In this document: positions 1 to 64,000 of the stretch, one piece after another
Layout of the letters: every line of letters begins with the position of its first letter
Numbering within the stretch: position 1 is the first letter of the stretch
Assembly (NCBI RefSeq): GCF_002102355.1
Contig: NZ_LQPT01000072.1
Location: 111,184 to 175,183, forward strand
Direction of reading: 5' to 3'
Source: Mycobacterium sherrisii
GTDB taxonomy: Bacteria > Actinomycetota > Actinomycetes > Mycobacteriales > Mycobacteriaceae
DNA length: 64,000 nucleotides
Notes under the pieces: generated by a model
Database searches by the model: none
Told to the model about the DNA's origin: nothing
The model's input: only the letters and a program-made list of their open reading frames with translations
Position numbers and translations under genes: made by a program

Positions 1-479
1 GTGGCGATCACCGCCCAGCAGGCGCGAGCCGACGAAACGTTGTCGCTGATCCGCCGCGGCGACGAGCAGATCCGCAAACAATCGTTCTATCAACGCATCG
101 ACTACATGCACGAGCAGATCAACCAGTACATGGCCCGCAATGACGCCGTGGACAAAGCCGATCTGCAGGGCGCCGACGAGCTGCTGGTCCGGTGGCGCCA
201 GGCCAACGACCGCATCAACTCCTACATTTCGGTCGGTAACTATCGTGCCGCCACCCAGATCGCGCTCGGCAGCGCCGAAGACGACTCCACCCCGGCGTTC
301 GACAAGCTCGAGGATCAGCTGGGCAAGGCCATGACCCAGAGCCGCACCCATCTGCGCAACGACGTGGTGAACGCGCGCAGCGGGCTGTCCGGCGCACAGG
401 TCGGGGGTGTGGTGCTCAGTCTCGGCGCCGCCGTGGCGGTTGCCCTGGGCCTGTGGCCGCGGCTGAAAGAGTATCGATA

Positions 480-480
<1 letters not shown>
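1..480 (+). CDS. glnX: GlnX-like membrane sensor, C-terminal part (5' end outside window)
   Basis: This is the C-terminal 159 residues of a membrane protein matching mycobacterial GlnX (Rv0412c in Mtb), which is about 440 residues long. The GTG at base 1 is therefore not the start. The visible part is a long charged helical stretch with a hydrophobic segment at fragment residues 134-153 and a short basic tail, as expected for an extracellular helical sensor domain returning through the membrane. Its stop overlaps the GTG of glnH by one base, and pknG follows. In Mtb, GlnX is reported to relay binding of aspartate or glutamate by GlnH to the kinase PknG. The family call rests mainly on context and remembered sequence. 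Confidence 0.85.
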
Positions 481-3718
<3,238 letters not shown>

Positions 3719-3745
3719 CTTCGTGCGTCGGCGTGTGAATCGTCG

Positions 3746-3810
3746 GCGTTGAGTGTGCGCCTGCGGCGGCGACACGCAGGGCGGACCCGCCGCAGGTACA
3801 CACTCAAAAC
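3746..3810. repeat. Dispersed palindromic repeat, copy 1
   Basis: This is an imperfect palindrome in the gap between convergent pknG and the DUF559 gene; it runs a few bases into the 3' end of the latter. The left arm is 3746-3769, beginning GCGTTGAGTGTGCGCCTG, and the right arm is 3787-3810, ending ACACACTCAAAAC. About 20 of 24 positions pair. The central part contains GGCGACACGC. Related copies lie at 4719-4802, 34849-34935, 38961-39000 and 49366-49445. In this position it could act as a bidirectional terminator, but other copies are not placed between converging genes. Confidence 0.75.
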
Positions 3811-4667
3811 CGTTGCTGCACAGTCGAAGCGGCCAGAGCATCGCGGACACGGCGCACGATCGCGGCGGGCCGGTCTTCGGCCACCACCCGCACGATCGTC
3901 CAACCCAACTGCTCGAGGGTTTCCAGCCGGCGAATGTCCTTGAGATATTGCCGACGATCCGTTTGATGGTGGTCGCCGTCGTATTCCACCGCGACCATGC
4001 AGTCCTCCCAGCCTAGGTCGAGATAGGCCACCGGCATGCCGTCGACCCCGACGACCGGTATCTGGGTCTGCGGCCGCGGCAGCCCCGCATCGATGAGCAG
4101 CAAACGCAGATAGCTCTCGCGCGGCGATTGAGCACCCGCGTCGACCAGCTCCAGCGCTGATTCGAGCCGACGCAACCCCGGCGAGCGCGGGTGATCTGTC
4201 GCGACGCGAAGTGCGTCGTCGACTTTGAAACCCGTTGCCTGCGCCAGGGCGTCCAACCGCACCACCGCCGAACGGATGGCCCCGCGACGACCGATGTCGA
4301 AGGCCGTTCGCTCCGGCGTCGTCACCCGAAGTCCTGCGATCACCTGAATCTCGTTGTCCAACAGCGTGTCCCGGCGGGTTACTATGCCACGCGGGGTACG
4401 CGTGCTGGCATGTAACAGCTCGACCGGGACGCCGTCGGGGATCCACTTGCTGCCGTGCCAGGCGGCCGCGGCGGCCCCGGCGACGATACCGCGCCGTTTC
4501 GACCACAGCCAGGCGGCGACGATGCGCACTTGCAGTGACGCCTCGACGTGCCTGGGCAGATATACGTTGGGAAACACCGCGCGGTAACGCGTGCGCAGTT
4601 GATGGCGGTTCAGCGCCCCGGCCGCCAATGCTTCACTGCCAATGAACGGTTGACTGAGCTCCCACAT
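3804..4667 (-). CDS. AbiEi-like N-terminal domain plus DUF559 nuclease-fold protein
   Basis: This is a 287-residue protein of a type found in several copies in many actinobacteria. The N-terminal half resembles the winged-helix and AbiEi antitoxin-like region: the RAVFPNVYLP segment, then AAAAAWHGSKWIPDG and VTTPERTAFDIGRRG. The C-terminal third is a DUF559 (Vsr-like endonuclease fold) domain with an acidic core of Asp217, Glu221, Glu228, Asp230 and Asp232 followed by His233-His234 and a QLGWTIVRV strand. I chose the ATG at 4667 because homologues begin near there and the longer frame runs into a repeat. No AbiEii-type toxin gene is adjacent, so this is not an ordinary two-gene toxin-antitoxin pair. 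Palindromic repeats flank the gene on both sides. DNase activity is inferred from fold only. Confidence 0.8.
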   Translation of the reverse strand: MWELSQPFIGSEALAAGALNRHQLRTRYRAVFPNVYLPRHVEASLQVRIVAAWLWSKRRGIVAGAAAAAWHGSKWIPDGVPVELLHASTRTPRGIVTRRDTLLDNEIQVIAGLRVTTPERTAFDIGRRGAIRSAVVRLDALAQATGFKVDDALRVATDHPRSPGLRRLESALELVDAGAQSPRESYLRLLLIDAGLPRPQTQIPVVGVDGMPVAYLDLGWEDCMVAVEYDGDHHQTDRRQYLKDIRRLETLEQLGWTIVRVVAEDRPAAIVRRVRDALAASTVQQRF

Positions 4668-4718
4668 GACGGGAACTCTCGCACAGCGAGCCCGGCCGTG
4701 AATTCCGTTGTGCACAGG

Positions 4719-4802
4719 GGCGTTGAGTGTGCGTGTGTGGTGGGGACACGCCGGCACACCCCACCGTGGACGCGCACTCAACGCCACGAATGCACACTCA
4801 AC
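4719..4802. repeat. Dispersed palindromic repeat, copy 2
   Basis: The left arm GGCGTTGAGTGTGCG (4719-4733) pairs with CGCGCACTCAACGCC (4771-4785) at 14 of 15 positions. The inner part also pairs (GTGGGG with CCCCAC) around a core reading GGGGACACGCCGG. A further half-copy, TGCACACTCAAC, follows at 4791-4802. It lies upstream of the DUF559 gene and downstream of ackA, both on the minus strand. It could end ackA transcription or belong to the mobile or regulatory unit of the DUF559 gene. Confidence 0.8.
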
Positions 4803-4809
4803 AGGCGGG

Positions 4810-5970
4810 TCAGCCGGCCAGCAGGTTCGCGCAGTCGCGGGCAATGGCGAGTTCTTCGTTCGTCGGGACCATCAGCACGGCGATCGGCGAATCGTCGGCA
4901 GAGATCCGCTGCGCACGCTTGCCTGCCGACAGATTGCGCCCCTCGTCGAGCACGATGCCCAGCCGCTCCAGCCCCGCCATCGCGTCGCGCCGCACCGCCG
5001 CATCGTTTTCGCCGATGCCCCCGGTGAAGGTGATGACATCGGTGTTGCCCAGCACCGCCAGGTAGGCCCCGATATACTTGCGCAGCCGGTGAATGAACAC
5101 GTCATAGGCCAATTGCGCTGCGCCGTCGCCGGATTCGATCATCGCTCGCAACTTGCGAAAATCACGCTCACCGGCCAGACCCCAGACCCCAGAGCGATTG
5201 TTGAGCATCGACTCGATGGCATCGACGTCCATGTGCGCGGTGCGCCACAGGTAGCTGATCACCCCCGGGTCGATGTCGCCGCTGCGGGTGCCCATCACCA
5301 GCCCCTCCAACGGGGTCAGCCCCATCGAGGTATCCACCGGTCGGCCGCCGGCGATCGCGGAGGCCGAAGCGCCGTTGCCCAGGTGCAGCACGATCTGGTT
5401 CAGCTCGTCCAACGGTTGATGCAGGAACGCAGCGGCTTGCGCGCTCACGTATTCGTGCGACGTGCCGTGAAACCCGTAGCGGCGGATGTGGTACCGCTCG
5501 GCCAGGTCCCGGTCCATCGCATAGGTCGCGGCAGCGGGCGGCAGGCGGTGAAAGTACGCGGTGTCGAACACCGCGATGTGGGCCACGGCCGGCAGCAGTT
5601 TGCGCGCCACCTTGATGCCCTGAATCGCCGGGGGGTTGTGCAGCGGGGCGAGCTGCGACAGCTTCTCGAGGTCGGCAATCCGCGCATCGTCGATGAGCGT
5701 CGGTCGATAGAACTCGTTGCCGCCGTGCACCACCCGGTGCCCGACGGCCAGCAGCGCGCCCGGCTTCAGGTCAACTCCGGATTCGGCCATCTGCTCGAAC
5801 GCCAAGCGCAACGCCTCCTCGTGGGAGGCCACCCGTGATGACGGCTCACCGATCTGCTGGATGCCGCCGCCCGCCTGCGCCACGCCGGATTTCGGCTCGA
5901 CCAGCTGGTACTTCAGCGACGATGATCCCGAATTGATCACCAGCACAGGACGATTGGCGTGATCAGTCAT
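4810..5970 (-). CDS. ackA: Acetate kinase
   Basis: This 386-residue AckA converts acetyl phosphate and ADP to acetate and ATP in the cytoplasm. The N-terminal phosphate-binding strand [11 protein letters not shown] occupies residues 11-21. The family signatures [17 protein letters not shown] and [11 protein letters not shown] follow in order, and FTGGIGEND marks the C-terminal ATPase-fold lobe. The ATG at 5970 is the first codon consistent with homologues and overlaps the end of pta by 8 bases. The order fgd1-pta-ackA matches Mtb Rv0407-Rv0409. Together with Pta it forms the acetate overflow and assimilation pathway. Palindromic repeat copy 2 follows its stop. Confidence 0.97.
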
Positions 5971-8068
5971 CGCCGTCGCCCTGCGACTGAATCGCGGTGA
6001 TGGCAATCGTGTTGACGATGTCCTCGACCAGCGCACCGCGGGACAAATCGTTCACCGGTTTGCGCAGCCCTTGCAGCACCGGTCCGATCGCGATGGCCCC
6101 GGCACTGCGCTGCACCGCCTTGTAGGTGTTGTTGCCGGTGTTGAGATCGGGAAAAATCAGCACCGTGGCATGACCGGCCACCGGCGAGCCGCGCAGTTTG
6201 GTGGCGGCCACCGACGGCTCGATCGCGGCGTCATACTGGATCGGCCCCTCCACCAGCAGATCCGGCTGCCGCGAACGAACCAATTCCGTTGCCGTTCTGA
6301 CCTTGTCGACGTCGGCGCCACTGCCCGAATCCCCAGTGGAATAGGACAGCATCGCCACCTTCGGCTCGATCCCAAACCGCGCGGCGGTGCGCGCCGAGCT
6401 GATCGCGATATCGGCGAGCTGTTCGGGTGTCGGATCCGGGACGATCGCACAGTCGCCGTAGGCGAGCACCCGGTCGGGCAAACACATCAGGAAGATGCTG
6501 GAGACCGTCGAGACATCCGGGACGGTCCTGATGATCTCCAGAGCCGGGCGCACCGTGTGCGCGGTGGTGTGGGCGGCACCGGAAACCATTCCGTCGACCA
6601 TGCCGTTGTAGACCAGCATGGTGCCGAAATACGAGACATCGTGCATGATCTCGTGGGCCTGCTCGATGGTGACGCCTTTGGCCTTGCGCAACTCGGCGTA
6701 TTGGCCGGCGAACTGCTTGCACAGGTCCTCGTCGTACGGGTCGATGATCGTGGCGTCGTGCAGGTCGACGCCGAGTTCGCCGGCGCGCAACCGGATTCGA
6801 CCTTCGTCGCCCAGAATCGTCAGGTCGGCGATGCGCCGCTTCAGCACCCGTCCAGCCGCCTTGAGGATCCGGTCGTCGTCCCCCTCGGGCAGCACGATGT
6901 GTCTGCGGTCGGCGCGGGCCTGCTGGGTCAACCGATGGGTGAACATCTGGGGTGTGGTCACCGTCGGGATCGGAATCGCAAGCTGGGCAAGCAGATCGGC
7001 GATGTCGACGTGACGCTCCATCAACTCCACCGCGGTATCGATCTTGCGCTGCGAGTCGGCCGTGACCCGCCCCCGCGCCACGAAGGCGGCGCTGGCCGTG
7101 TCGTAGGTGCCCAACTCGTTTCCGATGATCGGCAGCCGCAGCCGCAGCCCGGCGACCAGCGCCGCAATCGAGGGATGCAGCTCGAATCCGCCGTTGAGCA
7201 CGATGCAGGACAACGATGGAAACCCTTCGGCCGCATGGGCACTCGCGGCGGCGAGCACGACGTCGGAGCGATCTCCCGGGGTGATCACCGCCATGCCGTC
7301 GCGCAACCGCTCCAGCACGTGGTCGGCTGTCATCCCGGCCACCAGCACGCCCATCACCTCACGCGCGACCAGTTCGGCGTCACCGCTGATCAGCGTCCCG
7401 CGGACGGCTTGACGCAGCTCCTCCACGGTCGGCGCCGCGAGCAGCGGTTCGTCGGGCAGCACATAGCTGGGCGGATCGAATCTGCCCAGCGCCTCCGCGA
7501 CCACCCCCATCTCGGCGGGCTCACACCGGCTGGCCACCACCGCCGCGGTGTGCGCACGCTGCGCGGCCAGTTCGGCCAGTGACACCTCGACGACCGTCGC
7601 GATCTGCTCGGCCGAACGCCCCTTCGCGCGCACCGCCAGCAAGACGGGGGCGCCGAGATTGACCGCGATGCGGGCATTGACCGAAAGTTCGGCGGGCGCG
7701 GTGACGTCGGTGTAGTCGCTGCCGACGATCACCACCGCGTCGCAGGACTGCGCCATGGCGTGATACGCGTCGACGATGTTGGCGATCGCGGTGTCGAGGT
7801 CGGCGTGGATGTCCTGGTAGGTGACGCCCACGCACTGTTCGTAGGACAGCTCCGCGGTGGTGCGCGTGAGCAGCAGCTCCAGGATGTAGTCACGCTCCTC
7901 TGGCGAGGCGCTGCCGCCGGAAACGCGCGTAATCGGCCGGAACACACCGACTTTGGCGACCGTCGCGGTCAATCGATTCAGTAATCCCAACGCGATCGTC
8001 GATTTGCCGGTCTCCGGCTCGGGCGCCGCGATATAGATCGCCGAAGCGGTCGGCGCGGTGTCAGGCAA
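5963..8068 (-). CDS. pta: Phosphate acetyltransferase, long form
   Basis: This enzyme interconverts acetyl-CoA and acetyl phosphate. At 701 residues it is the long type: an N-terminal P-loop/BioD-like domain ([14 protein letters not shown] near residues 15-28), a central DRTGG-type domain, and the C-terminal PTA_PTB catalytic domain from about residue 370, with [32 protein letters not shown] and [17 protein letters not shown] chose the TTG at 8068 because [16 protein letters not shown] aligns with the Mtb N-terminus and because it overlaps fgd1 by 8 bases, exactly like the pta/ackA junction. An AGG lies about 10 bases upstream. Another TTG at 8101 would add 11 residues. There is no ATG or GTG alternative near the expected N-terminus. 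Confidence 0.95.
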
Positions 8069-9071
8069 GTCGCCGCAACCTGGGCGCCAGATCCTTTTCA
8101 AAGAGTTCGAGGAACCGGCGCTGATCGTGTCCGGGTGCGTGGAAGACCAAGTGGTTAAGCCCCCACTGCACGTACTGCCCGACCTTTTCGACGGCCTCGT
8201 CGGGGTCCGAAGCGACGATCCACCGCTTGGCGACCTGCTCGATCGGCAGCTCGTCGGCGGCCTTCTCCATCTCCAGCGGGTCGTGGATGCTGGTCTTCTG
8301 TTCGGCCGTCAACGACAGCGGCGCCCAGAACCGGGTGTTCTCCAGTGCGAGGTCGGGATCGGTGTCGTAGGAGATCTTGATCTCGATCATCCGGTCGATG
8401 TCGTCGGGATTCTTGCCCGCGGCCTCGGCGCCCTCCCTCATCGCGGGAATGAGCTTGTCTTTGTACAGTTCCTCGCCCTTGCCGGAGGTGCAGATGAAGC
8501 CGTCGCCGGCCCGTCCGGCGTACTTGGCGACCTGCGGCCCGCCGGCCGCAATGTAGATGGGGATGCCGCCCTCGGGCACGTCGTAGATCGACGCGCCCTT
8601 GGTGTGGTAGTACTCGCCTTCGAAGTCGACCCGGTCACCCAGCCACAGCTCACGCATCAGCCGCACCGATTCGCGGAGCCGCGCGTAACGCTCCTTGAAT
8701 TCCGGCCATTCGCCCTCGTATCCGGTGGCGATCTCGTTGAGCGATTCGCCGGTGCCGACACCCAGGAAGATCCGGCCCGGGTAGAGACAGCCCATCGTGG
8801 CAAACGCCTGCGCGATCACGGCGGGGTTGTAACGGAACGTCGGGGTGAGCACCGACGTCCCCAGCAGCAGTCTTTCGGTGCGCTCGCCGACAGCGGTCAT
8901 CCAGGCGAGCGAGAACGGGGCGTGCCCGCCCTCGTGCCGCCACGGCTGGAAATGATCACTGACGGTGGCGCTGTCCATGCCGTGTGCTTCGGCGGCCACG
9001 GCTAGTTCGACGAGCTCACGCGGAGCAAATTGTTCGGCGGACGCCTTGTATCCAAGCTTCAGTTCGGCCAC
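8061..9071 (-). CDS. fgd1: F420-dependent glucose-6-phosphate dehydrogenase
   Basis: This is a 336-residue luciferase-like TIM-barrel enzyme that oxidises glucose 6-phosphate to 6-phosphogluconolactone while reducing coenzyme F420. It supplies reduced F420 for nitroreductases and stress defence. Asp39-His40 in TVSDHFQPW are the known F420/catalytic positions, and [14 protein letters not shown] carries the conserved glutamate. Length and sequence agree with Mtb Fgd1 (336). The start is GTG at 9071, preceded on the minus strand by GGAG and AAAGAACGA. It is the first gene of the fgd1-pta-ackA operon, with coupling through 8-base overlaps. Confidence 0.98.
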
Positions 9072-9164
9072 TCGTTCTTTCTACTCCATATGTTGTCACC
9101 GGCGACCCGCGACGTCCAAGGCCGCGACGCAGCACGCCCGGCTTTGCCGCGATCGCGATCGCCT

Positions 9165-9170
9165 TAGACT
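9165..9170 (+). promoter_or_regulatory. -10 box for a leaderless transcript of the metallo-hydrolase gene
   Basis: TAGACT fits the mycobacterial -10 pattern TANNNT and ends 7 bases before the ATG at 9178. That spacing puts the transcription start at or next to the start codon, giving a leaderless mRNA. No Shine-Dalgarno sequence is visible in front of the ATG, which agrees. Confidence 0.6.
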
Positions 9171-9177
9171 CGCGCGC

Positions 9178-9930
9178 ATGGGACCGGCTCCGGAACTCGT
9201 CCAAGTAACCGACACCGTGCATCTTGCCCGGGGTGAAGCCGTCAACTGGACGCTGGTGACCGACAACACCGGCGTGCTGCTGATCGACGCCGGCTATCCC
9301 GGCGACCGCGGGGCCGTGCTGTCCTCGTTGAATCGGCTCGGCTACGGCCCCGGCGACGTGCGCGCCATCCTGTTGACGCACGCCCACATCGACCACCTGG
9401 GCACCGCCATCTGGTTTGCCGCCCAGCACGGCACGCCGGTCTACTGCCACGCCGACGAAGTCGGGCACGCCAAGCGCGAATACCTCGAGCAGGTGGCGGT
9501 CACCGATCTGGCGCTACGGATTTGGCGGCCGCGATGGGCCGTCTGGATCGCGCACGTGGTCCGTAGCGGCGGCCTGGTTCGCGACGGAATCCCGACGGCC
9601 AAGCCGCTGACGCCCGAGGTCGCCGCGGCGCTGCCCGGGCACCCGCGAGCCGTCTTCAGCCCCGGCCACACCCACGGTCATTGCTCGTATCTGGTCGACG
9701 GCGTGCTGGTCAGTGGGGACGCGTTGATCACCGGGCACCCGCTGATCCGGCACGACGGCCCGCAGCTGCTGCCGGCGATCTTCAGTTACAGCCAGCAGGA
9801 CTGCATTCGCACCCTGTCGGCGCTGGCGCTGTTGGAGACCGAGGTGCTGGCACCCGGACATGGCCCGCTGTGGCGCGGCCCGATCCGCGAAGCCACGCAT
9901 GCGGCGCTGACGAAGGCGGGCGTGCGGTGA
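9178..9930 (+). CDS. Metallo-beta-lactamase-fold hydrolase (Rv0406c-like)
   Basis: This 250-residue protein has the MBL fold signature His68-x-His70-x-Asp72-His73 ([10 protein letters not shown]), later metal ligands in [16 protein letters not shown] and SGDAL, and a final APGHGPLW motif. These make a binuclear zinc site likely. It corresponds in position and sequence to Mtb Rv0406c, whose substrate is not known. Members of this broad group include glyoxalase II-like hydrolases, lactonases and thioesterases, and the sequence does not decide between them. The ATG at 9178 is supported by the leaderless -10 box. The stop overlaps the GTG of the following YnfA-like gene by 3 bases (GTGA), so the two are probably co-translated. 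Confidence 0.9.
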
Positions 9931-10262
9931 CGGTCGCCAAATCGATCGCGCTGTTCGTGTTGGCGGCGCTGTTCGAGATCGGCGGCGCCTGGCTGGTGTG
10001 GCAGGGCGTCCGCGAACACCGCGGCTGGTTGTGGGCGGGCTGGGGCATGATCGCCCTCGGCGGCTATGGCTTCGTCGCCACCTTGCAGCCCGATCCGCAC
10101 TTCGGCCGGGTGTTGGCCGCGTACGGGGGCGTATTCGTGGCGGGCTCGCTGTTGTGGGGCATGGGGTTTGACGGGTTCCGTCCCGACCGCTGGGACGTCG
10201 CCGGCGCGTTGATCTGCCTGCTAGGCGTGGCGGTGATCATGTACGCTCCGCGAACTCGTTGA
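9927..10262 (+). CDS. YnfA/UPF0060 small membrane protein
   Basis: This 111-residue protein has four predicted membrane helices and belongs to the UPF0060 (YnfA) family, which is related in topology to small multidrug resistance transporters. Family hallmarks include [13 protein letters not shown] in helix 1, [16 protein letters not shown] between helices 2 and 3, and [18 protein letters not shown] before helix 4. The conserved glutamate in the first helix (FEIGG) is present. The GTG start overlaps the upstream hydrolase stop. Its 3' end overlaps the 3' end of the convergent monooxygenase gene by 26 bases. Substrate unknown; drug efflux has been proposed for some homologues. Confidence 0.9.
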
Positions 10263-11592
10263 GCCCCAGGTGATCTCGCAGCGTCTCACCGCCGTATTCG
10301 CTGCGGTAGGCCCCGCGTTCCTGCAGTAGCGGAACCACACGATCGACGAACTCGTCGAGGCCGTGCGGTGTCAGATGCGGCACCAGGATGAACCCGTCGC
10401 AGGCGTCGGCCTGGATGTATTCGTCGATCTCGGTGGCGATCCGGCTGGCCGTGCCGACGAACTGCTCCCGGGTGGTGACGGCGATGATGAGCTCGCGGAT
10501 CGAGAGGTTTTCCGCCTCGGCGCGTTGGCGCCAGCGGCCGGCGACTGCGACGGGGTCGACGTGGCGCACCCGGCCCTGGGTGATGTCGCTGTCGACGACG
10601 GGATCGAACTCGGGCAGCGGGCCGTCCGGGTCGAGATCGCCGAGCTCACGCCCCCACACCTGTTCGAGCATCGCGATCGCGGTGGCGCCGCTGACCTGCT
10701 GGTGGCGAATGTGGCGCGCCTTGTCCTGCGCCTCGCCGTCGGAATCGCCCAAGACGAAGGTCGCCGCCGGAAAAACCTTGAGCTGGTTGGGGTCTCGGCC
10801 AGCAGCCGCGGCCCGGCCCTTGACGTCGGCGTAATAGCGCTGGCCGTCGGACAGCGACCCGTGCAACGTGAACAACGCGTCGGCATACCGCGCGCCGAAC
10901 GCCCGGCCCTCGTCGGAATCGCCGGCCTGCAACAGGATTGGGTGCCCCTGCGGGCCCGCCGGCAGGGTCGCGAAACCGCGCACGTCGAACTGCGGCCCCC
11001 GATGCTCGACCGGGCGAATGCCGGACGGGTCAACGTAGGTTCCGCCCGCGACGTCGGCCAGCACCGCGCCGGGCTGCCAGCTGTCCCAAAATTCGCGCGC
11101 GAGGGTGACGAACTCCTCGGCCCGCCGGTACCGGTCGGCGTGACTCAGAAAACCCCCGCGACGGAAGTTCGCGCCGGTAAAGGCGTCCGAGGAAGTGACG
11201 ATGTTCCAGCCGGCGCGGCCACCGGACAGATGGTCCAGGGTGGCGAATTGCCTTGCTACTTCAAACGGTTCGTTGAATGTGGTGTTGATCGTTCCGGTCA
11301 GCCCGATCCGGTCGGTGACCCCGGCCAGAGCCGACAGGACGGTGAAGGTGTCCGGCCGGCCGACGACGTCGAGATCGTAGATGCGCCCGCGATGCTCGCG
11401 CAGCCGCAGCCCCTCGGCCAGGAAGAAGAAATCGAACAAGCCACGCTCGGCGGTGCGGGCAAGGTGGACGAAGGAGTCGAATTCGATCTGGCTGCCGGCA
11501 CTGGGATCGGTCCACACCGTAGTGTTGTTGACGCCGGGAAAGTGGGCAGCCAGATGAATCGGCTTGCGCCGCTGCCCTTCTCGGATGCTCAC
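10237..11592 (-). CDS. NtaA/SnaA/DszA-family FMN-dependent monooxygenase
   Basis: This 451-residue luciferase-like flavin monooxygenase belongs to the NtaA/SnaA/DszA/YxeK group, which uses reduced FMN from a separate reductase. Family segments are [64 protein letters not shown] and [14 protein letters not shown]. The GTG at 11592 overlaps the stop of the upstream monooxygenase gene in GTGA and gives a short basic start. An in-frame ATG 15 bases upstream lies inside that gene. It is the last gene of a six-gene operon. Known relatives oxidise nitrilotriacetate, dibenzothiophene sulfone or N-acetyl-S-(2-succino)cysteine, and the GNAT gene in the operon favours the last type of chemistry. Confidence 0.9.
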
Positions 11593-12707
11593 GCGGTCAA
11601 CCCCCATTCCCGCGCGATCAGCTGGTGCGAGCGCAGCCGGTCCTCGTGGCGATGGGTCACCGAAGTTATGACCAGCTCATCGGCACCGGTGACCCGCTGC
11701 AGCGCCGCCAACCGCTCTGCGACATCGCCCGCCGTGCCCACGAATTGCGTTGCCACCCGGTCCTTTACCAGGTCCAGTTGGTCCTCGGTCAGCGGCGGGC
11801 ATTCTCCGGGCTTCGGGTAGGGCATGGCGCCGACCCCGGTGCGGATCGAATAGACCCAGTGACCGTACCCGGCGGCCAACCCTTTGGCGGTGGCGGTGTC
11901 GTCGGCGACGACGATGTCGGCCGACACCACCACGTAGGGCCGCTGCAGCGCTGCCGACGGCACGAACGTGTCGCGATAGGCCTCGATCGCTTCCAGGGCG
12001 GTGGCCGGCGTGATGTGATAGCTCGCCACAAACGGCAACCCCCGCGCCCCGGCAACGCGTGCGCTTTGCCCTCGGGTGCTGCCAAAGACCCAGGGCCGCA
12101 AGCTACTTCCTTCCCCCGGCACCGCGTGTACGTCGAATTTGCCGGAGCGGTAGGTGCCGTCGAGCAGGGCCAGGATGTCGTCGACCTGCTCGGCAAAGTC
12201 CGGTGAGACCGCCTCCGGTTGCTGCAACAGCCCCATGGTGGCCTGTAGCTGCTCGAGGTCGAGCATCCCGCGCAGGTCGAACGGGGTCGGGATGACGACG
12301 CCGTCCACCTCGTGCCAGACCCGCGGCGGGCGCGGTTCGCGCGGCGTCTTCGGCTTGTGTTGTTCGGCGCGGCGCTGCCCGGATCGGCCCACTCCCAGAT
12401 CGATGCGCCCCGGGTAGAAAGCCTCGAGCATGCCGAAACTTTCGACCACCGCGATGGCGGTGGTATAGCCGAGCTGGACGGCCGCGGCACCGACCCGAAT
12501 CGTGTTGGTAGCAGCGGCGATCTGTCCGATCAACACCGCCGGCGCGGCGCTGGCGACGGCCACGAAGTGGTGTTCGGCCACCCAGTAACGCCGAAAGCCC
12601 CAGGCCTCGGCGCGTTGGGCCAACTCGATCGTGTTGCGCAGCGCCGTCGCGGCGTCGCTTCCCGCGCTGATCGGCGCGAGGTCCAGGACCGACAGCGGCA
12701 CGTTCAT
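11589..12707 (-). CDS. LLM-class flavin oxidoreductase (MsnO8-like)
   Basis: This 372-residue luciferase-like protein starts with PLSVLDLAPISAG and contains AEAWGFRRYWVAEHHF, RVGAAAVQLGYTTAIAVVESFGMLEAFYPGRIDLGVGRS and the C-terminal FVGTAGDVAERL, all typical of the MsnO8/LLM subgroup. It probably uses FMNH2. Its ATG overlaps the stop of the upstream monooxygenase (ATGA), and its own stop overlaps the next start (GTGA), so it is an internal member of a tightly coupled operon. The substrate is unknown. With three non-identical LLM enzymes in a row, stepwise oxidation or a choice of substrates is plausible. No flavin reductase gene lies in the operon. Confidence 0.88.
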   Translation of the reverse strand: MNVPLSVLDLAPISAGSDAATALRNTIELAQRAEAWGFRRYWVAEHHFVAVASAAPAVLIGQIAAATNTIRVGAAAVQLGYTTAIAVVESFGMLEAFYPGRIDLGVGRSGQRRAEQHKPKTPREPRPPRVWHEVDGVVIPTPFDLRGMLDLEQLQATMGLLQQPEAVSPDFAEQVDDILALLDGTYRSGKFDVHAVPGEGSSLRPWVFGSTRGQSARVAGARGLPFVASYHITPATALEAIEAYRDTFVPSAALQRPYVVVSADIVVADDTATAKGLAAGYGHWVYSIRTGVGAMPYPKPGECPPLTEDQLDLVKDRVATQFVGTAGDVAERLAALQRVTGADELVITSVTHRHEDRLRSHQLIAREWGLTA

Positions 12708-13801
12708 CGGTCCACCGCCGCATACCGGTTGGGTGCCACCGGCAGGCCGAGCCGGGAACGCAGCGTCTCGCCCTCCCGGTAAGTGGTTCGGAAGCGGCCC
12801 GCCCGCTGCAACAGCGGCACCACCTGGTCAACGATGGCCGGCAGATCGGTGGCGTTGACGGCCGGACGCAGCCGAGCACCGTGGATGCCGAGGCGCTGCC
12901 AACCCAACAGCAGATCCACCAGATCCGCGGGTGTCCCGGTGAAATTCAGCGCGTCGGAACGGGGATCACCGTCGCCGCCGAACGACACGAGCACGTCGGC
13001 GAACACTTTCAACTTGGAGCCGCCTGCGGCCGCCACCTCCTTGAGAATGCTGCGCAGTGAGCCGTCATCCTTCGGCGTGATGAACACGAGATCGGCGCTG
13101 GCCGCGGCGAATTCGTAGACCGGACCGAGATGGGCCAGGACCGCCACCACCGGCTGGCCTTGCGGCGGGCGGGGCGTGATGGACGGGCCCTTCACCGAGA
13201 AGAACTTGCCGGCAAAGTCGATGTAATGCAGTTTGTCGACGTCGACATAGCGGCCGGTGGCCACGTCGCGGACGACCGCGTCGTCCTCCCAGCTGTCCCA
13301 CAACCGGCGCACCACCTCGACGTAGTCGGCGGCCTCCGCGAACAGATCGGCCCCGGCGACATCGCGCCGGCCGAACAGTGCCGCCTCGTGCGCGGTCGAG
13401 CTGACTCTCGGCTGCCAGCCCGCCCGACCGTGCGAGACATAGTCCAGTGTCGCAATGGATTTGGAGATGTGGAATGGCTCGGTATGGGTCACCGTGGCCA
13501 CCGGGATCAGGCCGATGTGGCGGGTCGCGGGGGCGATGCGGGCCGCGACCATGGCGGCGTCGCCGCGGCCGGCCAACCGCCGGGGGTCGATTTGCTCGCG
13601 ACGCCCCGGTTGCGGCATCAGGCTGTCGTCGACGGTGAGGAAGTCGAACAGGCCGCGCTCGGCGGTAGCCGCGAGGCCGGCCCAATATCTGCCGCTGAGC
13701 ACCGGTGGCGCGTCCGGCTGGGCCGCCAGGGTCGCCCGCCAGGCCTGGGGATCCCAGCCGTACCCGTCCAGCGCGACGGCCAGATGCACCGCAGTGCTCA
13801 T
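12704..13801 (-). CDS. LLM-class flavin-dependent monooxygenase
   Basis: This 365-residue luciferase-like protein is more distant from characterised members but related to the NtaA/SnaA group: [58 protein letters not shown], and AADYVEVVRRLWDSWEDDAV. The ATG at 13801 lies in an ATGA overlap with the GNAT gene, and its stop overlaps the next ATG. It therefore sits between an acetyltransferase and two further monooxygenases. The two flanking NtaA-like enzymes and the MsnO8-like one are paralogous only at the fold level. Substrate not known. Confidence 0.87.
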   Translation of the reverse strand: MSTAVHLAVALDGYGWDPQAWRATLAAQPDAPPVLSGRYWAGLAATAERGLFDFLTVDDSLMPQPGRREQIDPRRLAGRGDAAMVAARIAPATRHIGLIPVATVTHTEPFHISKSIATLDYVSHGRAGWQPRVSSTAHEAALFGRRDVAGADLFAEAADYVEVVRRLWDSWEDDAVVRDVATGRYVDVDKLHYIDFAGKFFSVKGPSITPRPPQGQPVVAVLAHLGPVYEFAAASADLVFITPKDDGSLRSILKEVAAAGGSKLKVFADVLVSFGGDGDPRSDALNFTGTPADLVDLLLGWQRLGIHGARLRPAVNATDLPAIVDQVVPLLQRAGRFRTTYREGETLRSRLGLPVAPNRYAAVDR

Positions 13802-14277
13802 GCAAGCCGCTTTTCGAATGCGATCGGGAAGACGGGGGCATCGGATTGCCGCGGCGCGTCCAACCGGGTGTAGCCGGTGGCCGCGTACAGCTCCTCGGCT
13901 TCGGGCTGCCGGTCGCCGGTCATCAGGTAAATCTTCTTGTAGCCGCGGGTGGCGATTTCGGCCTCGAGTTCGGTCAGCAACGCCATTGCGTAGCCGCGGC
14001 GGCGATGCTCACGGTCGGTCCAGATGCGTTTGAGTTCTGCCGTTTCGGCGTCGAGTCGGCGGAAACCGCCGCCGGTGACGGGCCGTCCGTCCAGCAGTCC
14101 TATCAGCATTCCCCCGTCCGGTGGCGAGAATTCGTCGGCAGGGTTGTCCTTCAGCCATGCCAGCACTTCGGGCGCGGGGCGCTCGTATCGCTGCGCGTAC
14201 TCCTGCGCCAACTCCGTGAGCAGCGGCTGGGCCAGCGCGTCCTCCAATGTCGCGGGCACGAACTCAAGCGAACTCAC
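13798..14277 (-). CDS. GNAT-family N-acetyltransferase
   Basis: The protein is about 159 residues with a GNAT fold. The acetyl-CoA pyrophosphate-binding motif is RRRGYAMALLTELEAEIATRGY, preceded by AELKRIWTDREH. LYAATGYTRLD is the usual C-terminal motif. Two GTG codons are possible starts. The one at 14277 has AGAGG about 10 bases upstream, whereas 14283 would leave only 4, so I chose 14277. The stop overlaps the first LLM monooxygenase gene (ATGA). In Bacillus sulfur-salvage operons (ytmI, yxeL) a GNAT enzyme acetylates an S-modified cysteine before the LLM monooxygenase acts, so such a role is a reasonable inference here. Confidence 0.9.
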   Translation of the reverse strand: MSSLEFVPATLEDALAQPLLTELAQEYAQRYERPAPEVLAWLKDNPADEFSPPDGGMLIGLLDGRPVTGGGFRRLDAETAELKRIWTDREHRRRGYAMALLTELEAEIATRGYKKIYLMTGDRQPEAEELYAATGYTRLDAPRQSDAPVFPIAFEKRLA

Positions 14278-14290
14278 CTTCACTTCACCT

Positions 14291-15202
14291 CTAACACTTA
14301 TCCCGCGAATGCATTCCGGGCCCGTGCGGATCGCCGGATCGCGTCGCCGTGAGGTATCGGGGCGAAAACCCGTCGTCGACAGAAAAGCCCGACCAGTGCG
14401 CACCCATCCCGAGCATGGCGAACACATCGGCGACGGCCTGGTCGGCGGTCTCCCAACCCCGTTCGCCCAGATACTGCGGAACAGGCCGGAATTCTCCCCG
14501 ATACGTCAGCCCGGCCAGGTCCGCATCCAGACCGAACCGTTCCCACGGGGCCCAGCCGGGCAGATGATCACCGGCGAACCGACTCCCCGTCGGACTGGCC
14601 GCGCTGACCTCGTCCAGGAATCGGTTCTGCGCGTCGGGCCGCAGGAATCCGCCGAGCAACGTTTCCGCGATCCACACCGTGGGTTGCGCCGCGTCGTATC
14701 CGACCCGGCGCAGGGCGGTCAACCAATCGGCCCGCAGATCGACTCCGACCGCGCGGCGGTGGGCGTTGAGGTCGGCGCGCAGGTGCTGCAGCACGGCGGT
14801 CTTGAAGTCGATGATGTCGGGCTGATCAAGTTCGTACAGCGTCGTGTTCGGCGGCCACCACAATCGGTAGGGCCGGGTGTCCAGCCCGGAGCCAAGGATC
14901 ACCACCTGGCGGATGCCGGCGCGCCCGGCGGCGGCCAGGAAATCGTCGAAGAATCGGGTTTGCACGCCGTACAGGGTGATCAGAGCGCTCGCGAGGGCAT
15001 CGTGGATGCCATGGTCGGCGTATCGCCGGTCGTCGATTATCCGGGTCAATGCCGGCACGCCCGCGGCGCGTACCAAGGCCTCGGCGAGCGGATCGTTGAT
15101 CAGACCCGCGCTGGTCGCCAGCGCTCGCACGGCGGCGCCGAACGTCGCCGTCAACCCCACGCCGCTGTCGGGGCCCCACGTATCGTCGGCTGTCCGGGCC
15201 AT
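14291..15202 (-). CDS. SAM-dependent methyltransferase, LCMT/TIGR00027 family
   Basis: This 303-residue protein belongs to the mycobacterial family of putative S-adenosylmethionine methyltransferases (leucine carboxyl methyltransferase-like fold), which is strongly expanded in Mycobacterium. Signatures are the N-terminal WGPDSGVGLTA and INDPLAEALVRAAG, the SAM-binding VVILGSGLDTRPYRL, YELDQPDIIDFK, and WIAETLLGGFL. It starts at an ATG 6 bases after the DUF3054 gene and ends 13 bases before the GNAT start, so it is probably in the same transcript as the monooxygenases. Substrates of this family are not established. Confidence 0.9.
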   Translation of the reverse strand: MARTADDTWGPDSGVGLTATFGAAVRALATSAGLINDPLAEALVRAAGVPALTRIIDDRRYADHGIHDALASALITLYGVQTRFFDDFLAAAGRAGIRQVVILGSGLDTRPYRLWWPPNTTLYELDQPDIIDFKTAVLQHLRADLNAHRRAVGVDLRADWLTALRRVGYDAAQPTVWIAETLLGGFLRPDAQNRFLDEVSAASPTGSRFAGDHLPGWAPWERFGLDADLAGLTYRGEFRPVPQYLGERGWETADQAVADVFAMLGMGAHWSGFSVDDGFSPRYLTATRSGDPHGPGMHSRDKC

Positions 15203-15208
15203 CCGCCC

Positions 15209-15583
15209 TCAAACGTCGTTGGAGCGGCGCCGCTGGGTCAGCCTGACGCCGGCCCGCCAACCCAACAAGAACACGGCCGTCACGGTCGCGGCGACCGCGA
15301 CGAAACTCGTCGCCACACCGGCGGCGCTGGCCTTGCGCAGCACCATGCCGATCACGACGGTGCACAGCCAGATAACCACGCCGGTAGGGATCAGCGCGGT
15401 GGGGCGTCGCCAGGCCCGTGCTGCCAGCCAACCGACGATGGTGCCGGTGAGAAAGGGCCAGGCCGTCGTGGCGAGACCGGTGATGGTGAGGCCTTCGTCG
15501 TGACTGCGGCGTCCCGCGGCGCAGAACACCAGGACGCAGCACACGTCCGTGAAAAAGTAGCCCAGCCACCCCAGCCGCTGCAT
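15209..15583 (-). CDS. DUF3054 membrane protein
   Basis: This 124-residue protein has about four hydrophobic segments (residues roughly 8-22, 38-56, 64-82 and 88-108) and belongs to the DUF3054 family of small actinobacterial membrane proteins. GRRSHDEG after helix 1 and TTAWPFLTGTIVGWLAARAWRRP are typical. It is the first gene of the minus-strand operon that continues with the methyltransferase, GNAT and LLM genes. Its function is unknown. A multi-pass protein at the head of a possible sulfur-salvage operon could be a transporter, but it is small for that and nothing in it proves the role. Confidence 0.85.
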   Translation of the reverse strand: MQRLGWLGYFFTDVCCVLVFCAAGRRSHDEGLTITGLATTAWPFLTGTIVGWLAARAWRRPTALIPTGVVIWLCTVVIGMVLRKASAAGVATSFVAVAATVTAVFLLGWRAGVRLTQRRRSNDV

Positions 15584-15612
15584 GCAGCGAGAGTACCGGG
15601 CAGCCGGAATTG

Positions 15613-15665
15613 TTGACCCCCACCACGGGGTGAACCTACATTCGTCGAAAATGAATGTTCATTCA
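15613..15665 (+). promoter_or_regulatory. fadE7 promoter with TetR-type palindromic operator
   Basis: A promoter with -35 TTGACC (15613-15618) and -10 TACATT (15637-15642), spaced 18 bases apart, is followed at once by the palindrome TGAATG-TT-CATTCA (15652-15665). The expected transcription start is near 15649, so a bound dimer would cover it. The third gene of the downstream operon encodes a TetR regulator, the obvious candidate ligand. No second copy of the palindrome is seen before the other genes of the operon. Confidence 0.72.
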
Positions 15666-15721
15666 ACGACCAGCTCGCCCCGCGGACGTCGGCGGCAGCC
15701 CGACGATGGCAGGCTGAGGTG

Positions 15722-16906
15722 ATGAGCACCCCGAAAGCGCCCGCGTTCAACCGCGACGACCCGCTTGGCCTCGACGCGTCGCTGACCAGCGACGAGGTCG
15801 CGGTGCGCGACACCGTCAGAAAATTCTGCGCCGAGCACGTCGTGCCCTACGTCGCGGAGTGGTTCGAGATCGGCGACCTGCCGGTGCGTCAACTCGCCAA
15901 GCAATTCGGTGAGCTCGGGCTGCTCGGCATGCACCTGCACGGCTACGGCTGTGGCGGGGCGTCGGCCGTGCACTACGGCCTGGCGTGCACCGAGCTCGAG
16001 GCGGCCGACTCCGGGATTCGCTCGATGGTTTCGGTGCAGGGATCGCTCGCGATGTTTGCGATCTGGAACTTCGGCTCCGAGGAGCAAAAGCAGCAGTGGC
16101 TGCCCGGGATGGCCACCGGCGAGCTGCTCGGCTGCTTCGGGCTCACCGAGCCGGACGTCGGCTCCGATCCCGCGGCGATGAAGACCCAGGCCCGACGCGA
16201 CGGCGCGGACTGGGTGCTCAACGGCAGCAAAATGTGGATCACCAACGGCTCGGTCGCCGACGTGGCGGTGGTGTGGGCCAACACCGACGAAGGGATCCGG
16301 GGATTCGTGGTCCCCACCCGCACCCCGGGCTTCACAGCCAACACCATTCACCACAAGTTGTCCCTGCGGGCATCGATCACCAGTGAGTTGGTGCTCGACG
16401 ATGTGCGGCTGCCCGCCGACGCCGTGCTGCCCCAGGCGAAGGGCTTACGGGGACCGTTGTCGTGTCTGTCGGAGGCCCGCTACGGCATCATCTGGGGGTC
16501 GATGGGCGCCGCCCGCACGGCCTGGCAGGCCGCGCTCGACTACGCGACCCAACGCAGTCAATTCGGCCGTCCGATCGCGGGTTTTCAGTTGACTCAAGCC
16601 AAGCTGGTCGACATGGCCGTCGAATTGCACAAGGGACAGCTGCTCTCGCTGCACCTCGGCCGGCTCAAGGACGCCGTCGGGTTGCGCCCCGAGCAGGTGA
16701 GCTTCGGCAAGCTGAACAACACCCGCGAGGCCATCAAAATTTGCCGTACCGCTCGAACAATCTTGGGCGGCAACGGAATATCGCTGGAATACCCGGTCAT
16801 CCGGCACATGGTGAACCTGGAATCGGTGCTGACCTATGAGGGCACCCCGGAAATGCACCAGCTGGTGCTCGGCCAGGCTTTCACCGGTAGCGACGCCTTC
16901 CGCTGA
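15722..16906 (+). CDS. fadE7: Acyl-CoA dehydrogenase FadE7 (glutaryl-CoA dehydrogenase-like)
   Basis: This 394-residue flavoprotein dehydrogenase matches Mtb FadE7 (Rv0400c). FAD-binding segments are CFGLTEPDVGSDPAAMKT and WITNGSVADVAVVWA. The catalytic glutamate is in TYEGTPEMHQLVLGQA near the C-terminus, and the ARYGIIWGSMGAA segment resembles glutaryl-CoA dehydrogenase. I chose the ATG at 15722 over the GTG three bases earlier. It heads an operon with a second acyl-CoA dehydrogenase and a TetR regulator. The first two enzymes may act on a glutaryl- or branched-chain acyl-CoA, but the substrate cannot be read from sequence. Confidence 0.92.
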   Translation: MSTPKAPAFNRDDPLGLDASLTSDEVAVRDTVRKFCAEHVVPYVAEWFEIGDLPVRQLAKQFGELGLLGMHLHGYGCGGASAVHYGLACTELEAADSGIRSMVSVQGSLAMFAIWNFGSEEQKQQWLPGMATGELLGCFGLTEPDVGSDPAAMKTQARRDGADWVLNGSKMWITNGSVADVAVVWANTDEGIRGFVVPTRTPGFTANTIHHKLSLRASITSELVLDDVRLPADAVLPQAKGLRGPLSCLSEARYGIIWGSMGAARTAWQAALDYATQRSQFGRPIAGFQLTQAKLVDMAVELHKGQLLSLHLGRLKDAVGLRPEQVSFGKLNNTREAIKICRTARTILGGNGISLEYPVIRHMVNLESVLTYEGTPEMHQLVLGQAFTGSDAFR

Positions 16907-16917
16907 CAGGAGAATCG

Positions 16918-18066
16918 ATGGCCACTCGCCTGGAATACACGTCTGAACATCATCAGTTCCGCGAGCTGGTGCGCGATTTCGTACAGCATCGAGTCGCCCC
17001 CGCACACGAAACCTGGGAACGCAACGGCCAATGGGACCGCAGCTTGTTCATCGAGGCGGGAAAGCTTGGGCTGCTGGGCTTTTCGGTGCCCGAACAGTTC
17101 GGCGGGGCGGGCGTGGACGACTTCCGTTACAACGCGATCGTGATCGACGAATTGCAGCGGGCCGGTGCGGCCGCCGAGGCGATCTCGTTCACGCTGCAAA
17201 ACGACATCGTGCTGCCCTACCTCACCGATCTGACCACACCCGAACAGCAGCAACGCTGGCTGCCCGGTGTGGTGACCGGCGAGACGGTGCTCGCGATCGC
17301 GATGACCGAGCCCGGCACCGGAAGCGACCTGGCCGGCATCCGCACCGCCGCGGTGCGCGACGGTGACCACTACGTCGTCAACGGCGCCAAGACGTTCATC
17401 TCCAACGGTCAAAGCGGGGACCTGTTCGTCCTCGCGGTGCGCACGTCGCCAGATCGGCACAAGGGCCTGTCGCTGCTGGTGGTCGAGGCGGACACCCCGG
17501 GATTCGAGCGCGGCCGCAACCTGGAGAAGATCGGGTTGCATGCCCAGGACACCAGCGAACTCACCTTCACCGACATGCGGGTGCCGGTGCAGAATCTGCT
17601 CGGCGAGGAGGGCAGCGGCTTTTATCAGCTGGTCGCAAACCTGCCCCAGGAACGGCTGGCGCTCGGAGTGGGAGCGGTGGCCGCCGCCGAAGCCGTGCTG
17701 GCCGAGACCCTCGAGTACGTCCGCGCCCGCAAGGCTTTCGGGTCACCGATCGGCAGTTTCCAGCACAGCCAGTTCGTGCTGGCCGAGCTGGCCACCGAGC
17801 TCGACATCGCCCGCACCTTCCTCGACGACTGCCTCGCGCAGCATCTGGTCGGCGAGCTCACCGCGGCGCGGGCGGCCCGGCTGAAATGGTGGACGACCGA
17901 CCTGCAGGTCCGCACCGCCGACCGGTGCCTACAACTGCACGGCGGATACGGCTACATGCGGGAATACAGCGTGTCGCGTGCCTTCGTCGATGCCCGCATC
18001 CAAACGATCTACGGCGGCACCAACGAGATCATGAAGACGATCATCGCCAAGGACCTTGGGATCTGA
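16918..18066 (+). CDS. Acyl-CoA dehydrogenase, isovaleryl/long-chain-like active site
   Basis: This 382-residue acyl-CoA dehydrogenase is preceded by an excellent ribosome-binding site (AGGAG, ATG at 16918). AIAMTEPGTGSDLAGI and TFISNGQSGDLFVLAVRT bind FAD. The usual C-terminal catalytic glutamate is absent: the motif reads YGGTNEIMK rather than YEGT. A glutamate is present in NLPQERLALG on the helix where isovaleryl-CoA and long-chain dehydrogenases carry their base, so the enzyme is probably active with the alternative base. It follows fadE7 by 11 bases and overlaps the tetR start by one base. Confidence 0.92.
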   Translation: MATRLEYTSEHHQFRELVRDFVQHRVAPAHETWERNGQWDRSLFIEAGKLGLLGFSVPEQFGGAGVDDFRYNAIVIDELQRAGAAAEAISFTLQNDIVLPYLTDLTTPEQQQRWLPGVVTGETVLAIAMTEPGTGSDLAGIRTAAVRDGDHYVVNGAKTFISNGQSGDLFVLAVRTSPDRHKGLSLLVVEADTPGFERGRNLEKIGLHAQDTSELTFTDMRVPVQNLLGEEGSGFYQLVANLPQERLALGVGAVAAAEAVLAETLEYVRARKAFGSPIGSFQHSQFVLAELATELDIARTFLDDCLAQHLVGELTAARAARLKWWTTDLQVRTADRCLQLHGGYGYMREYSVSRAFVDARIQTIYGGTNEIMKTIIAKDLGI

Positions 18067-18713
18067 TGACGGCCGACGTCACCGATTTCGACTCTCTGCC
18101 CGTCGAGGAGGCCGTGCGCGCCGCCCGGGTCAGCTCGCGGCGCCGCCAGGTGCTCGACGCGGCGGTCGCGGTGATGGGCAAGACCGGCTTTCACCAGATG
18201 TCCATGCAGGATCTGGCCGCCGAGGCCAAGGTCAGTGTCGGCTTGATCTACAAGTACTTTGGCGGCAAAGAGGATCTGCTACTCGCGACCATCGTGCGCA
18301 TCCTGGAGGTGTTTCGCGATCAGTTGACGCCGGTGCTGGACGCCGCCGGTGCGGATCCCGTGCAGCGATTATCCGCGGGGATCCGGCGCTACATCGAGAT
18401 TGTCGACGAGAACCTCGACGGCGTGGTGCTCACCTACCGGGAAAGCCGCACCCTGGGCCCGGCCGGACGCACGCAGATCAAGGAACTCGAAATCGCCAGC
18501 GCCGCACCGCTTCGCGCGACGATCGAGGCGGGCATCGCCGACGGGGTGTTTCGCGACGTCGACGTCGATCTGATCGTGTATGACATCATGCTGATCGCGC
18601 ACGGCTGGGCGCTCAAGCAGTGGCACTTCGGTCCCAACTACACCGTCGAGGAATACATTCGGCTGCAGACCCGCCACGTGCTCGACGCGTTGCTCGTCGC
18701 CCCCGCTAACTGA
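18066..18713 (+). CDS. TetR-family transcriptional regulator
   Basis: The protein is 215 residues. A helix-turn-helix domain at about residues 25-72 reads SSRRRQVLDAAVAVMGKTGF, MSMQDLAAEAKVSVGLIYKYFGGKEDLLLA, typical of TetR. The C-terminal ligand domain is helical and ends near WHFGPNYTVEEYIRLQ. The ATG at 18066 overlaps the upstream dehydrogenase stop (TGATG), so the regulator is co-translated with the enzymes it probably controls. The palindrome TGAATG-TT-CATTCA upstream of fadE7 is a good candidate operator. An acyl-CoA ligand is likely by analogy, not shown. Confidence 0.93.
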   Translation: MTADVTDFDSLPVEEAVRAARVSSRRRQVLDAAVAVMGKTGFHQMSMQDLAAEAKVSVGLIYKYFGGKEDLLLATIVRILEVFRDQLTPVLDAAGADPVQRLSAGIRRYIEIVDENLDGVVLTYRESRTLGPAGRTQIKELEIASAAPLRATIEAGIADGVFRDVDVDLIVYDIMLIAHGWALKQWHFGPNYTVEEYIRLQTRHVLDALLVAPAN

Positions 18714-18725
18714 AGGAGTCGAAGG

Positions 18726-19328
18726 ATGCGGATTCACGCCGTCGCTGCATGCACGCTGGCCTTGGGCGCGTTGGCGGCGCCCACGGCCGTGGCCGATCCC
18801 ACCGGCACGCTGCCGCCGATGACCACCACCAACAGTGGACCGGTCATCGGGGGATCGGGCGCCGCACCGCAACTGTTGCAACAGCTCAAAGGTCTCAACG
18901 ACCCCAACGTGCAAGAAGTTGACGGACAGGACGCCGCTCAATTCATCAGTGCCGCAGCGAATATCAGCGACCGCGACCTGGCTTCGCCGTTCATGGCATT
19001 GCAACGCGCGCTGGGATGCCAGAAGAACAACGCCGGATTCGGGGCGCGTGCCTACCGGCGCAACGACGGGCAGTGGGGAGGCGCGATGCTGGTCATCCCC
19101 AAGAGCACCTACCCGGACACCGACGCCATGAAGGCGTGCGAGATGTCCAACTGGCGACGTCCCTCACTGGGCAGCGCCACCTCGATGTGCAACAGCGGCT
19201 GGGCTTATCCCCCACCGACTTTCAACAACAAGGGCGGCGACTACATTGTGCTGCTCGCCGGCACCAACACCGACTTCTGTACCGCGCTGAACGGGAATTA
19301 CAAGGGCAGCGCGGCTGTCTGGCCGTGA
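18726..19328 (+). CDS. Secreted mycobacterial protein (Rv0398c-like)
   Basis: This 200-residue protein has a clean Sec signal peptide (cleavage after Ala23, AVA-D) and ends in SAAVWP. The mature part contains four or more cysteines, GCQKN, KACEMSNW, SMCNSGW and FCTALNG, which probably form disulfides outside the cell. Length and location match Mtb Rv0398c, which is of unknown function. It starts 12 bases after tetR with GAAGGAG and GAAGG as ribosome-binding sites, so it may be read from the fadE7 promoter. No lipobox and no membrane anchor are visible. Confidence 0.85.
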   Translation: MRIHAVAACTLALGALAAPTAVADPTGTLPPMTTTNSGPVIGGSGAAPQLLQQLKGLNDPNVQEVDGQDAAQFISAAANISDRDLASPFMALQRALGCQKNNAGFGARAYRRNDGQWGGAMLVIPKSTYPDTDAMKACEMSNWRRPSLGSATSMCNSGWAYPPPTFNNKGGDYIVLLAGTNTDFCTALNGNYKGSAAVWP

Positions 19329-19346
19329 CGGCATTTGCCCGCAGAG

Positions 19347-19652
19347 CTAGTCGTCGATATGCGTGGGCGGGTCGTTGAACGCCGGGCCCGCCGGGTGCTG
19401 GTCAGGCCCCAACGTTTGGCATTTGGTGCTTGTGGCATAAATCGGCGAGCCGTCACGTCCCGGAGCGGGCGGAAACACGACGCACCGCTGCCAGGTTCCG
19501 TCGGGCTGCACCGGTCCGTCGCACTTGCTGAGCGCGATGCCGCCGAACTGACAACCCGCGCTGGCCGGTGGCGCCGTCGTGAGCAGCGCGCAGGCCACCA
19601 TCGCGCCGACCGTGAGGCCGCCCGTCAGTCCTGCGACGACGAATTGCTTCAT
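19347..19652 (-). CDS. Small secreted CDGP-motif protein
   Basis: This 101-residue exported protein has a Sec signal peptide ending ASA-G (cleavage after residue 32). The mature part has the CDGP motif (SKCDGPVQPDGTWQRC) and four cysteines. Related small secreted proteins are widespread in mycobacteria and are usually named after this motif; their function is unknown. I chose the ATG at 19652. A GTG five codons upstream is also possible. The gene converges with the Rv0398c-like gene with an 18-base gap and diverges from the proline/glycine-rich secreted gene. Confidence 0.85.
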   Translation of the reverse strand: MKQFVVAGLTGGLTVGAMVACALLTTAPPASAGCQFGGIALSKCDGPVQPDGTWQRCVVFPPAPGRDGSPIYATSTKCQTLGPDQHPAGPAFNDPPTHIDD

Positions 19653-19873
19653 GCTGTCTGGGAACACTACCGCTAATTGCGGGCGCGCGGGATCGACATC
19701 TGCGACAGCGCACCGGTGCGGTGCGTCGGCGCGCGGCGATGATCAGTTAGGTCGCCACCCCTCAAGGCATCGCGCCGATGCCCTCAGTCCAGAATGCGCG
19801 AATCCGTTGTCGGACAATTGAAAACAGCGGTTATCAAAGCCCATACACAGTTAGCCTAAGTAATACTTCGGAT

Positions 19874-20350
19874 GTGAAGAATCGCGCATATGTAGCAGCA
19901 GCGGCCGTCATGGCCACAGGTTTCGGGCTGGTGGGCTTGGGTGCCGCCGGCTCCGCTCGGGCTGACCCCGGCCCGCCCCCGCATTGGTGTCCCGGCGACT
20001 TCTGGGACCCGGCGTGGGGTCCGACCCCGGTCAACTGCCGAGACGACTGGAATACCTCGGCGACGCCAGATCCCGGCGTAGTGCCCTACTTGCCGGGACA
20101 TCACAGGGCGCACCCCGGCGCGCCGAGTTATCCCGACCACCCCGGCGGCCCGGGTCATCCCGACCACCCCGGCGGGCCAGGTGGTAACCCCGACCACCCT
20201 GGTGGCCCGGGTAATCCCGACCATCCCGGCGCACCCGGCGGGGGTGGACCCGGCGCACCCGGCGGCACCGGGGGCGGCGGCGGCATCGGCGGCGGAGGCG
20301 GCGGCGGCAGCAGCATCGGCGGCGGCAGCATCGGCGGTGGTCTTCGCTGA
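19874..20350 (+). CDS. Secreted proline/glycine-rich repeat protein
   Basis: This is a 158-residue exported protein. The GTG at 19874 gives a short basic N-terminus and a signal peptide cleaved after Ala30 (SARA-DPG). Upstream in-frame starts would bury the signal. After the segment HWCPGDFWDPAWGPTPVNC, common in mycobacterial exported proteins, comes a low-complexity region with about six variants of PDHPGGPG, then a glycine/serine tail. The cysteine pair probably forms a disulfide. Repeats of this kind vary in number between strains. Cell-wall association is a guess. No convincing ribosome-binding site is visible, and a TAGCCT -10 box at 19852-19857 is only suggestive. Confidence 0.82.
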   Translation: MKNRAYVAAAAVMATGFGLVGLGAAGSARADPGPPPHWCPGDFWDPAWGPTPVNCRDDWNTSATPDPGVVPYLPGHHRAHPGAPSYPDHPGGPGHPDHPGGPGGNPDHPGGPGNPDHPGAPGGGGPGAPGGTGGGGGIGGGGGGGSSIGGGSIGGGLR

Positions 20351-20522
20351 GCCGACACCTGCGCGCGGCGGTCGTGGTGGCATCCCACGACCGCCGCGTG
20401 ACCCAACTGCGGTGATGGTCCACGCCGGCGGTGCGAACGCGCGACACCGCGCGCGGCAACGTCATAGGCTGGGTACGCGCTACGGAGAAAGCCAGAAGGA
20501 TCTGCAGACCTGAAGGAGAATC

Positions 20523-21890
20523 ATGTCGCGCCATCGCGTCGTCATCATCGGTAGCGGATTCGGCGGGCTGAATGCGGCCAAGGCGCTCAAGCGCGCCGAC
20601 GTCGACGTTGTGCTCATCTCGAAGACGACCACGCACCTGTTCCAACCGCTGCTGTATCAGGTCGCAACCGGCATCTTGTCCGAGGGTGAGATCGCCCCGG
20701 CCACCCGGCTGGTGCTGCAGCGGCAAAAAAACGTGCAGGTGCTGCTCGGCGAGGTCTTCGCCATCGACCTCCAGGCGCAAACGGTGACATCGAAGCTGAT
20801 GGGCATGGAGACCGTGACGCCATTCGACAGCCTGATCGTGGCGGCCGGCGCCCAACAGTCCTACTTCGGCAACGACCAGTTCGCGACCTACGCCCCCGGC
20901 ATGAAGACCATCGATGACGCCCTGGAGCTGCGGGGCCGGATCCTCGGCGCGTTCGAGGCCGCCGAGGTCACCGACGACCCCGCCGAGCGGCAACGCCGGC
21001 TGACCTTCGTCGTCGTTGGCGCCGGCCCCACCGGCGTCGAGGTGGCAGGACAGATCATGGAGCTCGCCCACCGCACCCTCAAGCAGGCGTTTCGCACCAT
21101 CGAGCCTCGCGACTGCCGGGTGATCCTGCTCGACGCCGCGCCCGCGGTGTTGCCGCCGATGGGCGAAAAGCTAGGCCGCAAGGCGCAAAACCGGCTGGAA
21201 AAGATGGGCGTCGAGGTCCAGCTCAACGCGATGGTCGACGACGTGGACTACATGGGCCTGACGATCAAAGAGAAGGACGGCACCAAACGCCGCATCGAAT
21301 GCGCGTGCAAGGTGTGGGCGGCCGGAGTTCAGGCCAGCTCGCTGGGCAAGATCATCGCCGAGCAGTCCGACGGCACCGAGGTCGACCGGGCGGGGCGGGT
21401 GGTCGTCGAGCCCGACCTGACCGTCAAGGGACACCCCAACGTCTTCGTCGTCGGTGACCTGATGTCGGTGACGGGCGTGCCCGGGATGGCCCAGGGCGCG
21501 ATCCAGGGCGCTCATTACGCCACCGACCGCATCAAAGAGATCGTCAAGGGCACCGACGACCCGGCCACCCGCAAGCCGTTTAGCTATTTCGATAAGGGCA
21601 GCATGGCCACCGTCTCCCGATTCAGCGCCGTCGCCCAGGTCGGCAAGCTGGAATTCGGCGGCTTCATCGCCTGGCTGGCCTGGCTGGGCCTGCACCTGCT
21701 TTACCTGGTCGGCTTCAAGAACCGGTTCACCACCGTCGTGGCCTGGCTCATCACCTTCCTGGGCGGTGGCCGCAGCCAAATGGCCATCACCACCCAGATG
21801 ATCTACGCCCGGGTGGTCACCCAAAGCTGGATGGAAGTGCAAGGAGCACTAACCCAAGCCGAGCAAGCCGAGAAACAGGCGGCCGGTTAG
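20523..21890 (+). CDS. ndhA: Type II NADH dehydrogenase (NdhA-like)
   Basis: This 455-residue non-proton-pumping NADH:menaquinone oxidoreductase acts at the inner face of the membrane. The first FAD Rossmann motif is VVIIGSGFGGLNAAKAL (residues 6-22), the NADH-binding motif is VVVGAGPTGVEVAG near residue 165, and the second FAD motif is NVFVVGDLM. C-terminal hydrophobic helices around WLAWLGLHLLYLVGF anchor it. Position next to metZ matches Mtb Rv0392c (NdhA) rather than the main Ndh (Rv1854c). GAAGGAG lies 4 bases before the ATG. Its stop overlaps the convergent metZ stop by 4 bases. Residues around the quinone site (AQGAIQGAHYA) are conserved. Confidence 0.95.
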   Translation: MSRHRVVIIGSGFGGLNAAKALKRADVDVVLISKTTTHLFQPLLYQVATGILSEGEIAPATRLVLQRQKNVQVLLGEVFAIDLQAQTVTSKLMGMETVTPFDSLIVAAGAQQSYFGNDQFATYAPGMKTIDDALELRGRILGAFEAAEVTDDPAERQRRLTFVVVGAGPTGVEVAGQIMELAHRTLKQAFRTIEPRDCRVILLDAAPAVLPPMGEKLGRKAQNRLEKMGVEVQLNAMVDDVDYMGLTIKEKDGTKRRIECACKVWAAGVQASSLGKIIAEQSDGTEVDRAGRVVVEPDLTVKGHPNVFVVGDLMSVTGVPGMAQGAIQGAHYATDRIKEIVKGTDDPATRKPFSYFDKGSMATVSRFSAVAQVGKLEFGGFIAWLAWLGLHLLYLVGFKNRFTTVVAWLITFLGGGRSQMAITTQMIYARVVTQSWMEVQGALTQAEQAEKQAAG

Positions 21891-23107
21891 CTCAGGGCCT
21901 GATCGATATCGGCGATCAGATCGTCGGTATTCTCCAGGCCGACCGAAATACGAACCACGCCGTCACCCAGTCCGATCGCGGCGCGCCCCTCCGGCCCCAT
22001 CGCCCGGTGCGTCGTCGTAGCCGGATGTGTGACAAGCGATTTCACGTCACCCAAGTTATTGGAGATGTCGATGATCCGGAGCTTGTCCAGCACCTGAAAG
22101 GCCCGGTCCTTGGCGGCATCGCCAGCTGCGTCCAGCTCGAACGTCAGAACCGTGCCGCCACCGGACATCTGGCGCTTGGCCAGGTCATGCTGCGGGTGCG
22201 ACGCCAAATACGGATAGCGCACCCAGCGCACCGCCGGGTGCTTCTCGAGGAACTCCGCAATGCGATGCGCCGAAGAGTTGGCGTGCTCCACCCGGACCGC
22301 CAGTGTCTCAAGGCCTTTCAGCAGAACCCAGGCATTGAACGCACTCATCGCGGGGCCGGTGTGCCGCATCAGCTTTTGCACCGGGCCGTCAATGTACTCC
22401 TGGTCGCCGAGGATGGCGCCGCCGAGCACCCGACCCTGACCGTCGATGTGCTTGGTGGCCGAGTACACCACCACGTCCACCCCCAGCGGGAAACCCTGCT
22501 GCAGCAGCGGGGTAGCAAAGACGTTGTCCAACACCACCTTTGCTCCCGCGGCGTGTGCGAGATCGGTGACCGCGGCGATGTCCACCAGCGACTGCATCGG
22601 ATTCGACGGCGTCTCGAAGAACACCGCCTGGGTGGGCACCGACAGCGCCTGCTCCCACTGGCCGAGGTCGTCGCCGTCGACGAAGACCGTGTGGACACCC
22701 CACCGCGGCAGGATCTCGTTGCACACCACGAAACATGACCCAAACAGGCTGCGCGCGGCCACCAGGCGATCGCCCGCGCCCAGCAGCGCGCCCAGCGAGG
22801 TGAACACCGCGGCCATGCCGCTGGCCGTGGCGAAAGCCGCCGGCGCACCCTCGATTAGCCGCAACCGTTCCTCGAACATCGACACCGTGGGATTGCCATA
22901 GCGCGAGTACACGTAGCGATCGATGTCACCGGAGAACGACTGCTCGGCCTCCGCCGCGGACGGATAGACGTAACCGGAGCTCAAGAACATGCCCTCGGCG
23001 GTCTCGTCGAATTCCGACCGCAGCAATCCCCCGCGCACGCCGATCGTGGCTTGGCCGACTCCGTCGGGAAGTGCCTTCGGAATCCGCACCGATGGTTTGT
23101 CCGTCAT
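21887..23107 (-). CDS. metZ: O-succinylhomoserine sulfhydrylase
   Basis: This 406-residue PLP enzyme of the Cys/Met metabolism family is identical in length to Mtb MetZ (Rv0391). It makes homocysteine from O-succinylhomoserine and sulfide. SRYGNPTVSMFEERL and ATASGMAAVFTSLGALL bind cofactor, VVYSATKHIDGQGRVLGG contains the PLP lysine, and SGGGTVLTFELD lies in the C-terminal domain. The ATG at 23107 was chosen because it gives the family length; the open frame continues upstream without homology. The rhodanese gene precedes it by 7 bases, forming a sulfur-related pair. Confidence 0.97.
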   Translation of the reverse strand: MTDKPSVRIPKALPDGVGQATIGVRGGLLRSEFDETAEGMFLSSGYVYPSAAEAEQSFSGDIDRYVYSRYGNPTVSMFEERLRLIEGAPAAFATASGMAAVFTSLGALLGAGDRLVAARSLFGSCFVVCNEILPRWGVHTVFVDGDDLGQWEQALSVPTQAVFFETPSNPMQSLVDIAAVTDLAHAAGAKVVLDNVFATPLLQQGFPLGVDVVVYSATKHIDGQGRVLGGAILGDQEYIDGPVQKLMRHTGPAMSAFNAWVLLKGLETLAVRVEHANSSAHRIAEFLEKHPAVRWVRYPYLASHPQHDLAKRQMSGGGTVLTFELDAAGDAAKDRAFQVLDKLRIIDISNNLGDVKSLVTHPATTTHRAMGPEGRAAIGLGDGVVRISVGLENTDDLIADIDQALS

Positions 23108-23114
23108 CGCCGAC

Positions 23115-23525
23115 TCAGCCCTGCTTCCAAGGCAGTCCGACTGCGCGCCAACCGGATTCACCGCGGTGGGCCTGCGCGTTAAGGTGACCCTCAAAGCCGT
23201 CGAGCACGTTGTAGGACGGCGTGATACCCGCATCGGTCGCCACCTCGGCGGCTCCGATGGACCGGTTGCCGGAGCGACACAGGAAGACCACCGGGCCCGA
23301 GTCGGCCGGGATCCGCTCCTTCAATTCGGCCAAGAAATTCTGGTTGGGCTGGCCGGCCGATGTGGTCCACTCGATGAAGACCGTGTCTCGGCCCAAACTG
23401 GACAAATCCGGCACTCCGACGAAGCGCCATTCGGCCTCGGTGCGCACGTCGACCAGGACCGCCTGAGGGTTGTCGCTGAGCAACTTCCACGCCTCGAGCG
23501 GAGTGATGTCTCCCGCGTAGCTCAT
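23115..23525 (-). CDS. Rhodanese-domain sulfurtransferase (Rv0390-like)
   Basis: This 136-residue single rhodanese domain has AVLVDVRTEAEWRFVGVPDL at the start and the active-site cysteine in VVFLCRSGNRSIGAA. It matches Mtb Rv0390 in size. Such proteins carry persulfide sulfur from thiosulfate or other donors. Being 7 bases upstream of metZ in the same direction suggests that it delivers or handles sulfide for homocysteine synthesis, although this is inferred. It starts 10 bases downstream of the end of the PurT homologue and is probably in the same transcript. Confidence 0.93.
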   Translation of the reverse strand: MSYAGDITPLEAWKLLSDNPQAVLVDVRTEAEWRFVGVPDLSSLGRDTVFIEWTTSAGQPNQNFLAELKERIPADSGPVVFLCRSGNRSIGAAEVATDAGITPSYNVLDGFEGHLNAQAHRGESGWRAVGLPWKQG

Positions 23526-23535
23526 CCGGGTGAGT

Positions 23536-24660
23536 CTAGTGGCGGCCCTGCAAGACCGCTGTGGCCGCATCGCGCGCGCGGTCTCGCGCGGCCGCCACAT
23601 CCGGGGCGGTGGCCAGCGCCACGCCCCGCCGCGGTTGCGGCCCGCGATCGAACACGCGCAGGTCGGTTTCCGGGATGGCCAGCGCCGCGGTCAGTGCGGG
23701 GGCGGTGCCTGCCGGACGAATCAAGCGGGCGGCGGCCGGTGAGATCATCAGCGCGTCCACCGGCAACCCCAGGATCGCGCGGGCTTGCTGTTCGATCGCC
23801 GAGATGCGCTGACTGCGCAGGGTCACCCAGGCGCTCTGCGGCAGCACCGCGCTGATATCGGAGAAGTACACCTCGTCGCCATGGATCATCAGTTCGACGG
23901 CGAAGACGCCGCGGCCCCCCAGCGCGTTGACGATGCGGGCCGCGATCGACCTGGCCGCGTCGAGCGCGGCCGGGCTCATCTTCTGCGGCTGCCAGGACTC
24001 CAGCACGTCGGACTCGGCGCGGCGATGCCCGATCGGCGAACAGAACTCGATCACCGGACCGGCCGGTCCCGCGGTGCGGATTGCGAGCAGCGTGACGCAA
24101 ACCTCGACCTCGACCACGGTTTCGGCCAGCACGCGCGGTGGCTGGTCCTGTCCGACCGCGCGATGCCAGGCAGCGTCGACCTCGTCCGGCCCGGACACCA
24201 CGGACCGCTCCCCCACCCCGCTCACGGACTCGACCAGCATGGGATATCCGCCGTGCGCGGCGACCGCGCGCAACTCGTCGACCGAACCGACGAACCAGAA
24301 CGGCGCGGTCGGCAGGCCCAACTGATCGGCGGCCAGCCGGCGCAACGCCTCGCGGTCGGTCGTCAGACGCACCGTGCGCGCGTTCGGTACCAGCTCGGTC
24401 GCGCCCTCGGCCGCGCGCCTCTCGAGGGCCTCCAGGGTCGCCGCCGACACCGCCGAGGTGGCGGTCACCACGACATCCGGGCGTAACTGCTCGATCGCGC
24501 TCGCGACCGCGTCGGGGCCGGCGTCGGGATGCTCGTGCACCTGTGCGCCGAGGCGCCGCAGGGCGATGGCGAGCTCCCCGCTGAGCTCGTCGGAACCCAG
24601 CAGCAGCACGCGCGGCCCGCCGATGGGCGCGCGCGGTCCTTCGGTCACGCCGTCAGTCAC
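23536..24660 (-). CDS. purT: PurT-like ATP-grasp protein with eroded active site (Rv0389-like)
   Basis: This 374-residue homologue of formate-dependent glycinamide ribonucleotide formyltransferase 2 has the position of Mtb Rv0389 (about 419 residues). VLLLGSDELSGELAIALRRLGAQV, LAADQLGLPTAPFWFVGS, PVIEFCSPIGHR and ESWQPQKMS identify the family. Key parts are missing. The ATP-binding lysine region, KPVMSSSGKGQ in canonical enzymes, reads VESVSGVGERS. The metal-ligand segment, SEVSPRPHDTG, reads SDISAVLPQSAW. Part of the N-terminal domain is also shorter. The gene is open with normal codon use, so the protein is presumably made but is unlikely to catalyse the standard reaction. Confidence 0.82.
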   Translation of the reverse strand: MTDGVTEGPRAPIGGPRVLLLGSDELSGELAIALRRLGAQVHEHPDAGPDAVASAIEQLRPDVVVTATSAVSAATLEALERRAAEGATELVPNARTVRLTTDREALRRLAADQLGLPTAPFWFVGSVDELRAVAAHGGYPMLVESVSGVGERSVVSGPDEVDAAWHRAVGQDQPPRVLAETVVEVEVCVTLLAIRTAGPAGPVIEFCSPIGHRRAESDVLESWQPQKMSPAALDAARSIAARIVNALGGRGVFAVELMIHGDEVYFSDISAVLPQSAWVTLRSQRISAIEQQARAILGLPVDALMISPAAARLIRPAGTAPALTAALAIPETDLRVFDRGPQPRRGVALATAPDVAAARDRARDAATAVLQGRH

Positions 24661-24685
24661 CAGCTAAGGATAGGTGGCGGGCGCG

Positions 24686-26715
<2,030 letters not shown>

Positions 26716-26778
26716 TTACGCCTGCTTATTGTGGTCCAGCCGGGGACCCACCCTATCTCAGCAGGTTGCGAGGAGCTC

Positions 26779-27441
26779 ATGAATATCGCCGCCGACACGT
26801 CTGGCGTGGCGGTGTTGCGGTTTGGCGGGCGACGGCTGCCCGGGTCGCTGCGAGGGCTGCCGATCCATCGGGTCGAAAGCGCGGCCGCCACAGCGGCTAT
26901 CGACGCCGCCGTCGGGCCGTATCGTCGGTTGGTCGTGCTCGGCGCCGACAGTGATCTGGCCGCCGTGCTGAGCCGGCTGCTGCGCGCCGAACGCCTCGAC
27001 GTCGAGGTCGCCTACGTGCCGCGCAGCCGCACCCGGGCGACCCGGATCTACCGCGCGGCGGCGGGCCGTCGGGCGGCGCGACGCGCCCGGCGCGGCACGG
27101 CCCAGCGGGTCACGCTGGTGCGCGACGAGACCGGCGCCGTCATCGTGGGCCGGGCCGGGTGGCGGCCGCCGGGCGGCGAGCACCGCCTGCGGGGCGAGGC
27201 CGTCGCCGACGACACCGTGCTATTCGACGGCGACGTCACCGGCGCGGACGTCGAGCCGACGCTGTCCATGCCGGGCCTGCGGGCCTCGATCCGCCGACCC
27301 TGGCGGCGGTGGATCACCGGGCGCGCCGTCCAGCTGGGCAGCACCGGCGCCGTGGTGATCCGGGACGGGGTCACGGCGCCCCGTCCCGCGCGCCGGTCGA
27401 CGTTCTACCGTCACGTCGAAGGCTGGCTGCTGGTCCGGTAG
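26779..27441 (+). CDS. Conserved hypothetical protein (Rv0358-like)
   Basis: This 220-residue soluble protein is related by position and sequence to Mtb Rv0358, of unknown function. RLVVLGADSDLAAVLSRLLRAERLDVEVAYVP looks like a nucleotide-binding Rossmann-like half, reminiscent of the start of diacylglycerol/lipid kinase domains but without their GGDGT motif. The middle is very rich in arginine and alanine (RAAAGRRAARRARRGT). The C-terminal part resembles the lipid-binding sandwich of such kinases (FDGDVTGADVEPTLSMPGLRA), which is weak evidence. AGGAG precedes the ATG at 26779 by 4 bases. The next gene follows 9 bases later. Confidence 0.85.
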   Translation: MNIAADTSGVAVLRFGGRRLPGSLRGLPIHRVESAAATAAIDAAVGPYRRLVVLGADSDLAAVLSRLLRAERLDVEVAYVPRSRTRATRIYRAAAGRRAARRARRGTAQRVTLVRDETGAVIVGRAGWRPPGGEHRLRGEAVADDTVLFDGDVTGADVEPTLSMPGLRASIRRPWRRWITGRAVQLGSTGAVVIRDGVTAPRPARRSTFYRHVEGWLLVR

Positions 27442-27450
27442 TTTCGACCG

Positions 27451-28227
27451 GTGGACTCACACGGGCGCGCGTCGGTGCGGCCCAGCCCCATCTTCTTGGC
27501 TTTGATCGCGCTGACGGCAGCCGGCGGGGTGTTGGCCTGGCTGGCCGGGACGACCGTCCGCCCGATGGCCTACGCCGGGGTCTTTATCTTCGTGATCGCC
27601 GGCTGGCTGGTCTCGCTGTGCCTGCACGAGTTCGGCCACGCGGTGACCGCCTGGCGCTTCGGCGATCACGACGAGGCGGTTCGCGGCTATCTGACCCTGG
27701 ATCCGCGGCGCTACGCCCATCCCGGTCTGTCGCTGCTGTTGCCGATGGTGTTCATCGCGCTGGGCGGGATCGGCCTGCCCGGCGCCGCCGTCTACGTGCA
27801 CACCTGGTTCATGACGCCGACCCGCCGCACACTGGTCAGCCTGGCCGGCCCGACGGCGAACCTGGTGTTGGCGGTCCTGCTGCTGACGCTGACCCGGCTG
27901 TTCTTCGACCCGGAGCACTGGGTGTTGTGGGCGGGCGCGGCGTTTTTGGGCTTCCTGCAGATCATGGCGGTGGTGCTGAATTTGCTGCCCATCCCGGGGC
28001 TGGACGGCTACGACGCCCTGGAACCGCACCTGAGTTCGGAAACGCAGCGGGCCGTGGCGCCTGCCAAACAGTACGGCGTGTTCATCTTGCTGTTCTTGCT
28101 GCTGGCGCCGGTGATCAACCAGTGGCTGTTCGGCATCGTGGGCTGGTTCTTCGACCTGTCCGGGATACCGCACCTGCTCGCCAATGCCGGCAATTCGCTG
28201 ACCCGCTTCTGGAGTCGCTGGTTCTGA
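27451..28227 (+). CDS. Membrane-embedded M50 (site-2 type) metalloprotease, Rv0359-like
   Basis: This 258-residue polytopic protein has the intramembrane zinc-protease motif His59-Glu60-x-x-His63 (LCLHEFGHAVTAW) in its second hydrophobic segment and the partner motif LLPIPGLDGYD, with Asp185, near the C-terminus. About six hydrophobic helices are visible. No PDZ domain is present, placing it in the compact actinobacterial/plant EGY-like group. It corresponds to Mtb Rv0359. The GTG start lies 9 bases after the Rv0358-like gene, so the two are probably co-transcribed. Its substrate is unknown. Confidence 0.93.
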   Translation: MDSHGRASVRPSPIFLALIALTAAGGVLAWLAGTTVRPMAYAGVFIFVIAGWLVSLCLHEFGHAVTAWRFGDHDEAVRGYLTLDPRRYAHPGLSLLLPMVFIALGGIGLPGAAVYVHTWFMTPTRRTLVSLAGPTANLVLAVLLLTLTRLFFDPEHWVLWAGAAFLGFLQIMAVVLNLLPIPGLDGYDALEPHLSSETQRAVAPAKQYGVFILLFLLLAPVINQWLFGIVGWFFDLSGIPHLLANAGNSLTRFWSRWF

Positions 28228-28229
28228 CC

Positions 28230-28266
28230 TTGCCATATATGCGTTTTCATGCATATATTTGTCGGC
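28230..28266 (+). promoter_or_regulatory. CDF exporter promoter with inverted-repeat operator, leaderless start
   Basis: The -35 TTGCCA (28230-28235) and -10 TATATT (28254-28259) are 18 bases apart, and the -10 ends 7 bases before the ATG at 28267, indicating a leaderless mRNA. A perfect inverted repeat ATATATGC-N8-GCATATAT (28235-28258) covers the spacer and overlaps the -10. AT-rich dyads of this kind are typical sites for ArsR/SmtB metal sensors such as KmtR or NmtR. No such regulator gene is in this window, so it would act in trans. Confidence 0.72.
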
Positions 28267-29166
28267 ATGGGCGCCGGACACAGCCACACCCCAGCCGCGG
28301 ACAGGACCACCGCGGCTCGCATGATCCCTCGCATGGTCATGGCCGCCGGGATTTTGGCGACCTTCTTCGTGGTGGAGCTGACCACCTCCCTGGTGATCAA
28401 TTCCCTTGCGCTGCTGGCCGATGCGGGGCACATGCTGACCGACGTGGTGGCGGTGTCTATGGGGCTGACGGCCGTGATGCTGGCCAAGCGGGGCAGCACC
28501 TCCCCCGACCGCACCTACGGCTGGCATCGCGCCGAGGTCTTCACCGCGGTGGCCAACGCGGCGTTGCTGGTCGGCGTGGCGGTGTTCATCCTCATCGAAG
28601 CGATCGACCGGCTGGGCACCGGCGAAACGGTGCCCGGCGTCCCGATGATCGTGGTCGCGTTGGCCGGAGTGACCGCCAACATGGGGGTGGCGATGCTGCT
28701 GCGGTCGCACTCCGCGGGCAGCCTGGCGGTCAAAGGCGCCTACATGGAGGTCGTCGCCGACATCGTCGGCAGCCTCGGCGTCCTGGTCGCCGGCATCGTG
28801 ACCGTCACCACGCACTGGCCCTATGCCGACGTGGTAGTGGCCGTGCTGGTCGCGATCTGGGTGCTGCCCCGCGCCTTTTCGCTCGCGCGCGCGGCGTTGC
28901 GGATCCTGTCCGAGACGTCGCCGGCACACATCGACGTCGAGGAGTTGCGGGCGGCGCTGGGCGCCGTCGACGGCGTCACCGAGGTGCGTGACCTGCATGT
29001 GTGGACGCTGTCGCCGGGCAAGGACATGTGCACCGTGCACCTCACCAGCGCTGCCGATTCCGCGCGCGTGCTCAGCGCCGCGCGTGAAGTCCTGCACGAA
29101 CGGGGACTTGAGCACGCCACCGTCCAGGTCGAGAACGGCGAGGGTCGCTGTGCTGAGGAATTCTGA
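28267..29166 (+). CDS. Cation diffusion facilitator (metal exporter)
   Basis: This 299-residue CDF protein has six predicted helices and a C-terminal cytoplasmic domain (HIDVEELRAALGAVDGVTEVRDLHVWTLSPG). The N-terminus carries His5 and His7. The first half of the transport site is intact, His55-x3-Asp59 in LADAGHMLTD. The second half reads Glu161-x3-Asp165 (YMEVVADIVGS) where zinc transporters usually have His-x3-Asp, which may change metal preference. I chose the ATG at 28267 because of the leaderless promoter; the upstream ATG at 28249 lies inside the operator. No counterpart is present between Rv0359 and Rv0360c in Mtb, so this is an insertion. Confidence 0.92.
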   Translation: MGAGHSHTPAADRTTAARMIPRMVMAAGILATFFVVELTTSLVINSLALLADAGHMLTDVVAVSMGLTAVMLAKRGSTSPDRTYGWHRAEVFTAVANAALLVGVAVFILIEAIDRLGTGETVPGVPMIVVALAGVTANMGVAMLLRSHSAGSLAVKGAYMEVVADIVGSLGVLVAGIVTVTTHWPYADVVVAVLVAIWVLPRAFSLARAALRILSETSPAHIDVEELRAALGAVDGVTEVRDLHVWTLSPGKDMCTVHLTSAADSARVLSAAREVLHERGLEHATVQVENGEGRCAEEF

Positions 29167-29172
29167 GGGGTT

Positions 29173-29595
29173 TTAGAGCCCCAGCTCCTTGCGGGCCACC
29201 GGGTCGCAATCGTCGAGCAGGTCCAGGCAGCGTCCGTACTCGTCGACCTCGCCGATCGCGTCGGCGGCTCGGGCCAACGCGGCCACGCAGCGCAGGAAGC
29301 CGCGGTTGGGTTCATGCGAATACGGCACCGGCCCGAAGCCCTTCCAGCCATTGCGACGCAGTTTGTCCAGGCCGCGGTGGTATCCGGTCCGGGCGTATGC
29401 GTACGCGGTGATGGCACGGTCCTCGGCCAGCGCCTCCTCGGCGAGGGCCGCCCACGCCACCGACGCCGCCGGATGCGCGGCGGCGACGATGCCCGGATTC
29501 TCGTTTGCCGCCAGCTCGGCTTCCGCCTCGCTGTCGGCGGGCAGCAGGATCGGATCGGGTCCTAAAAGATCACCCATGGGTGTCATAAGTACCAT
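29173..29595 (-). CDS. DUF3151 protein (Rv0360c-like)
   Basis: This 140-residue soluble protein of the actinobacterial DUF3151 family is equivalent to Mtb Rv0360c (about 145). GDLLGPDPILLP at the N-terminus, HPAASVAWAALAEEAL, AYAYARTGYHRGLDKLRRNGWKGFGPVPYSHEPNRGFLRC and CLDLLDDCDP are its conserved blocks; the helices resemble a TPR-like fold. ATG at 29595 has a G-rich ribosome-binding site 8-9 bases upstream; an ATG at 29586 is the alternative. It ends 6 bases from the convergent CDF gene and diverges from the Rv0361-like gene. Function unknown. Confidence 0.9.
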   Translation of the reverse strand: MVLMTPMGDLLGPDPILLPADSEAEAELAANENPGIVAAAHPAASVAWAALAEEALAEDRAITAYAYARTGYHRGLDKLRRNGWKGFGPVPYSHEPNRGFLRCVAALARAADAIGEVDEYGRCLDLLDDCDPVARKELGL

Positions 29596-29618
29596 TCTGC
29601 CGTCCCCCCTCGGGTCGC

Positions 29619-29624
29619 TAAGCT
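29619..29624 (+). promoter_or_regulatory. -10 box for leaderless Rv0361-like gene
   Basis: TAAGCT fits TANNNT and ends 7 bases before the ATG at 29632, with no Shine-Dalgarno sequence in between. The gene is therefore probably leaderless. It sits in the 36-base gap between two divergent genes. Confidence 0.58.
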
Positions 29625-29631
29625 CCAACTC

Positions 29632-30435
29632 ATGCCTAACCCACCGGAGCCCAACCGCGGCACCACCCCGCCAGGTGCGGACCCGGGCGCGGAACAGGCC
29701 GAAGAGGACGCCACCGAGGCCTACCCGCTCGTCCCTCCGGACCCCGAGACCGAGACCGTGGTGATCGACAAGTCCGATCCCGCCGGCGCCCCCGGGACCG
29801 ATGCGGACCGGCAACAGGGCGAACGCCGCTTCACCGCGCCGGGCTTCGACGCGAAGGAGACGGCGATCATCGCCACCACTCCCGAACCGGCGACGGAAGT
29901 GTTCAACACCGCGCCCGGGCCGCCCCCGAAACCTGCTGTCCCACAGGCTATTCCAGGACGCGAGGGGAACAAGCCGCGCCCCGTGTCGCGAAACTTCAAC
30001 TGGGGCTGGGTGCTGGCGATCACGGTTATCGTGTTGGCCCTGGCGGCCATCGCCATCCTGGGCACCGTGCTGCTGACCCGCGGGAAGCACTCCCACGTCT
30101 CGCAGGAGGACCTGGTGCGTCAGACCATCCACAACTTCGACGTCGCCGTGCAGCGCGGGGACCTCATCCAGCTGCGCAGCATCACCTGCGGCACCACCCG
30201 CGACGGTTACGTCGACTACGACGAACGCTCGTGGGCCGAGACGTACCAACGGGTTTCGGCGGCCAAGCAGTATCCGGTGATCGCCAGCGTCGACCAGATC
30301 GTCGTCAACGGCCAACACGCCGAGGCCAACGTCACCACGTTCATGGCCTACGACCCGCAGCTGCGGTCAACGCGCAGCCTCGACCTGCAGTACCGCGACA
30401 ATCAGTGGAAGATCTGCCAGTCCCCCAGCGGCTAG
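29632..30435 (+). CDS. Membrane-anchored protein with extracytoplasmic domain (Rv0361-like)
   Basis: This 267-residue protein starts with about 120 disordered, proline- and acid-rich cytoplasmic residues. One transmembrane helix follows (about 126-147, WVLAITVIVLALAAIAILG), then an external domain of about 110 residues that looks like a cystatin/NTF2-like fold (VRQTIHNFDVAVQRGDLIQLRSITC). The external part has two cysteines (SITCGT and WKICQS) that may pair. It matches Mtb Rv0361 in layout. Such proteins are common in mycobacterial envelopes; the partner is unknown. Confidence 0.88.
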   Translation: MPNPPEPNRGTTPPGADPGAEQAEEDATEAYPLVPPDPETETVVIDKSDPAGAPGTDADRQQGERRFTAPGFDAKETAIIATTPEPATEVFNTAPGPPPKPAVPQAIPGREGNKPRPVSRNFNWGWVLAITVIVLALAAIAILGTVLLTRGKHSHVSQEDLVRQTIHNFDVAVQRGDLIQLRSITCGTTRDGYVDYDERSWAETYQRVSAAKQYPVIASVDQIVVNGQHAEANVTTFMAYDPQLRSTRSLDLQYRDNQWKICQSPSG

Positions 30436-30452
30436 GCAGCCCCGGCCCGCCG

Positions 30453-30505
30453 AGCGTGAAGACATCTTCACGCTGGGCGCCGAGAGTGAAACTAACTTCA
30501 CGCTC
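30453..30505. repeat. Double inverted repeat (GAGCGTGAA family) between convergent genes
   Basis: Two consecutive palindromes share the same half-site. AGCGTGAAGA-CA-TCTTCACGCT (30453-30474) has perfect 10-base arms. GAGAGTGAA-ACTAAC-TTCACGCTC (30482-30505) has 9-base arms with one mismatch. They lie between convergent Rv0361-like and fba genes, where a bidirectional terminator is expected, though no T-tract follows. The shared half-site suggests a dispersed intergenic repeat type distinct from the GTTGAGTGTG family. Confidence 0.65.
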
Positions 30506-30509
30506 GAAC

Positions 30510-30533
30510 GGCCAGCCGGCCAGCCGGCCAGCC
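30510..30533. repeat. Three tandem copies of GGCCAGCC
   Basis: An 8-base unit, GGCCAGCC, is repeated exactly three times just downstream of the double inverted repeat and about 20 bases before the fba stop codon. Such a short tandem could vary in copy number between strains. Confidence 0.7.
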
Positions 30534-30553
30534 TGGCAGAAGGGGCAGAAGGC

Positions 30554-31588
30554 TCAGGCGCCGAGCGACTTCCCGGCGCAGTGCAGGTCGTTGCACGCCT
30601 CGATCACCCGCTCAGTCATCGACGCTTCGGCCTTCTTGAGGTAGCTGCGCGGGTCATAGACCTTCTTGTTGCCGACCTCACCGTCGACCTTGAGCACGCC
30701 GTCATAGTTGGTGAACATGTGTGCGGCGATCGGGCGGGTGAACGCGTACTGGGTGTCGGTGTCGACGTTCATCTTCACGACGCCGTAGCGCAGCGCTTCC
30801 TCGATCTCCGACTTCAGTGAGCCCGACCCGCCGTGGAAGACGAAGTCGAACGGCTTGGCGTCATCCGACAAACCGAGCTTGGCGGCGGCCACCTTCTGGC
30901 CCTGCGCCAGGATGTCGGGCCGCAGCTTGACGTTGCCGGGCTTGTACACGCCGTGGACGTTGCCGAACGTCGCGGCCAGCAGGTACTTGCCGTGCTCACC
31001 GGCGCCCAGCGCCTCGATCGTCTGCTCGAAGTCCTCCGGGGTGGTGTACAGCTTGTCGTTGATCTCGTTGGCGACGCCGTCCTCCTCGCCGCCGACCACG
31101 CCGATCTCGATCTCCAGGATGATCTTCGCCGCGGCCGCCGCCTTGAGCAGCTCCTTGGCGATGACGAGGTTCTCGTCCAGCGGCACCGCCGAGCCGTCCC
31201 ACATGTGTGACTGGAACAGCGGGTCCTTGCCCGCCGCGACGCGTTTCGCCGAGATGTCCAGCAGCGGGCGGACGTAGGTGTCCAGTTTGTCCTTCGGGCA
31301 GTGGTCGGTGTGCAGCGCGACGTTGATCGGGTACTTCGCCGCGATGGTGCGGGTGAACTTGGCCAGCGCGACGGCGCCGGTGACCATGTCCTTGACGCCC
31401 AGGCCGGAGGCGAACTCCGCGCCGCCGGTGGAGAACTGGATGATGCCGTCGCTGCCGGCGTCGGCGAAGCCCTTGATGGCGGCGTTGACGGTCTCCGACG
31501 AGGTGCAGTTGATCGCCGGGAACGCGTAGGCGTTCTCCTTGGCGCGTGCCAGCATCTCGGCGTAAACCTCGGGGGTGGCGATGGGCAT
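30554..31588 (-). CDS. fba: Class II fructose-bisphosphate aldolase
   Basis: This 344-residue zinc-dependent aldolase is the same length as Mtb Fba (Rv0363c). It cleaves fructose 1,6-bisphosphate in glycolysis and makes it in gluconeogenesis. The zinc and catalytic motifs are all present: ALHTDHCPKD, the DPLFQSHMWDGSA loop, EIEIGVVGGEEDGV, ATFGNVHGVYKPGNV, FVFHGGSGS and KMNVDTDTQYAF. GGAGGAAC precedes the ATG at 31588, a very strong ribosome-binding site that suits an abundant glycolytic enzyme. It diverges from dedA. Confidence 0.98.
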   Translation of the reverse strand: MPIATPEVYAEMLARAKENAYAFPAINCTSSETVNAAIKGFADAGSDGIIQFSTGGAEFASGLGVKDMVTGAVALAKFTRTIAAKYPINVALHTDHCPKDKLDTYVRPLLDISAKRVAAGKDPLFQSHMWDGSAVPLDENLVIAKELLKAAAAAKIILEIEIGVVGGEEDGVANEINDKLYTTPEDFEQTIEALGAGEHGKYLLAATFGNVHGVYKPGNVKLRPDILAQGQKVAAAKLGLSDDAKPFDFVFHGGSGSLKSEIEEALRYGVVKMNVDTDTQYAFTRPIAAHMFTNYDGVLKVDGEVGNKKVYDPRSYLKKAEASMTERVIEACNDLHCAGKSLGA

Positions 31589-31663
31589 GACGTTCCTCCT
31601 GAAGACTGAGTCGGCTTAGTATCGCAACTCGGCGCGCGCGGTGGGCAGCCCCCCATGTGCCGG

Positions 31664-31669
31664 TATGTT
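31664..31669 (+). promoter_or_regulatory. -10 box upstream of the dedA leader
   Basis: TATGTT fits TANNNT and ends 8 bases before an ATG at 31678 that opens a ten-codon frame ending at the dedA start. Transcription would begin at about that ATG, so the message would start with the micro-ORF. Confidence 0.55.
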
Positions 31670-31677
31670 GTGACGTC

Positions 31678-31710
31678 ATGAGCACCGCCGCGACGGCCGA
31701 GTGGTTTTGA
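31678..31710 (+). CDS. Ten-codon leader ORF coupled to dedA
   Basis: The frame encodes MSTAATAEWF and stops at TGA 31708-31710, whose last base is the first base of the dedA ATG (TGATG). The Mtb DedA homologue begins MSTAVTAL followed by PDILDP in one frame, so this peptide looks like the old N-terminus separated from the body by an indel. It may now be a translated leaderless micro-ORF that feeds ribosomes to dedA, or simply a remnant. Its expression is inferred only from the -10 box. Confidence 0.4.
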   Translation: MSTAATAEWF

Positions 31711-32327
31711 TGCCCGACATCATCGATCCGATGTTCTGGATCGGACCCGAAGGCTTGTTCGCCTCCGCGGTCCTGCCGACCATCCTGGTCATCGTCTTCG
31801 TCGAGACCGGTCTGCTGTTTCCGCTGCTGCCCGGCGAGTCTTTGCTGTTCACCGGCGGCCTGCTGGCCGCGCACGGAACGCTCAACATCTGGGTGCTGGC
31901 ACCGGCGGTGGCCGTCGTCGCGGTGCTGGGCGACCAGACCGGGTACTTCATCGGCCGCCGCATCGGTCCGGCGCTGTTCAAGAAGGAAGATTCCCGTTTC
32001 TTCAAGCAGCACTACGTGACCGACTCGCACGCGTTTTTCGAGAAGTACGGGCCCGTGGCGATTATCCTGGCCCGCTTCATGCCGTTCGTGCGGACGTTCA
32101 CCCCGGTGGTCGCCGGGGTGTCCTACATGCGCTACCCGCTGTTTTTGGGTTTCGACATCGTCGGCGGTGTGCTGTGGGGCGGCGGCGTGACCGTGGCCGG
32201 TTACTTCCTGGGCAACGTGCCGCTCGTGCACCAGAACCTGGAAAAGATCATCCTGGTCATCCTGTTCGTGTCGCTGCTACCGGCGCTGATCGCGGCGACG
32301 CGGGGATACCTGGCGCGACGGCGCTAG
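31710..32327 (+). CDS. DedA-family membrane protein (Rv0364-like)
   Basis: This 205-residue polytopic protein of the DedA/SNARE-associated (VTT) family includes [66 protein letters not shown] and the acidic and arginine residues in membrane-facing segments typical of DedA. These proteins are linked to undecaprenyl-phosphate or phospholipid flipping and to envelope homeostasis. ATG at 31710 lies directly on the stop of a ten-codon leader frame. GTG at 31701 (in frame) is an alternative. The stop overlaps the convergent CoA-transferase stop by 4 bases (CTAG). Confidence 0.93.
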
Positions 32328-33685
32328 GCGCCCGGCGGGGTGGCCACGACGAAATCGCAGCCGGTCTTGTCGCGGACGTCGGCGACCGTCACCCCGGGAT
32401 GCAGTTCGGTGAGGGTGAGCCCACGTTGCGGGTCCACGTCGAAGACGCACAGGTCGGTGATGATCATGTCCACGACGCCTTTGCCGGTCAACGGCAGCGT
32501 GCATTGCTTGAGGATTTTCGGGCTGCCGTCCTTGGCGGTGTGATCCATCACGACGATCACCCGCTTCACGCCCGAGACCAGATCCATCGCCCCACCAGGG
32601 CCCTTGACCATCCGGCCAGGAACCATCCAGTTGGCCAGGTCGCCGTTCTCGGCCACCTCGAGGCCGCCGAGGATGGACAGGTCGATGTGGCCGCCGCGGA
32701 TCATGGCGAACGAGTCGGCGCTGCTGAAGAAGCTGGAGCCCTTGATCGTGGTGATGGTCTGCTTGCCGGCGTTGACCAGGTCGGGATCGACCTCGTCCTC
32801 GGTCGGGTAGGCCCCGATACCGAGCAGGCCGTTCTCCGACTGCAGGGTGACGTTGATGTCGTCGGGGATGTAGTTGGCCACCAGGGTCGGGATGCCGATG
32901 CCCAGGTTCACGTAGTAGCCGTCGCGCAGCTCCTTGGCGGCGCGCCGGGCCATCAGCTCGCGAATGGGGCTGTCCGTTTTGGCCGCGGCGCCCCCGCTGG
33001 TGGTGCGGAATTCGATCCGCTTCTCGTAGCCGGGGCCTTCGATGATGCGGTCGACGTAGATGCCGGGGGTGTGGATCTGGTCGGGCTCCAGCTCGCCGAC
33101 CTCGACCAGTTCTTCGACTTCGGCGATGGTCACCCTGCCGCAGGTGGCGATCATGGGGTTGAAGTTGCGCGCGGTCTTGCGATAGATCAGGTTGCCCGCG
33201 GTGTCGCCCTTCCAGGCCTTGACGATCGACACGTCGGCCTGAATGCCTTCCTCGAGCACGTATTCGGTGCCGTCGAAGACCCGCATGTCCTTGCCTTCGG
33301 CGAGTTGGGTGCCGAACGCGGTGCGCGTGTAGAAGCCCGGAATCCCGGCGCCGCCGGCGCGTAACTTCTCGGCCAGCGTGCCTTGCGGGGTGAGGACCAG
33401 ATCCAGCTCGCCGGCGAGTACCTGGCGCTCGAATTCCTTGTTCTCTCCGACGTAGGAGGCAATAACTTTCTTGACCTGTCGTCCCTTCAACAACAAACCC
33501 ATGCCGAAATCGTCGACGCCGGCGTTGTTTCCGACGATCGTGAGGTCCTTGACGCCGCTGTCCACCAGCGCCTGGATCAGATTCTCGGGTATGCCGCAAA
33601 GCCCGAAACCGCCTGCGGCAATGGTGATTCCATCCTTCAGCAGGTCTCCGAGAGCCGACTCGGCGTCGGGGTGGACTTTACTCAC
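32324..33685 (-). CDS. Fused succinyl-CoA:3-ketoacid CoA transferase (SCOT-like)
   Basis: This 453-residue CoA transferase contains both subunits in one chain. The A half (about 1-225) has [25 protein letters not shown] and [14 protein letters not shown] short linker follows ([10 protein letters not shown]), and then the B half (about 240-453) carries the catalytic Glu284 in [14 protein letters not shown] and [15 protein letters not shown]. Mtb has separate scoA and scoB genes; the mammalian mitochondrial enzyme is fused like this one. It activates acetoacetate with CoA from succinyl-CoA for ketone-body use. GTG start with AGGAG 7 bases upstream. It overlaps the GH76 gene upstream by 8 bases and is absent from this place in Mtb. 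Confidence 0.93.
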
Positions 33686-34820
33686 GGGGTACTCCTGTCT
33701 GCGGCGACGATTCGGCGGTGACCTTACCTGCGGCCTCCATCAGCATCCACCCCGACAGTTGCACCGACAGGTCGCGCTCCGGGATTTCCGACGCGTTCAC
33801 CGCGCCTTCGACGAACTGCGCCTGCGCGCCGCCGGCGGTCGGCATCTCGGCGTCGCGATCCCAGAACGCGCCGAACAGCGGCAGCCCGTCGACGGTTTGC
33901 CGGTTATCCCACGCGGACCTCGCCGACGCGAGCACCATCGCGCGGGCAGTATCGCGGGCCACCGCGTCGTCGGCGGAGTCACCCGGCAGGGCGGTGGCGA
34001 CCAGGGCGAGGTAGCGGGCGGTGATGCCGGCGAACAATCCGCCGTCACCGCCGCCGGAGCCGTTCAGCACGCCCGCCGGCGCCATGTATTCGTCGACGGC
34101 GGCGACCAGGCGGTGCACCCGCGCGGCGTGCCGGACCCGGGCCTCCGCGCCCGTGCGGACCGCGAGCTCAGTTTCCAGGCCCAGCACGACGCCCTGGCAG
34201 TAGGTGTACTGGGCGCGGACCAAAGAGCCGGCCTTGATCCCGTCGAACACCAGGTGGGTCTGCGGGTCGATGAGGGTGCGGTCGATCCAGTCGCCCATCT
34301 GCTCGGCGCGCTCGAGGTGGTCGCCGTAGCGCGCCAGAAATATTCCGGCCGGTCCATTGGCCGGGGCGTTGAAAAATCTGTCCTGCTTGCGCCACGGGAT
34401 GCCCCCGCCGTCCTCGGGCACCCATGCGGTGACGAACTGGTCGGCGAGTTTGGGCAGGGCACGGCCGCGCTCGACGCCGGCTAGCCGCGCGGCCCGTTCC
34501 AGTGCGATGGCCAGCCACGCCATGTCGTCGTAGTAGCTGTTGGTCCAGCGAAAGTTGTTGCACAACCGGTGCGAACGGACCTGACGGTTGATGCTGACCT
34601 GCCGGCGCGGCTGCGGGTCGCGTAGTTGCGCGTCGACCAGGCAGTCCAGCAGGTGGGCCTGCCACCAGTAATGCCAGGTGCCGAAGAGCCGGTCGCGCCG
34701 TGTCGGCGGCCAGGCCACCACACCGAGCTGCGTTGCGGGCAGCCCCCACAGCCGTCTCAGATGCCGTTGGGCAACCGCGGCTTCGGCGCTGGCAGCCCGG
34801 TTTGCCCATAGCTGATCCAT
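33678..34820 (-). CDS. Glycoside hydrolase family 76-like protein (Rv0365c-like)
   Basis: This 380-residue protein matches Mtb Rv0365c and the GH76 (endo-alpha-1,6-mannanase) alpha6/alpha6 barrel. The family's catalytic Asp-Asp pair is seen in [45 protein letters not shown] and [16 protein letters not shown] are further conserved parts. No signal peptide is visible, so it would act in the cytoplasm unless exported otherwise, which is odd for a mannan-active enzyme. Mannan-containing glycolipids (PIM, LM) are possible substrates. ATG at 34820. The 3' end overlaps the CoA transferase start by 8 bases. Confidence 0.88.
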
Positions 34821-34848
34821 ACTGCCGATCCTGCCTCATCGGTGCTGA

Positions 34849-34935
34849 GGCGCCGAGTGTGCAGTTGCGGACTTGGCCGGGTAGCCGCGGCGGCTCCGGC
34901 CGGCGTGTCGTCACCCTAGACGCACAGTAAACGCC
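34849..34935. repeat. Dispersed palindromic repeat, copy 3 (degenerate)
   Basis: GGCGCCGAGTGTGCAG at the left pairs imperfectly with GACGCACAGTAAACGCC at the right, and the centre holds GGCCGGCGTGTCGTCACC, the reverse complement of the GACACGCCGG core seen in other copies. It lies between divergent GH76 and eutB genes, so it cannot be only a terminator. It makes the eutB ATG at 34940 an unlikely start. Confidence 0.65.
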
Positions 34936-34972
34936 AGCGATGCACAAGTTGACGTCCACCTCATACTGGAAT

Positions 34973-36382
34973 ATGCGCTACCGGCAAACCATTGCGGGGA
35001 CCACGCATTCGTTTACCGGACTGGTCGACGTGCTGGCCAAGGCCACACCGCTGCGCTCCGGGGACCAGCTCGCCGGGTGCGCCGCCGCATCGGATGCCGA
35101 GCGCGCCGCTGCGGCGTGGGTGCTGGCCGACATCCCACTGCCCACGTTCCTGGACGAGATGGTCGTGCCGTACGAGACCGACGAGATCACCCGGCTGATC
35201 ATCGACAGCCACGACCGCGCGGCCTTCGGCCCGATCGCACACCTGACGGTGGGCGGTCTGCGCGACTGGCTGTTGGACGCGGCCTCGCGCGATGACGGCA
35301 CGGCCCGAATCGCCGCGGTCTCGCCCGGCCTCACACCGGAAATGGTTGCCGCCGTGTCGAAGATCATGCGCAACCAGGACCTGATCCTGGCGGCCGCCGC
35401 GGCGACGACGACCGCCGCGTTTCGCACCACCATCGGCTTGCGGGGCACGCTGGCCACCCGATTACAGCCCAATCACCCCACCGACGATCCGCGCGGGATC
35501 GCCGCGGCGCTGCTCGACGGTCTGCTGATGGGCTGCGGTGACGCGGTGATCGGCATCAATCCGGCGACCGACTCGCCGCACGCGGCCGCCGAGTTGCTGC
35601 ACCTGCTCGACGACATTCGTCAGCGGTTCGCGATTCCCACCCAGTCGTGCGTGTTGTGTCACGTCACCACCACGATGGAGCTGATCGACCGGGGCGCGCC
35701 CGTCGACCTGGTGTTCCAGTCGATCGCCGGCACGGAGAAGGCCAACGCCGCGTTCGGCACCTCCCTCGCCATGCTGCAGGAGGCGAACCAGGCCGCCCGA
35801 TCGCTGCGCCGCGGCACCGTCGGCGACAACGTCATGTACCTGGAGACGGGACAGGGTGCGGCGCTGTCGGCAGGCGCGCACCTGGGGGTGGGAAACCAGC
35901 CGGTCGACCAGCAGACGCTGGAGGCGCGGGCCTACGCGCTGGCCCGCGCGTTGCAGCCGTTGCTGATCGACACCGTGGTCGGATTCATCGGTCCGGAGTA
36001 CCTCTACGACGGCAAGCAGATCATCCGGGCCGGGCTGGAGGACAACTTCTGCGGAAAGCTGCTCGGGCTGCCGATGGGCGTCGACGTCTGCTACACCAAC
36101 CACGCCGAGGCCGACCAGGACGACATGGACACCCTGTTGACGCTGTTGGGCGCGGCGGGCACCGCGTTCGTCATCGCCGTTCCCGGCGCCGACGACGTCA
36201 TGCTCGGGTATCAAAGCCTGTCCTTCCACGATGTGCTGTATGCGCGAAAAGCGTTGGGGCTGCGGCCCGCCCCCGAATTCGAAGCCTGGTTGGCCGGCCT
36301 GGGCATGGCCGACGCCGACGGCCGGATCCTGCCCGTCGACCTGGCGGCGTCGCCGCTGCGGGCACTGGTCGCCGGCCGATGA
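34973..36382 (+). CDS. eutB: Ethanolamine ammonia-lyase, large subunit
   Basis: This 469-residue EutB, with EutC and adenosylcobalamin, splits ethanolamine into acetaldehyde and ammonia. It can be aligned along its length with E. coli EutB: AKATPLRSGDQLAGCAAAS, GLRGTLATRLQPNHPTDD, GDAVIGINPATDS, CHVTTTMELIDRGAPVDLVFQSIAGTEKAN, YLETGQGAALSAGAH, GFIGPEYLYDGKQIIRAGLEDNF and CYTNHAEADQ. ATG at 34973 fits the E. coli N-terminus (MKLKTTLFG against MRYRQTIAG); an ATG 33 bases upstream falls in repeat-derived DNA. EutC overlaps its end. No microcompartment, eutA reactivase or ethanolamine transporter gene is adjacent. Confidence 0.96.
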   Translation: MRYRQTIAGTTHSFTGLVDVLAKATPLRSGDQLAGCAAASDAERAAAAWVLADIPLPTFLDEMVVPYETDEITRLIIDSHDRAAFGPIAHLTVGGLRDWLLDAASRDDGTARIAAVSPGLTPEMVAAVSKIMRNQDLILAAAAATTTAAFRTTIGLRGTLATRLQPNHPTDDPRGIAAALLDGLLMGCGDAVIGINPATDSPHAAAELLHLLDDIRQRFAIPTQSCVLCHVTTTMELIDRGAPVDLVFQSIAGTEKANAAFGTSLAMLQEANQAARSLRRGTVGDNVMYLETGQGAALSAGAHLGVGNQPVDQQTLEARAYALARALQPLLIDTVVGFIGPEYLYDGKQIIRAGLEDNFCGKLLGLPMGVDVCYTNHAEADQDDMDTLLTLLGAAGTAFVIAVPGADDVMLGYQSLSFHDVLYARKALGLRPAPEFEAWLAGLGMADADGRILPVDLAASPLRALVAGR

Positions 36383-37131
36383 CCGACGTGCAACCGACCG
36401 GTGGGTGGGCGCCACTGCGGGCGACGACCCCAGCGCGTATTGGGTTGGGTCGGGCCGGTGACTCGCTGCCGACGCGGCGGGTGCTGGAATTCCGGGCGGC
36501 CCATGCTGCGGCACGCGACGCCGTCCACGACCCGCTCGACGTCGACGGCCTCGTCGAGAGGCTGCGGGGCATCGGTGTCGACGAGCCGCCGCGGGTGTGC
36601 AGCCGCGCGGTCTCGCGCGCCGAGTACCTGCGCCGGCCCGACCTGGGCCGCGCCCCCGCGGACCTGTCGGGGTTGCCAAAGACCAACGCGGACATCGGTT
36701 TCGTGCTTGCGGACGGTCTGTCGCCCCGAGCGCTGGCCGAGCATGCGACGGGAATGCTCGACGCGCTGCTTTGCCAGTTCGACGGCCGCTACCGGATCGC
36801 CCCGCCGGTCATCGCGACGCAGGCGCGGGTCGCGCTCGGCGATCACGTCGGTGCAGCGCTGGGTGTCGCAACGGTTCTCGTGTTGATCGGGGAGCGGCCC
36901 GGCTTGTCATTCGCCGATAGTCTGGGCATCTATCTGACGCACCGGCCGGCGCCGGGGTGCACCGACGCCGACCGCAACTGCATCTCCAACATCCATCCCC
37001 CCGACGGTCTCGACTATGCCGGTGCCGCGGCCGTCGCCGCCGCGTTGGTCGCCGGCGCGCGCACCCTCGGTCGCTCCGGGGTTGCACTGAAGGACACGAC
37101 ACGCAATACGGCTGTGCCGCCTGGGTTTTGA
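36379..37131 (+). CDS. eutC: Ethanolamine ammonia-lyase, small subunit
   Basis: This 250-residue EutC forms the B12-binding interface with EutB. TPARIGLGRAGDSLPTRRVLEFRAAHAAARDAVHDPLD is the family N-terminus, and KTNADIGFVLADGLS, ARVALGDHVGAALG, LVLIGERPGLSFADSLGIYLTHRP and DADRNCISNIHPPDGLDY are typical further on. ATG at 36379 overlaps the eutB stop (ATGA). The gene ends 24 bases before the convergent IclR gene. Acetaldehyde and ammonia made here would enter acetyl-CoA and nitrogen metabolism; aldehyde dehydrogenase genes are not in the neighbourhood. Confidence 0.95.
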   Translation: MTDVQPTGGWAPLRATTPARIGLGRAGDSLPTRRVLEFRAAHAAARDAVHDPLDVDGLVERLRGIGVDEPPRVCSRAVSRAEYLRRPDLGRAPADLSGLPKTNADIGFVLADGLSPRALAEHATGMLDALLCQFDGRYRIAPPVIATQARVALGDHVGAALGVATVLVLIGERPGLSFADSLGIYLTHRPAPGCTDADRNCISNIHPPDGLDYAGAAAVAAALVAGARTLGRSGVALKDTTRNTAVPPGF

Positions 37132-37155
37132 AAGCGCACCGGCGCGGCCAGGCGG

Positions 37156-37944
37156 TTACCGCAGCTGCGGCAACCCGAGGCTGCGGCTGATGGTCAGCGC
37201 CGCGGTGCGCACCGCCGAGGCCACCCGCGCGGGCTGCAGCCGACCCGCCGGCCCGGTCACCGACAGCCCGGCGACGGCGCGGTGCCCGTCACGGCCGACG
37301 TAGCTTTCGACCACGATCGGCGCCGCGACACACACGGTCCCGGGGGCCCATTCCTCGCGGTCGTAGGCGACACCGGCCTCCCTGATCCTTGCCAACTCGC
37401 GCAGGAACTGGCCGCGGTCGGTGATCGTGGTGCCGGTGTTCTTCGTCAACGGTTCGGCCAGGGCCGGGTCGACGACGGAGTCGTGGCTAAAGGCCAGCAA
37501 CACCTTGCCCAACGCCGTGCAATACGCCGGCAGCCACGCCCCGATGGACGTGGATGACGGGGCGCTGCGCCGGCCGGTGAGCTTCTCGATGCAGAGCACC
37601 TCGGCGCCGTCGAGGACACCGAGGTGCACGGTCTCGCCGGTCGCTGTCACCAGGTCGGTCATGAACGGTCGCGCGCAGGCCCGCAGCCTCCGTGATGCGG
37701 GGACGTGCGCGCCGAGCTCGAACAGGCGAAGTCCCAACCGATATCCGTAAGATCCCCGCTCGAGCATCCGGTGGGCCACCAAGTCGGTGGCCAACCGGTG
37801 CACGGTCGCCTTCTTCATCCCGATCAGCCGGACTAATTCGGACAGCCCCACCTCGCCGGGCGAGGTGGCAACGGCGTCCATGATGATCAGCAACCGGTCA
37901 CTGACCGTGCGCTGCTCGCCGGATTCGTCTGCGCTCAGCCACAT
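37156..37944 (-). CDS. IclR-family transcriptional regulator
   Basis: The protein is 262 residues. The N-terminal winged helix-turn-helix is at about residues 14-75 (RLLIIMDAVATSPGEVGLSELVRLIGMKKATVHRLATDLVAHRMLE). The IclR effector domain follows: RPFMTDLVTATGETVHLGVLDG, GAWLPAYCTALGKVLLA, and GVAYDREEWAPGTVCVAAPI. It converges with eutBC and is a candidate regulator of ethanolamine use, though convergence alone is weak evidence. An alpha/beta hydrolase gene lies 18 bases upstream on the same strand, so both may be in one transcript. Effector unknown. Confidence 0.92.
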   Translation of the reverse strand: MWLSADESGEQRTVSDRLLIIMDAVATSPGEVGLSELVRLIGMKKATVHRLATDLVAHRMLERGSYGYRLGLRLFELGAHVPASRRLRACARPFMTDLVTATGETVHLGVLDGAEVLCIEKLTGRRSAPSSTSIGAWLPAYCTALGKVLLAFSHDSVVDPALAEPLTKNTGTTITDRGQFLRELARIREAGVAYDREEWAPGTVCVAAPIVVESYVGRDGHRAVAGLSVTGPAGRLQPARVASAVRTAALTISRSLGLPQLR

Positions 37945-37962
37945 CTGCGCAGGATACCCGTG

Positions 37963-38769
37963 TCACAGCCCTTTTCGGGCCAGCCATTGCAGGACCACAT
38001 CGGCAACGTCTTTCCAGCCATGGTCGATGGTCAGCGAGTGTCCGCGGCCGCGGAAGAGGTGGAACTCGGTGTCCGACTGGCCTTTCGCGTACAGCCGATG
38101 GGCTGCCTGGGTGACCTTGAGTGGGACGGTGTGGTCGTCGGTTCCGGACGTCAACAGCAAGGGGCCGCGGGTGGTGTTGTGCACGTCGACCTTGGCCGGT
38201 GAGTTGCTGGAGAAGTTGGCGGTTGCGCCCTGGAACAGCGGCAGACCCGGCCCCGGAATGCTGAGCGAGGCGTGCAGCGCGTCGGATTCCTCCCGGCTCA
38301 GCGTGTTGCCAAAGGCGTAATGGAACTGCTTGGGGTTCAACGAGACTGTCCCGCGCTTGGTGCTCGGGTGACCCGGGATCGGGAAGCCCGATCGCACCTG
38401 CGCCCACGGCACCACCTTGACGCCCTTGATCGGGGCCGGGTCGATGCCGGCGGCCGCCGCCGCGAGGCCCGAGTCGAGTAGCAGCTGCGCGATCAGACCG
38501 CCGAAGGAATGCCCGACGACGATCGGTCGCTGCCCGGAGGAGCGGATCAGGTTGGCGTAATGGTCGACAATTTCCGGGATTCCGACATTGTTGAGGGCAG
38601 CGGCGTTGCGGCGCGTGTCGAGCACCGTCGCGCTGTCGCCGGGCCAGCCCGGTGCGGAGGCCGCGTATCCGTGCCTCTCGGACAGGTCGACCCACGACTG
38701 CCAGGCCGTCGAGTGGATCCACAGGCCGTGGATGAACACGACCGGGTGTTGTTTGCTTGGCGCTGTCAT
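37963..38769 (-). CDS. Alpha/beta hydrolase
   Basis: This 268-residue alpha/beta hydrolase starts with PVVFIHGLWIHSTAWQSW, the oxyanion-hole region. The nucleophile serine is in VVGHSFGGLIAQLLLD, the acid in LLTSGTDDHTVP, and the final histidine in FRGRGHSLTIDHGW. It has no signal peptide with the ATG at 38769, which has AAGAAGG a few bases upstream; the longer frame (to 38916) has no homology. The substrate is not evident; related proteins include lipases and esterases. It is upstream of the IclR gene on the same strand and not found between Rv0365c and Rv0368c of Mtb. Confidence 0.88.
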   Translation of the reverse strand: MTAPSKQHPVVFIHGLWIHSTAWQSWVDLSERHGYAASAPGWPGDSATVLDTRRNAAALNNVGIPEIVDHYANLIRSSGQRPIVVGHSFGGLIAQLLLDSGLAAAAAGIDPAPIKGVKVVPWAQVRSGFPIPGHPSTKRGTVSLNPKQFHYAFGNTLSREESDALHASLSIPGPGLPLFQGATANFSSNSPAKVDVHNTTRGPLLLTSGTDDHTVPLKVTQAAHRLYAKGQSDTEFHLFRGRGHSLTIDHGWKDVADVVLQWLARKGL

Positions 38770-38960
38770 GGCATGCCCTTCTTTGTGTCGTGGAGTGTTG
38801 CAGCACAGCGTGTTTGACGTTGCGGCGCGGTACGGCCGGTCACGCTGCGCTCCTCGGTCCATTGGTTGAGCGAGCTTGGATGAGACCAGCTTTGCGACCG
38901 CGCGGCCCGCTTTCACGCGATTGGTCCGCCCAATGGACCGGTCTTAGTGGTGACGGCGCC

Positions 38961-39000
38961 CAGGGCGCACACTGAACGCCCGGGACGTGCACGCAACGCC
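38961..39000. repeat. Dispersed palindromic repeat, copy 4 (half copy)
   Basis: The sequence GGCGCACACTGAACGCC followed by GTGCACGCAACGCC matches the right-hand ends of copies 2 and 5. The left arm is missing or diverged. It lies in the 249-base gap between the alpha/beta hydrolase start and the end of the CoxE-like gene, both on the minus strand. The rest of that gap (38770-38960) shows no gene or clear signal. Confidence 0.55.
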
Positions 39001-39018
39001 GCCGGACGCGGGGGCTGA

Positions 39019-40212
39019 TTAGCGTTCGGCCAACGCGAGCAGCAGCTGCCGTATCCCGGTCAGCGAATGCGCGGGCAGAAACAGGTCGCAATAAGGCAGG
39101 GCGGCCGCCATCGACCCGGCGAGTGGCTTGAATTCACGGTGCGCTGCACGAGGATTCAGCCAGATCAGCATGTGTGCGCGACGGCGCAATCGGTCCATGG
39201 CGCGGGTGAGCGCCTCGGGCGGATCACTGTCCCAGCCGTCCGAGGCGATGATCACCACGGCACCGCGCAGCGCATTCCCATGCGGCGGGGCCAACAGCGC
39301 GGTCACGCTGCGGCCGATGGACGTGCCGCCGTACCGGTCGCTGACTCTGGCGTTGGCCCGCTGCAGCGCAACCTCGGCCGACCGATGTGAGAGCACCGAG
39401 GTAAGGCGCGTCAGCGTTGTCGAGAACGCGAACACCTCGGGCCGAGTCCCGTTCTGCCGCAACACGGCTCGCATCAGGTGCAGATACACCGCGGCGTATG
39501 GTTGCATCGACCGGCTTACGTCGCACACCAGCACGATCGGTCTGGGTCGGCGGCGCGGCCGGCTGCTGGCCAGGACCATCGATTCCCAGCCGGTCGCCCG
39601 CGACGCATTGATGGTGGCGCGCAGATCGATCCGCCGGCCCGCGGCACTCGGCTCGAAGCGCAGGCTGCGCCGGCGCGGCCAGCGCGCGACGGTCGCCTCC
39701 AACCACGTGCCGAGCAGGCGGAGATCGTCGGGATCGAACCGCTCGAACGGCCGATCCGCCAACGCCTCGATCCGGCTGGGCAACACATCGGGCACCTGCG
39801 CGCTCGAGTCACCGGAACCGTCGGCGGCGATGACACTGCGCGTCACCCAGGGCAGCTGCTGAGTCGACCCGGACGCGCCGCCGCCCGGCCGCAGCGTGCC
39901 GGCGGCGGGCGTCTTCGGTCCCGGCAACGGCAACTGCGCATCGGCACGCCGGGCGCCGTCGACGTCGTCCAGCCCGAAGACGGCGGCGAACACCGCGTCG
40001 AAGGCCGCAAGATCCTCCATCCGGTTCACCAGGGTCAGCCGGGCCGCCCAATACAGCGCAGAGGTGTTGTCCGGAGCCAACATTCGCAACGCCAGCACAA
40101 AGCTCGCCGGGCCGCTGGCGGACACCGATACCCCCGCGTTGCGCAGCCGAGCAACCAGCGCCGCCGCGAGCGCCGCCCGGTCGACGCCCCGCAACAGCAA
40201 TGGGGTGCTCAC
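39019..40212 (-). CDS. coxE: CoxE-like VWA-domain protein (Rv0368c-like)
   Basis: This 397-residue protein of the CoxE/VWA family is found with aerobic CO dehydrogenases. The VWA domain begins at PIVLVCDVSRSMQPYAAVYLHLM with a DxSxS-type metal-ion site (Asp-Val-Ser-Arg-Ser), and DRYGGTSIGRSVTALL and IIASDGWDSDPPEALTRAM complete the site. The first 200 residues are helical and specific to the family. With the MoxR-type ATPase CoxD it is thought to drive insertion of the copper/sulfur centre. GTG start 6 bases after coxG. Equivalent to Mtb Rv0368c (about 403). Confidence 0.92.
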   Translation of the reverse strand: MSTPLLLRGVDRAALAAALVARLRNAGVSVSASGPASFVLALRMLAPDNTSALYWAARLTLVNRMEDLAAFDAVFAAVFGLDDVDGARRADAQLPLPGPKTPAAGTLRPGGGASGSTQQLPWVTRSVIAADGSGDSSAQVPDVLPSRIEALADRPFERFDPDDLRLLGTWLEATVARWPRRRSLRFEPSAAGRRIDLRATINASRATGWESMVLASSRPRRRPRPIVLVCDVSRSMQPYAAVYLHLMRAVLRQNGTRPEVFAFSTTLTRLTSVLSHRSAEVALQRANARVSDRYGGTSIGRSVTALLAPPHGNALRGAVVIIASDGWDSDPPEALTRAMDRLRRRAHMLIWLNPRAAHREFKPLAGSMAAALPYCDLFLPAHSLTGIRQLLLALAER

Positions 40213-40218
40213 GGACCG

Positions 40219-40884
40219 CTAACGCCGCCGCAGCAGCACCCAGATCAGCACCAGCGCGGCCAACCCGGCCAGCGCCGGGACGGCGTACTTCTTCAGCTGG
40301 TCACCACCGGCCAGCTGCAGCAGATCGATGGGCTCGGGCTCGGCGGCCGGCGCCTGCTGGGTTGCCGCGACCGGGCTCGCCGGCCGCGGCGGCGTCGGCT
40401 CCTCGACCGCCGGCTCGGCAGCCTGCGGGCCGCCGTTCTTCTCGGCGGCCAGCTTGGCCTCCAACGATTCCACGAACTGCCCCAACAGTTTCTCCGAAAC
40501 CTGCTGCAGCATGCCGCTGCCGAACTGGGCGAGTTTGCCGACGATCTTCAAGTCCGTGTCGACGATCACGTTGGTGCGACCGCCGTCCTCCTGCAGCTGC
40601 GCGGTGACCGTGGCGGCCGCGTTGCCCGTGCCGCGGGCTTCCTTGCCCTTGCCGTCGATGACCGCGCGATGCCGATCACGGTCCTGCTCGACGAACCGGA
40701 CCTTGCCGCTGAATTCACTGGTCACCGGTCCGACCTTGACTTTGACCTTGCCGAGATAGTCCTCGCCCTCATGACCGATCAGCTGCGCGCCCGGCATCAG
40801 CGGGATCACCTGTTCTAGGTCGCACAGCACATCCCAGGCTTGGTCGATCGGTGCGCTGACGGTGAACTGGTTGGCGATCTTCAT
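40219..40884 (-). CDS. coxG: CoxG-like SRPBCC protein with C-terminal membrane anchor (Rv0369c-like)
   Basis: This 221-residue protein starts with an SRPBCC/CoxG domain (KIANQFTVSAPIDQAWDVLCDLEQVIPLMPGAQL, YLGKVKVKVGPVTSEFSGKVRF). A proline/alanine-rich linker follows, and one C-terminal transmembrane helix (YAVPALAGLAALVLIWVLL) with an arginine tail. CoxG is reported to attach CO dehydrogenase to the membrane and, in recent work on mycobacteria, to carry menaquinone to the enzyme; the anchor fits that role. ATG at 40884 overlaps coxD (ATGA). Confidence 0.93.
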   Translation of the reverse strand: MKIANQFTVSAPIDQAWDVLCDLEQVIPLMPGAQLIGHEGEDYLGKVKVKVGPVTSEFSGKVRFVEQDRDRHRAVIDGKGKEARGTGNAAATVTAQLQEDGGRTNVIVDTDLKIVGKLAQFGSGMLQQVSEKLLGQFVESLEAKLAAEKNGGPQAAEPAVEEPTPPRPASPVAATQQAPAAEPEPIDLLQLAGGDQLKKYAVPALAGLAALVLIWVLLRRR

Positions 40885-41774
40885 GCTGCGGGTCCTCTCA
40901 GGTGCGGATATTCACTGAACGCGTCGCGGATCAGCGTGCGGTCGTCGGGCGTCTTGGCGAGCGCGCCCAGGGTCATGACGGCGGCATCGTCGACGAGGTC
41001 GGCGACCCCGAGCGATACCAGCGCGGCGACCCAGTCGATGGTCTCCGCCACGCCGGGTGGCTTGTCCAAGTCGAGATCGCGTGCCCGACGGACGAATTGG
41101 GTGGCGCTTTCGATCAACGGGGCGCAAGCGCCCGGTACGGTGCGCCGCACGATCGCGGCCGCCCGCTCCGGTTCGGGATAGTCGATCCAGTGGTACAGGC
41201 AACGTCGACGCAACGCGTCGTGCAGGTCGCGGCTGCGGTTGGAGGTGAGCACCGCGATCGGGGGACGCTCGGCAACGAAGGTGCCCAGCTCCGGCACGGT
41301 CACCGCGGATTCACCGAGGAATTCCAGCAGCAGCGCTTCGAATTCGTCGTCGGCCCGGTCGATTTCATCGATCAGCAATACCGGCGGTGTCGGTCCGCGG
41401 TAGCGCACGCACTGCAGGATCGGCCGGTCCACCAGATAGGCCTCGGTGTAGAGATCGGCTTCTTCGATACCGGTTCCGCGCGCCTCGGCCAACCGGATGG
41501 ACAACAGCTGTCGCTGGTAGTTCCAGTCGTAGAGCGCCTCGTGCGCGCTCAGGCCCTCGTAGCACTGCAACCGCACGATGATCGTGTTCAGCACCTGGGC
41601 AAGGGTTTTCGCCGCGGTCGTCTTGCCCACGCCCGGCTCACCCTCGAGCAACAACGGCCGGCCCAGCGTCACGGCCAGATAGATCGCCGACGCGGTCCCC
41701 GTGTCGATGAGGTAATCCTTGGCATCGAATTGCGCCACGACGTCGTCGGGACCGCTGAACACCGCCGACGTCAT
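40881..41774 (-). CDS. coxD: MoxR-type AAA+ ATPase, CoxD-like (Rv0370c-like)
   Basis: This 297-residue AAA+ ATPase has Walker [20 protein letters not shown], Walker B VLLIDEIDRADDEFEALLLEFL and sensor 1 VLTSNRSRDLHDALRRRCLYHW. It belongs to the MoxR/CoxD group that, with CoxE, matures the [CuSMoO2] centre of CO dehydrogenase. ATG at 41774 is in an ATGA overlap with the upstream MobA-like gene and gives the Mtb Rv0370c length. All nine genes from 48332 to 39019 run in one direction with overlaps or short gaps. Confidence 0.93.
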   Translation of the reverse strand: MTSAVFSGPDDVVAQFDAKDYLIDTGTASAIYLAVTLGRPLLLEGEPGVGKTTAAKTLAQVLNTIIVRLQCYEGLSAHEALYDWNYQRQLLSIRLAEARGTGIEEADLYTEAYLVDRPILQCVRYRGPTPPVLLIDEIDRADDEFEALLLEFLGESAVTVPELGTFVAERPPIAVLTSNRSRDLHDALRRRCLYHWIDYPEPERAAAIVRRTVPGACAPLIESATQFVRRARDLDLDKPPGVAETIDWVAALVSLGVADLVDDAAVMTLGALAKTPDDRTLIRDAFSEYPHLRGPAA

Positions 41775-42364
41775 GACGGCGCCGATTCCAGTAGCCGGCG
41801 GTAGTCTTCCCAAGTGTCGACGTCGAGCGGCGCGGGCCCATCCACCGGCATCTCGCGTACCGGATGCCGGCCCGAATGCAGCAACTTCCAGACTCCTTTG
41901 TCGCCGTGCAACCGCCCCAGATCGCCAAACATGTTACGGCTAAACCAGAATGGATGGCCGATGCCGTCGGCGTAGCGGCAGACCAGTATGTCCGAGGCAG
42001 GCCCCTCGCCGATCACTCGGCGCAGGGTGGCCGGGTCGATGCCGGGCTGATCGCCGAGCAGCAGCACGATTCCGGCGGAGTCCGGGTGCACCCGGGCCAA
42101 CGCGGCAACCAGCGAGGAGGAGCAACCGGTGCCGAAATCGTCGACCGTCACCACCTGGGCGCCGTCCAGCGACACCGTCTCCCGCACTGCGTCGGCGGCA
42201 CCGCCGAGGGTGACGATCAGCTGGTCGAACCCGGCGTCGTGCGCAACACTCAGGCTGGCTCCCAGCAAAGTTGTATTCCCGTAGGGCAGTAGCTGTTTGG
42301 GACTGCCCAGTCTGCGGGATCCGCCGGCGGCCAGGACGATACCGGTGACGTGAGGTCCGGTCAT
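41771..42364 (-). CDS. MobA-like nucleotidyltransferase (Rv0371c-like)
   Basis: This 197-residue NTP-transferase has the N-terminal loop GIVLAAGGSRRLGSPKQLLPYG, the metal site LLLGDQPGIDPATL and GHPFWFSRNMFGDL, as in MobA/MocA proteins that attach CMP or GMP to molybdopterin. In a CO dehydrogenase cluster the product is probably molybdopterin cytosine dinucleotide (MocA activity). ATG at 42364 overlaps the upstream stop and gives exactly the Mtb Rv0371c length. Confidence 0.92.
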   Translation of the reverse strand: MTGPHVTGIVLAAGGSRRLGSPKQLLPYGNTTLLGASLSVAHDAGFDQLIVTLGGAADAVRETVSLDGAQVVTVDDFGTGCSSSLVAALARVHPDSAGIVLLLGDQPGIDPATLRRVIGEGPASDILVCRYADGIGHPFWFSRNMFGDLGRLHGDKGVWKLLHSGRHPVREMPVDGPAPLDVDTWEDYRRLLESAPS

Positions 42365-43296
42365 GCGCCGCCGTGTTCCGCGGAGAATGCGCTGCGACAT
42401 CGCGGACAACAGAACCAGTAGTCCGTGCCGGCCAGTTGCAGGTGCTCGGTGCCGGGTCCGATCAACACCGTCATGCCGCAGACCGGATCGACCGCCTCGG
42501 CAGGGTCGGTACTGGTCACGGTGCTCACGCGGGTCAGGTTACCGTCGCGCAGCACGGCGATGAGCTCGGCGGCAATAGAGACGGCGATCTCGGCGGGGGT
42601 TTTGGCGCCGATGGGCAACCCGACCGGGGTGTGGATGCGGGCTCGTTCGGGCTCGCCGAGTTCGAGTTCGTTCACTATGGCTGCGCCGCGAACCGTGCTG
42701 GCCACCAGGCCGACATAGCCGACGCCGTGGTCCAGGGCGGTGCGGATGATCTCGGCCTCCGGCCCGCCATGGCTCGCGATCACCACCGCGGCGGTGTCGG
42801 ACAGGTCCGTGCCGCTGTCGATTTCGCGGCGGGCGTCGTAGCCGAGCACCTGGCAGAGTTGCACGAGCGCGTCGGCGATGGGCGTGTCGCCACAGACGCG
42901 GATCAGCGGGGGCGGCAGCTGCGGTGTCAGGAAGATCTCCAGCGAACCGCCGGACAGGCATGGGTTGACCACGACGGCAGCGCCGGGCGCTTCGGGAAAA
43001 TGCACGTCGCCGTCGGGCAGTACGCGTAGCAACACACTTTCGCCGGCCTGCAGCACGCCGAGCGCCGCCTTGCGGACGGAGTTCTGCGCACATTGTCCGC
43101 CGACAAAGCCCTCGATGGTGCCGTCCGCCAACAGGATTGCTTCATCGCCGGCGTGCGCCGACGTCGGCTGCTGGGCGCGCACCACTGTCGCGCGCACGAA
43201 CGGGGTGCGTGTCGCCACCAGTTGCTGTGCGCGCTCGCTGATCGTGCTGTGCTCGATTGCGCCGCTCCTCTCCCCCGCATGCGGGAGGTTCCCCAT
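42361..43296 (-). CDS. XdhC/CoxI-family protein with C-terminal YHS metal-binding domain
   Basis: This 311-residue protein has an XdhC-CoxI N-terminal domain (FVRATVVRAQQPTSAHAGDEAILLADGTIEGFVGGQC), a Rossmann XdhC_C domain (VVIASHGGPEAEIIRTALDHGVGYVGLVAS, PVGLPIGAKTPAEIAVSIAAELIA) and a C-terminal YHS-type domain, VDPVCGMTV then FCCPRCRSAF, with two Cys pairs that could bind a metal. XdhC proteins hold and sulfurate the molybdenum cofactor. The remembered Mtb Rv0372c is about 60 residues shorter, which would remove the YHS part. The start at 43296 is the only ATG but has a poor ribosome-binding site. Confidence 0.87.
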   Translation of the reverse strand: MGNLPHAGERSGAIEHSTISERAQQLVATRTPFVRATVVRAQQPTSAHAGDEAILLADGTIEGFVGGQCAQNSVRKAALGVLQAGESVLLRVLPDGDVHFPEAPGAAVVVNPCLSGGSLEIFLTPQLPPPLIRVCGDTPIADALVQLCQVLGYDARREIDSGTDLSDTAAVVIASHGGPEAEIIRTALDHGVGYVGLVASTVRGAAIVNELELGEPERARIHTPVGLPIGAKTPAEIAVSIAAELIAVLRDGNLTRVSTVTSTDPAEAVDPVCGMTVLIGPGTEHLQLAGTDYWFCCPRCRSAFSAEHGGA

Positions 43297-43330
43297 ATGG
43301 CTCGTTACTCGCTCTGCATCGTCGCGACGC

Positions 43331-45739
43331 CTAGATCGGTGGCCTGGCTCTGCCCTGCATGGCCTCCCAGACCCGCGACGGCGTCAACGGCATGTCGGCA
43401 TGCCGAACCTCGAACGGCGCCAACGCATCCACCACCGCGTTGACCACGGCCGGCGGCGACCCGACGGTGGCCGACTCGCCGACCCCCTTCGCGCCGATCG
43501 GATGATGTGGTGACGGCGTGACGGTGTGCCCGGTTTCCAGGTGCGGAACCTCCATCGCGGTCGGGATCAGGTAGTCCATCAGCGACCCGCCCAGGCAGTT
43601 GCCCTCCTCGTCGAAGGCGATCATCTCCATCAGCGCCATCCCGATCCCGTCGACGATGCCGCCGTGCACCTGGCCCTCGATGATCATCGGATTGATCCGG
43701 GTGCCGCAGTCGTCGACCGCCAGGAACCGCCGCACCTTGACCACCGCGGTGCCCGGATCGACGTCCACCACACAGAAATACGCGCCGTACGGGTACGTCA
43801 GGTTCTCCGGGTTGTAGCAGATCTGAGCGTCCAGGCCGCCCTCGAGACCCTCCGGCAGATCGCTGGCGCCGTGCGCCCGCATCGCGATGTCGGCGATCGT
43901 CACCGATGCCGACGGGTCACCCTTGACGTGGAACGAGCCCTTCTCCCACTCCAAGTCGGCAACCGAGACCTCGAGCATGCCCGAGGCGATGATCTTCGCC
44001 TTGTCCCGCACCTTGCGGGCCACCAGCGCGGCCGCCGCCCCGGACACCGGCGTGGAGCGGCTGCCGTAGGTACCCAGCCCGAACGGCGTCTGGTCGGTAT
44101 CGCCGTGCACCACGTCGATGTCGTCGGGCGGGATACCAAGCTCCTCGGCGACGATCTGGGCGAACGTCGTCTCGTGCCCCTGACCCTGGGTCTGCACCGA
44201 AAGCCGTACCACCGCTTTGCCCGTCGGGTGCACGCGCAGCTCGCACCCGTCGGCCATGCCGAGGCCGAGGATGTCCATGTCCTTGCGGGGCCCGGCACCC
44301 ACGGCCTCGGTGAAGAAGGACATGCCAATGCCCATCAGCTCGCCCCGTTCGCGCCTGCGCCGCTGTTCCTCTCGTAATGCGTCGTAGCCGATCATGTCCA
44401 TGGCCTTGCGCATCGTGGTCTCGTAGTCACCCGAGTCGTACGTCCAGCCCGTCTTGCTTCGGTACGGGAACTGGTCGGGCCGCAGCAGGTTCCGCAGCCG
44501 CAGCTCCGCGGGATCCATCTTCAGGTCGAACGCGAGGCAATCCACAAGGCGCTCAACGAAATACACCGCCTCGGTGATCCGGAACGAACACGCGTAGGCC
44601 ACCCCGCCGGGGGCTTTGTTGGTGTACACCGCGGTCATGTGACAGTAGGCGGCTTCGATGTCGTAACTGCCGGTGAACACCCCGAAGAACCCCGCCGGGT
44701 ACTTTACCGGCGCCGCGGTGCCGTTGAACGCGCCGTGGTCGGCGAGCACGTTAGACCGGATGGCCAGGATCTTGCCGTCGTTGGTGGCCGCAATCTCACC
44801 GACCATGATGTAGTCTCGCGCGAACCCGGTGGAGGTGAGGTTCTCGCTGCGATCCTCCATCCACTTCACCGGCTTGCCCAACAGCAGCGAGCCGACGATC
44901 GCGCAGACATACCCGGGGTAAATCGGCACCTTGTTGCCGAATCCGCCGCCGATGTCGGGCGAGATGACCTGAATCTTGTGCTCGGGCAGCCCGGCGACCA
45001 ACGCGTAGAGCGTGCGGTGCGCGTGCGGGGCCTGCGTGGTGGACCACAACGTCAGCTTTCCGCTGACCGGGTCCAAATCGGCGACCGCGCCGCAGGTCTC
45101 CATCGGCGCCGGGTGCACCCGCGGGTAGACCATCTCCTGGGTGACCACCACGTCGGCCTTCACGAACGCGGCCTCGGTGGCGGCCGCGTCGCCGGTCTCC
45201 CAGTCGAAGCAGTGGTTGTCGGTCTTGCCGTCGAGGTCAGTGCGGATCACCGGAGCCGACGGATCCAGCGCCCGGCGGACGTCGACGACGGGGTCCAGCG
45301 GTTCGTATTCGACGTCGATCAGCTCGAGCGCGTCGCGCGCCGAATACCGGTCTTCGGCGACGACGAAGGCCACCTCTTGGCCTTGGAAGCGCACCTTGTC
45401 GGTGGCCAGCACGGCCTGCACGTCATTGGACAGCGTCGGCATCCAGGCCAGGCCCTTGGCCGCCAGGTCGGCCCCGGTGACCACCGCCTTGACCTTCGGA
45501 TGTGCTTGGGCGGCAGTGACATCGATGCCGACAATGGTGGCGTGCGCGTACGGCGAACGCAGGATCGCCAGGTGCAGCATGCCGGGCAGCACGACATCGT
45601 CGACGTAGCGGCCGCGCCCGCGGATGAACCTCGGATCCTCCTTGCGGAGCATTCGGCCGTAACCACAAGGCTTTTGGTCGTTGTCGGCAATGTCTTCCGG
45701 CGACGGGGGCCTGGGTGCTTCTTCTTTGAAGGTGGTCAT
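43331..45739 (-). CDS. coxL: Aerobic CO dehydrogenase large subunit, form I
   Basis: This 802-residue molybdenum hydroxylase subunit oxidises CO to CO2. The form I signature AYxCSFR is present as VAYACSFR with the copper-binding cysteine at residue 384, so this is a true CO dehydrogenase and not a form II relative. Molybdopterin-binding parts include GGGFGNKVPIYPGYV, QTQGQGHETTFAQIVAEELG, GTYGSRSTPVSG and GAKGVGESATVGSPPAVVNAV, with the catalytic glutamate in the last. ATG at 45739 overlaps coxS; the upstream in-frame extension is a shadow of coxS. With it, the host can draw energy from trace CO. Confidence 0.97.
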   Translation of the reverse strand: MTTFKEEAPRPPSPEDIADNDQKPCGYGRMLRKEDPRFIRGRGRYVDDVVLPGMLHLAILRSPYAHATIVGIDVTAAQAHPKVKAVVTGADLAAKGLAWMPTLSNDVQAVLATDKVRFQGQEVAFVVAEDRYSARDALELIDVEYEPLDPVVDVRRALDPSAPVIRTDLDGKTDNHCFDWETGDAAATEAAFVKADVVVTQEMVYPRVHPAPMETCGAVADLDPVSGKLTLWSTTQAPHAHRTLYALVAGLPEHKIQVISPDIGGGFGNKVPIYPGYVCAIVGSLLLGKPVKWMEDRSENLTSTGFARDYIMVGEIAATNDGKILAIRSNVLADHGAFNGTAAPVKYPAGFFGVFTGSYDIEAAYCHMTAVYTNKAPGGVAYACSFRITEAVYFVERLVDCLAFDLKMDPAELRLRNLLRPDQFPYRSKTGWTYDSGDYETTMRKAMDMIGYDALREEQRRRRERGELMGIGMSFFTEAVGAGPRKDMDILGLGMADGCELRVHPTGKAVVRLSVQTQGQGHETTFAQIVAEELGIPPDDIDVVHGDTDQTPFGLGTYGSRSTPVSGAAAALVARKVRDKAKIIASGMLEVSVADLEWEKGSFHVKGDPSASVTIADIAMRAHGASDLPEGLEGGLDAQICYNPENLTYPYGAYFCVVDVDPGTAVVKVRRFLAVDDCGTRINPMIIEGQVHGGIVDGIGMALMEMIAFDEEGNCLGGSLMDYLIPTAMEVPHLETGHTVTPSPHHPIGAKGVGESATVGSPPAVVNAVVDALAPFEVRHADMPLTPSRVWEAMQGRARPPI

Positions 45740-46224
45740 GACGTCGCCTCCGCCGCCGCCTCGGTATCGTGCTGCGCCGCCCATTGAATGGACCGCACGA
45801 TGGTCGTGTATCCGGTACACCGGCAGATCTGCCCGGAGATGGCTTCCCGGATGGTTTCCTCGTCGGGGTTCGGTTCGCGGTCCAGCAGGGCGCGGGCGGT
45901 GATCATCATGCCCGGAGTGCAGAACCCGCATTGCAGCCCGTGGCAACGCATGAAGCCCTCTTGCACCGGGTCGAGCGTGCCGTCGGCGTGGGCCAGGCCC
46001 TCCACCGTGCGCACGCTGTGGCCCGATGCCATCACGGCGAGCATGGTGCACGACTTCACCGGCACACCGTCGACGTCGACGACGCAGGTGCCGCAGTTGC
46101 TGGTGTCGCAGCCCCAGTGGGTTCCGGTGAGCCGTAGGTGATCGCGCAGGAAGTGCACGAGCAGCAGCCGGGGTTCGACGTCGGCGCTGACCGGTTCGCC
46201 GTTGACGGTCATGTTCACCTGCAT
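45736..46224 (-). CDS. coxS: CO dehydrogenase small (iron-sulfur) subunit
   Basis: This 162-residue protein has two [2Fe-2S] clusters. The plant-type ferredoxin cluster uses Cys39, Cys44, Cys47 and Cys59 (GCDTSNCGTC, SC). The second, all-helical cluster domain uses the cysteines in RCHGLQCGFC and ICRCTGY. It carries electrons from the molybdenum centre of CoxL to the FAD of CoxM. The order M-S-L is that of form I clusters. ATG 2 bases after coxM; stop overlaps coxL. Confidence 0.97.
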   Translation of the reverse strand: MQVNMTVNGEPVSADVEPRLLLVHFLRDHLRLTGTHWGCDTSNCGTCVVDVDGVPVKSCTMLAVMASGHSVRTVEGLAHADGTLDPVQEGFMRCHGLQCGFCTPGMMITARALLDREPNPDEETIREAISGQICRCTGYTTIVRSIQWAAQHDTEAAAEATS

Positions 46225-46226
46225 GG

Positions 46227-47105
46227 TCAGTTCCCCTCTGCCCGGACACGTTGGGCGGCGGTGCGTAACGTTCGGACAGTCAATTCGGAGGCCAGGTGTC
46301 GCTTGTATTCGGCGGTGCCGCGGACATCGGTGACGGGGTCGCAGGCCTGCGCGGCACGTCGGCCCGCGTCGGCGAAGACCTCGTCGGTGGCCGGCTGTCC
46401 CGCCAGGGACGCGGCGACTTCGGCCAGTGCCTCGCGGTCCACGTTGACCGCGGTCAGCCCCAGGCGCGCCGCGGCGATCGTTGCGTCGTCGAGGGTCACC
46501 GACGCGCCCGCCGCAGCCACGGCCCAGTCACCCACCCGCCGCTCCACTTTGGCGTATGCACTGGAAGTCTTGTGGCGCAACGGGATACGGATCTCGACAA
46601 GCATCTCGTTGAAGGCCAGTGCGGTTTCGTACGGTCCGAGGATGAAGTCGTCGATCGGTATCTCGCGTTCACCCGACGGGCCGCGGGCCAGGCACACCGC
46701 GTCCAGCGCCTCGCAGACAGTGGAGAGGTCTTCGGCCGGATCCGCCTGGCACAGTGAGCCGCCCAGGGTGCCGCGGTTACGGACGACGGGGTCGGCGATC
46801 ACCCGTTCGGCGTCGCGAAAGATCGGGCAGACGGCGGCCAGGGTGTCGGACTCCAGCAGCTCGCGGTGGCGGGTCATGGCGCCGATGCGGACCAGCGTCG
46901 GGTCGGTGATCACGTAGCCCAATTCGAGCGCGAGGTCGTTGATGTCGACCAGGTACTCGGGGTTGGCGATCCGCAGCTTCATCATCGGCAGCAGGCTGTG
47001 CCCGCCGGCGACCACTCGCGCGCCGTCGCCCAGCCGATCGAGTAGGCCGATGGCGTGGTCGACACTGGTGGCGCGTTCGTATTCGAAGGGGCCGGGTACT
47101 TGCAT
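46227..47105 (-). CDS. coxM: CO dehydrogenase medium (FAD) subunit
   Basis: This 292-residue flavoprotein subunit carries the two FAD-binding signatures VVAGGHSLLPMMKLR and RNRGTLGGSLCQADPAEDL. It passes electrons from the iron-sulfur subunit to the quinone pool. ATG at 47105 has GAGG about 8 bases upstream; a GTG nine bases earlier is an alternative. It follows the first xdhC-like gene after 66 bases. Confidence 0.96.
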   Translation of the reverse strand: MQVPGPFEYERATSVDHAIGLLDRLGDGARVVAGGHSLLPMMKLRIANPEYLVDINDLALELGYVITDPTLVRIGAMTRHRELLESDTLAAVCPIFRDAERVIADPVVRNRGTLGGSLCQADPAEDLSTVCEALDAVCLARGPSGEREIPIDDFILGPYETALAFNEMLVEIRIPLRHKTSSAYAKVERRVGDWAVAAAGASVTLDDATIAAARLGLTAVNVDREALAEVAASLAGQPATDEVFADAGRRAAQACDPVTDVRGTAEYKRHLASELTVRTLRTAAQRVRAEGN

Positions 47106-47171
47106 GTGACGCACCTCACTGGGCAGGGGAACATCAGTGTCGTGCGCTCTGACCTGGCCGTCAATAGCGAG

Positions 47172-48332
47172 TTAAGCGATCGTTGAAGTCGCCTCGAAGC
47201 CCCCGGTGACTTGCTGATCGTGGTGGATACGGCCCAGCAACTGAGCCAGGGGCCGGCCGCCGCCGCCCCACCGCCTGGCGATGATGTCCGCGACGATCGA
47301 GACCGCGGTCTCCTCCGGCGTGCGTGCGCCGAGGTCCAGTCCGATCGGGCTGGCCAGCCGGCCCAGCTCGGCATCGGTGAGCCCCGCCGCCCGCAGCCGC
47401 GCCATCCGGTCGTCATGCGTGCGTCGCGAGCCCATCGCCCCGACGTATCCGACGCGCGGCAGGCGCAGCGCCACCTCGAGCGCCGGGACATCGAACTTTG
47501 GGTCGTGGGTGAGCACGCAGATCACCGTGCTCTCGTCGATAGCGCCCGCGTCGGCCTGCGCGGCGAGGTAGCGGTGCGGCCAGTCGACGACGACTTGTTC
47601 GGCCGCTGGAAAACGGGACGGTGTGGCGAAGACGGCGCGGGCGTCGCACACGGTGACCCGGTAGCCGAGGAAGGCGCCCTGCTGCGCCAGCGCGGCGGCG
47701 AAATCGATGGCGCCGAACACCAGCATCCGCGGTCGCGGTGCGTGGCAAGAGACGAAAACCTCCATGCCGTCGGCGAGCCGCTGACCGTCGGGCCCGTAGG
47801 TGAGCACCTCGCTGCGGCCCAAGGCCAGCAGGCCGCGTGCGTCGTCGGTCACCGCCGCGTCGGCACGCGCCGAACCCAGTGACGCCGCCACGGCATCCGG
47901 GCGGACGACGAGCCGACGGCCGACCCGGCTCGCGTCCGGGTGGGCGATCACGGTCGCGACGGCTACCGGCCGGTGCGCGTCGATGTCGCCGGCGATCGCG
48001 CCGAGTTCGGGAAACGTCGTCTGCGACACGGCTTCGACGAAGATGTCGATGATGCCGCCGCATGTCAGGCCGACCGCGAAGGCGTCGTCGTCGCTGACCC
48101 CATAGCGTTCCAGCGTCGGTGTGCCCGTCCGCGCCACTTCGGTGGCGGTGTCGTAGACGGCGCCCTCCACGCAGCCGCCCGACACCGAACCGCTCACCGA
48201 TCCGTCCGGCGCGACGACCATCGCGGCGCCGGGTAGCCGCGGCGCCGACCGGAATGTCCGCACCACCGTTGCCAGCCCGGCGGTGTGACCGGCACGCCAA
48301 ATCGACACTAATTCGGCAAGTACGTCGCGCAC
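47172..48332 (-). CDS. XdhC/CoxF-like molybdenum cofactor insertion protein (Rv0376c-like)
   Basis: This 386-residue protein has an XdhC_CoxI domain (GLATVVRTFRSAPRLPGAAMVVAPDGSVSGSVSGGCVEG), a middle section, and the Rossmann XdhC_C domain (MLVFGAIDFAAALAQQGAFLGYRVTVCDAR, LPRVGYVGAMGSRRTHDDR, SPIGLDLGARTPEETAVSI). It is the first gene of the cox operon and probably prepares the sulfurated cofactor for CoxL. GTG at 48332 is 6 bases from a -10 box on the minus strand and is probably leaderless. Equivalent to Mtb Rv0376c (about 380). Confidence 0.92.
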   Translation of the reverse strand: MRDVLAELVSIWRAGHTAGLATVVRTFRSAPRLPGAAMVVAPDGSVSGSVSGGCVEGAVYDTATEVARTGTPTLERYGVSDDDAFAVGLTCGGIIDIFVEAVSQTTFPELGAIAGDIDAHRPVAVATVIAHPDASRVGRRLVVRPDAVAASLGSARADAAVTDDARGLLALGRSEVLTYGPDGQRLADGMEVFVSCHAPRPRMLVFGAIDFAAALAQQGAFLGYRVTVCDARAVFATPSRFPAAEQVVVDWPHRYLAAQADAGAIDESTVICVLTHDPKFDVPALEVALRLPRVGYVGAMGSRRTHDDRMARLRAAGLTDAELGRLASPIGLDLGARTPEETAVSIVADIIARRWGGGGRPLAQLLGRIHHDQQVTGGFEATSTIA

Positions 48333-48366
48333 CCCTTCAAATTAGGCCCCACGTAGGCTGATTGCC
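48333..48366. promoter_or_regulatory. Divergent leaderless promoters of the cox operon and its LysR gene
   Basis: Only 34 bases separate the two start codons. On the plus strand TAGGCT (48354-48359) ends 7 bases before the lysR ATG. On the minus strand TAATTT (plus-strand positions 48339-48344) ends 6 bases before the GTG of the cox operon. Both therefore predict leaderless messages, and the two RNA polymerase footprints must overlap. A LysR dimer acting here would affect both directions. Confidence 0.6.
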
Positions 48367-49332
48367 ATGACTCCGGCTCAACTCCGGGCCTATTCGGCCG
48401 TGGTGCGGTTGGGCTCGGTGCATGCGGCCGCCGCCGAACTCGGTGTTTCCGACGCCGGGATCTCGATGCACGTCGCGGCGCTGCGCAAAGAACTCGACGA
48501 CCCGCTGTTCACCAGAACCGGTGCGGGGCTGGCGTTCACGCCGGGCGGGCTGCGTCTGGCCAGCCGGGCGGTGGAAATCCTGGGCCTGCAACAGCAAACC
48601 GCCATCGAGGTCACCGAGGCCGCACACGGACGCCGGCTGCTGCGGATCGCGGCGTCGACGACGTTTGCCGAACACGCGGCGCCCGGTCTGATCGAGTTGT
48701 TCTCGTCGCGAGCCGACGACCTGTCGGTGGAGCTGAGCGTGCACCCGACCAGACGGTTTCGCGAGCTGATCGCGTCGCGTGCCGTCGACATCGCGATCGG
48801 GCCGGCCAGCGAAAGTTCCGCCGCCCCGGACGAGTCGATCTTCGTGCGGCCCTTCCTGAAATACCAGATCATCACCGTGGTCGCACCGAATAGTCCACTG
48901 GCCGTGGGTGTTCCGTCGCCGGGGCTGCTGCGCCAGCAGCAGTGGATGCTGGGGCCGTCGGCGGGCAGCGTGGATGGCGAGATCGCAACCATGTTGCGCG
49001 ACTTGGCAATTCCGGAGTCGCAGCAGCGAATCTTCCAGAGCGATGCCGCCGCGCTGGAAGAGGTGCAGCGGGTCGGCGGGGTGACGCTGACCATTGGCTT
49101 CGCCGTCGCCAAGGACCTCGCCGCCGGGAGGCTGGTACACGTCAACGGTGCGGGCCTAGACCGCTCGGGCGAATGGTGCGCGGCGACGCTGGCGCCGGCG
49201 GCGCGACAGCCGGCGGTCTCGGAACTGGTCCGCTTCATCACCACCCCGCGATGTATTCAGGCGATGATCCGCGGTTCGGGCGTGGGTGTGACGCGGTTTC
49301 GGCCGAAGATTCACGTCACGCTGTGGAGTTGA
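48367..49332 (+). CDS. LysR-family regulator, probable cox regulator (Rv0377-like)
   Basis: This 321-residue LysR protein has the N-terminal helix-turn-helix AYSAVVRLGSVHAAAAELGVSDAGISMHVAALRKELDDPLFTR and an effector domain from about residue 90 (LLRIAASTTFAEHAAPGLIELFSSRA). It is divergent from the CO dehydrogenase operon across 34 bases, the classical arrangement for a LysR regulator and its target. It matches Mtb Rv0377 in position. The inducer may be CO-related or a growth-state signal; nothing in the sequence shows a heme or gas-binding motif. It is probably leaderless. Confidence 0.93.
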   Translation: MTPAQLRAYSAVVRLGSVHAAAAELGVSDAGISMHVAALRKELDDPLFTRTGAGLAFTPGGLRLASRAVEILGLQQQTAIEVTEAAHGRRLLRIAASTTFAEHAAPGLIELFSSRADDLSVELSVHPTRRFRELIASRAVDIAIGPASESSAAPDESIFVRPFLKYQIITVVAPNSPLAVGVPSPGLLRQQQWMLGPSAGSVDGEIATMLRDLAIPESQQRIFQSDAAALEEVQRVGGVTLTIGFAVAKDLAAGRLVHVNGAGLDRSGEWCAATLAPAARQPAVSELVRFITTPRCIQAMIRGSGVGVTRFRPKIHVTLWS

Positions 49333-49365
49333 CGTCGCGCGCCTCTTCCACTGTGCAGCTACGGA

Positions 49366-49445
49366 TTTGAGTGTGTACCGGCGGCGCCCCGACCCGGCGT
49401 GTCGCCGCCGCAGACGCACACGCAACGCCGGGAACGCACACTCGC
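49366..49445. repeat. Dispersed palindromic repeat, copy 5
   Basis: TTTGAGTGTGTACCGGCGGCG at the left pairs with CGCCGCCGCAGACGCACACGCAACG on the right. The core CCCGGCGTGTCGCCGCC is the reverse complement of GGCGGCGACACGCCGGG. A second right-hand half-site, AACGCACACTCGCC, follows as in copies 2 and 4. It lies between convergent lysR and the RNA methyltransferase gene. Confidence 0.75.
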
Positions 49446-49473
49446 CAGTACGGCCCGGTGGCCGGGCCGCCGG

Positions 49474-50121
49474 TCACCAGGCGCGGTCGAGATCCGCGTG
49501 CTGACGGATCCAGGCGTGCATCGCGATTCCCGCGGCGACGCCGGCGTTGATGCTGCGCGTCGAGCCGAACTGGGCGATCGAGACCGTGATGGCCGCCGCC
49601 GACCGGATGTCGTCGGTGATCCCCGGCCCCTCCTGACCGAACACCAGCAGGCATTCCCGCGGCAGCGCGGTTTGCTCCAGCCGCGCCGCCCCGGGCACGT
49701 TGTCCACCGCGACCACGCCCAGACCCGCGACCCGCGCGAACTCCGTCAATTCCGCGGTGCTGTCGTGATGGCACAACCGTTGGTAGCGATCAGTCACCAT
49801 GGCGCCGCGGCGATTCCAGCGTCGCCGCCCCACGATGTGCACGGTGTCGACGGCGAACGCGTTGGCGGTGCGCACCACCGACCCGATGTTGGCGTCGTAC
49901 CCAAAGTTCTCGATCGCGATGTGCAGTGGATGCCGGCGGGTGTCGATGTCGGCAATGATCGCCTCCCGCGTCCAATACCGGTAGGCGTCTACGACGTTGC
50001 GAGTGTCGCCGTCGCGCAACAACATTGGGTCATACCGCGGGTCGTCGGGAGGGTCGCCCTGCCAGGGGCCGACGCCGGCGGCCGGTTGAGCCGCCCATTC
50101 GGTGGGGCCGGGTTCGGTCAT
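49474..50121 (-). CDS. SpoU/TrmH-family RNA 2'-O-methyltransferase (Rv0380c-like)
   Basis: This 215-residue SPOUT methyltransferase has the three family motifs: IENFGYDANIGSVVRTANAFAVDTVHIVG, LLVFGQEGPGI and VSIAQFGSTRSINAGVAAGIAMHAW, which form the knotted SAM site and RNA-binding arginine. The N-terminal 55 residues are an extension. ATG at 50121 overlaps the lipoprotein gene stop (ATGA). The target nucleotide in tRNA or rRNA is not known. Confidence 0.92.
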   Translation of the reverse strand: MTEPGPTEWAAQPAAGVGPWQGDPPDDPRYDPMLLRDGDTRNVVDAYRYWTREAIIADIDTRRHPLHIAIENFGYDANIGSVVRTANAFAVDTVHIVGRRRWNRRGAMVTDRYQRLCHHDSTAELTEFARVAGLGVVAVDNVPGAARLEQTALPRECLLVFGQEGPGITDDIRSAAAITVSIAQFGSTRSINAGVAAGIAMHAWIRQHADLDRAW

Positions 50122-51017
50122 CGCTGGGTCCATACCCCGGCATGCGTCCCGACGATCGCCACCGTCGCATAGAGCAGAGCCTGATTGATCTCGCCCTGGG
50201 TGCACAACGAGGCGGCCACGTGCACCGCGTCCCGCGAGGCCTCGGGCAAGATCAGCACCGACGACCCGTACACCGCGCAGGCCGGGTTCAGCCCCGGGGC
50301 GGGCAATGTCGGCGACGCGAGCAGCATCATCGGGCCGCCGCGCCGGGCGGAGTCGTCGCGGTAGCGCGCCGCGACGGCCTCGGCGTCCAGCCCGAGCAGC
50401 ATGTAGCCGTTGCCGGTGAAGGCGCCCGGATCGCCGAGCTGCGCCCGGGTCACCGGCGTGCCGTCGGCCCGCCACGCCGACAGGCTGGTGGTCTTGACGA
50501 CCAGGCCGGTGTCGTTGACGTTGGTCGGCATCAGGCCCACCGGGAAAGCGGCCGGGTAGGCCGCCGAGGTATCGGGGATGCGGTCGCGGGTCGAGTAGCT
50601 GTACACGCCGCGCACCTGGCTGCGGTCTTTCAGCGGGCCGAGGCACACGGTGCCGGTCAGCCGCTCGGGCGGCGCCCGCAGCGGCGACGGGATGTCGTGC
50701 ACGGTCGTTAGGGCCTTGTCACAGCTGCCCAGCCCGTCCGACTCCATCGGGTGGGCGAGCGCACCGTAGAGCCCGAACCGGATGTCCTCGGGCTTGGTGT
50801 GCGGCGCCTTGGGGTCCGTCGGCGACGCGTCGACGTCGACCAATACGTAGTCGCCGCCCCAGCGCAGGTTCGACACCGCCATGTTCCAGCCCAGCAATGC
50901 CAGCGATTCGCCCAGCCGCACGGCCTGGGCGCCGTACGGCGCCGCGGCGCGACCGGAACCGGAGCAGCCCGCCAGGCAGACGGCCAAACAGGCTGCTATC
51001 GCAAGGAAAGTGCGCAC
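50118..51017 (-). CDS. Probable lipoprotein (Rv0381c-like)
   Basis: This 299-residue exported protein has a signal peptide ending in the lipobox CLAG-C, with Cys18 as the lipid anchor, followed by a small flexible stretch. The mature domain has several cysteines (GSCDKAL, TVCLG, ACAVYG, SLCTQG) that could form two disulfides. It corresponds to Mtb Rv0381c, unknown function. GTG at 51017 gives a compact signal peptide. Its stop overlaps the RNA methyltransferase start. It lies 13 bases downstream of pyrE. Confidence 0.87.
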   Translation of the reverse strand: MRTFLAIAACLAVCLAGCSGSGRAAAPYGAQAVRLGESLALLGWNMAVSNLRWGGDYVLVDVDASPTDPKAPHTKPEDIRFGLYGALAHPMESDGLGSCDKALTTVHDIPSPLRAPPERLTGTVCLGPLKDRSQVRGVYSYSTRDRIPDTSAAYPAAFPVGLMPTNVNDTGLVVKTTSLSAWRADGTPVTRAQLGDPGAFTGNGYMLLGLDAEAVAARYRDDSARRGGPMMLLASPTLPAPGLNPACAVYGSSVLILPEASRDAVHVAASLCTQGEINQALLYATVAIVGTHAGVWTQR

Positions 51018-51030
51018 AGCGGTGACGGTC

Positions 51031-51570
51031 CTAGCTCAACCCCAGATCGGCCAGGCCCAACACGCTGCGGTACGGCAGTCCCTCGGCCTGGATGGCTTCG
51101 GCGGCGCCCGTGGCGCGGTCCACCACCGTGGCCACGCCGATCACCTCACCGCCCGCGTCCTGGACGGCGTGCACCGCGGTCAACGCCGAACCGCCGGTGG
51201 TGCTGGTGTCCTCGACCACCAGCACCCGCTGGCCCGACACCTCGGAGCCTTCGATAAGCCGTTGCAGGCCATGGGTTTTCACGGACTTACGCACCACGAA
51301 GGCGTCGATTGGACGACCGGGGGCGTGCATGATGGCGGTGGCGACCGGGTCCGCGCCCAGGGTCAGGCCGCCGACGACGGCGTAATCCCAGTCCGCGGTG
51401 AGTTCGCGCATCAGCGCACCGATCAGCGCCCCGGCCCGGTGATGCAGGGTGGCGCGGCGCAGATCGACGTAGTAGTCGGCTTCTTTGCCCGCCGACAGCG
51501 TGACGCGCCCGTGCACGACCGACAGCCGTCGCACCAGTTCGGCCAGTTCCGCACGGTCAGCTTCGGACAC
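51031..51570 (-). CDS. pyrE: Orotate phosphoribosyltransferase
   Basis: This 179-residue enzyme joins orotate to PRPP in UMP synthesis. The PRPP-binding loop is RVLVVEDTSTTGGSAL, the catalytic loop has KSVKTHG and the N-terminus has LSAGKEADYYVDLRR. Size equals Mtb PyrE. GTG start at 51570. It is downstream of ttfA on the same strand with a 46-base gap. Confidence 0.97.
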   Translation of the reverse strand: MSEADRAELAELVRRLSVVHGRVTLSAGKEADYYVDLRRATLHHRAGALIGALMRELTADWDYAVVGGLTLGADPVATAIMHAPGRPIDAFVVRKSVKTHGLQRLIEGSEVSGQRVLVVEDTSTTGGSALTAVHAVQDAGGEVIGVATVVDRATGAAEAIQAEGLPYRSVLGLADLGLS

Positions 51571-51616
51571 GGCCTTATCCGCCCTTTAAGTGTCTACCGT
51601 TGCAGCGCAACAGGAT

Positions 51617-52471
51617 TCAGTGATGGAAGTTGGGGGCCTGCTGGCCGTTGCGCTCGGTCGACGGTGGGCGACGGATCGCCTCGGTACGCCCCTCGTCGCG
51701 GGGGGCTGGCTCTGGGGCGCGCCGAGCGGCCTGCGGATCCGAGCCCACCAGCCCGGACGCATCCCGCGCGGAACGACGCGGCGGCAACTCCGCCCGTCCC
51801 GCCGGGGCCAGCGGGCGGCTCGGCGCGGCGGTGCGAGGTCCGGCCGGGTCGTCAGTTTCGGCGGGCGCCGGCGGCAACACCCGCAACAGATCGTTGAACT
51901 GGCGGACGGTGCGCAGCCCCTCGTCCCACTGGGTGCGGGTGCTCGACACCGGCATCGCAACCAGCGTCCAGTGCTGCTCGTTCCACATGATCTCGGCGGA
52001 ATCCGGAGCGGTGTGCGCGAAGGTGACCATCCGCCGGTCGCAGGCCCGGCGGGCCGCGTCCAGGTTGGTGGAGTACACCATCCGCGGGCCGATCGCCCCG
52101 AGCAGCCAGATGTCGCTTTCGCGTGGCTCTTTGAGACCCTTGAGGCGCAGGTCGACGACGACGTTGGTGCCCACCTTGCGGTGCAGCGCGATCACCGTCG
52201 CGACTTCCTCGAGGTCGAAGATGTACACCGCCTCACCGCGGATTTGGCCCAGCACGACATTGTGGGCGGGTACATCGCCCACCGTCGACATCACCCCGCG
52301 CTTCCAGCGCTTGAGGATCTCGGTCGACTCGCGCTCGTAGTCGAACCCGTGCGAGCGTGCCCACGACCTGCGCCGTCTGCTGCGCCCGCGGCGTCGATCG
52401 ATGTCGACGTACAGCAGCACCACCGCACCGACGAAGCACAGCGCGGAGAGCGTGAACCAGAGCGGGACCAT
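51617..52471 (-). CDS. ttfA: TtfA, trehalose monomycolate transport factor
   Basis: This 284-residue protein corresponds to Mtb Rv0383c (TtfA), an essential partner of the mycolate flippase MmpL3 at the growing pole. It has one N-terminal transmembrane helix (residues about 4-21, LWFTLSALCFVGAVVLLYV) followed by a very basic stretch (RRRGRSRRRRS), then a cytoplasmic domain of mixed alpha/beta type. The final 80 residues are disordered and rich in proline and arginine. ATG at 52471 lies 7 bases after a TACGCT -10 box, so it is probably leaderless. Confidence 0.92.
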   Translation of the reverse strand: MVPLWFTLSALCFVGAVVLLYVDIDRRRGRSRRRRSWARSHGFDYERESTEILKRWKRGVMSTVGDVPAHNVVLGQIRGEAVYIFDLEEVATVIALHRKVGTNVVVDLRLKGLKEPRESDIWLLGAIGPRMVYSTNLDAARRACDRRMVTFAHTAPDSAEIMWNEQHWTLVAMPVSSTRTQWDEGLRTVRQFNDLLRVLPPAPAETDDPAGPRTAAPSRPLAPAGRAELPPRRSARDASGLVGSDPQAARRAPEPAPRDEGRTEAIRRPPSTERNGQQAPNFHH

Positions 52472-52478
52472 CCTAGGT

Positions 52479-52484
52479 AGCGTA
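52479..52484 (-). promoter_or_regulatory. -10 box for leaderless ttfA
   Basis: On the minus strand TACGCT fits TANNNT and ends 7 bases before the ttfA ATG. No ribosome-binding site is visible in the gap. Confidence 0.55.
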
Positions 52485-52550
52485 TCTGCTATCGGACCGG
52501 AACCGAGAATGCGACCAGGTCACAACCACATTAAGGTTTGCTGATCCGCG

Positions 52551-52556
52551 TAAGGT
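52551..52556 (+). promoter_or_regulatory. -10 box for leaderless enoyl-CoA hydratase gene
   Basis: TAAGGT ends 7 bases before the ATG at 52564. A second TAAGGTTT 19 bases upstream could be an alternative. The ttfA and hydratase genes are divergent across 92 bases. Confidence 0.57.
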
Positions 52557-52563
52557 TCCCGCC

Positions 52564-53385
52564 ATGGTGTACCAGGGCTACCAGCTCATTCGCGTGGCCG
52601 TCGCCGACGGTGTTTGCCGGGCCACGATCGACAACCCCCCGATCAATTTGCTGGACGCGCCGCTGCTGCACGAGATCGACCGGCTGACGCGTGCGGTCGC
52701 CGCCGACGACGGGGTGCGGGTGCTGGTCGTCGACTCCGCCGACCCGGAAATCTTCATCGCCCACGCCGATGTGGGGTTGATCCTGGATCTGCCCGCTCTG
52801 CAGACCGGCGAGGACGTCGGGCCGCACCAGGAGCTGTCGCTGTTTCACGCCGTGACCGAGCAGGTCCGCACGCTGCCGAAGGCCACGATCGCGGTCATCC
52901 AGGGCGTCTGCCGGGGCGGTGGCTGCGAGTTCGCGATGGCGTTCGACATGCGCTTTGCCGCACGCGACGCGACGGTGCTGGGTCATCCGGAGGTCGCGCT
53001 CGGGATCATCCCCGCCGGTGGCGGCACGCAACGGCTGCCCCGGCTGATCGGCCGTGCACGAGCGCTCGAAGTCATCCTCGGCGGCACCGATGTCGACGCC
53101 GCGACCGCCGAATCCTGGGGATATTTGAATCGGGCGCTGCCGCCGGATCAACTCCGGCGGTTCGTCGACAAGCTGGCCGCGCGCATCGCCTCCGCGCCCG
53201 CGTCGGCCATCGCCAACGCCAAGCGGGCGGTCGACACCGCGGCCACCGAAGAACTCGCGGCCGGCCTGCGCATCGAGGATCAGCTGTTCCGCGAGACACT
53301 AGCGCAGCCGGCCGCCCGGCAACGACTCGAGGCGGTAATCGACGCCGGCGCCCAGACCCGCGACTTCGAGCTGGGCTCGAGCTAA
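52564..53385 (+). CDS. Enoyl-CoA hydratase/isomerase family protein
   Basis: This 273-residue crotonase-fold protein has the oxyanion-hole segment IAVIQGVCRGGGCEFAMAFDMRFAA and LGHPEVALGIIPAGGGTQRLPRLIGRARALE. The first catalytic-glutamate position in crotonase is occupied by the glutamate of HPEVALGI-type motifs, so hydratase activity is possible. The substrate-binding region near residue 60 (DPEIFIAHADVGLILDL) deviates from typical FSAGADL. No counterpart between Rv0383c and clpB is remembered in Mtb, so it is an addition. A long inverted repeat separates it from convergent clpB. Confidence 0.9.
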   Translation: MVYQGYQLIRVAVADGVCRATIDNPPINLLDAPLLHEIDRLTRAVAADDGVRVLVVDSADPEIFIAHADVGLILDLPALQTGEDVGPHQELSLFHAVTEQVRTLPKATIAVIQGVCRGGGCEFAMAFDMRFAARDATVLGHPEVALGIIPAGGGTQRLPRLIGRARALEVILGGTDVDAATAESWGYLNRALPPDQLRRFVDKLAARIASAPASAIANAKRAVDTAATEELAAGLRIEDQLFRETLAQPAARQRLEAVIDAGAQTRDFELGSS

Positions 53386-53391
53386 CCGCAC

Positions 53392-53451
53392 GCCGAACGT
53401 GCTCTGGTGGCGAGATCGCCGCCCAATCCCAGCCATGAGAGCACGTTCGGC
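53392..53451. terminator. Long inverted repeat between convergent enoyl-CoA hydratase and clpB genes
   Basis: GCCGAACGTGCTCT (53392-53405) and AGAGCACGTTCGGC (53438-53451) are perfect 14-base arms around a 32-base loop that itself contains the small palindrome GGCGAGATCGCC. There is no T-run. The position between two stop codons suggests a bidirectional, Rho-independent-like or RNA-stabilising hairpin. Confidence 0.62.
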
Positions 53452-53460
53452 GCCAGGGGT

Positions 53461-56013
<2,553 letters not shown>

Positions 56014-56062
56014 CCGAGACACCTCCGTTCGGGGTATAGGGAAAATGCTTGTCGCGTTGTTC

Positions 56063-56103
56063 AACGTCGTCAAGGTTGAGTCTGTTCCGCTCAAGTTTAT
56101 GTT
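56063..56103. promoter_or_regulatory. HspR (HAIR) operator with divergent promoters for clpB and the DUF3060 gene
   Basis: The HAIR consensus CTTGAGT-N7-ACTCAAG is matched on the minus strand by CTTGAGC-GGAACAG-ACTCAAC (56075-56095). For clpB, GGAAC (plus 56084-56088) and CGTT (56063-56066) are 17 bases apart, as in SigH/SigE promoters. On the plus strand TTGAGT (56076-56081) and TATGTT (56098-56103) are 16 bases apart and drive the DUF3060 gene. HspR bound here would cover both promoters. Confidence 0.72.
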
Positions 56104-56116
56104 TTTTGGAGGAGTT

Positions 56117-57058
56117 TTGCACGACGGAGGCGTCGACCCCGGGCTGGCGCCGCCGCCCCGGCCGATTCCGGTCGCCTTTCGGCTGGCCGAGGCGCTGCCT
56201 TTTCGCTGGCGCTACGTCTGGACGCTGTTTGTGGTCGCGATCGCGCCGATCGCGCTATGGCTGCAACTGCCGGGCGCCTTCGCCGGCGCGGCGGTAGCCA
56301 CCCTGCTCGCGATCTACGCGATCCATCTCTACCGCGCGCGGATTCGACTCCGGCTACTCAAATGGGGACGCGTCGCGACCGTCACCGGCACCGAAAAGCT
56401 TTCCCGTGCACAACATTTCAACACCCGGCTGCCCATGGCGCGGGAGTGGACCGTCACCCGGCTGCGCTGGAGCGGTCCCAACACCCAAACCAAGGTGTTC
56501 TTCACTCTCGACGGCCACCGAGGCGAGCTGGTGATGCGCGGGCGGGAGTACGTCGACGGGGTGATCCTCGCCGACCAGCGCGATCCGGCGCGGGCCCGCT
56601 GCGTGACCGCCTTCGCGTACGACCTCGACCGCGACGAGACCGGCAACTGGGTCGGCACGTTACGGCCCGGCCTGTGGGTGGCCATGGCCTGCTGGTTGGT
56701 CATCGTGGTCGGCTGGCTGACCCTGGCCGGGCTGGCGGCCGCCGGGTTCCGGACCAACCTCGCCGGTGACATCCCGTCCGAAAACGTGCCCGCGGCCGGC
56801 ACACTGCAGGTCAGCGGGTCCGGGATGAAGAGAACGGTGCCGTGCAACGGCGGCTATTTGTCGGTCAGCGGGGTGTCCAACACCGTTATCGTGACCGGTC
56901 ACTGCACCAGCGTCAGCGTCGCCGGCAAAGAAAATCGCGTCACGATCGACAGCGCCGACGCGATCAGCATCTCGGGTGTGGGCAACGTGATGACCTACCA
57001 TTGGGGCTCGCCGCTGATTACCAACACCGGAACGTCGAACACCGTCGGTCAGGGCTGA
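56117..57058 (+). CDS. Membrane protein with C-terminal DUF3060 beta-repeat domain
   Basis: The product is about 313 residues. Two hydrophobic segments lie near the N-terminus ([17 protein letters not shown] and [17 protein letters not shown]) and one at about residue 195-215 ([24 protein letters not shown]). Between them is a cytoplasmic-type beta domain. The last 90 residues are an extracytoplasmic DUF3060 domain made of short repeats around [28 protein letters not shown] and [20 protein letters not shown] directly precedes the TTG start; ATG at 56099 is an alternative. It is divergent from clpB across a HAIR site and overlaps the flavohemoglobin start by one base. Confidence 0.82.
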
Positions 57059-58260
57059 TGGCGGCGCCTCCTGCCGACTTAGAATCGGGCCGCGTGGGCT
57101 TAGAGGACTCCGATGCGCTGCGAGTACTGCGCGACGCCCTGGCCCCCGACACCTCGGGCGCCGAACTGGTGCGCGCTTTCTATACCCACTGGTTCGCCCT
57201 CGACGTCTCGCTGCGCGACCTGTTTCCACCCGAAATGGACGCTCAGCGAGCGGCTTTCGGTCACGCACTGCACTGGGTTTACGGCGAGCTGGTAGCCCAG
57301 CACGCCGCGGAACCGGTCGCCTTCCTTGCTCAGCTGGGTCGGGACCACCGCAAATATGGCGTGCTGCCAACGCATTACGAGTCGTTGCGGGCCGCTCTGC
57401 TCACCGCGTTACGCAGGCAGGTCGGCGACGCGTGGACCGAGGCCGTCGACGACGCGGCCCGCCAGTCGCTCAACCTGATCACCGGGGTGATGAGTGGCGC
57501 CGCCGACGCCGAGGAGGGTCCCGCATGGTGGGACGGCACCGTCGTCGAACACCATCGGGTCTCGCGCGACCTTGCGGTCGTGCGGCTGCGATTGGACCAG
57601 CCGATGCACTACCACCCCGGCCAGTACGTCAACGTCCACGTCCCCCAGTGCCCGCGGCGCTGGCGATTCCTCAGCCCCGCCATCCCGGCCGAGTCCGATG
57701 GCGGGATCGAGTTCCACGTCCGGCAGGTCCCCGGCGGGTTAGTGAGCACCGCGATCGTCAACGAGACACGACCCGGCGACCGCTGGCGGCTGTCCAGCCC
57801 GCACGGTGGGCTGCACGTCGACCGGGGCGGCGGTGACGTCCTGATGGTCGCCGGCAGCACGGGCCTAGCTCCGCTGCGGACAGTGATCATGGACCTGTGC
57901 CGGTACGCGGAAAACCCTCGGGTGCATCTATTCTTCGGCGCGCGCTATCGCTGCGAGCTCTACGACCTGCCGACGCTGTGGCAGGTCGCCGCGCACAATC
58001 CGTGGCTGTCGGTCTCGCCGGTGTCGGAATACAACAACGACCCCGCCTGGGCAGCCGACTATCCCGATGTGACGCCGCCGCGCGGTCTACACGTCCACCA
58101 AATCGGCCGACTGCCCGAGGTGGTCACGCGATACGGCGGATGGGGCGACCGACAGATCCTGATCTGCGGCGGGCCGGCCATGGTCGATGCGACCAAGGCC
58201 GCACTGATCGCCAAAGGCGCCCCGCCCGAGCGCATTCAGCATGATCCCTTGAGCCGCTAG
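57058..58260 (+). CDS. Type II flavohemoglobin (Rv0385-like)
   Basis: This 400-residue protein has an N-terminal globin domain (about 20-145) with the proximal histidine in LGRDHRKYGV, then a ferredoxin reductase-like FAD domain (MHYHPGQYVNVHVP, RWRFLSPAIP) and an NAD domain (VLMVAGSTGLAPLRTVIMDL, ILICGGPAMV). It matches Mtb Rv0385, described as a type II flavohemoglobin lacking classical NO dioxygenase activity and linked to D-lactate and membrane lipid electron transfer. ATG at 57058 shares one base with the DUF3060 stop, so both are translated together, probably from the HAIR-linked promoter. Confidence 0.9.
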   Translation: MAAPPADLESGRVGLEDSDALRVLRDALAPDTSGAELVRAFYTHWFALDVSLRDLFPPEMDAQRAAFGHALHWVYGELVAQHAAEPVAFLAQLGRDHRKYGVLPTHYESLRAALLTALRRQVGDAWTEAVDDAARQSLNLITGVMSGAADAEEGPAWWDGTVVEHHRVSRDLAVVRLRLDQPMHYHPGQYVNVHVPQCPRRWRFLSPAIPAESDGGIEFHVRQVPGGLVSTAIVNETRPGDRWRLSSPHGGLHVDRGGGDVLMVAGSTGLAPLRTVIMDLCRYAENPRVHLFFGARYRCELYDLPTLWQVAAHNPWLSVSPVSEYNNDPAWAADYPDVTPPRGLHVHQIGRLPEVVTRYGGWGDRQILICGGPAMVDATKAALIAKGAPPERIQHDPLSR

Positions 58261-58290
58261 GTCTGACGGCGCCGACCCGCCGCGCGCGGC

Positions 58291-58296
58291 TAGGCT
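58291..58296 (+). promoter_or_regulatory. -10 box for leaderless aldose epimerase gene
   Basis: TAGGCT fits TANNNT and ends 6 bases before the GTG at 58303. No Shine-Dalgarno sequence lies in between. Confidence 0.57.
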
Positions 58297-58302
58297 GACC
58301 GA

Positions 58303-59196
58303 GTGCACGTGGTGACCCTGCGCGACCCCGCCTCCTCGCTGACCGCACAGTTCGTGCCCGACGCCGGCATGATCGGCACCTCGCTGACCGACGACGGTGT
58401 CGAGCTGCTCGGCCAGCGGCGCGGCCTGCAGGCCTACCTCGAAGCCGGCAAGACAATGGGCATACCGATCCTGTATCCGTGGGCGAATCGATTGGGCGGC
58501 AACACTTATACGGCCGAGAATGTGACCGTCCAGCTGACACCGGGCGAAAACGGCGTGCGGGCCGACCCCAACGGGCTCCCCATCCACGGCACGCTGGCCG
58601 CCTACTCGGGATGGCGGGTGGTCGCCGAGTCCACCAACGAGCTCACCGCCGAGGTGGACTTCGGCGCCGACGAGCGACTGCTGGCCAGTTTCCCGTATCC
58701 GCATCTGCTGACGGTGGGGGTGCGGCTGGCCGAGCGGAGCCTGACGGTGCGCACCACCGTCACCGCGACCGGGGACACCGCCGTCCCGCTGTGCTTCGGC
58801 TTCCACCCCTATCTGCAGGTGCCGGAAGTGCCCCGCAGCCAATGGCTCATCGAGACTCCTCGGCTGCGGCATTTGACCCTCGATGACCGCGGCCTGCCCA
58901 CCGGGCAAACGTCGGCGCAGCCGGCAAAGCAAGAACTGTTGGGCGACAACGCTTTTGACGACGCCTACGACCAGGTTGGCGACGGTGCGGTGTTCGCGGT
59001 GTCCGGCGGCGCGCGCCGGCTGGAGGTGCACTTCGAGTGCGGTTACGCGGCGACTCAGATCTTCGCCCCGACGCACGAGGACGTGGTGTGCTTCGAGCCG
59101 ATGACGGCTCCGACCGATGCGCTCAGCCGCGGCAGCTACGGCAGCGTCCGCCCCGGCGAGTCGGCGCCCGCCCAGTTCGCCATCCGCGTCGCCTGA
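58303..59196 (+). CDS. Aldose 1-epimerase (galactose mutarotase family)
   Basis: This 297-residue mutarotase-fold protein interconverts alpha and beta anomers of hexoses or a related sugar. PILYPWANRLGG, the catalytic histidine motifs PIHGTLAAYSGW and CFGFHPYLQVPE, and the C-terminal glutamate in VVCFEPMTAPTDAL belong to the family. GTG at 58303 is probably leaderless. Its stop codon abuts the hspR stop in TGATCA with no gap. It stands at the second boundary of the block that is inverted relative to Mtb and is not in the remembered Rv0353-Rv0356 region. Confidence 0.92.
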   Translation: MHVVTLRDPASSLTAQFVPDAGMIGTSLTDDGVELLGQRRGLQAYLEAGKTMGIPILYPWANRLGGNTYTAENVTVQLTPGENGVRADPNGLPIHGTLAAYSGWRVVAESTNELTAEVDFGADERLLASFPYPHLLTVGVRLAERSLTVRTTVTATGDTAVPLCFGFHPYLQVPEVPRSQWLIETPRLRHLTLDDRGLPTGQTSAQPAKQELLGDNAFDDAYDQVGDGAVFAVSGGARRLEVHFECGYAATQIFAPTHEDVVCFEPMTAPTDALSRGSYGSVRPGESAPAQFAIRVA

Positions 59197-59586
59197 TCAG
59201 CCGCGCGACTTCCGGGGCTGCCACACCACCAGCGCCGTGCTTTTGGGCACCACGGCGACCTCGCGCCGTTGGTTCGCACGCAGCGCGGCGATCTCCTCGG
59301 CCATCTCCTTGACCCGCGACTGCAGCGCCTCGACCTGATTGGTCAGCTCGATGATGCGCTTGATTCCGGCCAGGTTGACGCCCTCGTCCTGTGACAGGCG
59401 CTGCACCTCGCGCAGTAGTTCCACGTCGTGCTGCGAATAGCGGCGCCCGCCACCGGAAGTGCGGGTCGGCGTGACCAGCCCGAGGCGGTCGTAGGTGCGC
59501 AGCGTCTGGGCGTGCATGCCGGCGAGTTCGGCCGCCACCGAGATCAAGAAGGTCCGCGCCTCGTCGCGCTTGGAGTTCTTGGCCAT
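59197..59586 (-). CDS. hspR: HspR heat-shock repressor
   Basis: This 129-residue MerR-family repressor has the winged-helix DNA-binding part SVAAELAGMHAQTLRTYDRLGLVTPTRTSGGGRRYS and a coiled-coil (RIIELTNQVEALQSRVKEMAEEIAALR). It binds HAIR inverted repeats, with DnaK as co-repressor, and controls the dnaK operon and clpB; both sites are found in this window. ATG at 59586 overlaps the dnaJ stop by one base, so it is the last gene of the dnaK-grpE-dnaJ-hspR operon and autoregulates. Confidence 0.97.
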   Translation of the reverse strand: MAKNSKRDEARTFLISVAAELAGMHAQTLRTYDRLGLVTPTRTSGGGRRYSQHDVELLREVQRLSQDEGVNLAGIKRIIELTNQVEALQSRVKEMAEEIAALRANQRREVAVVPKSTALVVWQPRKSRG

Positions 59587-60767
59587 CAGCGGTTACCTGC
59601 CCATCCGGCCCGCGGATTGAAGCCGCTGGCCCGCTCGGCTTCCGCGTACGCCTCCAGCGCCTCCTGGGCGGCGCCTTCCAGGTTCGGCGGCACAGCAACT
59701 TTCACGGTGACCAGTAAGTCACCATGGCCGCCGCTGCGCTTGGGCACGCCGCGCCCACGCACCCGCAGGATGCGTCCGTCCGCCGTGCCTTTGGGCACCC
59801 GGACGCCGACCTTCCCGTCGAGGGTGGGCACGGAAAGTGTTGACCCCAAAGCCAATTCGCTGAAACTCACCGGCACGGTCACCGTCAGGTCGTCTCCGTC
59901 GCGGGAGAAGACCTTGTCCGGTCGCACGTGCACCGTCACGTACAGGTCACCCGACGGCGCTCCGCGCAGTCCGGCCTCACCCTGTCCGGGCAGCCGGATC
60001 CGTTGCCCGTCTTCGACTCCCGGCGGAATCCGCACGTTGATGGTGCGGGTCCGGGTGGTGACACCGGTGCCCTTGCACTCCTCGCAGGGGTGCTCGATGA
60101 TCGAGCCGCTGCCCCGGCAGTCGGTGCACGGCTCAGAGAACCCGAACGCCCCCTGGTTGCGACTGACCACGCCGGACCCGTTACAGGTCGGACACACCTT
60201 CGGGCTGGTACCCGGACGTGCGCCGCTGCCATGGCAATTCGTGCACGGCGCCGGGCTGGTCAGCCGCAGCGGCATCGCAACGCCCTTGGCGGCCTCGATG
60301 AAATCCAGCTCGGTCTCGGTCTCCAGGTCGTTGCCGCGCCGCGGGCGGCTGGGCCGGGTACCCGCACCGCGCCCGAACAAGCCGCCGAAGAGGTCGCCGA
60401 TGTTGGCGCCCCCGCTGCGGCCCGCGGCGTCGAACAGATCGTTCAGATTGAATTCGGCGCCGTCAGAGCCGCCCACGTTGAAGCCACCGAACCCGCCACC
60501 GTCGAACCGCCGACCGCCGAAGCCGCCGCCGGCGAACAGCCGCCGGGTTTCGTCGTACTCCTTGCGTTTAGCGGGATCTGAGAGCACGTTGTGTGCCTCC
60601 GACACCGCTTTGAACCGTTCGCCGGCGGCGGGATTGTCGGGATTCGCATCCGGGTGCAGATCACGCGCCAGCTTGCGATAGGCGCGTTTGATCTCTTCGG
60701 GGCTAGCGTCGGAGGAGACGCCCAGCTCCTTGTAGAAGTCCTTTTCGACCCATTCACGCTGGGCCAT
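59586..60767 (-). CDS. dnaJ1: Chaperone protein DnaJ1
   Basis: This 393-residue type I Hsp40 has a J-domain (residues 1-75, with HPD in [13 protein letters not shown]), a glycine/phenylalanine-rich region and a zinc domain with four CxxCxGxG units: [24 protein letters not shown] and CEECKGTG. C-terminal substrate-binding domains follow. It stimulates DnaK ATPase. The ATG has an AGGGGG-type ribosome-binding site. The leader between grpE and dnaJ has a duplicated CTCGTTGTTGTT. Confidence 0.97.
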
Positions 60768-60791
60768 GTCGCGTCACCCCCTCCCACCTTT

Positions 60792-60820
60792 CTCGTTGTT
60801 GTTCGTCTCTCGTTGTTGTT
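60792..60820. repeat. Direct repeat in the grpE-dnaJ spacer
   Basis: CTCGTTGTTGTT occurs twice (60792-60803 and 60809-60820). As RNA, the minus-strand transcript reads AACAACAACGAG twice, an unstructured purine-rich stretch just upstream of the dnaJ ribosome-binding site. Such runs may enhance translation or be an RNase-processing site. Confidence 0.6.
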
Positions 60821-60837
60821 GGTCCTGATTCTGTGCC

Positions 60838-61490
60838 TTATTCACCGGCGGCGGCAGCGTTATCGCCCGTGTCGTGTGATTCGGCCGGCGCGGGCCCGGC
60901 CGCGCCAGCCCCTTCGCTGTCATCCGGGATGGTGTCGACGACGCCGACCAGCGCGTGCCGCAAGACGTTCTCGCCCAGTTTGTAGCCCTGGCGCATGACC
61001 GTGCCGATTACCGGTTTGGCACCCTCGCCGCCGTCGCCCTCATGCTGGACGGCCTCGTGCAGCACCGGGTCGAAATCCTCGCCCTCGGCGCCGAACGCGA
61101 CGAGACCGAGCCCGGTCAGCGCGCTGTCCAGCTTGTCGGCGACCGACTTCAGCGGACCCGATTCCAGATCGCCGTGTGAGCGGGCGCGTTCGAGATCGTC
61201 GAGCACGCCCAGCAATTGGGTGATCACGGTGGCCTTGGCCCGATCCGCCGCGGCCTGCTGATCGCGCAACGCCCGCTTGCGGTAGTTGGCGAAATCGGCT
61301 TGCACCCGTTGCAGATCGGCGGTCAGCTCGGCGACCTTGCCGGCGCCGTCATCCGTCGCGGACTCCGTCGGGGCAGCCCCTCCCGGCCCCGCATTGGCAG
61401 GGCTGGGAGGGGCGCTGCGCACTTCTCCGGTCTCGGGATCAATCCGCCGCTTGTCGGTCACGGTTACCGGTTCCTGCGGATTGCTTTCGC

Positions 61491-61494
<4 letters not shown>
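60838..61494 (-). CDS. grpE: Nucleotide exchange factor GrpE
   Basis: This 218-residue GrpE has a long N-terminal helix ([28 protein letters not shown]) and the C-terminal beta domain ([38 protein letters not shown]). It releases ADP from DnaK. Both termini are disordered and rich in alanine, proline and acid. GTG overlaps the dnaK stop (GTGA). Mtb GrpE is slightly longer (about 235). Confidence 0.97.
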
Positions 61495-63353
<1,859 letters not shown>

Positions 63354-63396
63354 AGTGATTCCTCCTGATTGAGTAGAGCTTCTGTGGTGCCACTAT

Positions 63397-63472
63397 GCTG
63401 AGTGAACCCCGCTCAAGCCTGCCCTCGCGGGCGTCGACCTGTCAACCCAGTATTGAGTCTGGGACACTCAAC
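63397..63472 (-). promoter_or_regulatory. Two HAIR operators upstream of dnaK
   Basis: HAIR 1 at 63452-63472 reads on the plus strand ATTGAGT-CTGGGAC-ACTCAAC, and HAIR 2 at 63397-63417 reads GCTGAGT-GAACCCC-GCTCAAG; both fit CTTGAGT-N7-ACTCAAG with two or three mismatches in the arms. They sit 45-120 bases upstream of the dnaK ATG, where HspR is known to bind in Mtb and Streptomyces. A half-site TGATTGAGTAGAG is also present closer to dnaK. Confidence 0.8.
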
Positions 63473-63484
63473 TTGTCACCAAGC

Positions 63485-63733
63485 CTAACGACGGGTACCG
63501 CGGGCTTGTTCCCGGGGCGGGCATTTTTGTAGGAAGTCGCTCATCGTGTCCAAATCCCACTTTCGTGTCCACACCGCGCCCCAAGCTGTGTTGTTGTCCC
63601 AGTTTCGTGTCCCTGGGGGGTGGTGATACGACACAACACACTTGTGCCGCGTCGGATCAGAGCTTCTCGCCGCAGCCCTGTAGCCGAGTGCCTCGACCCG
63701 GCGTTGAAGATCGTGTTTGGAGTACATAGCCAC
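63485..63733 (-). CDS. Small hypothetical protein
   Basis: This is an 82-residue frame that begins MAMYSKHDLQRRVEALGYRA and has a tryptophan-rich middle (NWDNNTAWGAVWTRKWDL) and a basic end. AAGGAAG precedes the GTG at 63733, with an in-frame ATG at 63727 as an alternative start. It has no transmembrane segment and I do not recognise the family. It lies between the dnaK promoter and an insertion sequence, in DNA somewhat poorer in GC than the neighbours, so it could be horizontally acquired or part of a mobile element. It might also be non-coding. Confidence 0.5.
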   Translation of the reverse strand: MAMYSKHDLQRRVEALGYRAAARSSDPTRHKCVVSYHHPPGTRNWDNNTAWGAVWTRKWDLDTMSDFLQKCPPREQARGTRR

Positions 63734-63816
63734 GGCGCTTCCTTAGCGCCACTTCTTCGCTTGACCCAAGAGGGCTCGCTGCCCAGTGAACGCAACCGTC
63801 GAGTCCATGTTGTCTA

Positions 63817-63861
63817 CGGTCACGTAATTCCCCAGGGGCTGCGGTCACGTAATTCCCCAGG
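63817..63861. repeat. 20-bp direct repeat near an insertion sequence end
   Basis: CGGTCACGTAATTCCCCAGG occurs at 63817-63836 and again at 63842-63861, separated by GGCTG. It lies just outside the presumed end of an IS256-type element. It may be the remnant of another element's terminus, a tandem duplication from an insertion, or an integration hot spot. The rest of 63734-63876 shows no gene. Confidence 0.7.
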
Positions 63862-63876
63862 TTCAGGCGCTGCTGT

Positions 63877-64000
63877 GGGACTGTCAGATAAACGGTGGAT
63901 CTGACTCGGCATCGGTTAGTTGCCAGTCGGAGTGATCCGGCCGTTGAAGGTGATCGCGAACGCGTTGAGTGCGGGCTTCCACCTCATTGCCCATCGTGCC
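63877..64000 (-). mobile_element. IS256-family insertion sequence, one end (continues beyond window)
   Basis: GGGACTGTCAGATAAACGG near 63878-63896 resembles terminal inverted repeats of mycobacterial IS256-type elements, and it is followed by the 3' end of a transposase gene on the minus strand. The rest of the element lies outside the window. The exact left end and any target duplication cannot be fixed from one side. Confidence 0.7.
63916..64000 (-). CDS. IS256-family (mutator type) transposase, C-terminal fragment
   Basis: The minus-strand frame that stops at 63916-63918 reads RWAMRWKPALNAFAI followed by TFNGRITPTGN, the conserved C-terminus of mycobacterial IS256/mutator transposases (RWxMRWKPALNAFAITF). 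About 27 codons are visible; the gene runs out of the window at 64000. Whether the complete gene is intact is unknown. Confidence 0.75.
   Translation of the reverse strand, partial: ARWAMRWKPALNAFAITFNGRITPTGN

Follow-up and report, generated by a model that had tools for sequence, protein, structure and literature searches.

To our knowledge, REP sequences together with RAYT are so far the only palindromes scattered through bacterial genomes for which a cognate enzyme is known. In the REPtrons outlined in PMC8266576, a chromosomal gene lies beside palindromes that have many dispersed intergenic copies, the copy number follows the gene, and enzyme and palindrome co-vary. For proteins of the AbiEi type, the relevant passages of PMC7319586 report that AbiEi of S. 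agalactiae and Rv2827c of M. tuberculosis each bind, upstream of the own gene, paired 23-bp inverted repeats separated by 3 or 13 bp. Moreover, MTES_1575 is named as a Vsr-type REase in PMC3710099, and the passages on it there describe no palindromes or repeats for it.

The locus analyzed here lies in a stretch of 64,000 nucleotides from Mycobacterium sherrisii, referred to as the window. It resembles the REPtrons, as far as these are outlined in PMC8266576, in that a gene stands beside palindromes and the copy number of the palindromes tracks the gene, with two genome exceptions (L142 and L162). Unlike in REPtrons, the enzyme is an AbiEi-Vsr nuclease and not a HUH/Y1 transposase, and the half-sites stand at fixed spacing, with no GTAG in the consensus and no sign of a selected single-strand hairpin. 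The enzyme shares a Vsr-like, homing-type nuclease fold with the free-standing homing endonuclease I-Bth0305I, from which it differs by the fused AbiEi-like module, the palindromic ends and the tens of solo copies per genome. As in type IV toxin-antitoxin AbiEi, the AbiEi fold is present in the window nuclease; unlike the antitoxin, this protein has a nuclease domain and genome-dispersed sites, and its gene has pknG and ackA as neighbours in the window, with no adjoining DUF1814 toxin gene.

No prior description of a nuclease-palindrome system was found in the open-access literature searched. We count the system as new because neither its enzyme nor its DNA architecture is related to that of REPtrons, although the way of life is alike. 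It presents the same palindrome-enzyme association with a non-homologous enzyme, in a genus that includes major pathogens as well as in other genera of the order, and may account for part of the intergenic repeats in slow-growing mycobacteria. It also gives a context for nucleases known only as DUF559 or MTES_1575, and the many paralogues with a predicted binding site offer a ready test system.

Palindromes and nuclease gene in the window

All five repeat sites listed by the first-pass annotation of this DNA are present in the window, with their ends shifted by a few bases (Table 1). That annotation had overlooked the nuclease gene bracketed by copies 1 and 2, and also two palindromes of other families. 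It had further described a second half-site about 5 bases after the first; the extra half-sites do exist, and they are correctly described by a 20-bp period. The right half-site of copy 1 overlaps the stop codon of the nuclease gene, and copy 5, when read in the sequence, has a partial half-site 20 bp further out. Copy 5 is also the top match of the genome in the profile scan, with 83.9 bits, being part of the model by construction. In total, 20 half-site matches with at most 3 mismatches were found in the window versus 11.3 expected, and none of 100 shuffles reached 20.

Table 1. Positions of the repeat copies, the nuclease gene and the palindromes of other families in the window
Feature	Position	Strand	Remarks
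Palindrome copy 1	3745-3811	+	26 bp past the pknG stop; 81 bits to model R1 (built with copy 1)
Nuclease gene, 287 aa	3804-4667	-	Start codon at 4667 inferred
Palindrome copy 2	4719-4785	+	51 bp upstream of the inferred nuclease start; nearly perfect 67-bp dyad
Copy 2 extra half-site	4792-4805	+	20 bp outward of the right half-site of copy 2
Second-family palindrome	30451-30506		Matches own paralogue L214 (G000:C28:46.9 kb)
Copy 3 extra half-site	34849-34862	-	20-bp register
Palindrome copy 3	34869-34935	-	Divergent gap (GH76 / eutB)
Half copy 4	38967-39000	-	Half-sites 38967-38980 and 38987-39000, 20 bp apart
Palindrome copy 5	49363-49429	-	Convergent gap (unnamed gene / SpoU methylase)
Third-family palindrome	53395-53448		Matches own paralogue L213 (G000:C28:65.4 kb); half-site starts 36 bp apart

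The nuclease is the only gene found here that shares the ends of the palindrome. Foldseek matches assign an AbiEi-like fold to residues 1-176 and a Vsr/I-Bth0305I-like, homing-type endonuclease fold to residues about 180-283; these matches were looked at a second time, and families missing from them are not thereby excluded. The Pfam match to MTES_1575 / DUF559 lies below the cut-off. The window protein was aligned with 89 of 92 listed relatives (alignment A4). A phage- or plasmid-borne element was considered and rejected, the matches being 2 weak ones among 50,697 phage records and 7 among 72,556 plasmid records, all with less than 60% identity.

Anatomy and genomic placement of the repeat

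We searched the 5.56-Mb draft genome with the half-site, allowing at most 2 mismatches, and obtained 127 matches against 27 for the reversed pattern used as control. The possibility raised by the first-pass annotation, that a genome-wide scan might find no more copies than expected by chance, was not borne out. A profile was then made by sequence only from 12 copies of the own genome (model R1, whose matches to those 12 are by construction), and 34 places from its scan were followed, down to an E value of about 0.13. According to our own gene-calling script, 32 of these places are intergenic and two weak ones lie inside genes. The family is larger than the five copies noted before, with about 32 intergenic copies in the genome.

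The earlier statement that the copies occupy convergent, tandem and divergent gaps is correct, with 17, 12 and 3 of the 32 copies, respectively, and can be complemented by an excess of convergent ones. In fact, 17/32 copies stand in convergent gaps, versus 29/229 among the copy-free gaps (P about 5e-8; all by our own gene caller). When merely copy-free gaps of at least 67 bp are taken, 5/88 are convergent, and the contrast becomes stronger, though the copies themselves lengthen the gaps that hold them. Most copies are found at 3' ends rather than at promoters.

The architecture is rigid. Inverted 14-bp half-sites, with starts 53 bp apart, flank a one-sided core, CGACACGCCG, and further half-sites run outward, mostly in 20-bp steps; the largest array, with five of them per side, also shows some steps of 35 bp. 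Among the loci of the own genome, half-sites on opposite strands are most often 73 bp (26 times), 53 bp (20 times) and 93 bp (13 times) apart, and those on the same strand 20 bp (44 times), 40 bp (10 times) and 60 bp (4 times). Gap-free alignment over 67 bp was possible for 27 of the 32 intergenic copies (alignment A5), the five omitted ones having indels or being half copies. The core is nearly invariant in this alignment, the mean column identity is 75%, and many solo copies have diverged.

Standard pairing between the 24 arm pairs amounts to 71.0%, exactly as in shuffles (71.0%). This absence of arm covariation favours protein half-sites over a selected hairpin, although neutral decay of a once-perfect palindrome would look alike. 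In RNA folding of seven copies, copy 1 (z -5.4), copy 2 (z -4.8) and one other (z -3.2) folded well, while the remaining four, copy 5 included, were no better than shuffles (|z| <=1.4). A simple terminator scan found no terminator-like site at the five window copies, which agrees with the earlier view that they are not simply terminators. An RNA hairpin or terminator was consequently rejected on the grounds of weak folding in 4/7 copies, the lack of covariation and of a terminator-like site, and the lack of an Rfam match.

As to the remark that no named mycobacterial family with this sequence is known, Rfam gave no match at gathering score in the window, and the arm and core strings were met in the open-access literature only in papers unrelated by title. 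GTAG is absent from both the 67-bp consensus of 27 copies and the 107-bp consensus of 12 copies. The Y1/HUH transposase family PF01797 gave no match in the own genome, with the control matched in 5 of 14 genomes, and a RAYT was rejected on this basis. As to the REP/MITE label proposed earlier, the behaviour of the repeat conforms to it; in the strict sense the repeat is no REP, with no Y1/HUH transposase match in the genome, no GTAG in the consensus and no pairing covariation.

Co-occurrence of nucleases and palindromes across genomes

Among 80 named pknG loci, 63 contain nuclease and repeat, none the nuclease alone, 2 the repeat alone and 15 neither, in a tally that omits low-scoring repeat rows and in which some of the 63 positives rest on weak matches (13-20 bits). 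The two loci with the repeat alone owe this to a contig end. In 20 of the 63 positive loci, repeats were recorded on either side of the nuclease. The same pknG site holds the nuclease in most of the 80 loci, and in this the nuclease resembles a settled gene more than a mobile one. In Mycobacterium sp. 1274761.0 (L195:10846-11541), the nuclease gene in the pknG gap points the other way.

We further compared 36 congeners, scoring at most 64 candidates per genome and counting both strands of each palindrome, as in the profile scans of the own and the named genomes. At least 22 repeat matches were present in 9/9 congeners with an orthologue (at least 69% identity) versus 2/27 without (Fisher p 5.8e-7), where G020 was scored as having no orthologue and the repeat type of paralogues was scored for the listed best ones only. 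The two repeat-rich exceptions, G013 and G014, have nucleases 59-61% identical and own palindromes with the same half-site type.

A further scan covered 23 named genomes at E values of at most 1e-4, with both strands counted. The nine genomes with the nuclease at pknG have 14-78 repeat matches. M. methanotrophicum, where the nuclease matches only in part, has 6, and the L180 genome, whose contig stops before the nuclease would appear, has 28. The other twelve are without the nuclease at pknG, and ten of them have 0-4 matches: none in M. asiaticum (two strains), M. leprae, L181, L186, M. stellerae and AZCC_0083, 2 in M. intermedium, and 4 each in M. wolinskyi and M. kyorinense DSM 45166. The exceptions are the L142 genome with 12 matches and the L162 genome with 32, where the gene may have been lost recently or the assembly may have gaps. 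The best of the remaining paralogues in these two genomes reach 53% and 59% identity, and neither of the two L162 paralogues that were first examined at their ends has this half-site type. Whole-palindrome tandem arrays with a period of about 170-179 bp stand beside the nuclease in M. asiaticum and M. palustre (L168:10763-11373 and L163:10624-11059), and represent possible variable-number loci. In M. leprae, L270 and L281 are nuclease relics interrupted by several stop codons, and their ends yielded no palindrome.

The nuclease family has 2-16 matches per Mycobacterium genome (E 1e-8), and paralogous nucleases often carry very different palindrome arms, at the stop codon and upstream. A strong inverted repeat was found at the stop in 50/83 nuclease loci versus 36/400 control gene ends; these loci, 84 minus one duplicate, include orthologues and three with internal stops, and are not independent. 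By our criteria, no strong inverted repeat is present at the stop in the other 33/83 loci, nor in 9/35 of a smaller set, where L211 and L217 are the same own nuclease. Upstream and downstream flanks were mutually best in 44/78 loci, including those of other genera of the order with nucleases 32-39% identical, although simple or tandem repeats account for a small number of the self matches (L264, L282).

Three further families were analyzed. The second recurs at about ten additional places of the own genome, with distances of 12, 30 and 42 bp between its half-sites and with 56 matches versus 16 in the control. The third has six inverted pairs at 35-36 bp spacing in the own genome, and this spacing alone carries it, the raw count of 28 being barely above the 20 of the reversed control. 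The fourth, with 51-bp spacing, has 8-27 matches in seven congeners in which the cognate nuclease was seen and 0-17 in the other 30 (one-sided Mann-Whitney p 2e-4), some of which also have such a nuclease, G006 among them with such sites around a nuclease. Over 2821 pairs, palindrome similarity tracks the AbiEi-like half more than the nuclease half, and the effect is modest. Given the nuclease part, partial r is 0.19 for residues 1-60 (0/200 permutations as high) and 0.27 for residues 61-175, and the other way round 0.04 and 0.00. Residues 1-60 add only 0.02 after allowing for residues 61-175, so the arm reader is not pinned down within the AbiEi-like half.

We also compared orthologous sites, the nearest named species by PknG similarity being M. 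tilburgii (95%), M. ahvazicum (91%) and M. genavense (91%). In M. rhizamassiliense, a solo copy of about 96 bp was gained; the convergent gap that received it measures 16-22 bp in nine aligned relatives and 4 and 13 bp in two others, and two further relatives have other DNA of about 1.9 kb there. No target duplication is visible at this gain, the one clean, polarised case. The first-pass annotation had proposed to look for insertion polymorphism at orthologous gaps and for target duplications. Presence does differ between orthologous gaps, with one polarised gain, and the picture of a dispersed, mostly intergenic repeat of REP/MITE-like behaviour holds; the MITE label itself finds no support, as no target duplication was seen at the one clean gain. 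Empty and nuclease-filled pknG gaps coexist in relatives about 95% identical over the last 1.9 kb of pknG, and the boundaries at the nuclease-empty sites are blurred, where a search for target duplication was without result.

The gap of copy 5 holds a palindrome of another family in M. genavense. M. tilburgii lacks the second-family site, of which M. genavense has a smaller version; the third-family site is conserved in M. genavense. M. genavense is also without the eut module between copies 3 and 4 (34866-38989) and has a single palindrome at the junction. The palindromes appear to mark recombination junctions, as at this module, and species-variable sites. Absences in M. tilburgii may be losses, since gaps are numerous throughout this region in that species. 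In its genome (G061, contig C12), repeat matches of identical score stand in opposite orientation at about 24-46 kb and 110-131 kb, and this doubling is either an inverted duplication or an assembly artefact.

Proposed explanation and its alternatives

We consider it rather probable that the repeats represent the ends of an element encoding the nuclease, together with solo copies, i.e. a REPtron-like system on an unrelated enzyme. The basis is the cognate palindromes at both gene ends, the dispersed solo copies, the co-occurrence and the one polarised gain. In each family, one gene would encode an AbiEi-like DNA-binding module fused to a Vsr-like, homing-type endonuclease module. The AbiEi-like half would occupy the half-sites in dimeric or multimeric form, so that the spacing would be fixed at 53 and 20 bp, and the protein bound at the upstream copy may repress its own gene. 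The nuclease half would nick or cut at or near the core, and repair would transfer a copy of the palindrome, with or without the gene, to DNA free of genes. An inserted palindrome may be tolerated best where two stop codons converge. Solo copies would later decay, and could serve as recombination junctions. Binding, cutting and nuclease-driven movement are what we infer from these patterns, and current activity is doubtful because many solo copies have diverged. Against this reading also speak the missing target duplication at the one clean gain, the blurred boundaries of the nuclease-empty sites, the constant pknG site of the nuclease, the repeats of the L162 and L142 genomes, and the nuclease loci with no strong inverted repeat at the stop.

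A possible, though less probable, alternative is a resident AbiEi-nuclease acting as regulator or in defence, whose operators, decoys or chromosome-organising sites are the palindromes, kept by selection rather than spread by the nuclease. Such a network would account for the rigid half-site geometry, the arms without covariation and the core columns nearly invariant in 27 copies. It is also consistent with the upstream copy at promoter position, and the passages of PMC7319586 on AbiEi homologues describe autoregulation. The preference for convergent gaps would fit as well. Against it speak the position of most copies at 3' ends, with 17 convergent and 3 divergent copies of 32, the palindromes at both ends of the gene, the solo copy gained in one species, and one family standing in place of another at the same gap. 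Moreover, 10 of the 12 named genomes without the pknG nuclease have 0-4 matches, the other two having 12 and 32.

Passive hitchhiking, in which slippage during replication or an unlinked transposase spreads the repeats and the nuclease is a mere neighbour, is already disfavoured and appears quite unlikely. The absence of a visible target duplication, the arrays of about 170-179 bp in M. palustre and M. asiaticum, and the repeats of the L162 and L142 genomes without a nuclease at pknG would agree with it, but against it stand the many divergent nucleases, some from other genera of the order, that have cognate palindromes on either side, as well as the nuclease-repeat co-occurrence across genomes. 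A classical REP/RAYT family or bidirectional terminators can be dismissed as very improbable, for although the copies are palindromic, intergenic, in tens and often at 3' ends, and some fold well as RNA, there is no Y1 transposase match, no GTAG in the consensus, no arm covariation and no terminator-like site at the copies, and 4/7 folded copies do no better than shuffles (|z| <=1.4).

Beyond this locus, the preferred reading of a nuclease-encoding element can be extended to a wider proposal, which in our estimate has about an even chance of being right: AbiEi-Vsr fusion nucleases would be widespread selfish elements in Mycobacteriales, and perhaps in the wider Actinomycetota, with binding-site palindromes as ends and solo palindromes scattered. 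Each lineage would have its private palindrome and a single genome could contain several independent families, which would make this a second, independent REPtron-style invention. Apart from this, nucleases of other palindrome types (L227, L228, L230, L232, L236, L238, L239, L240 and L246) were seen in many congeners to lie convergent at seemingly one conserved gene end, thiolase-like by eye.
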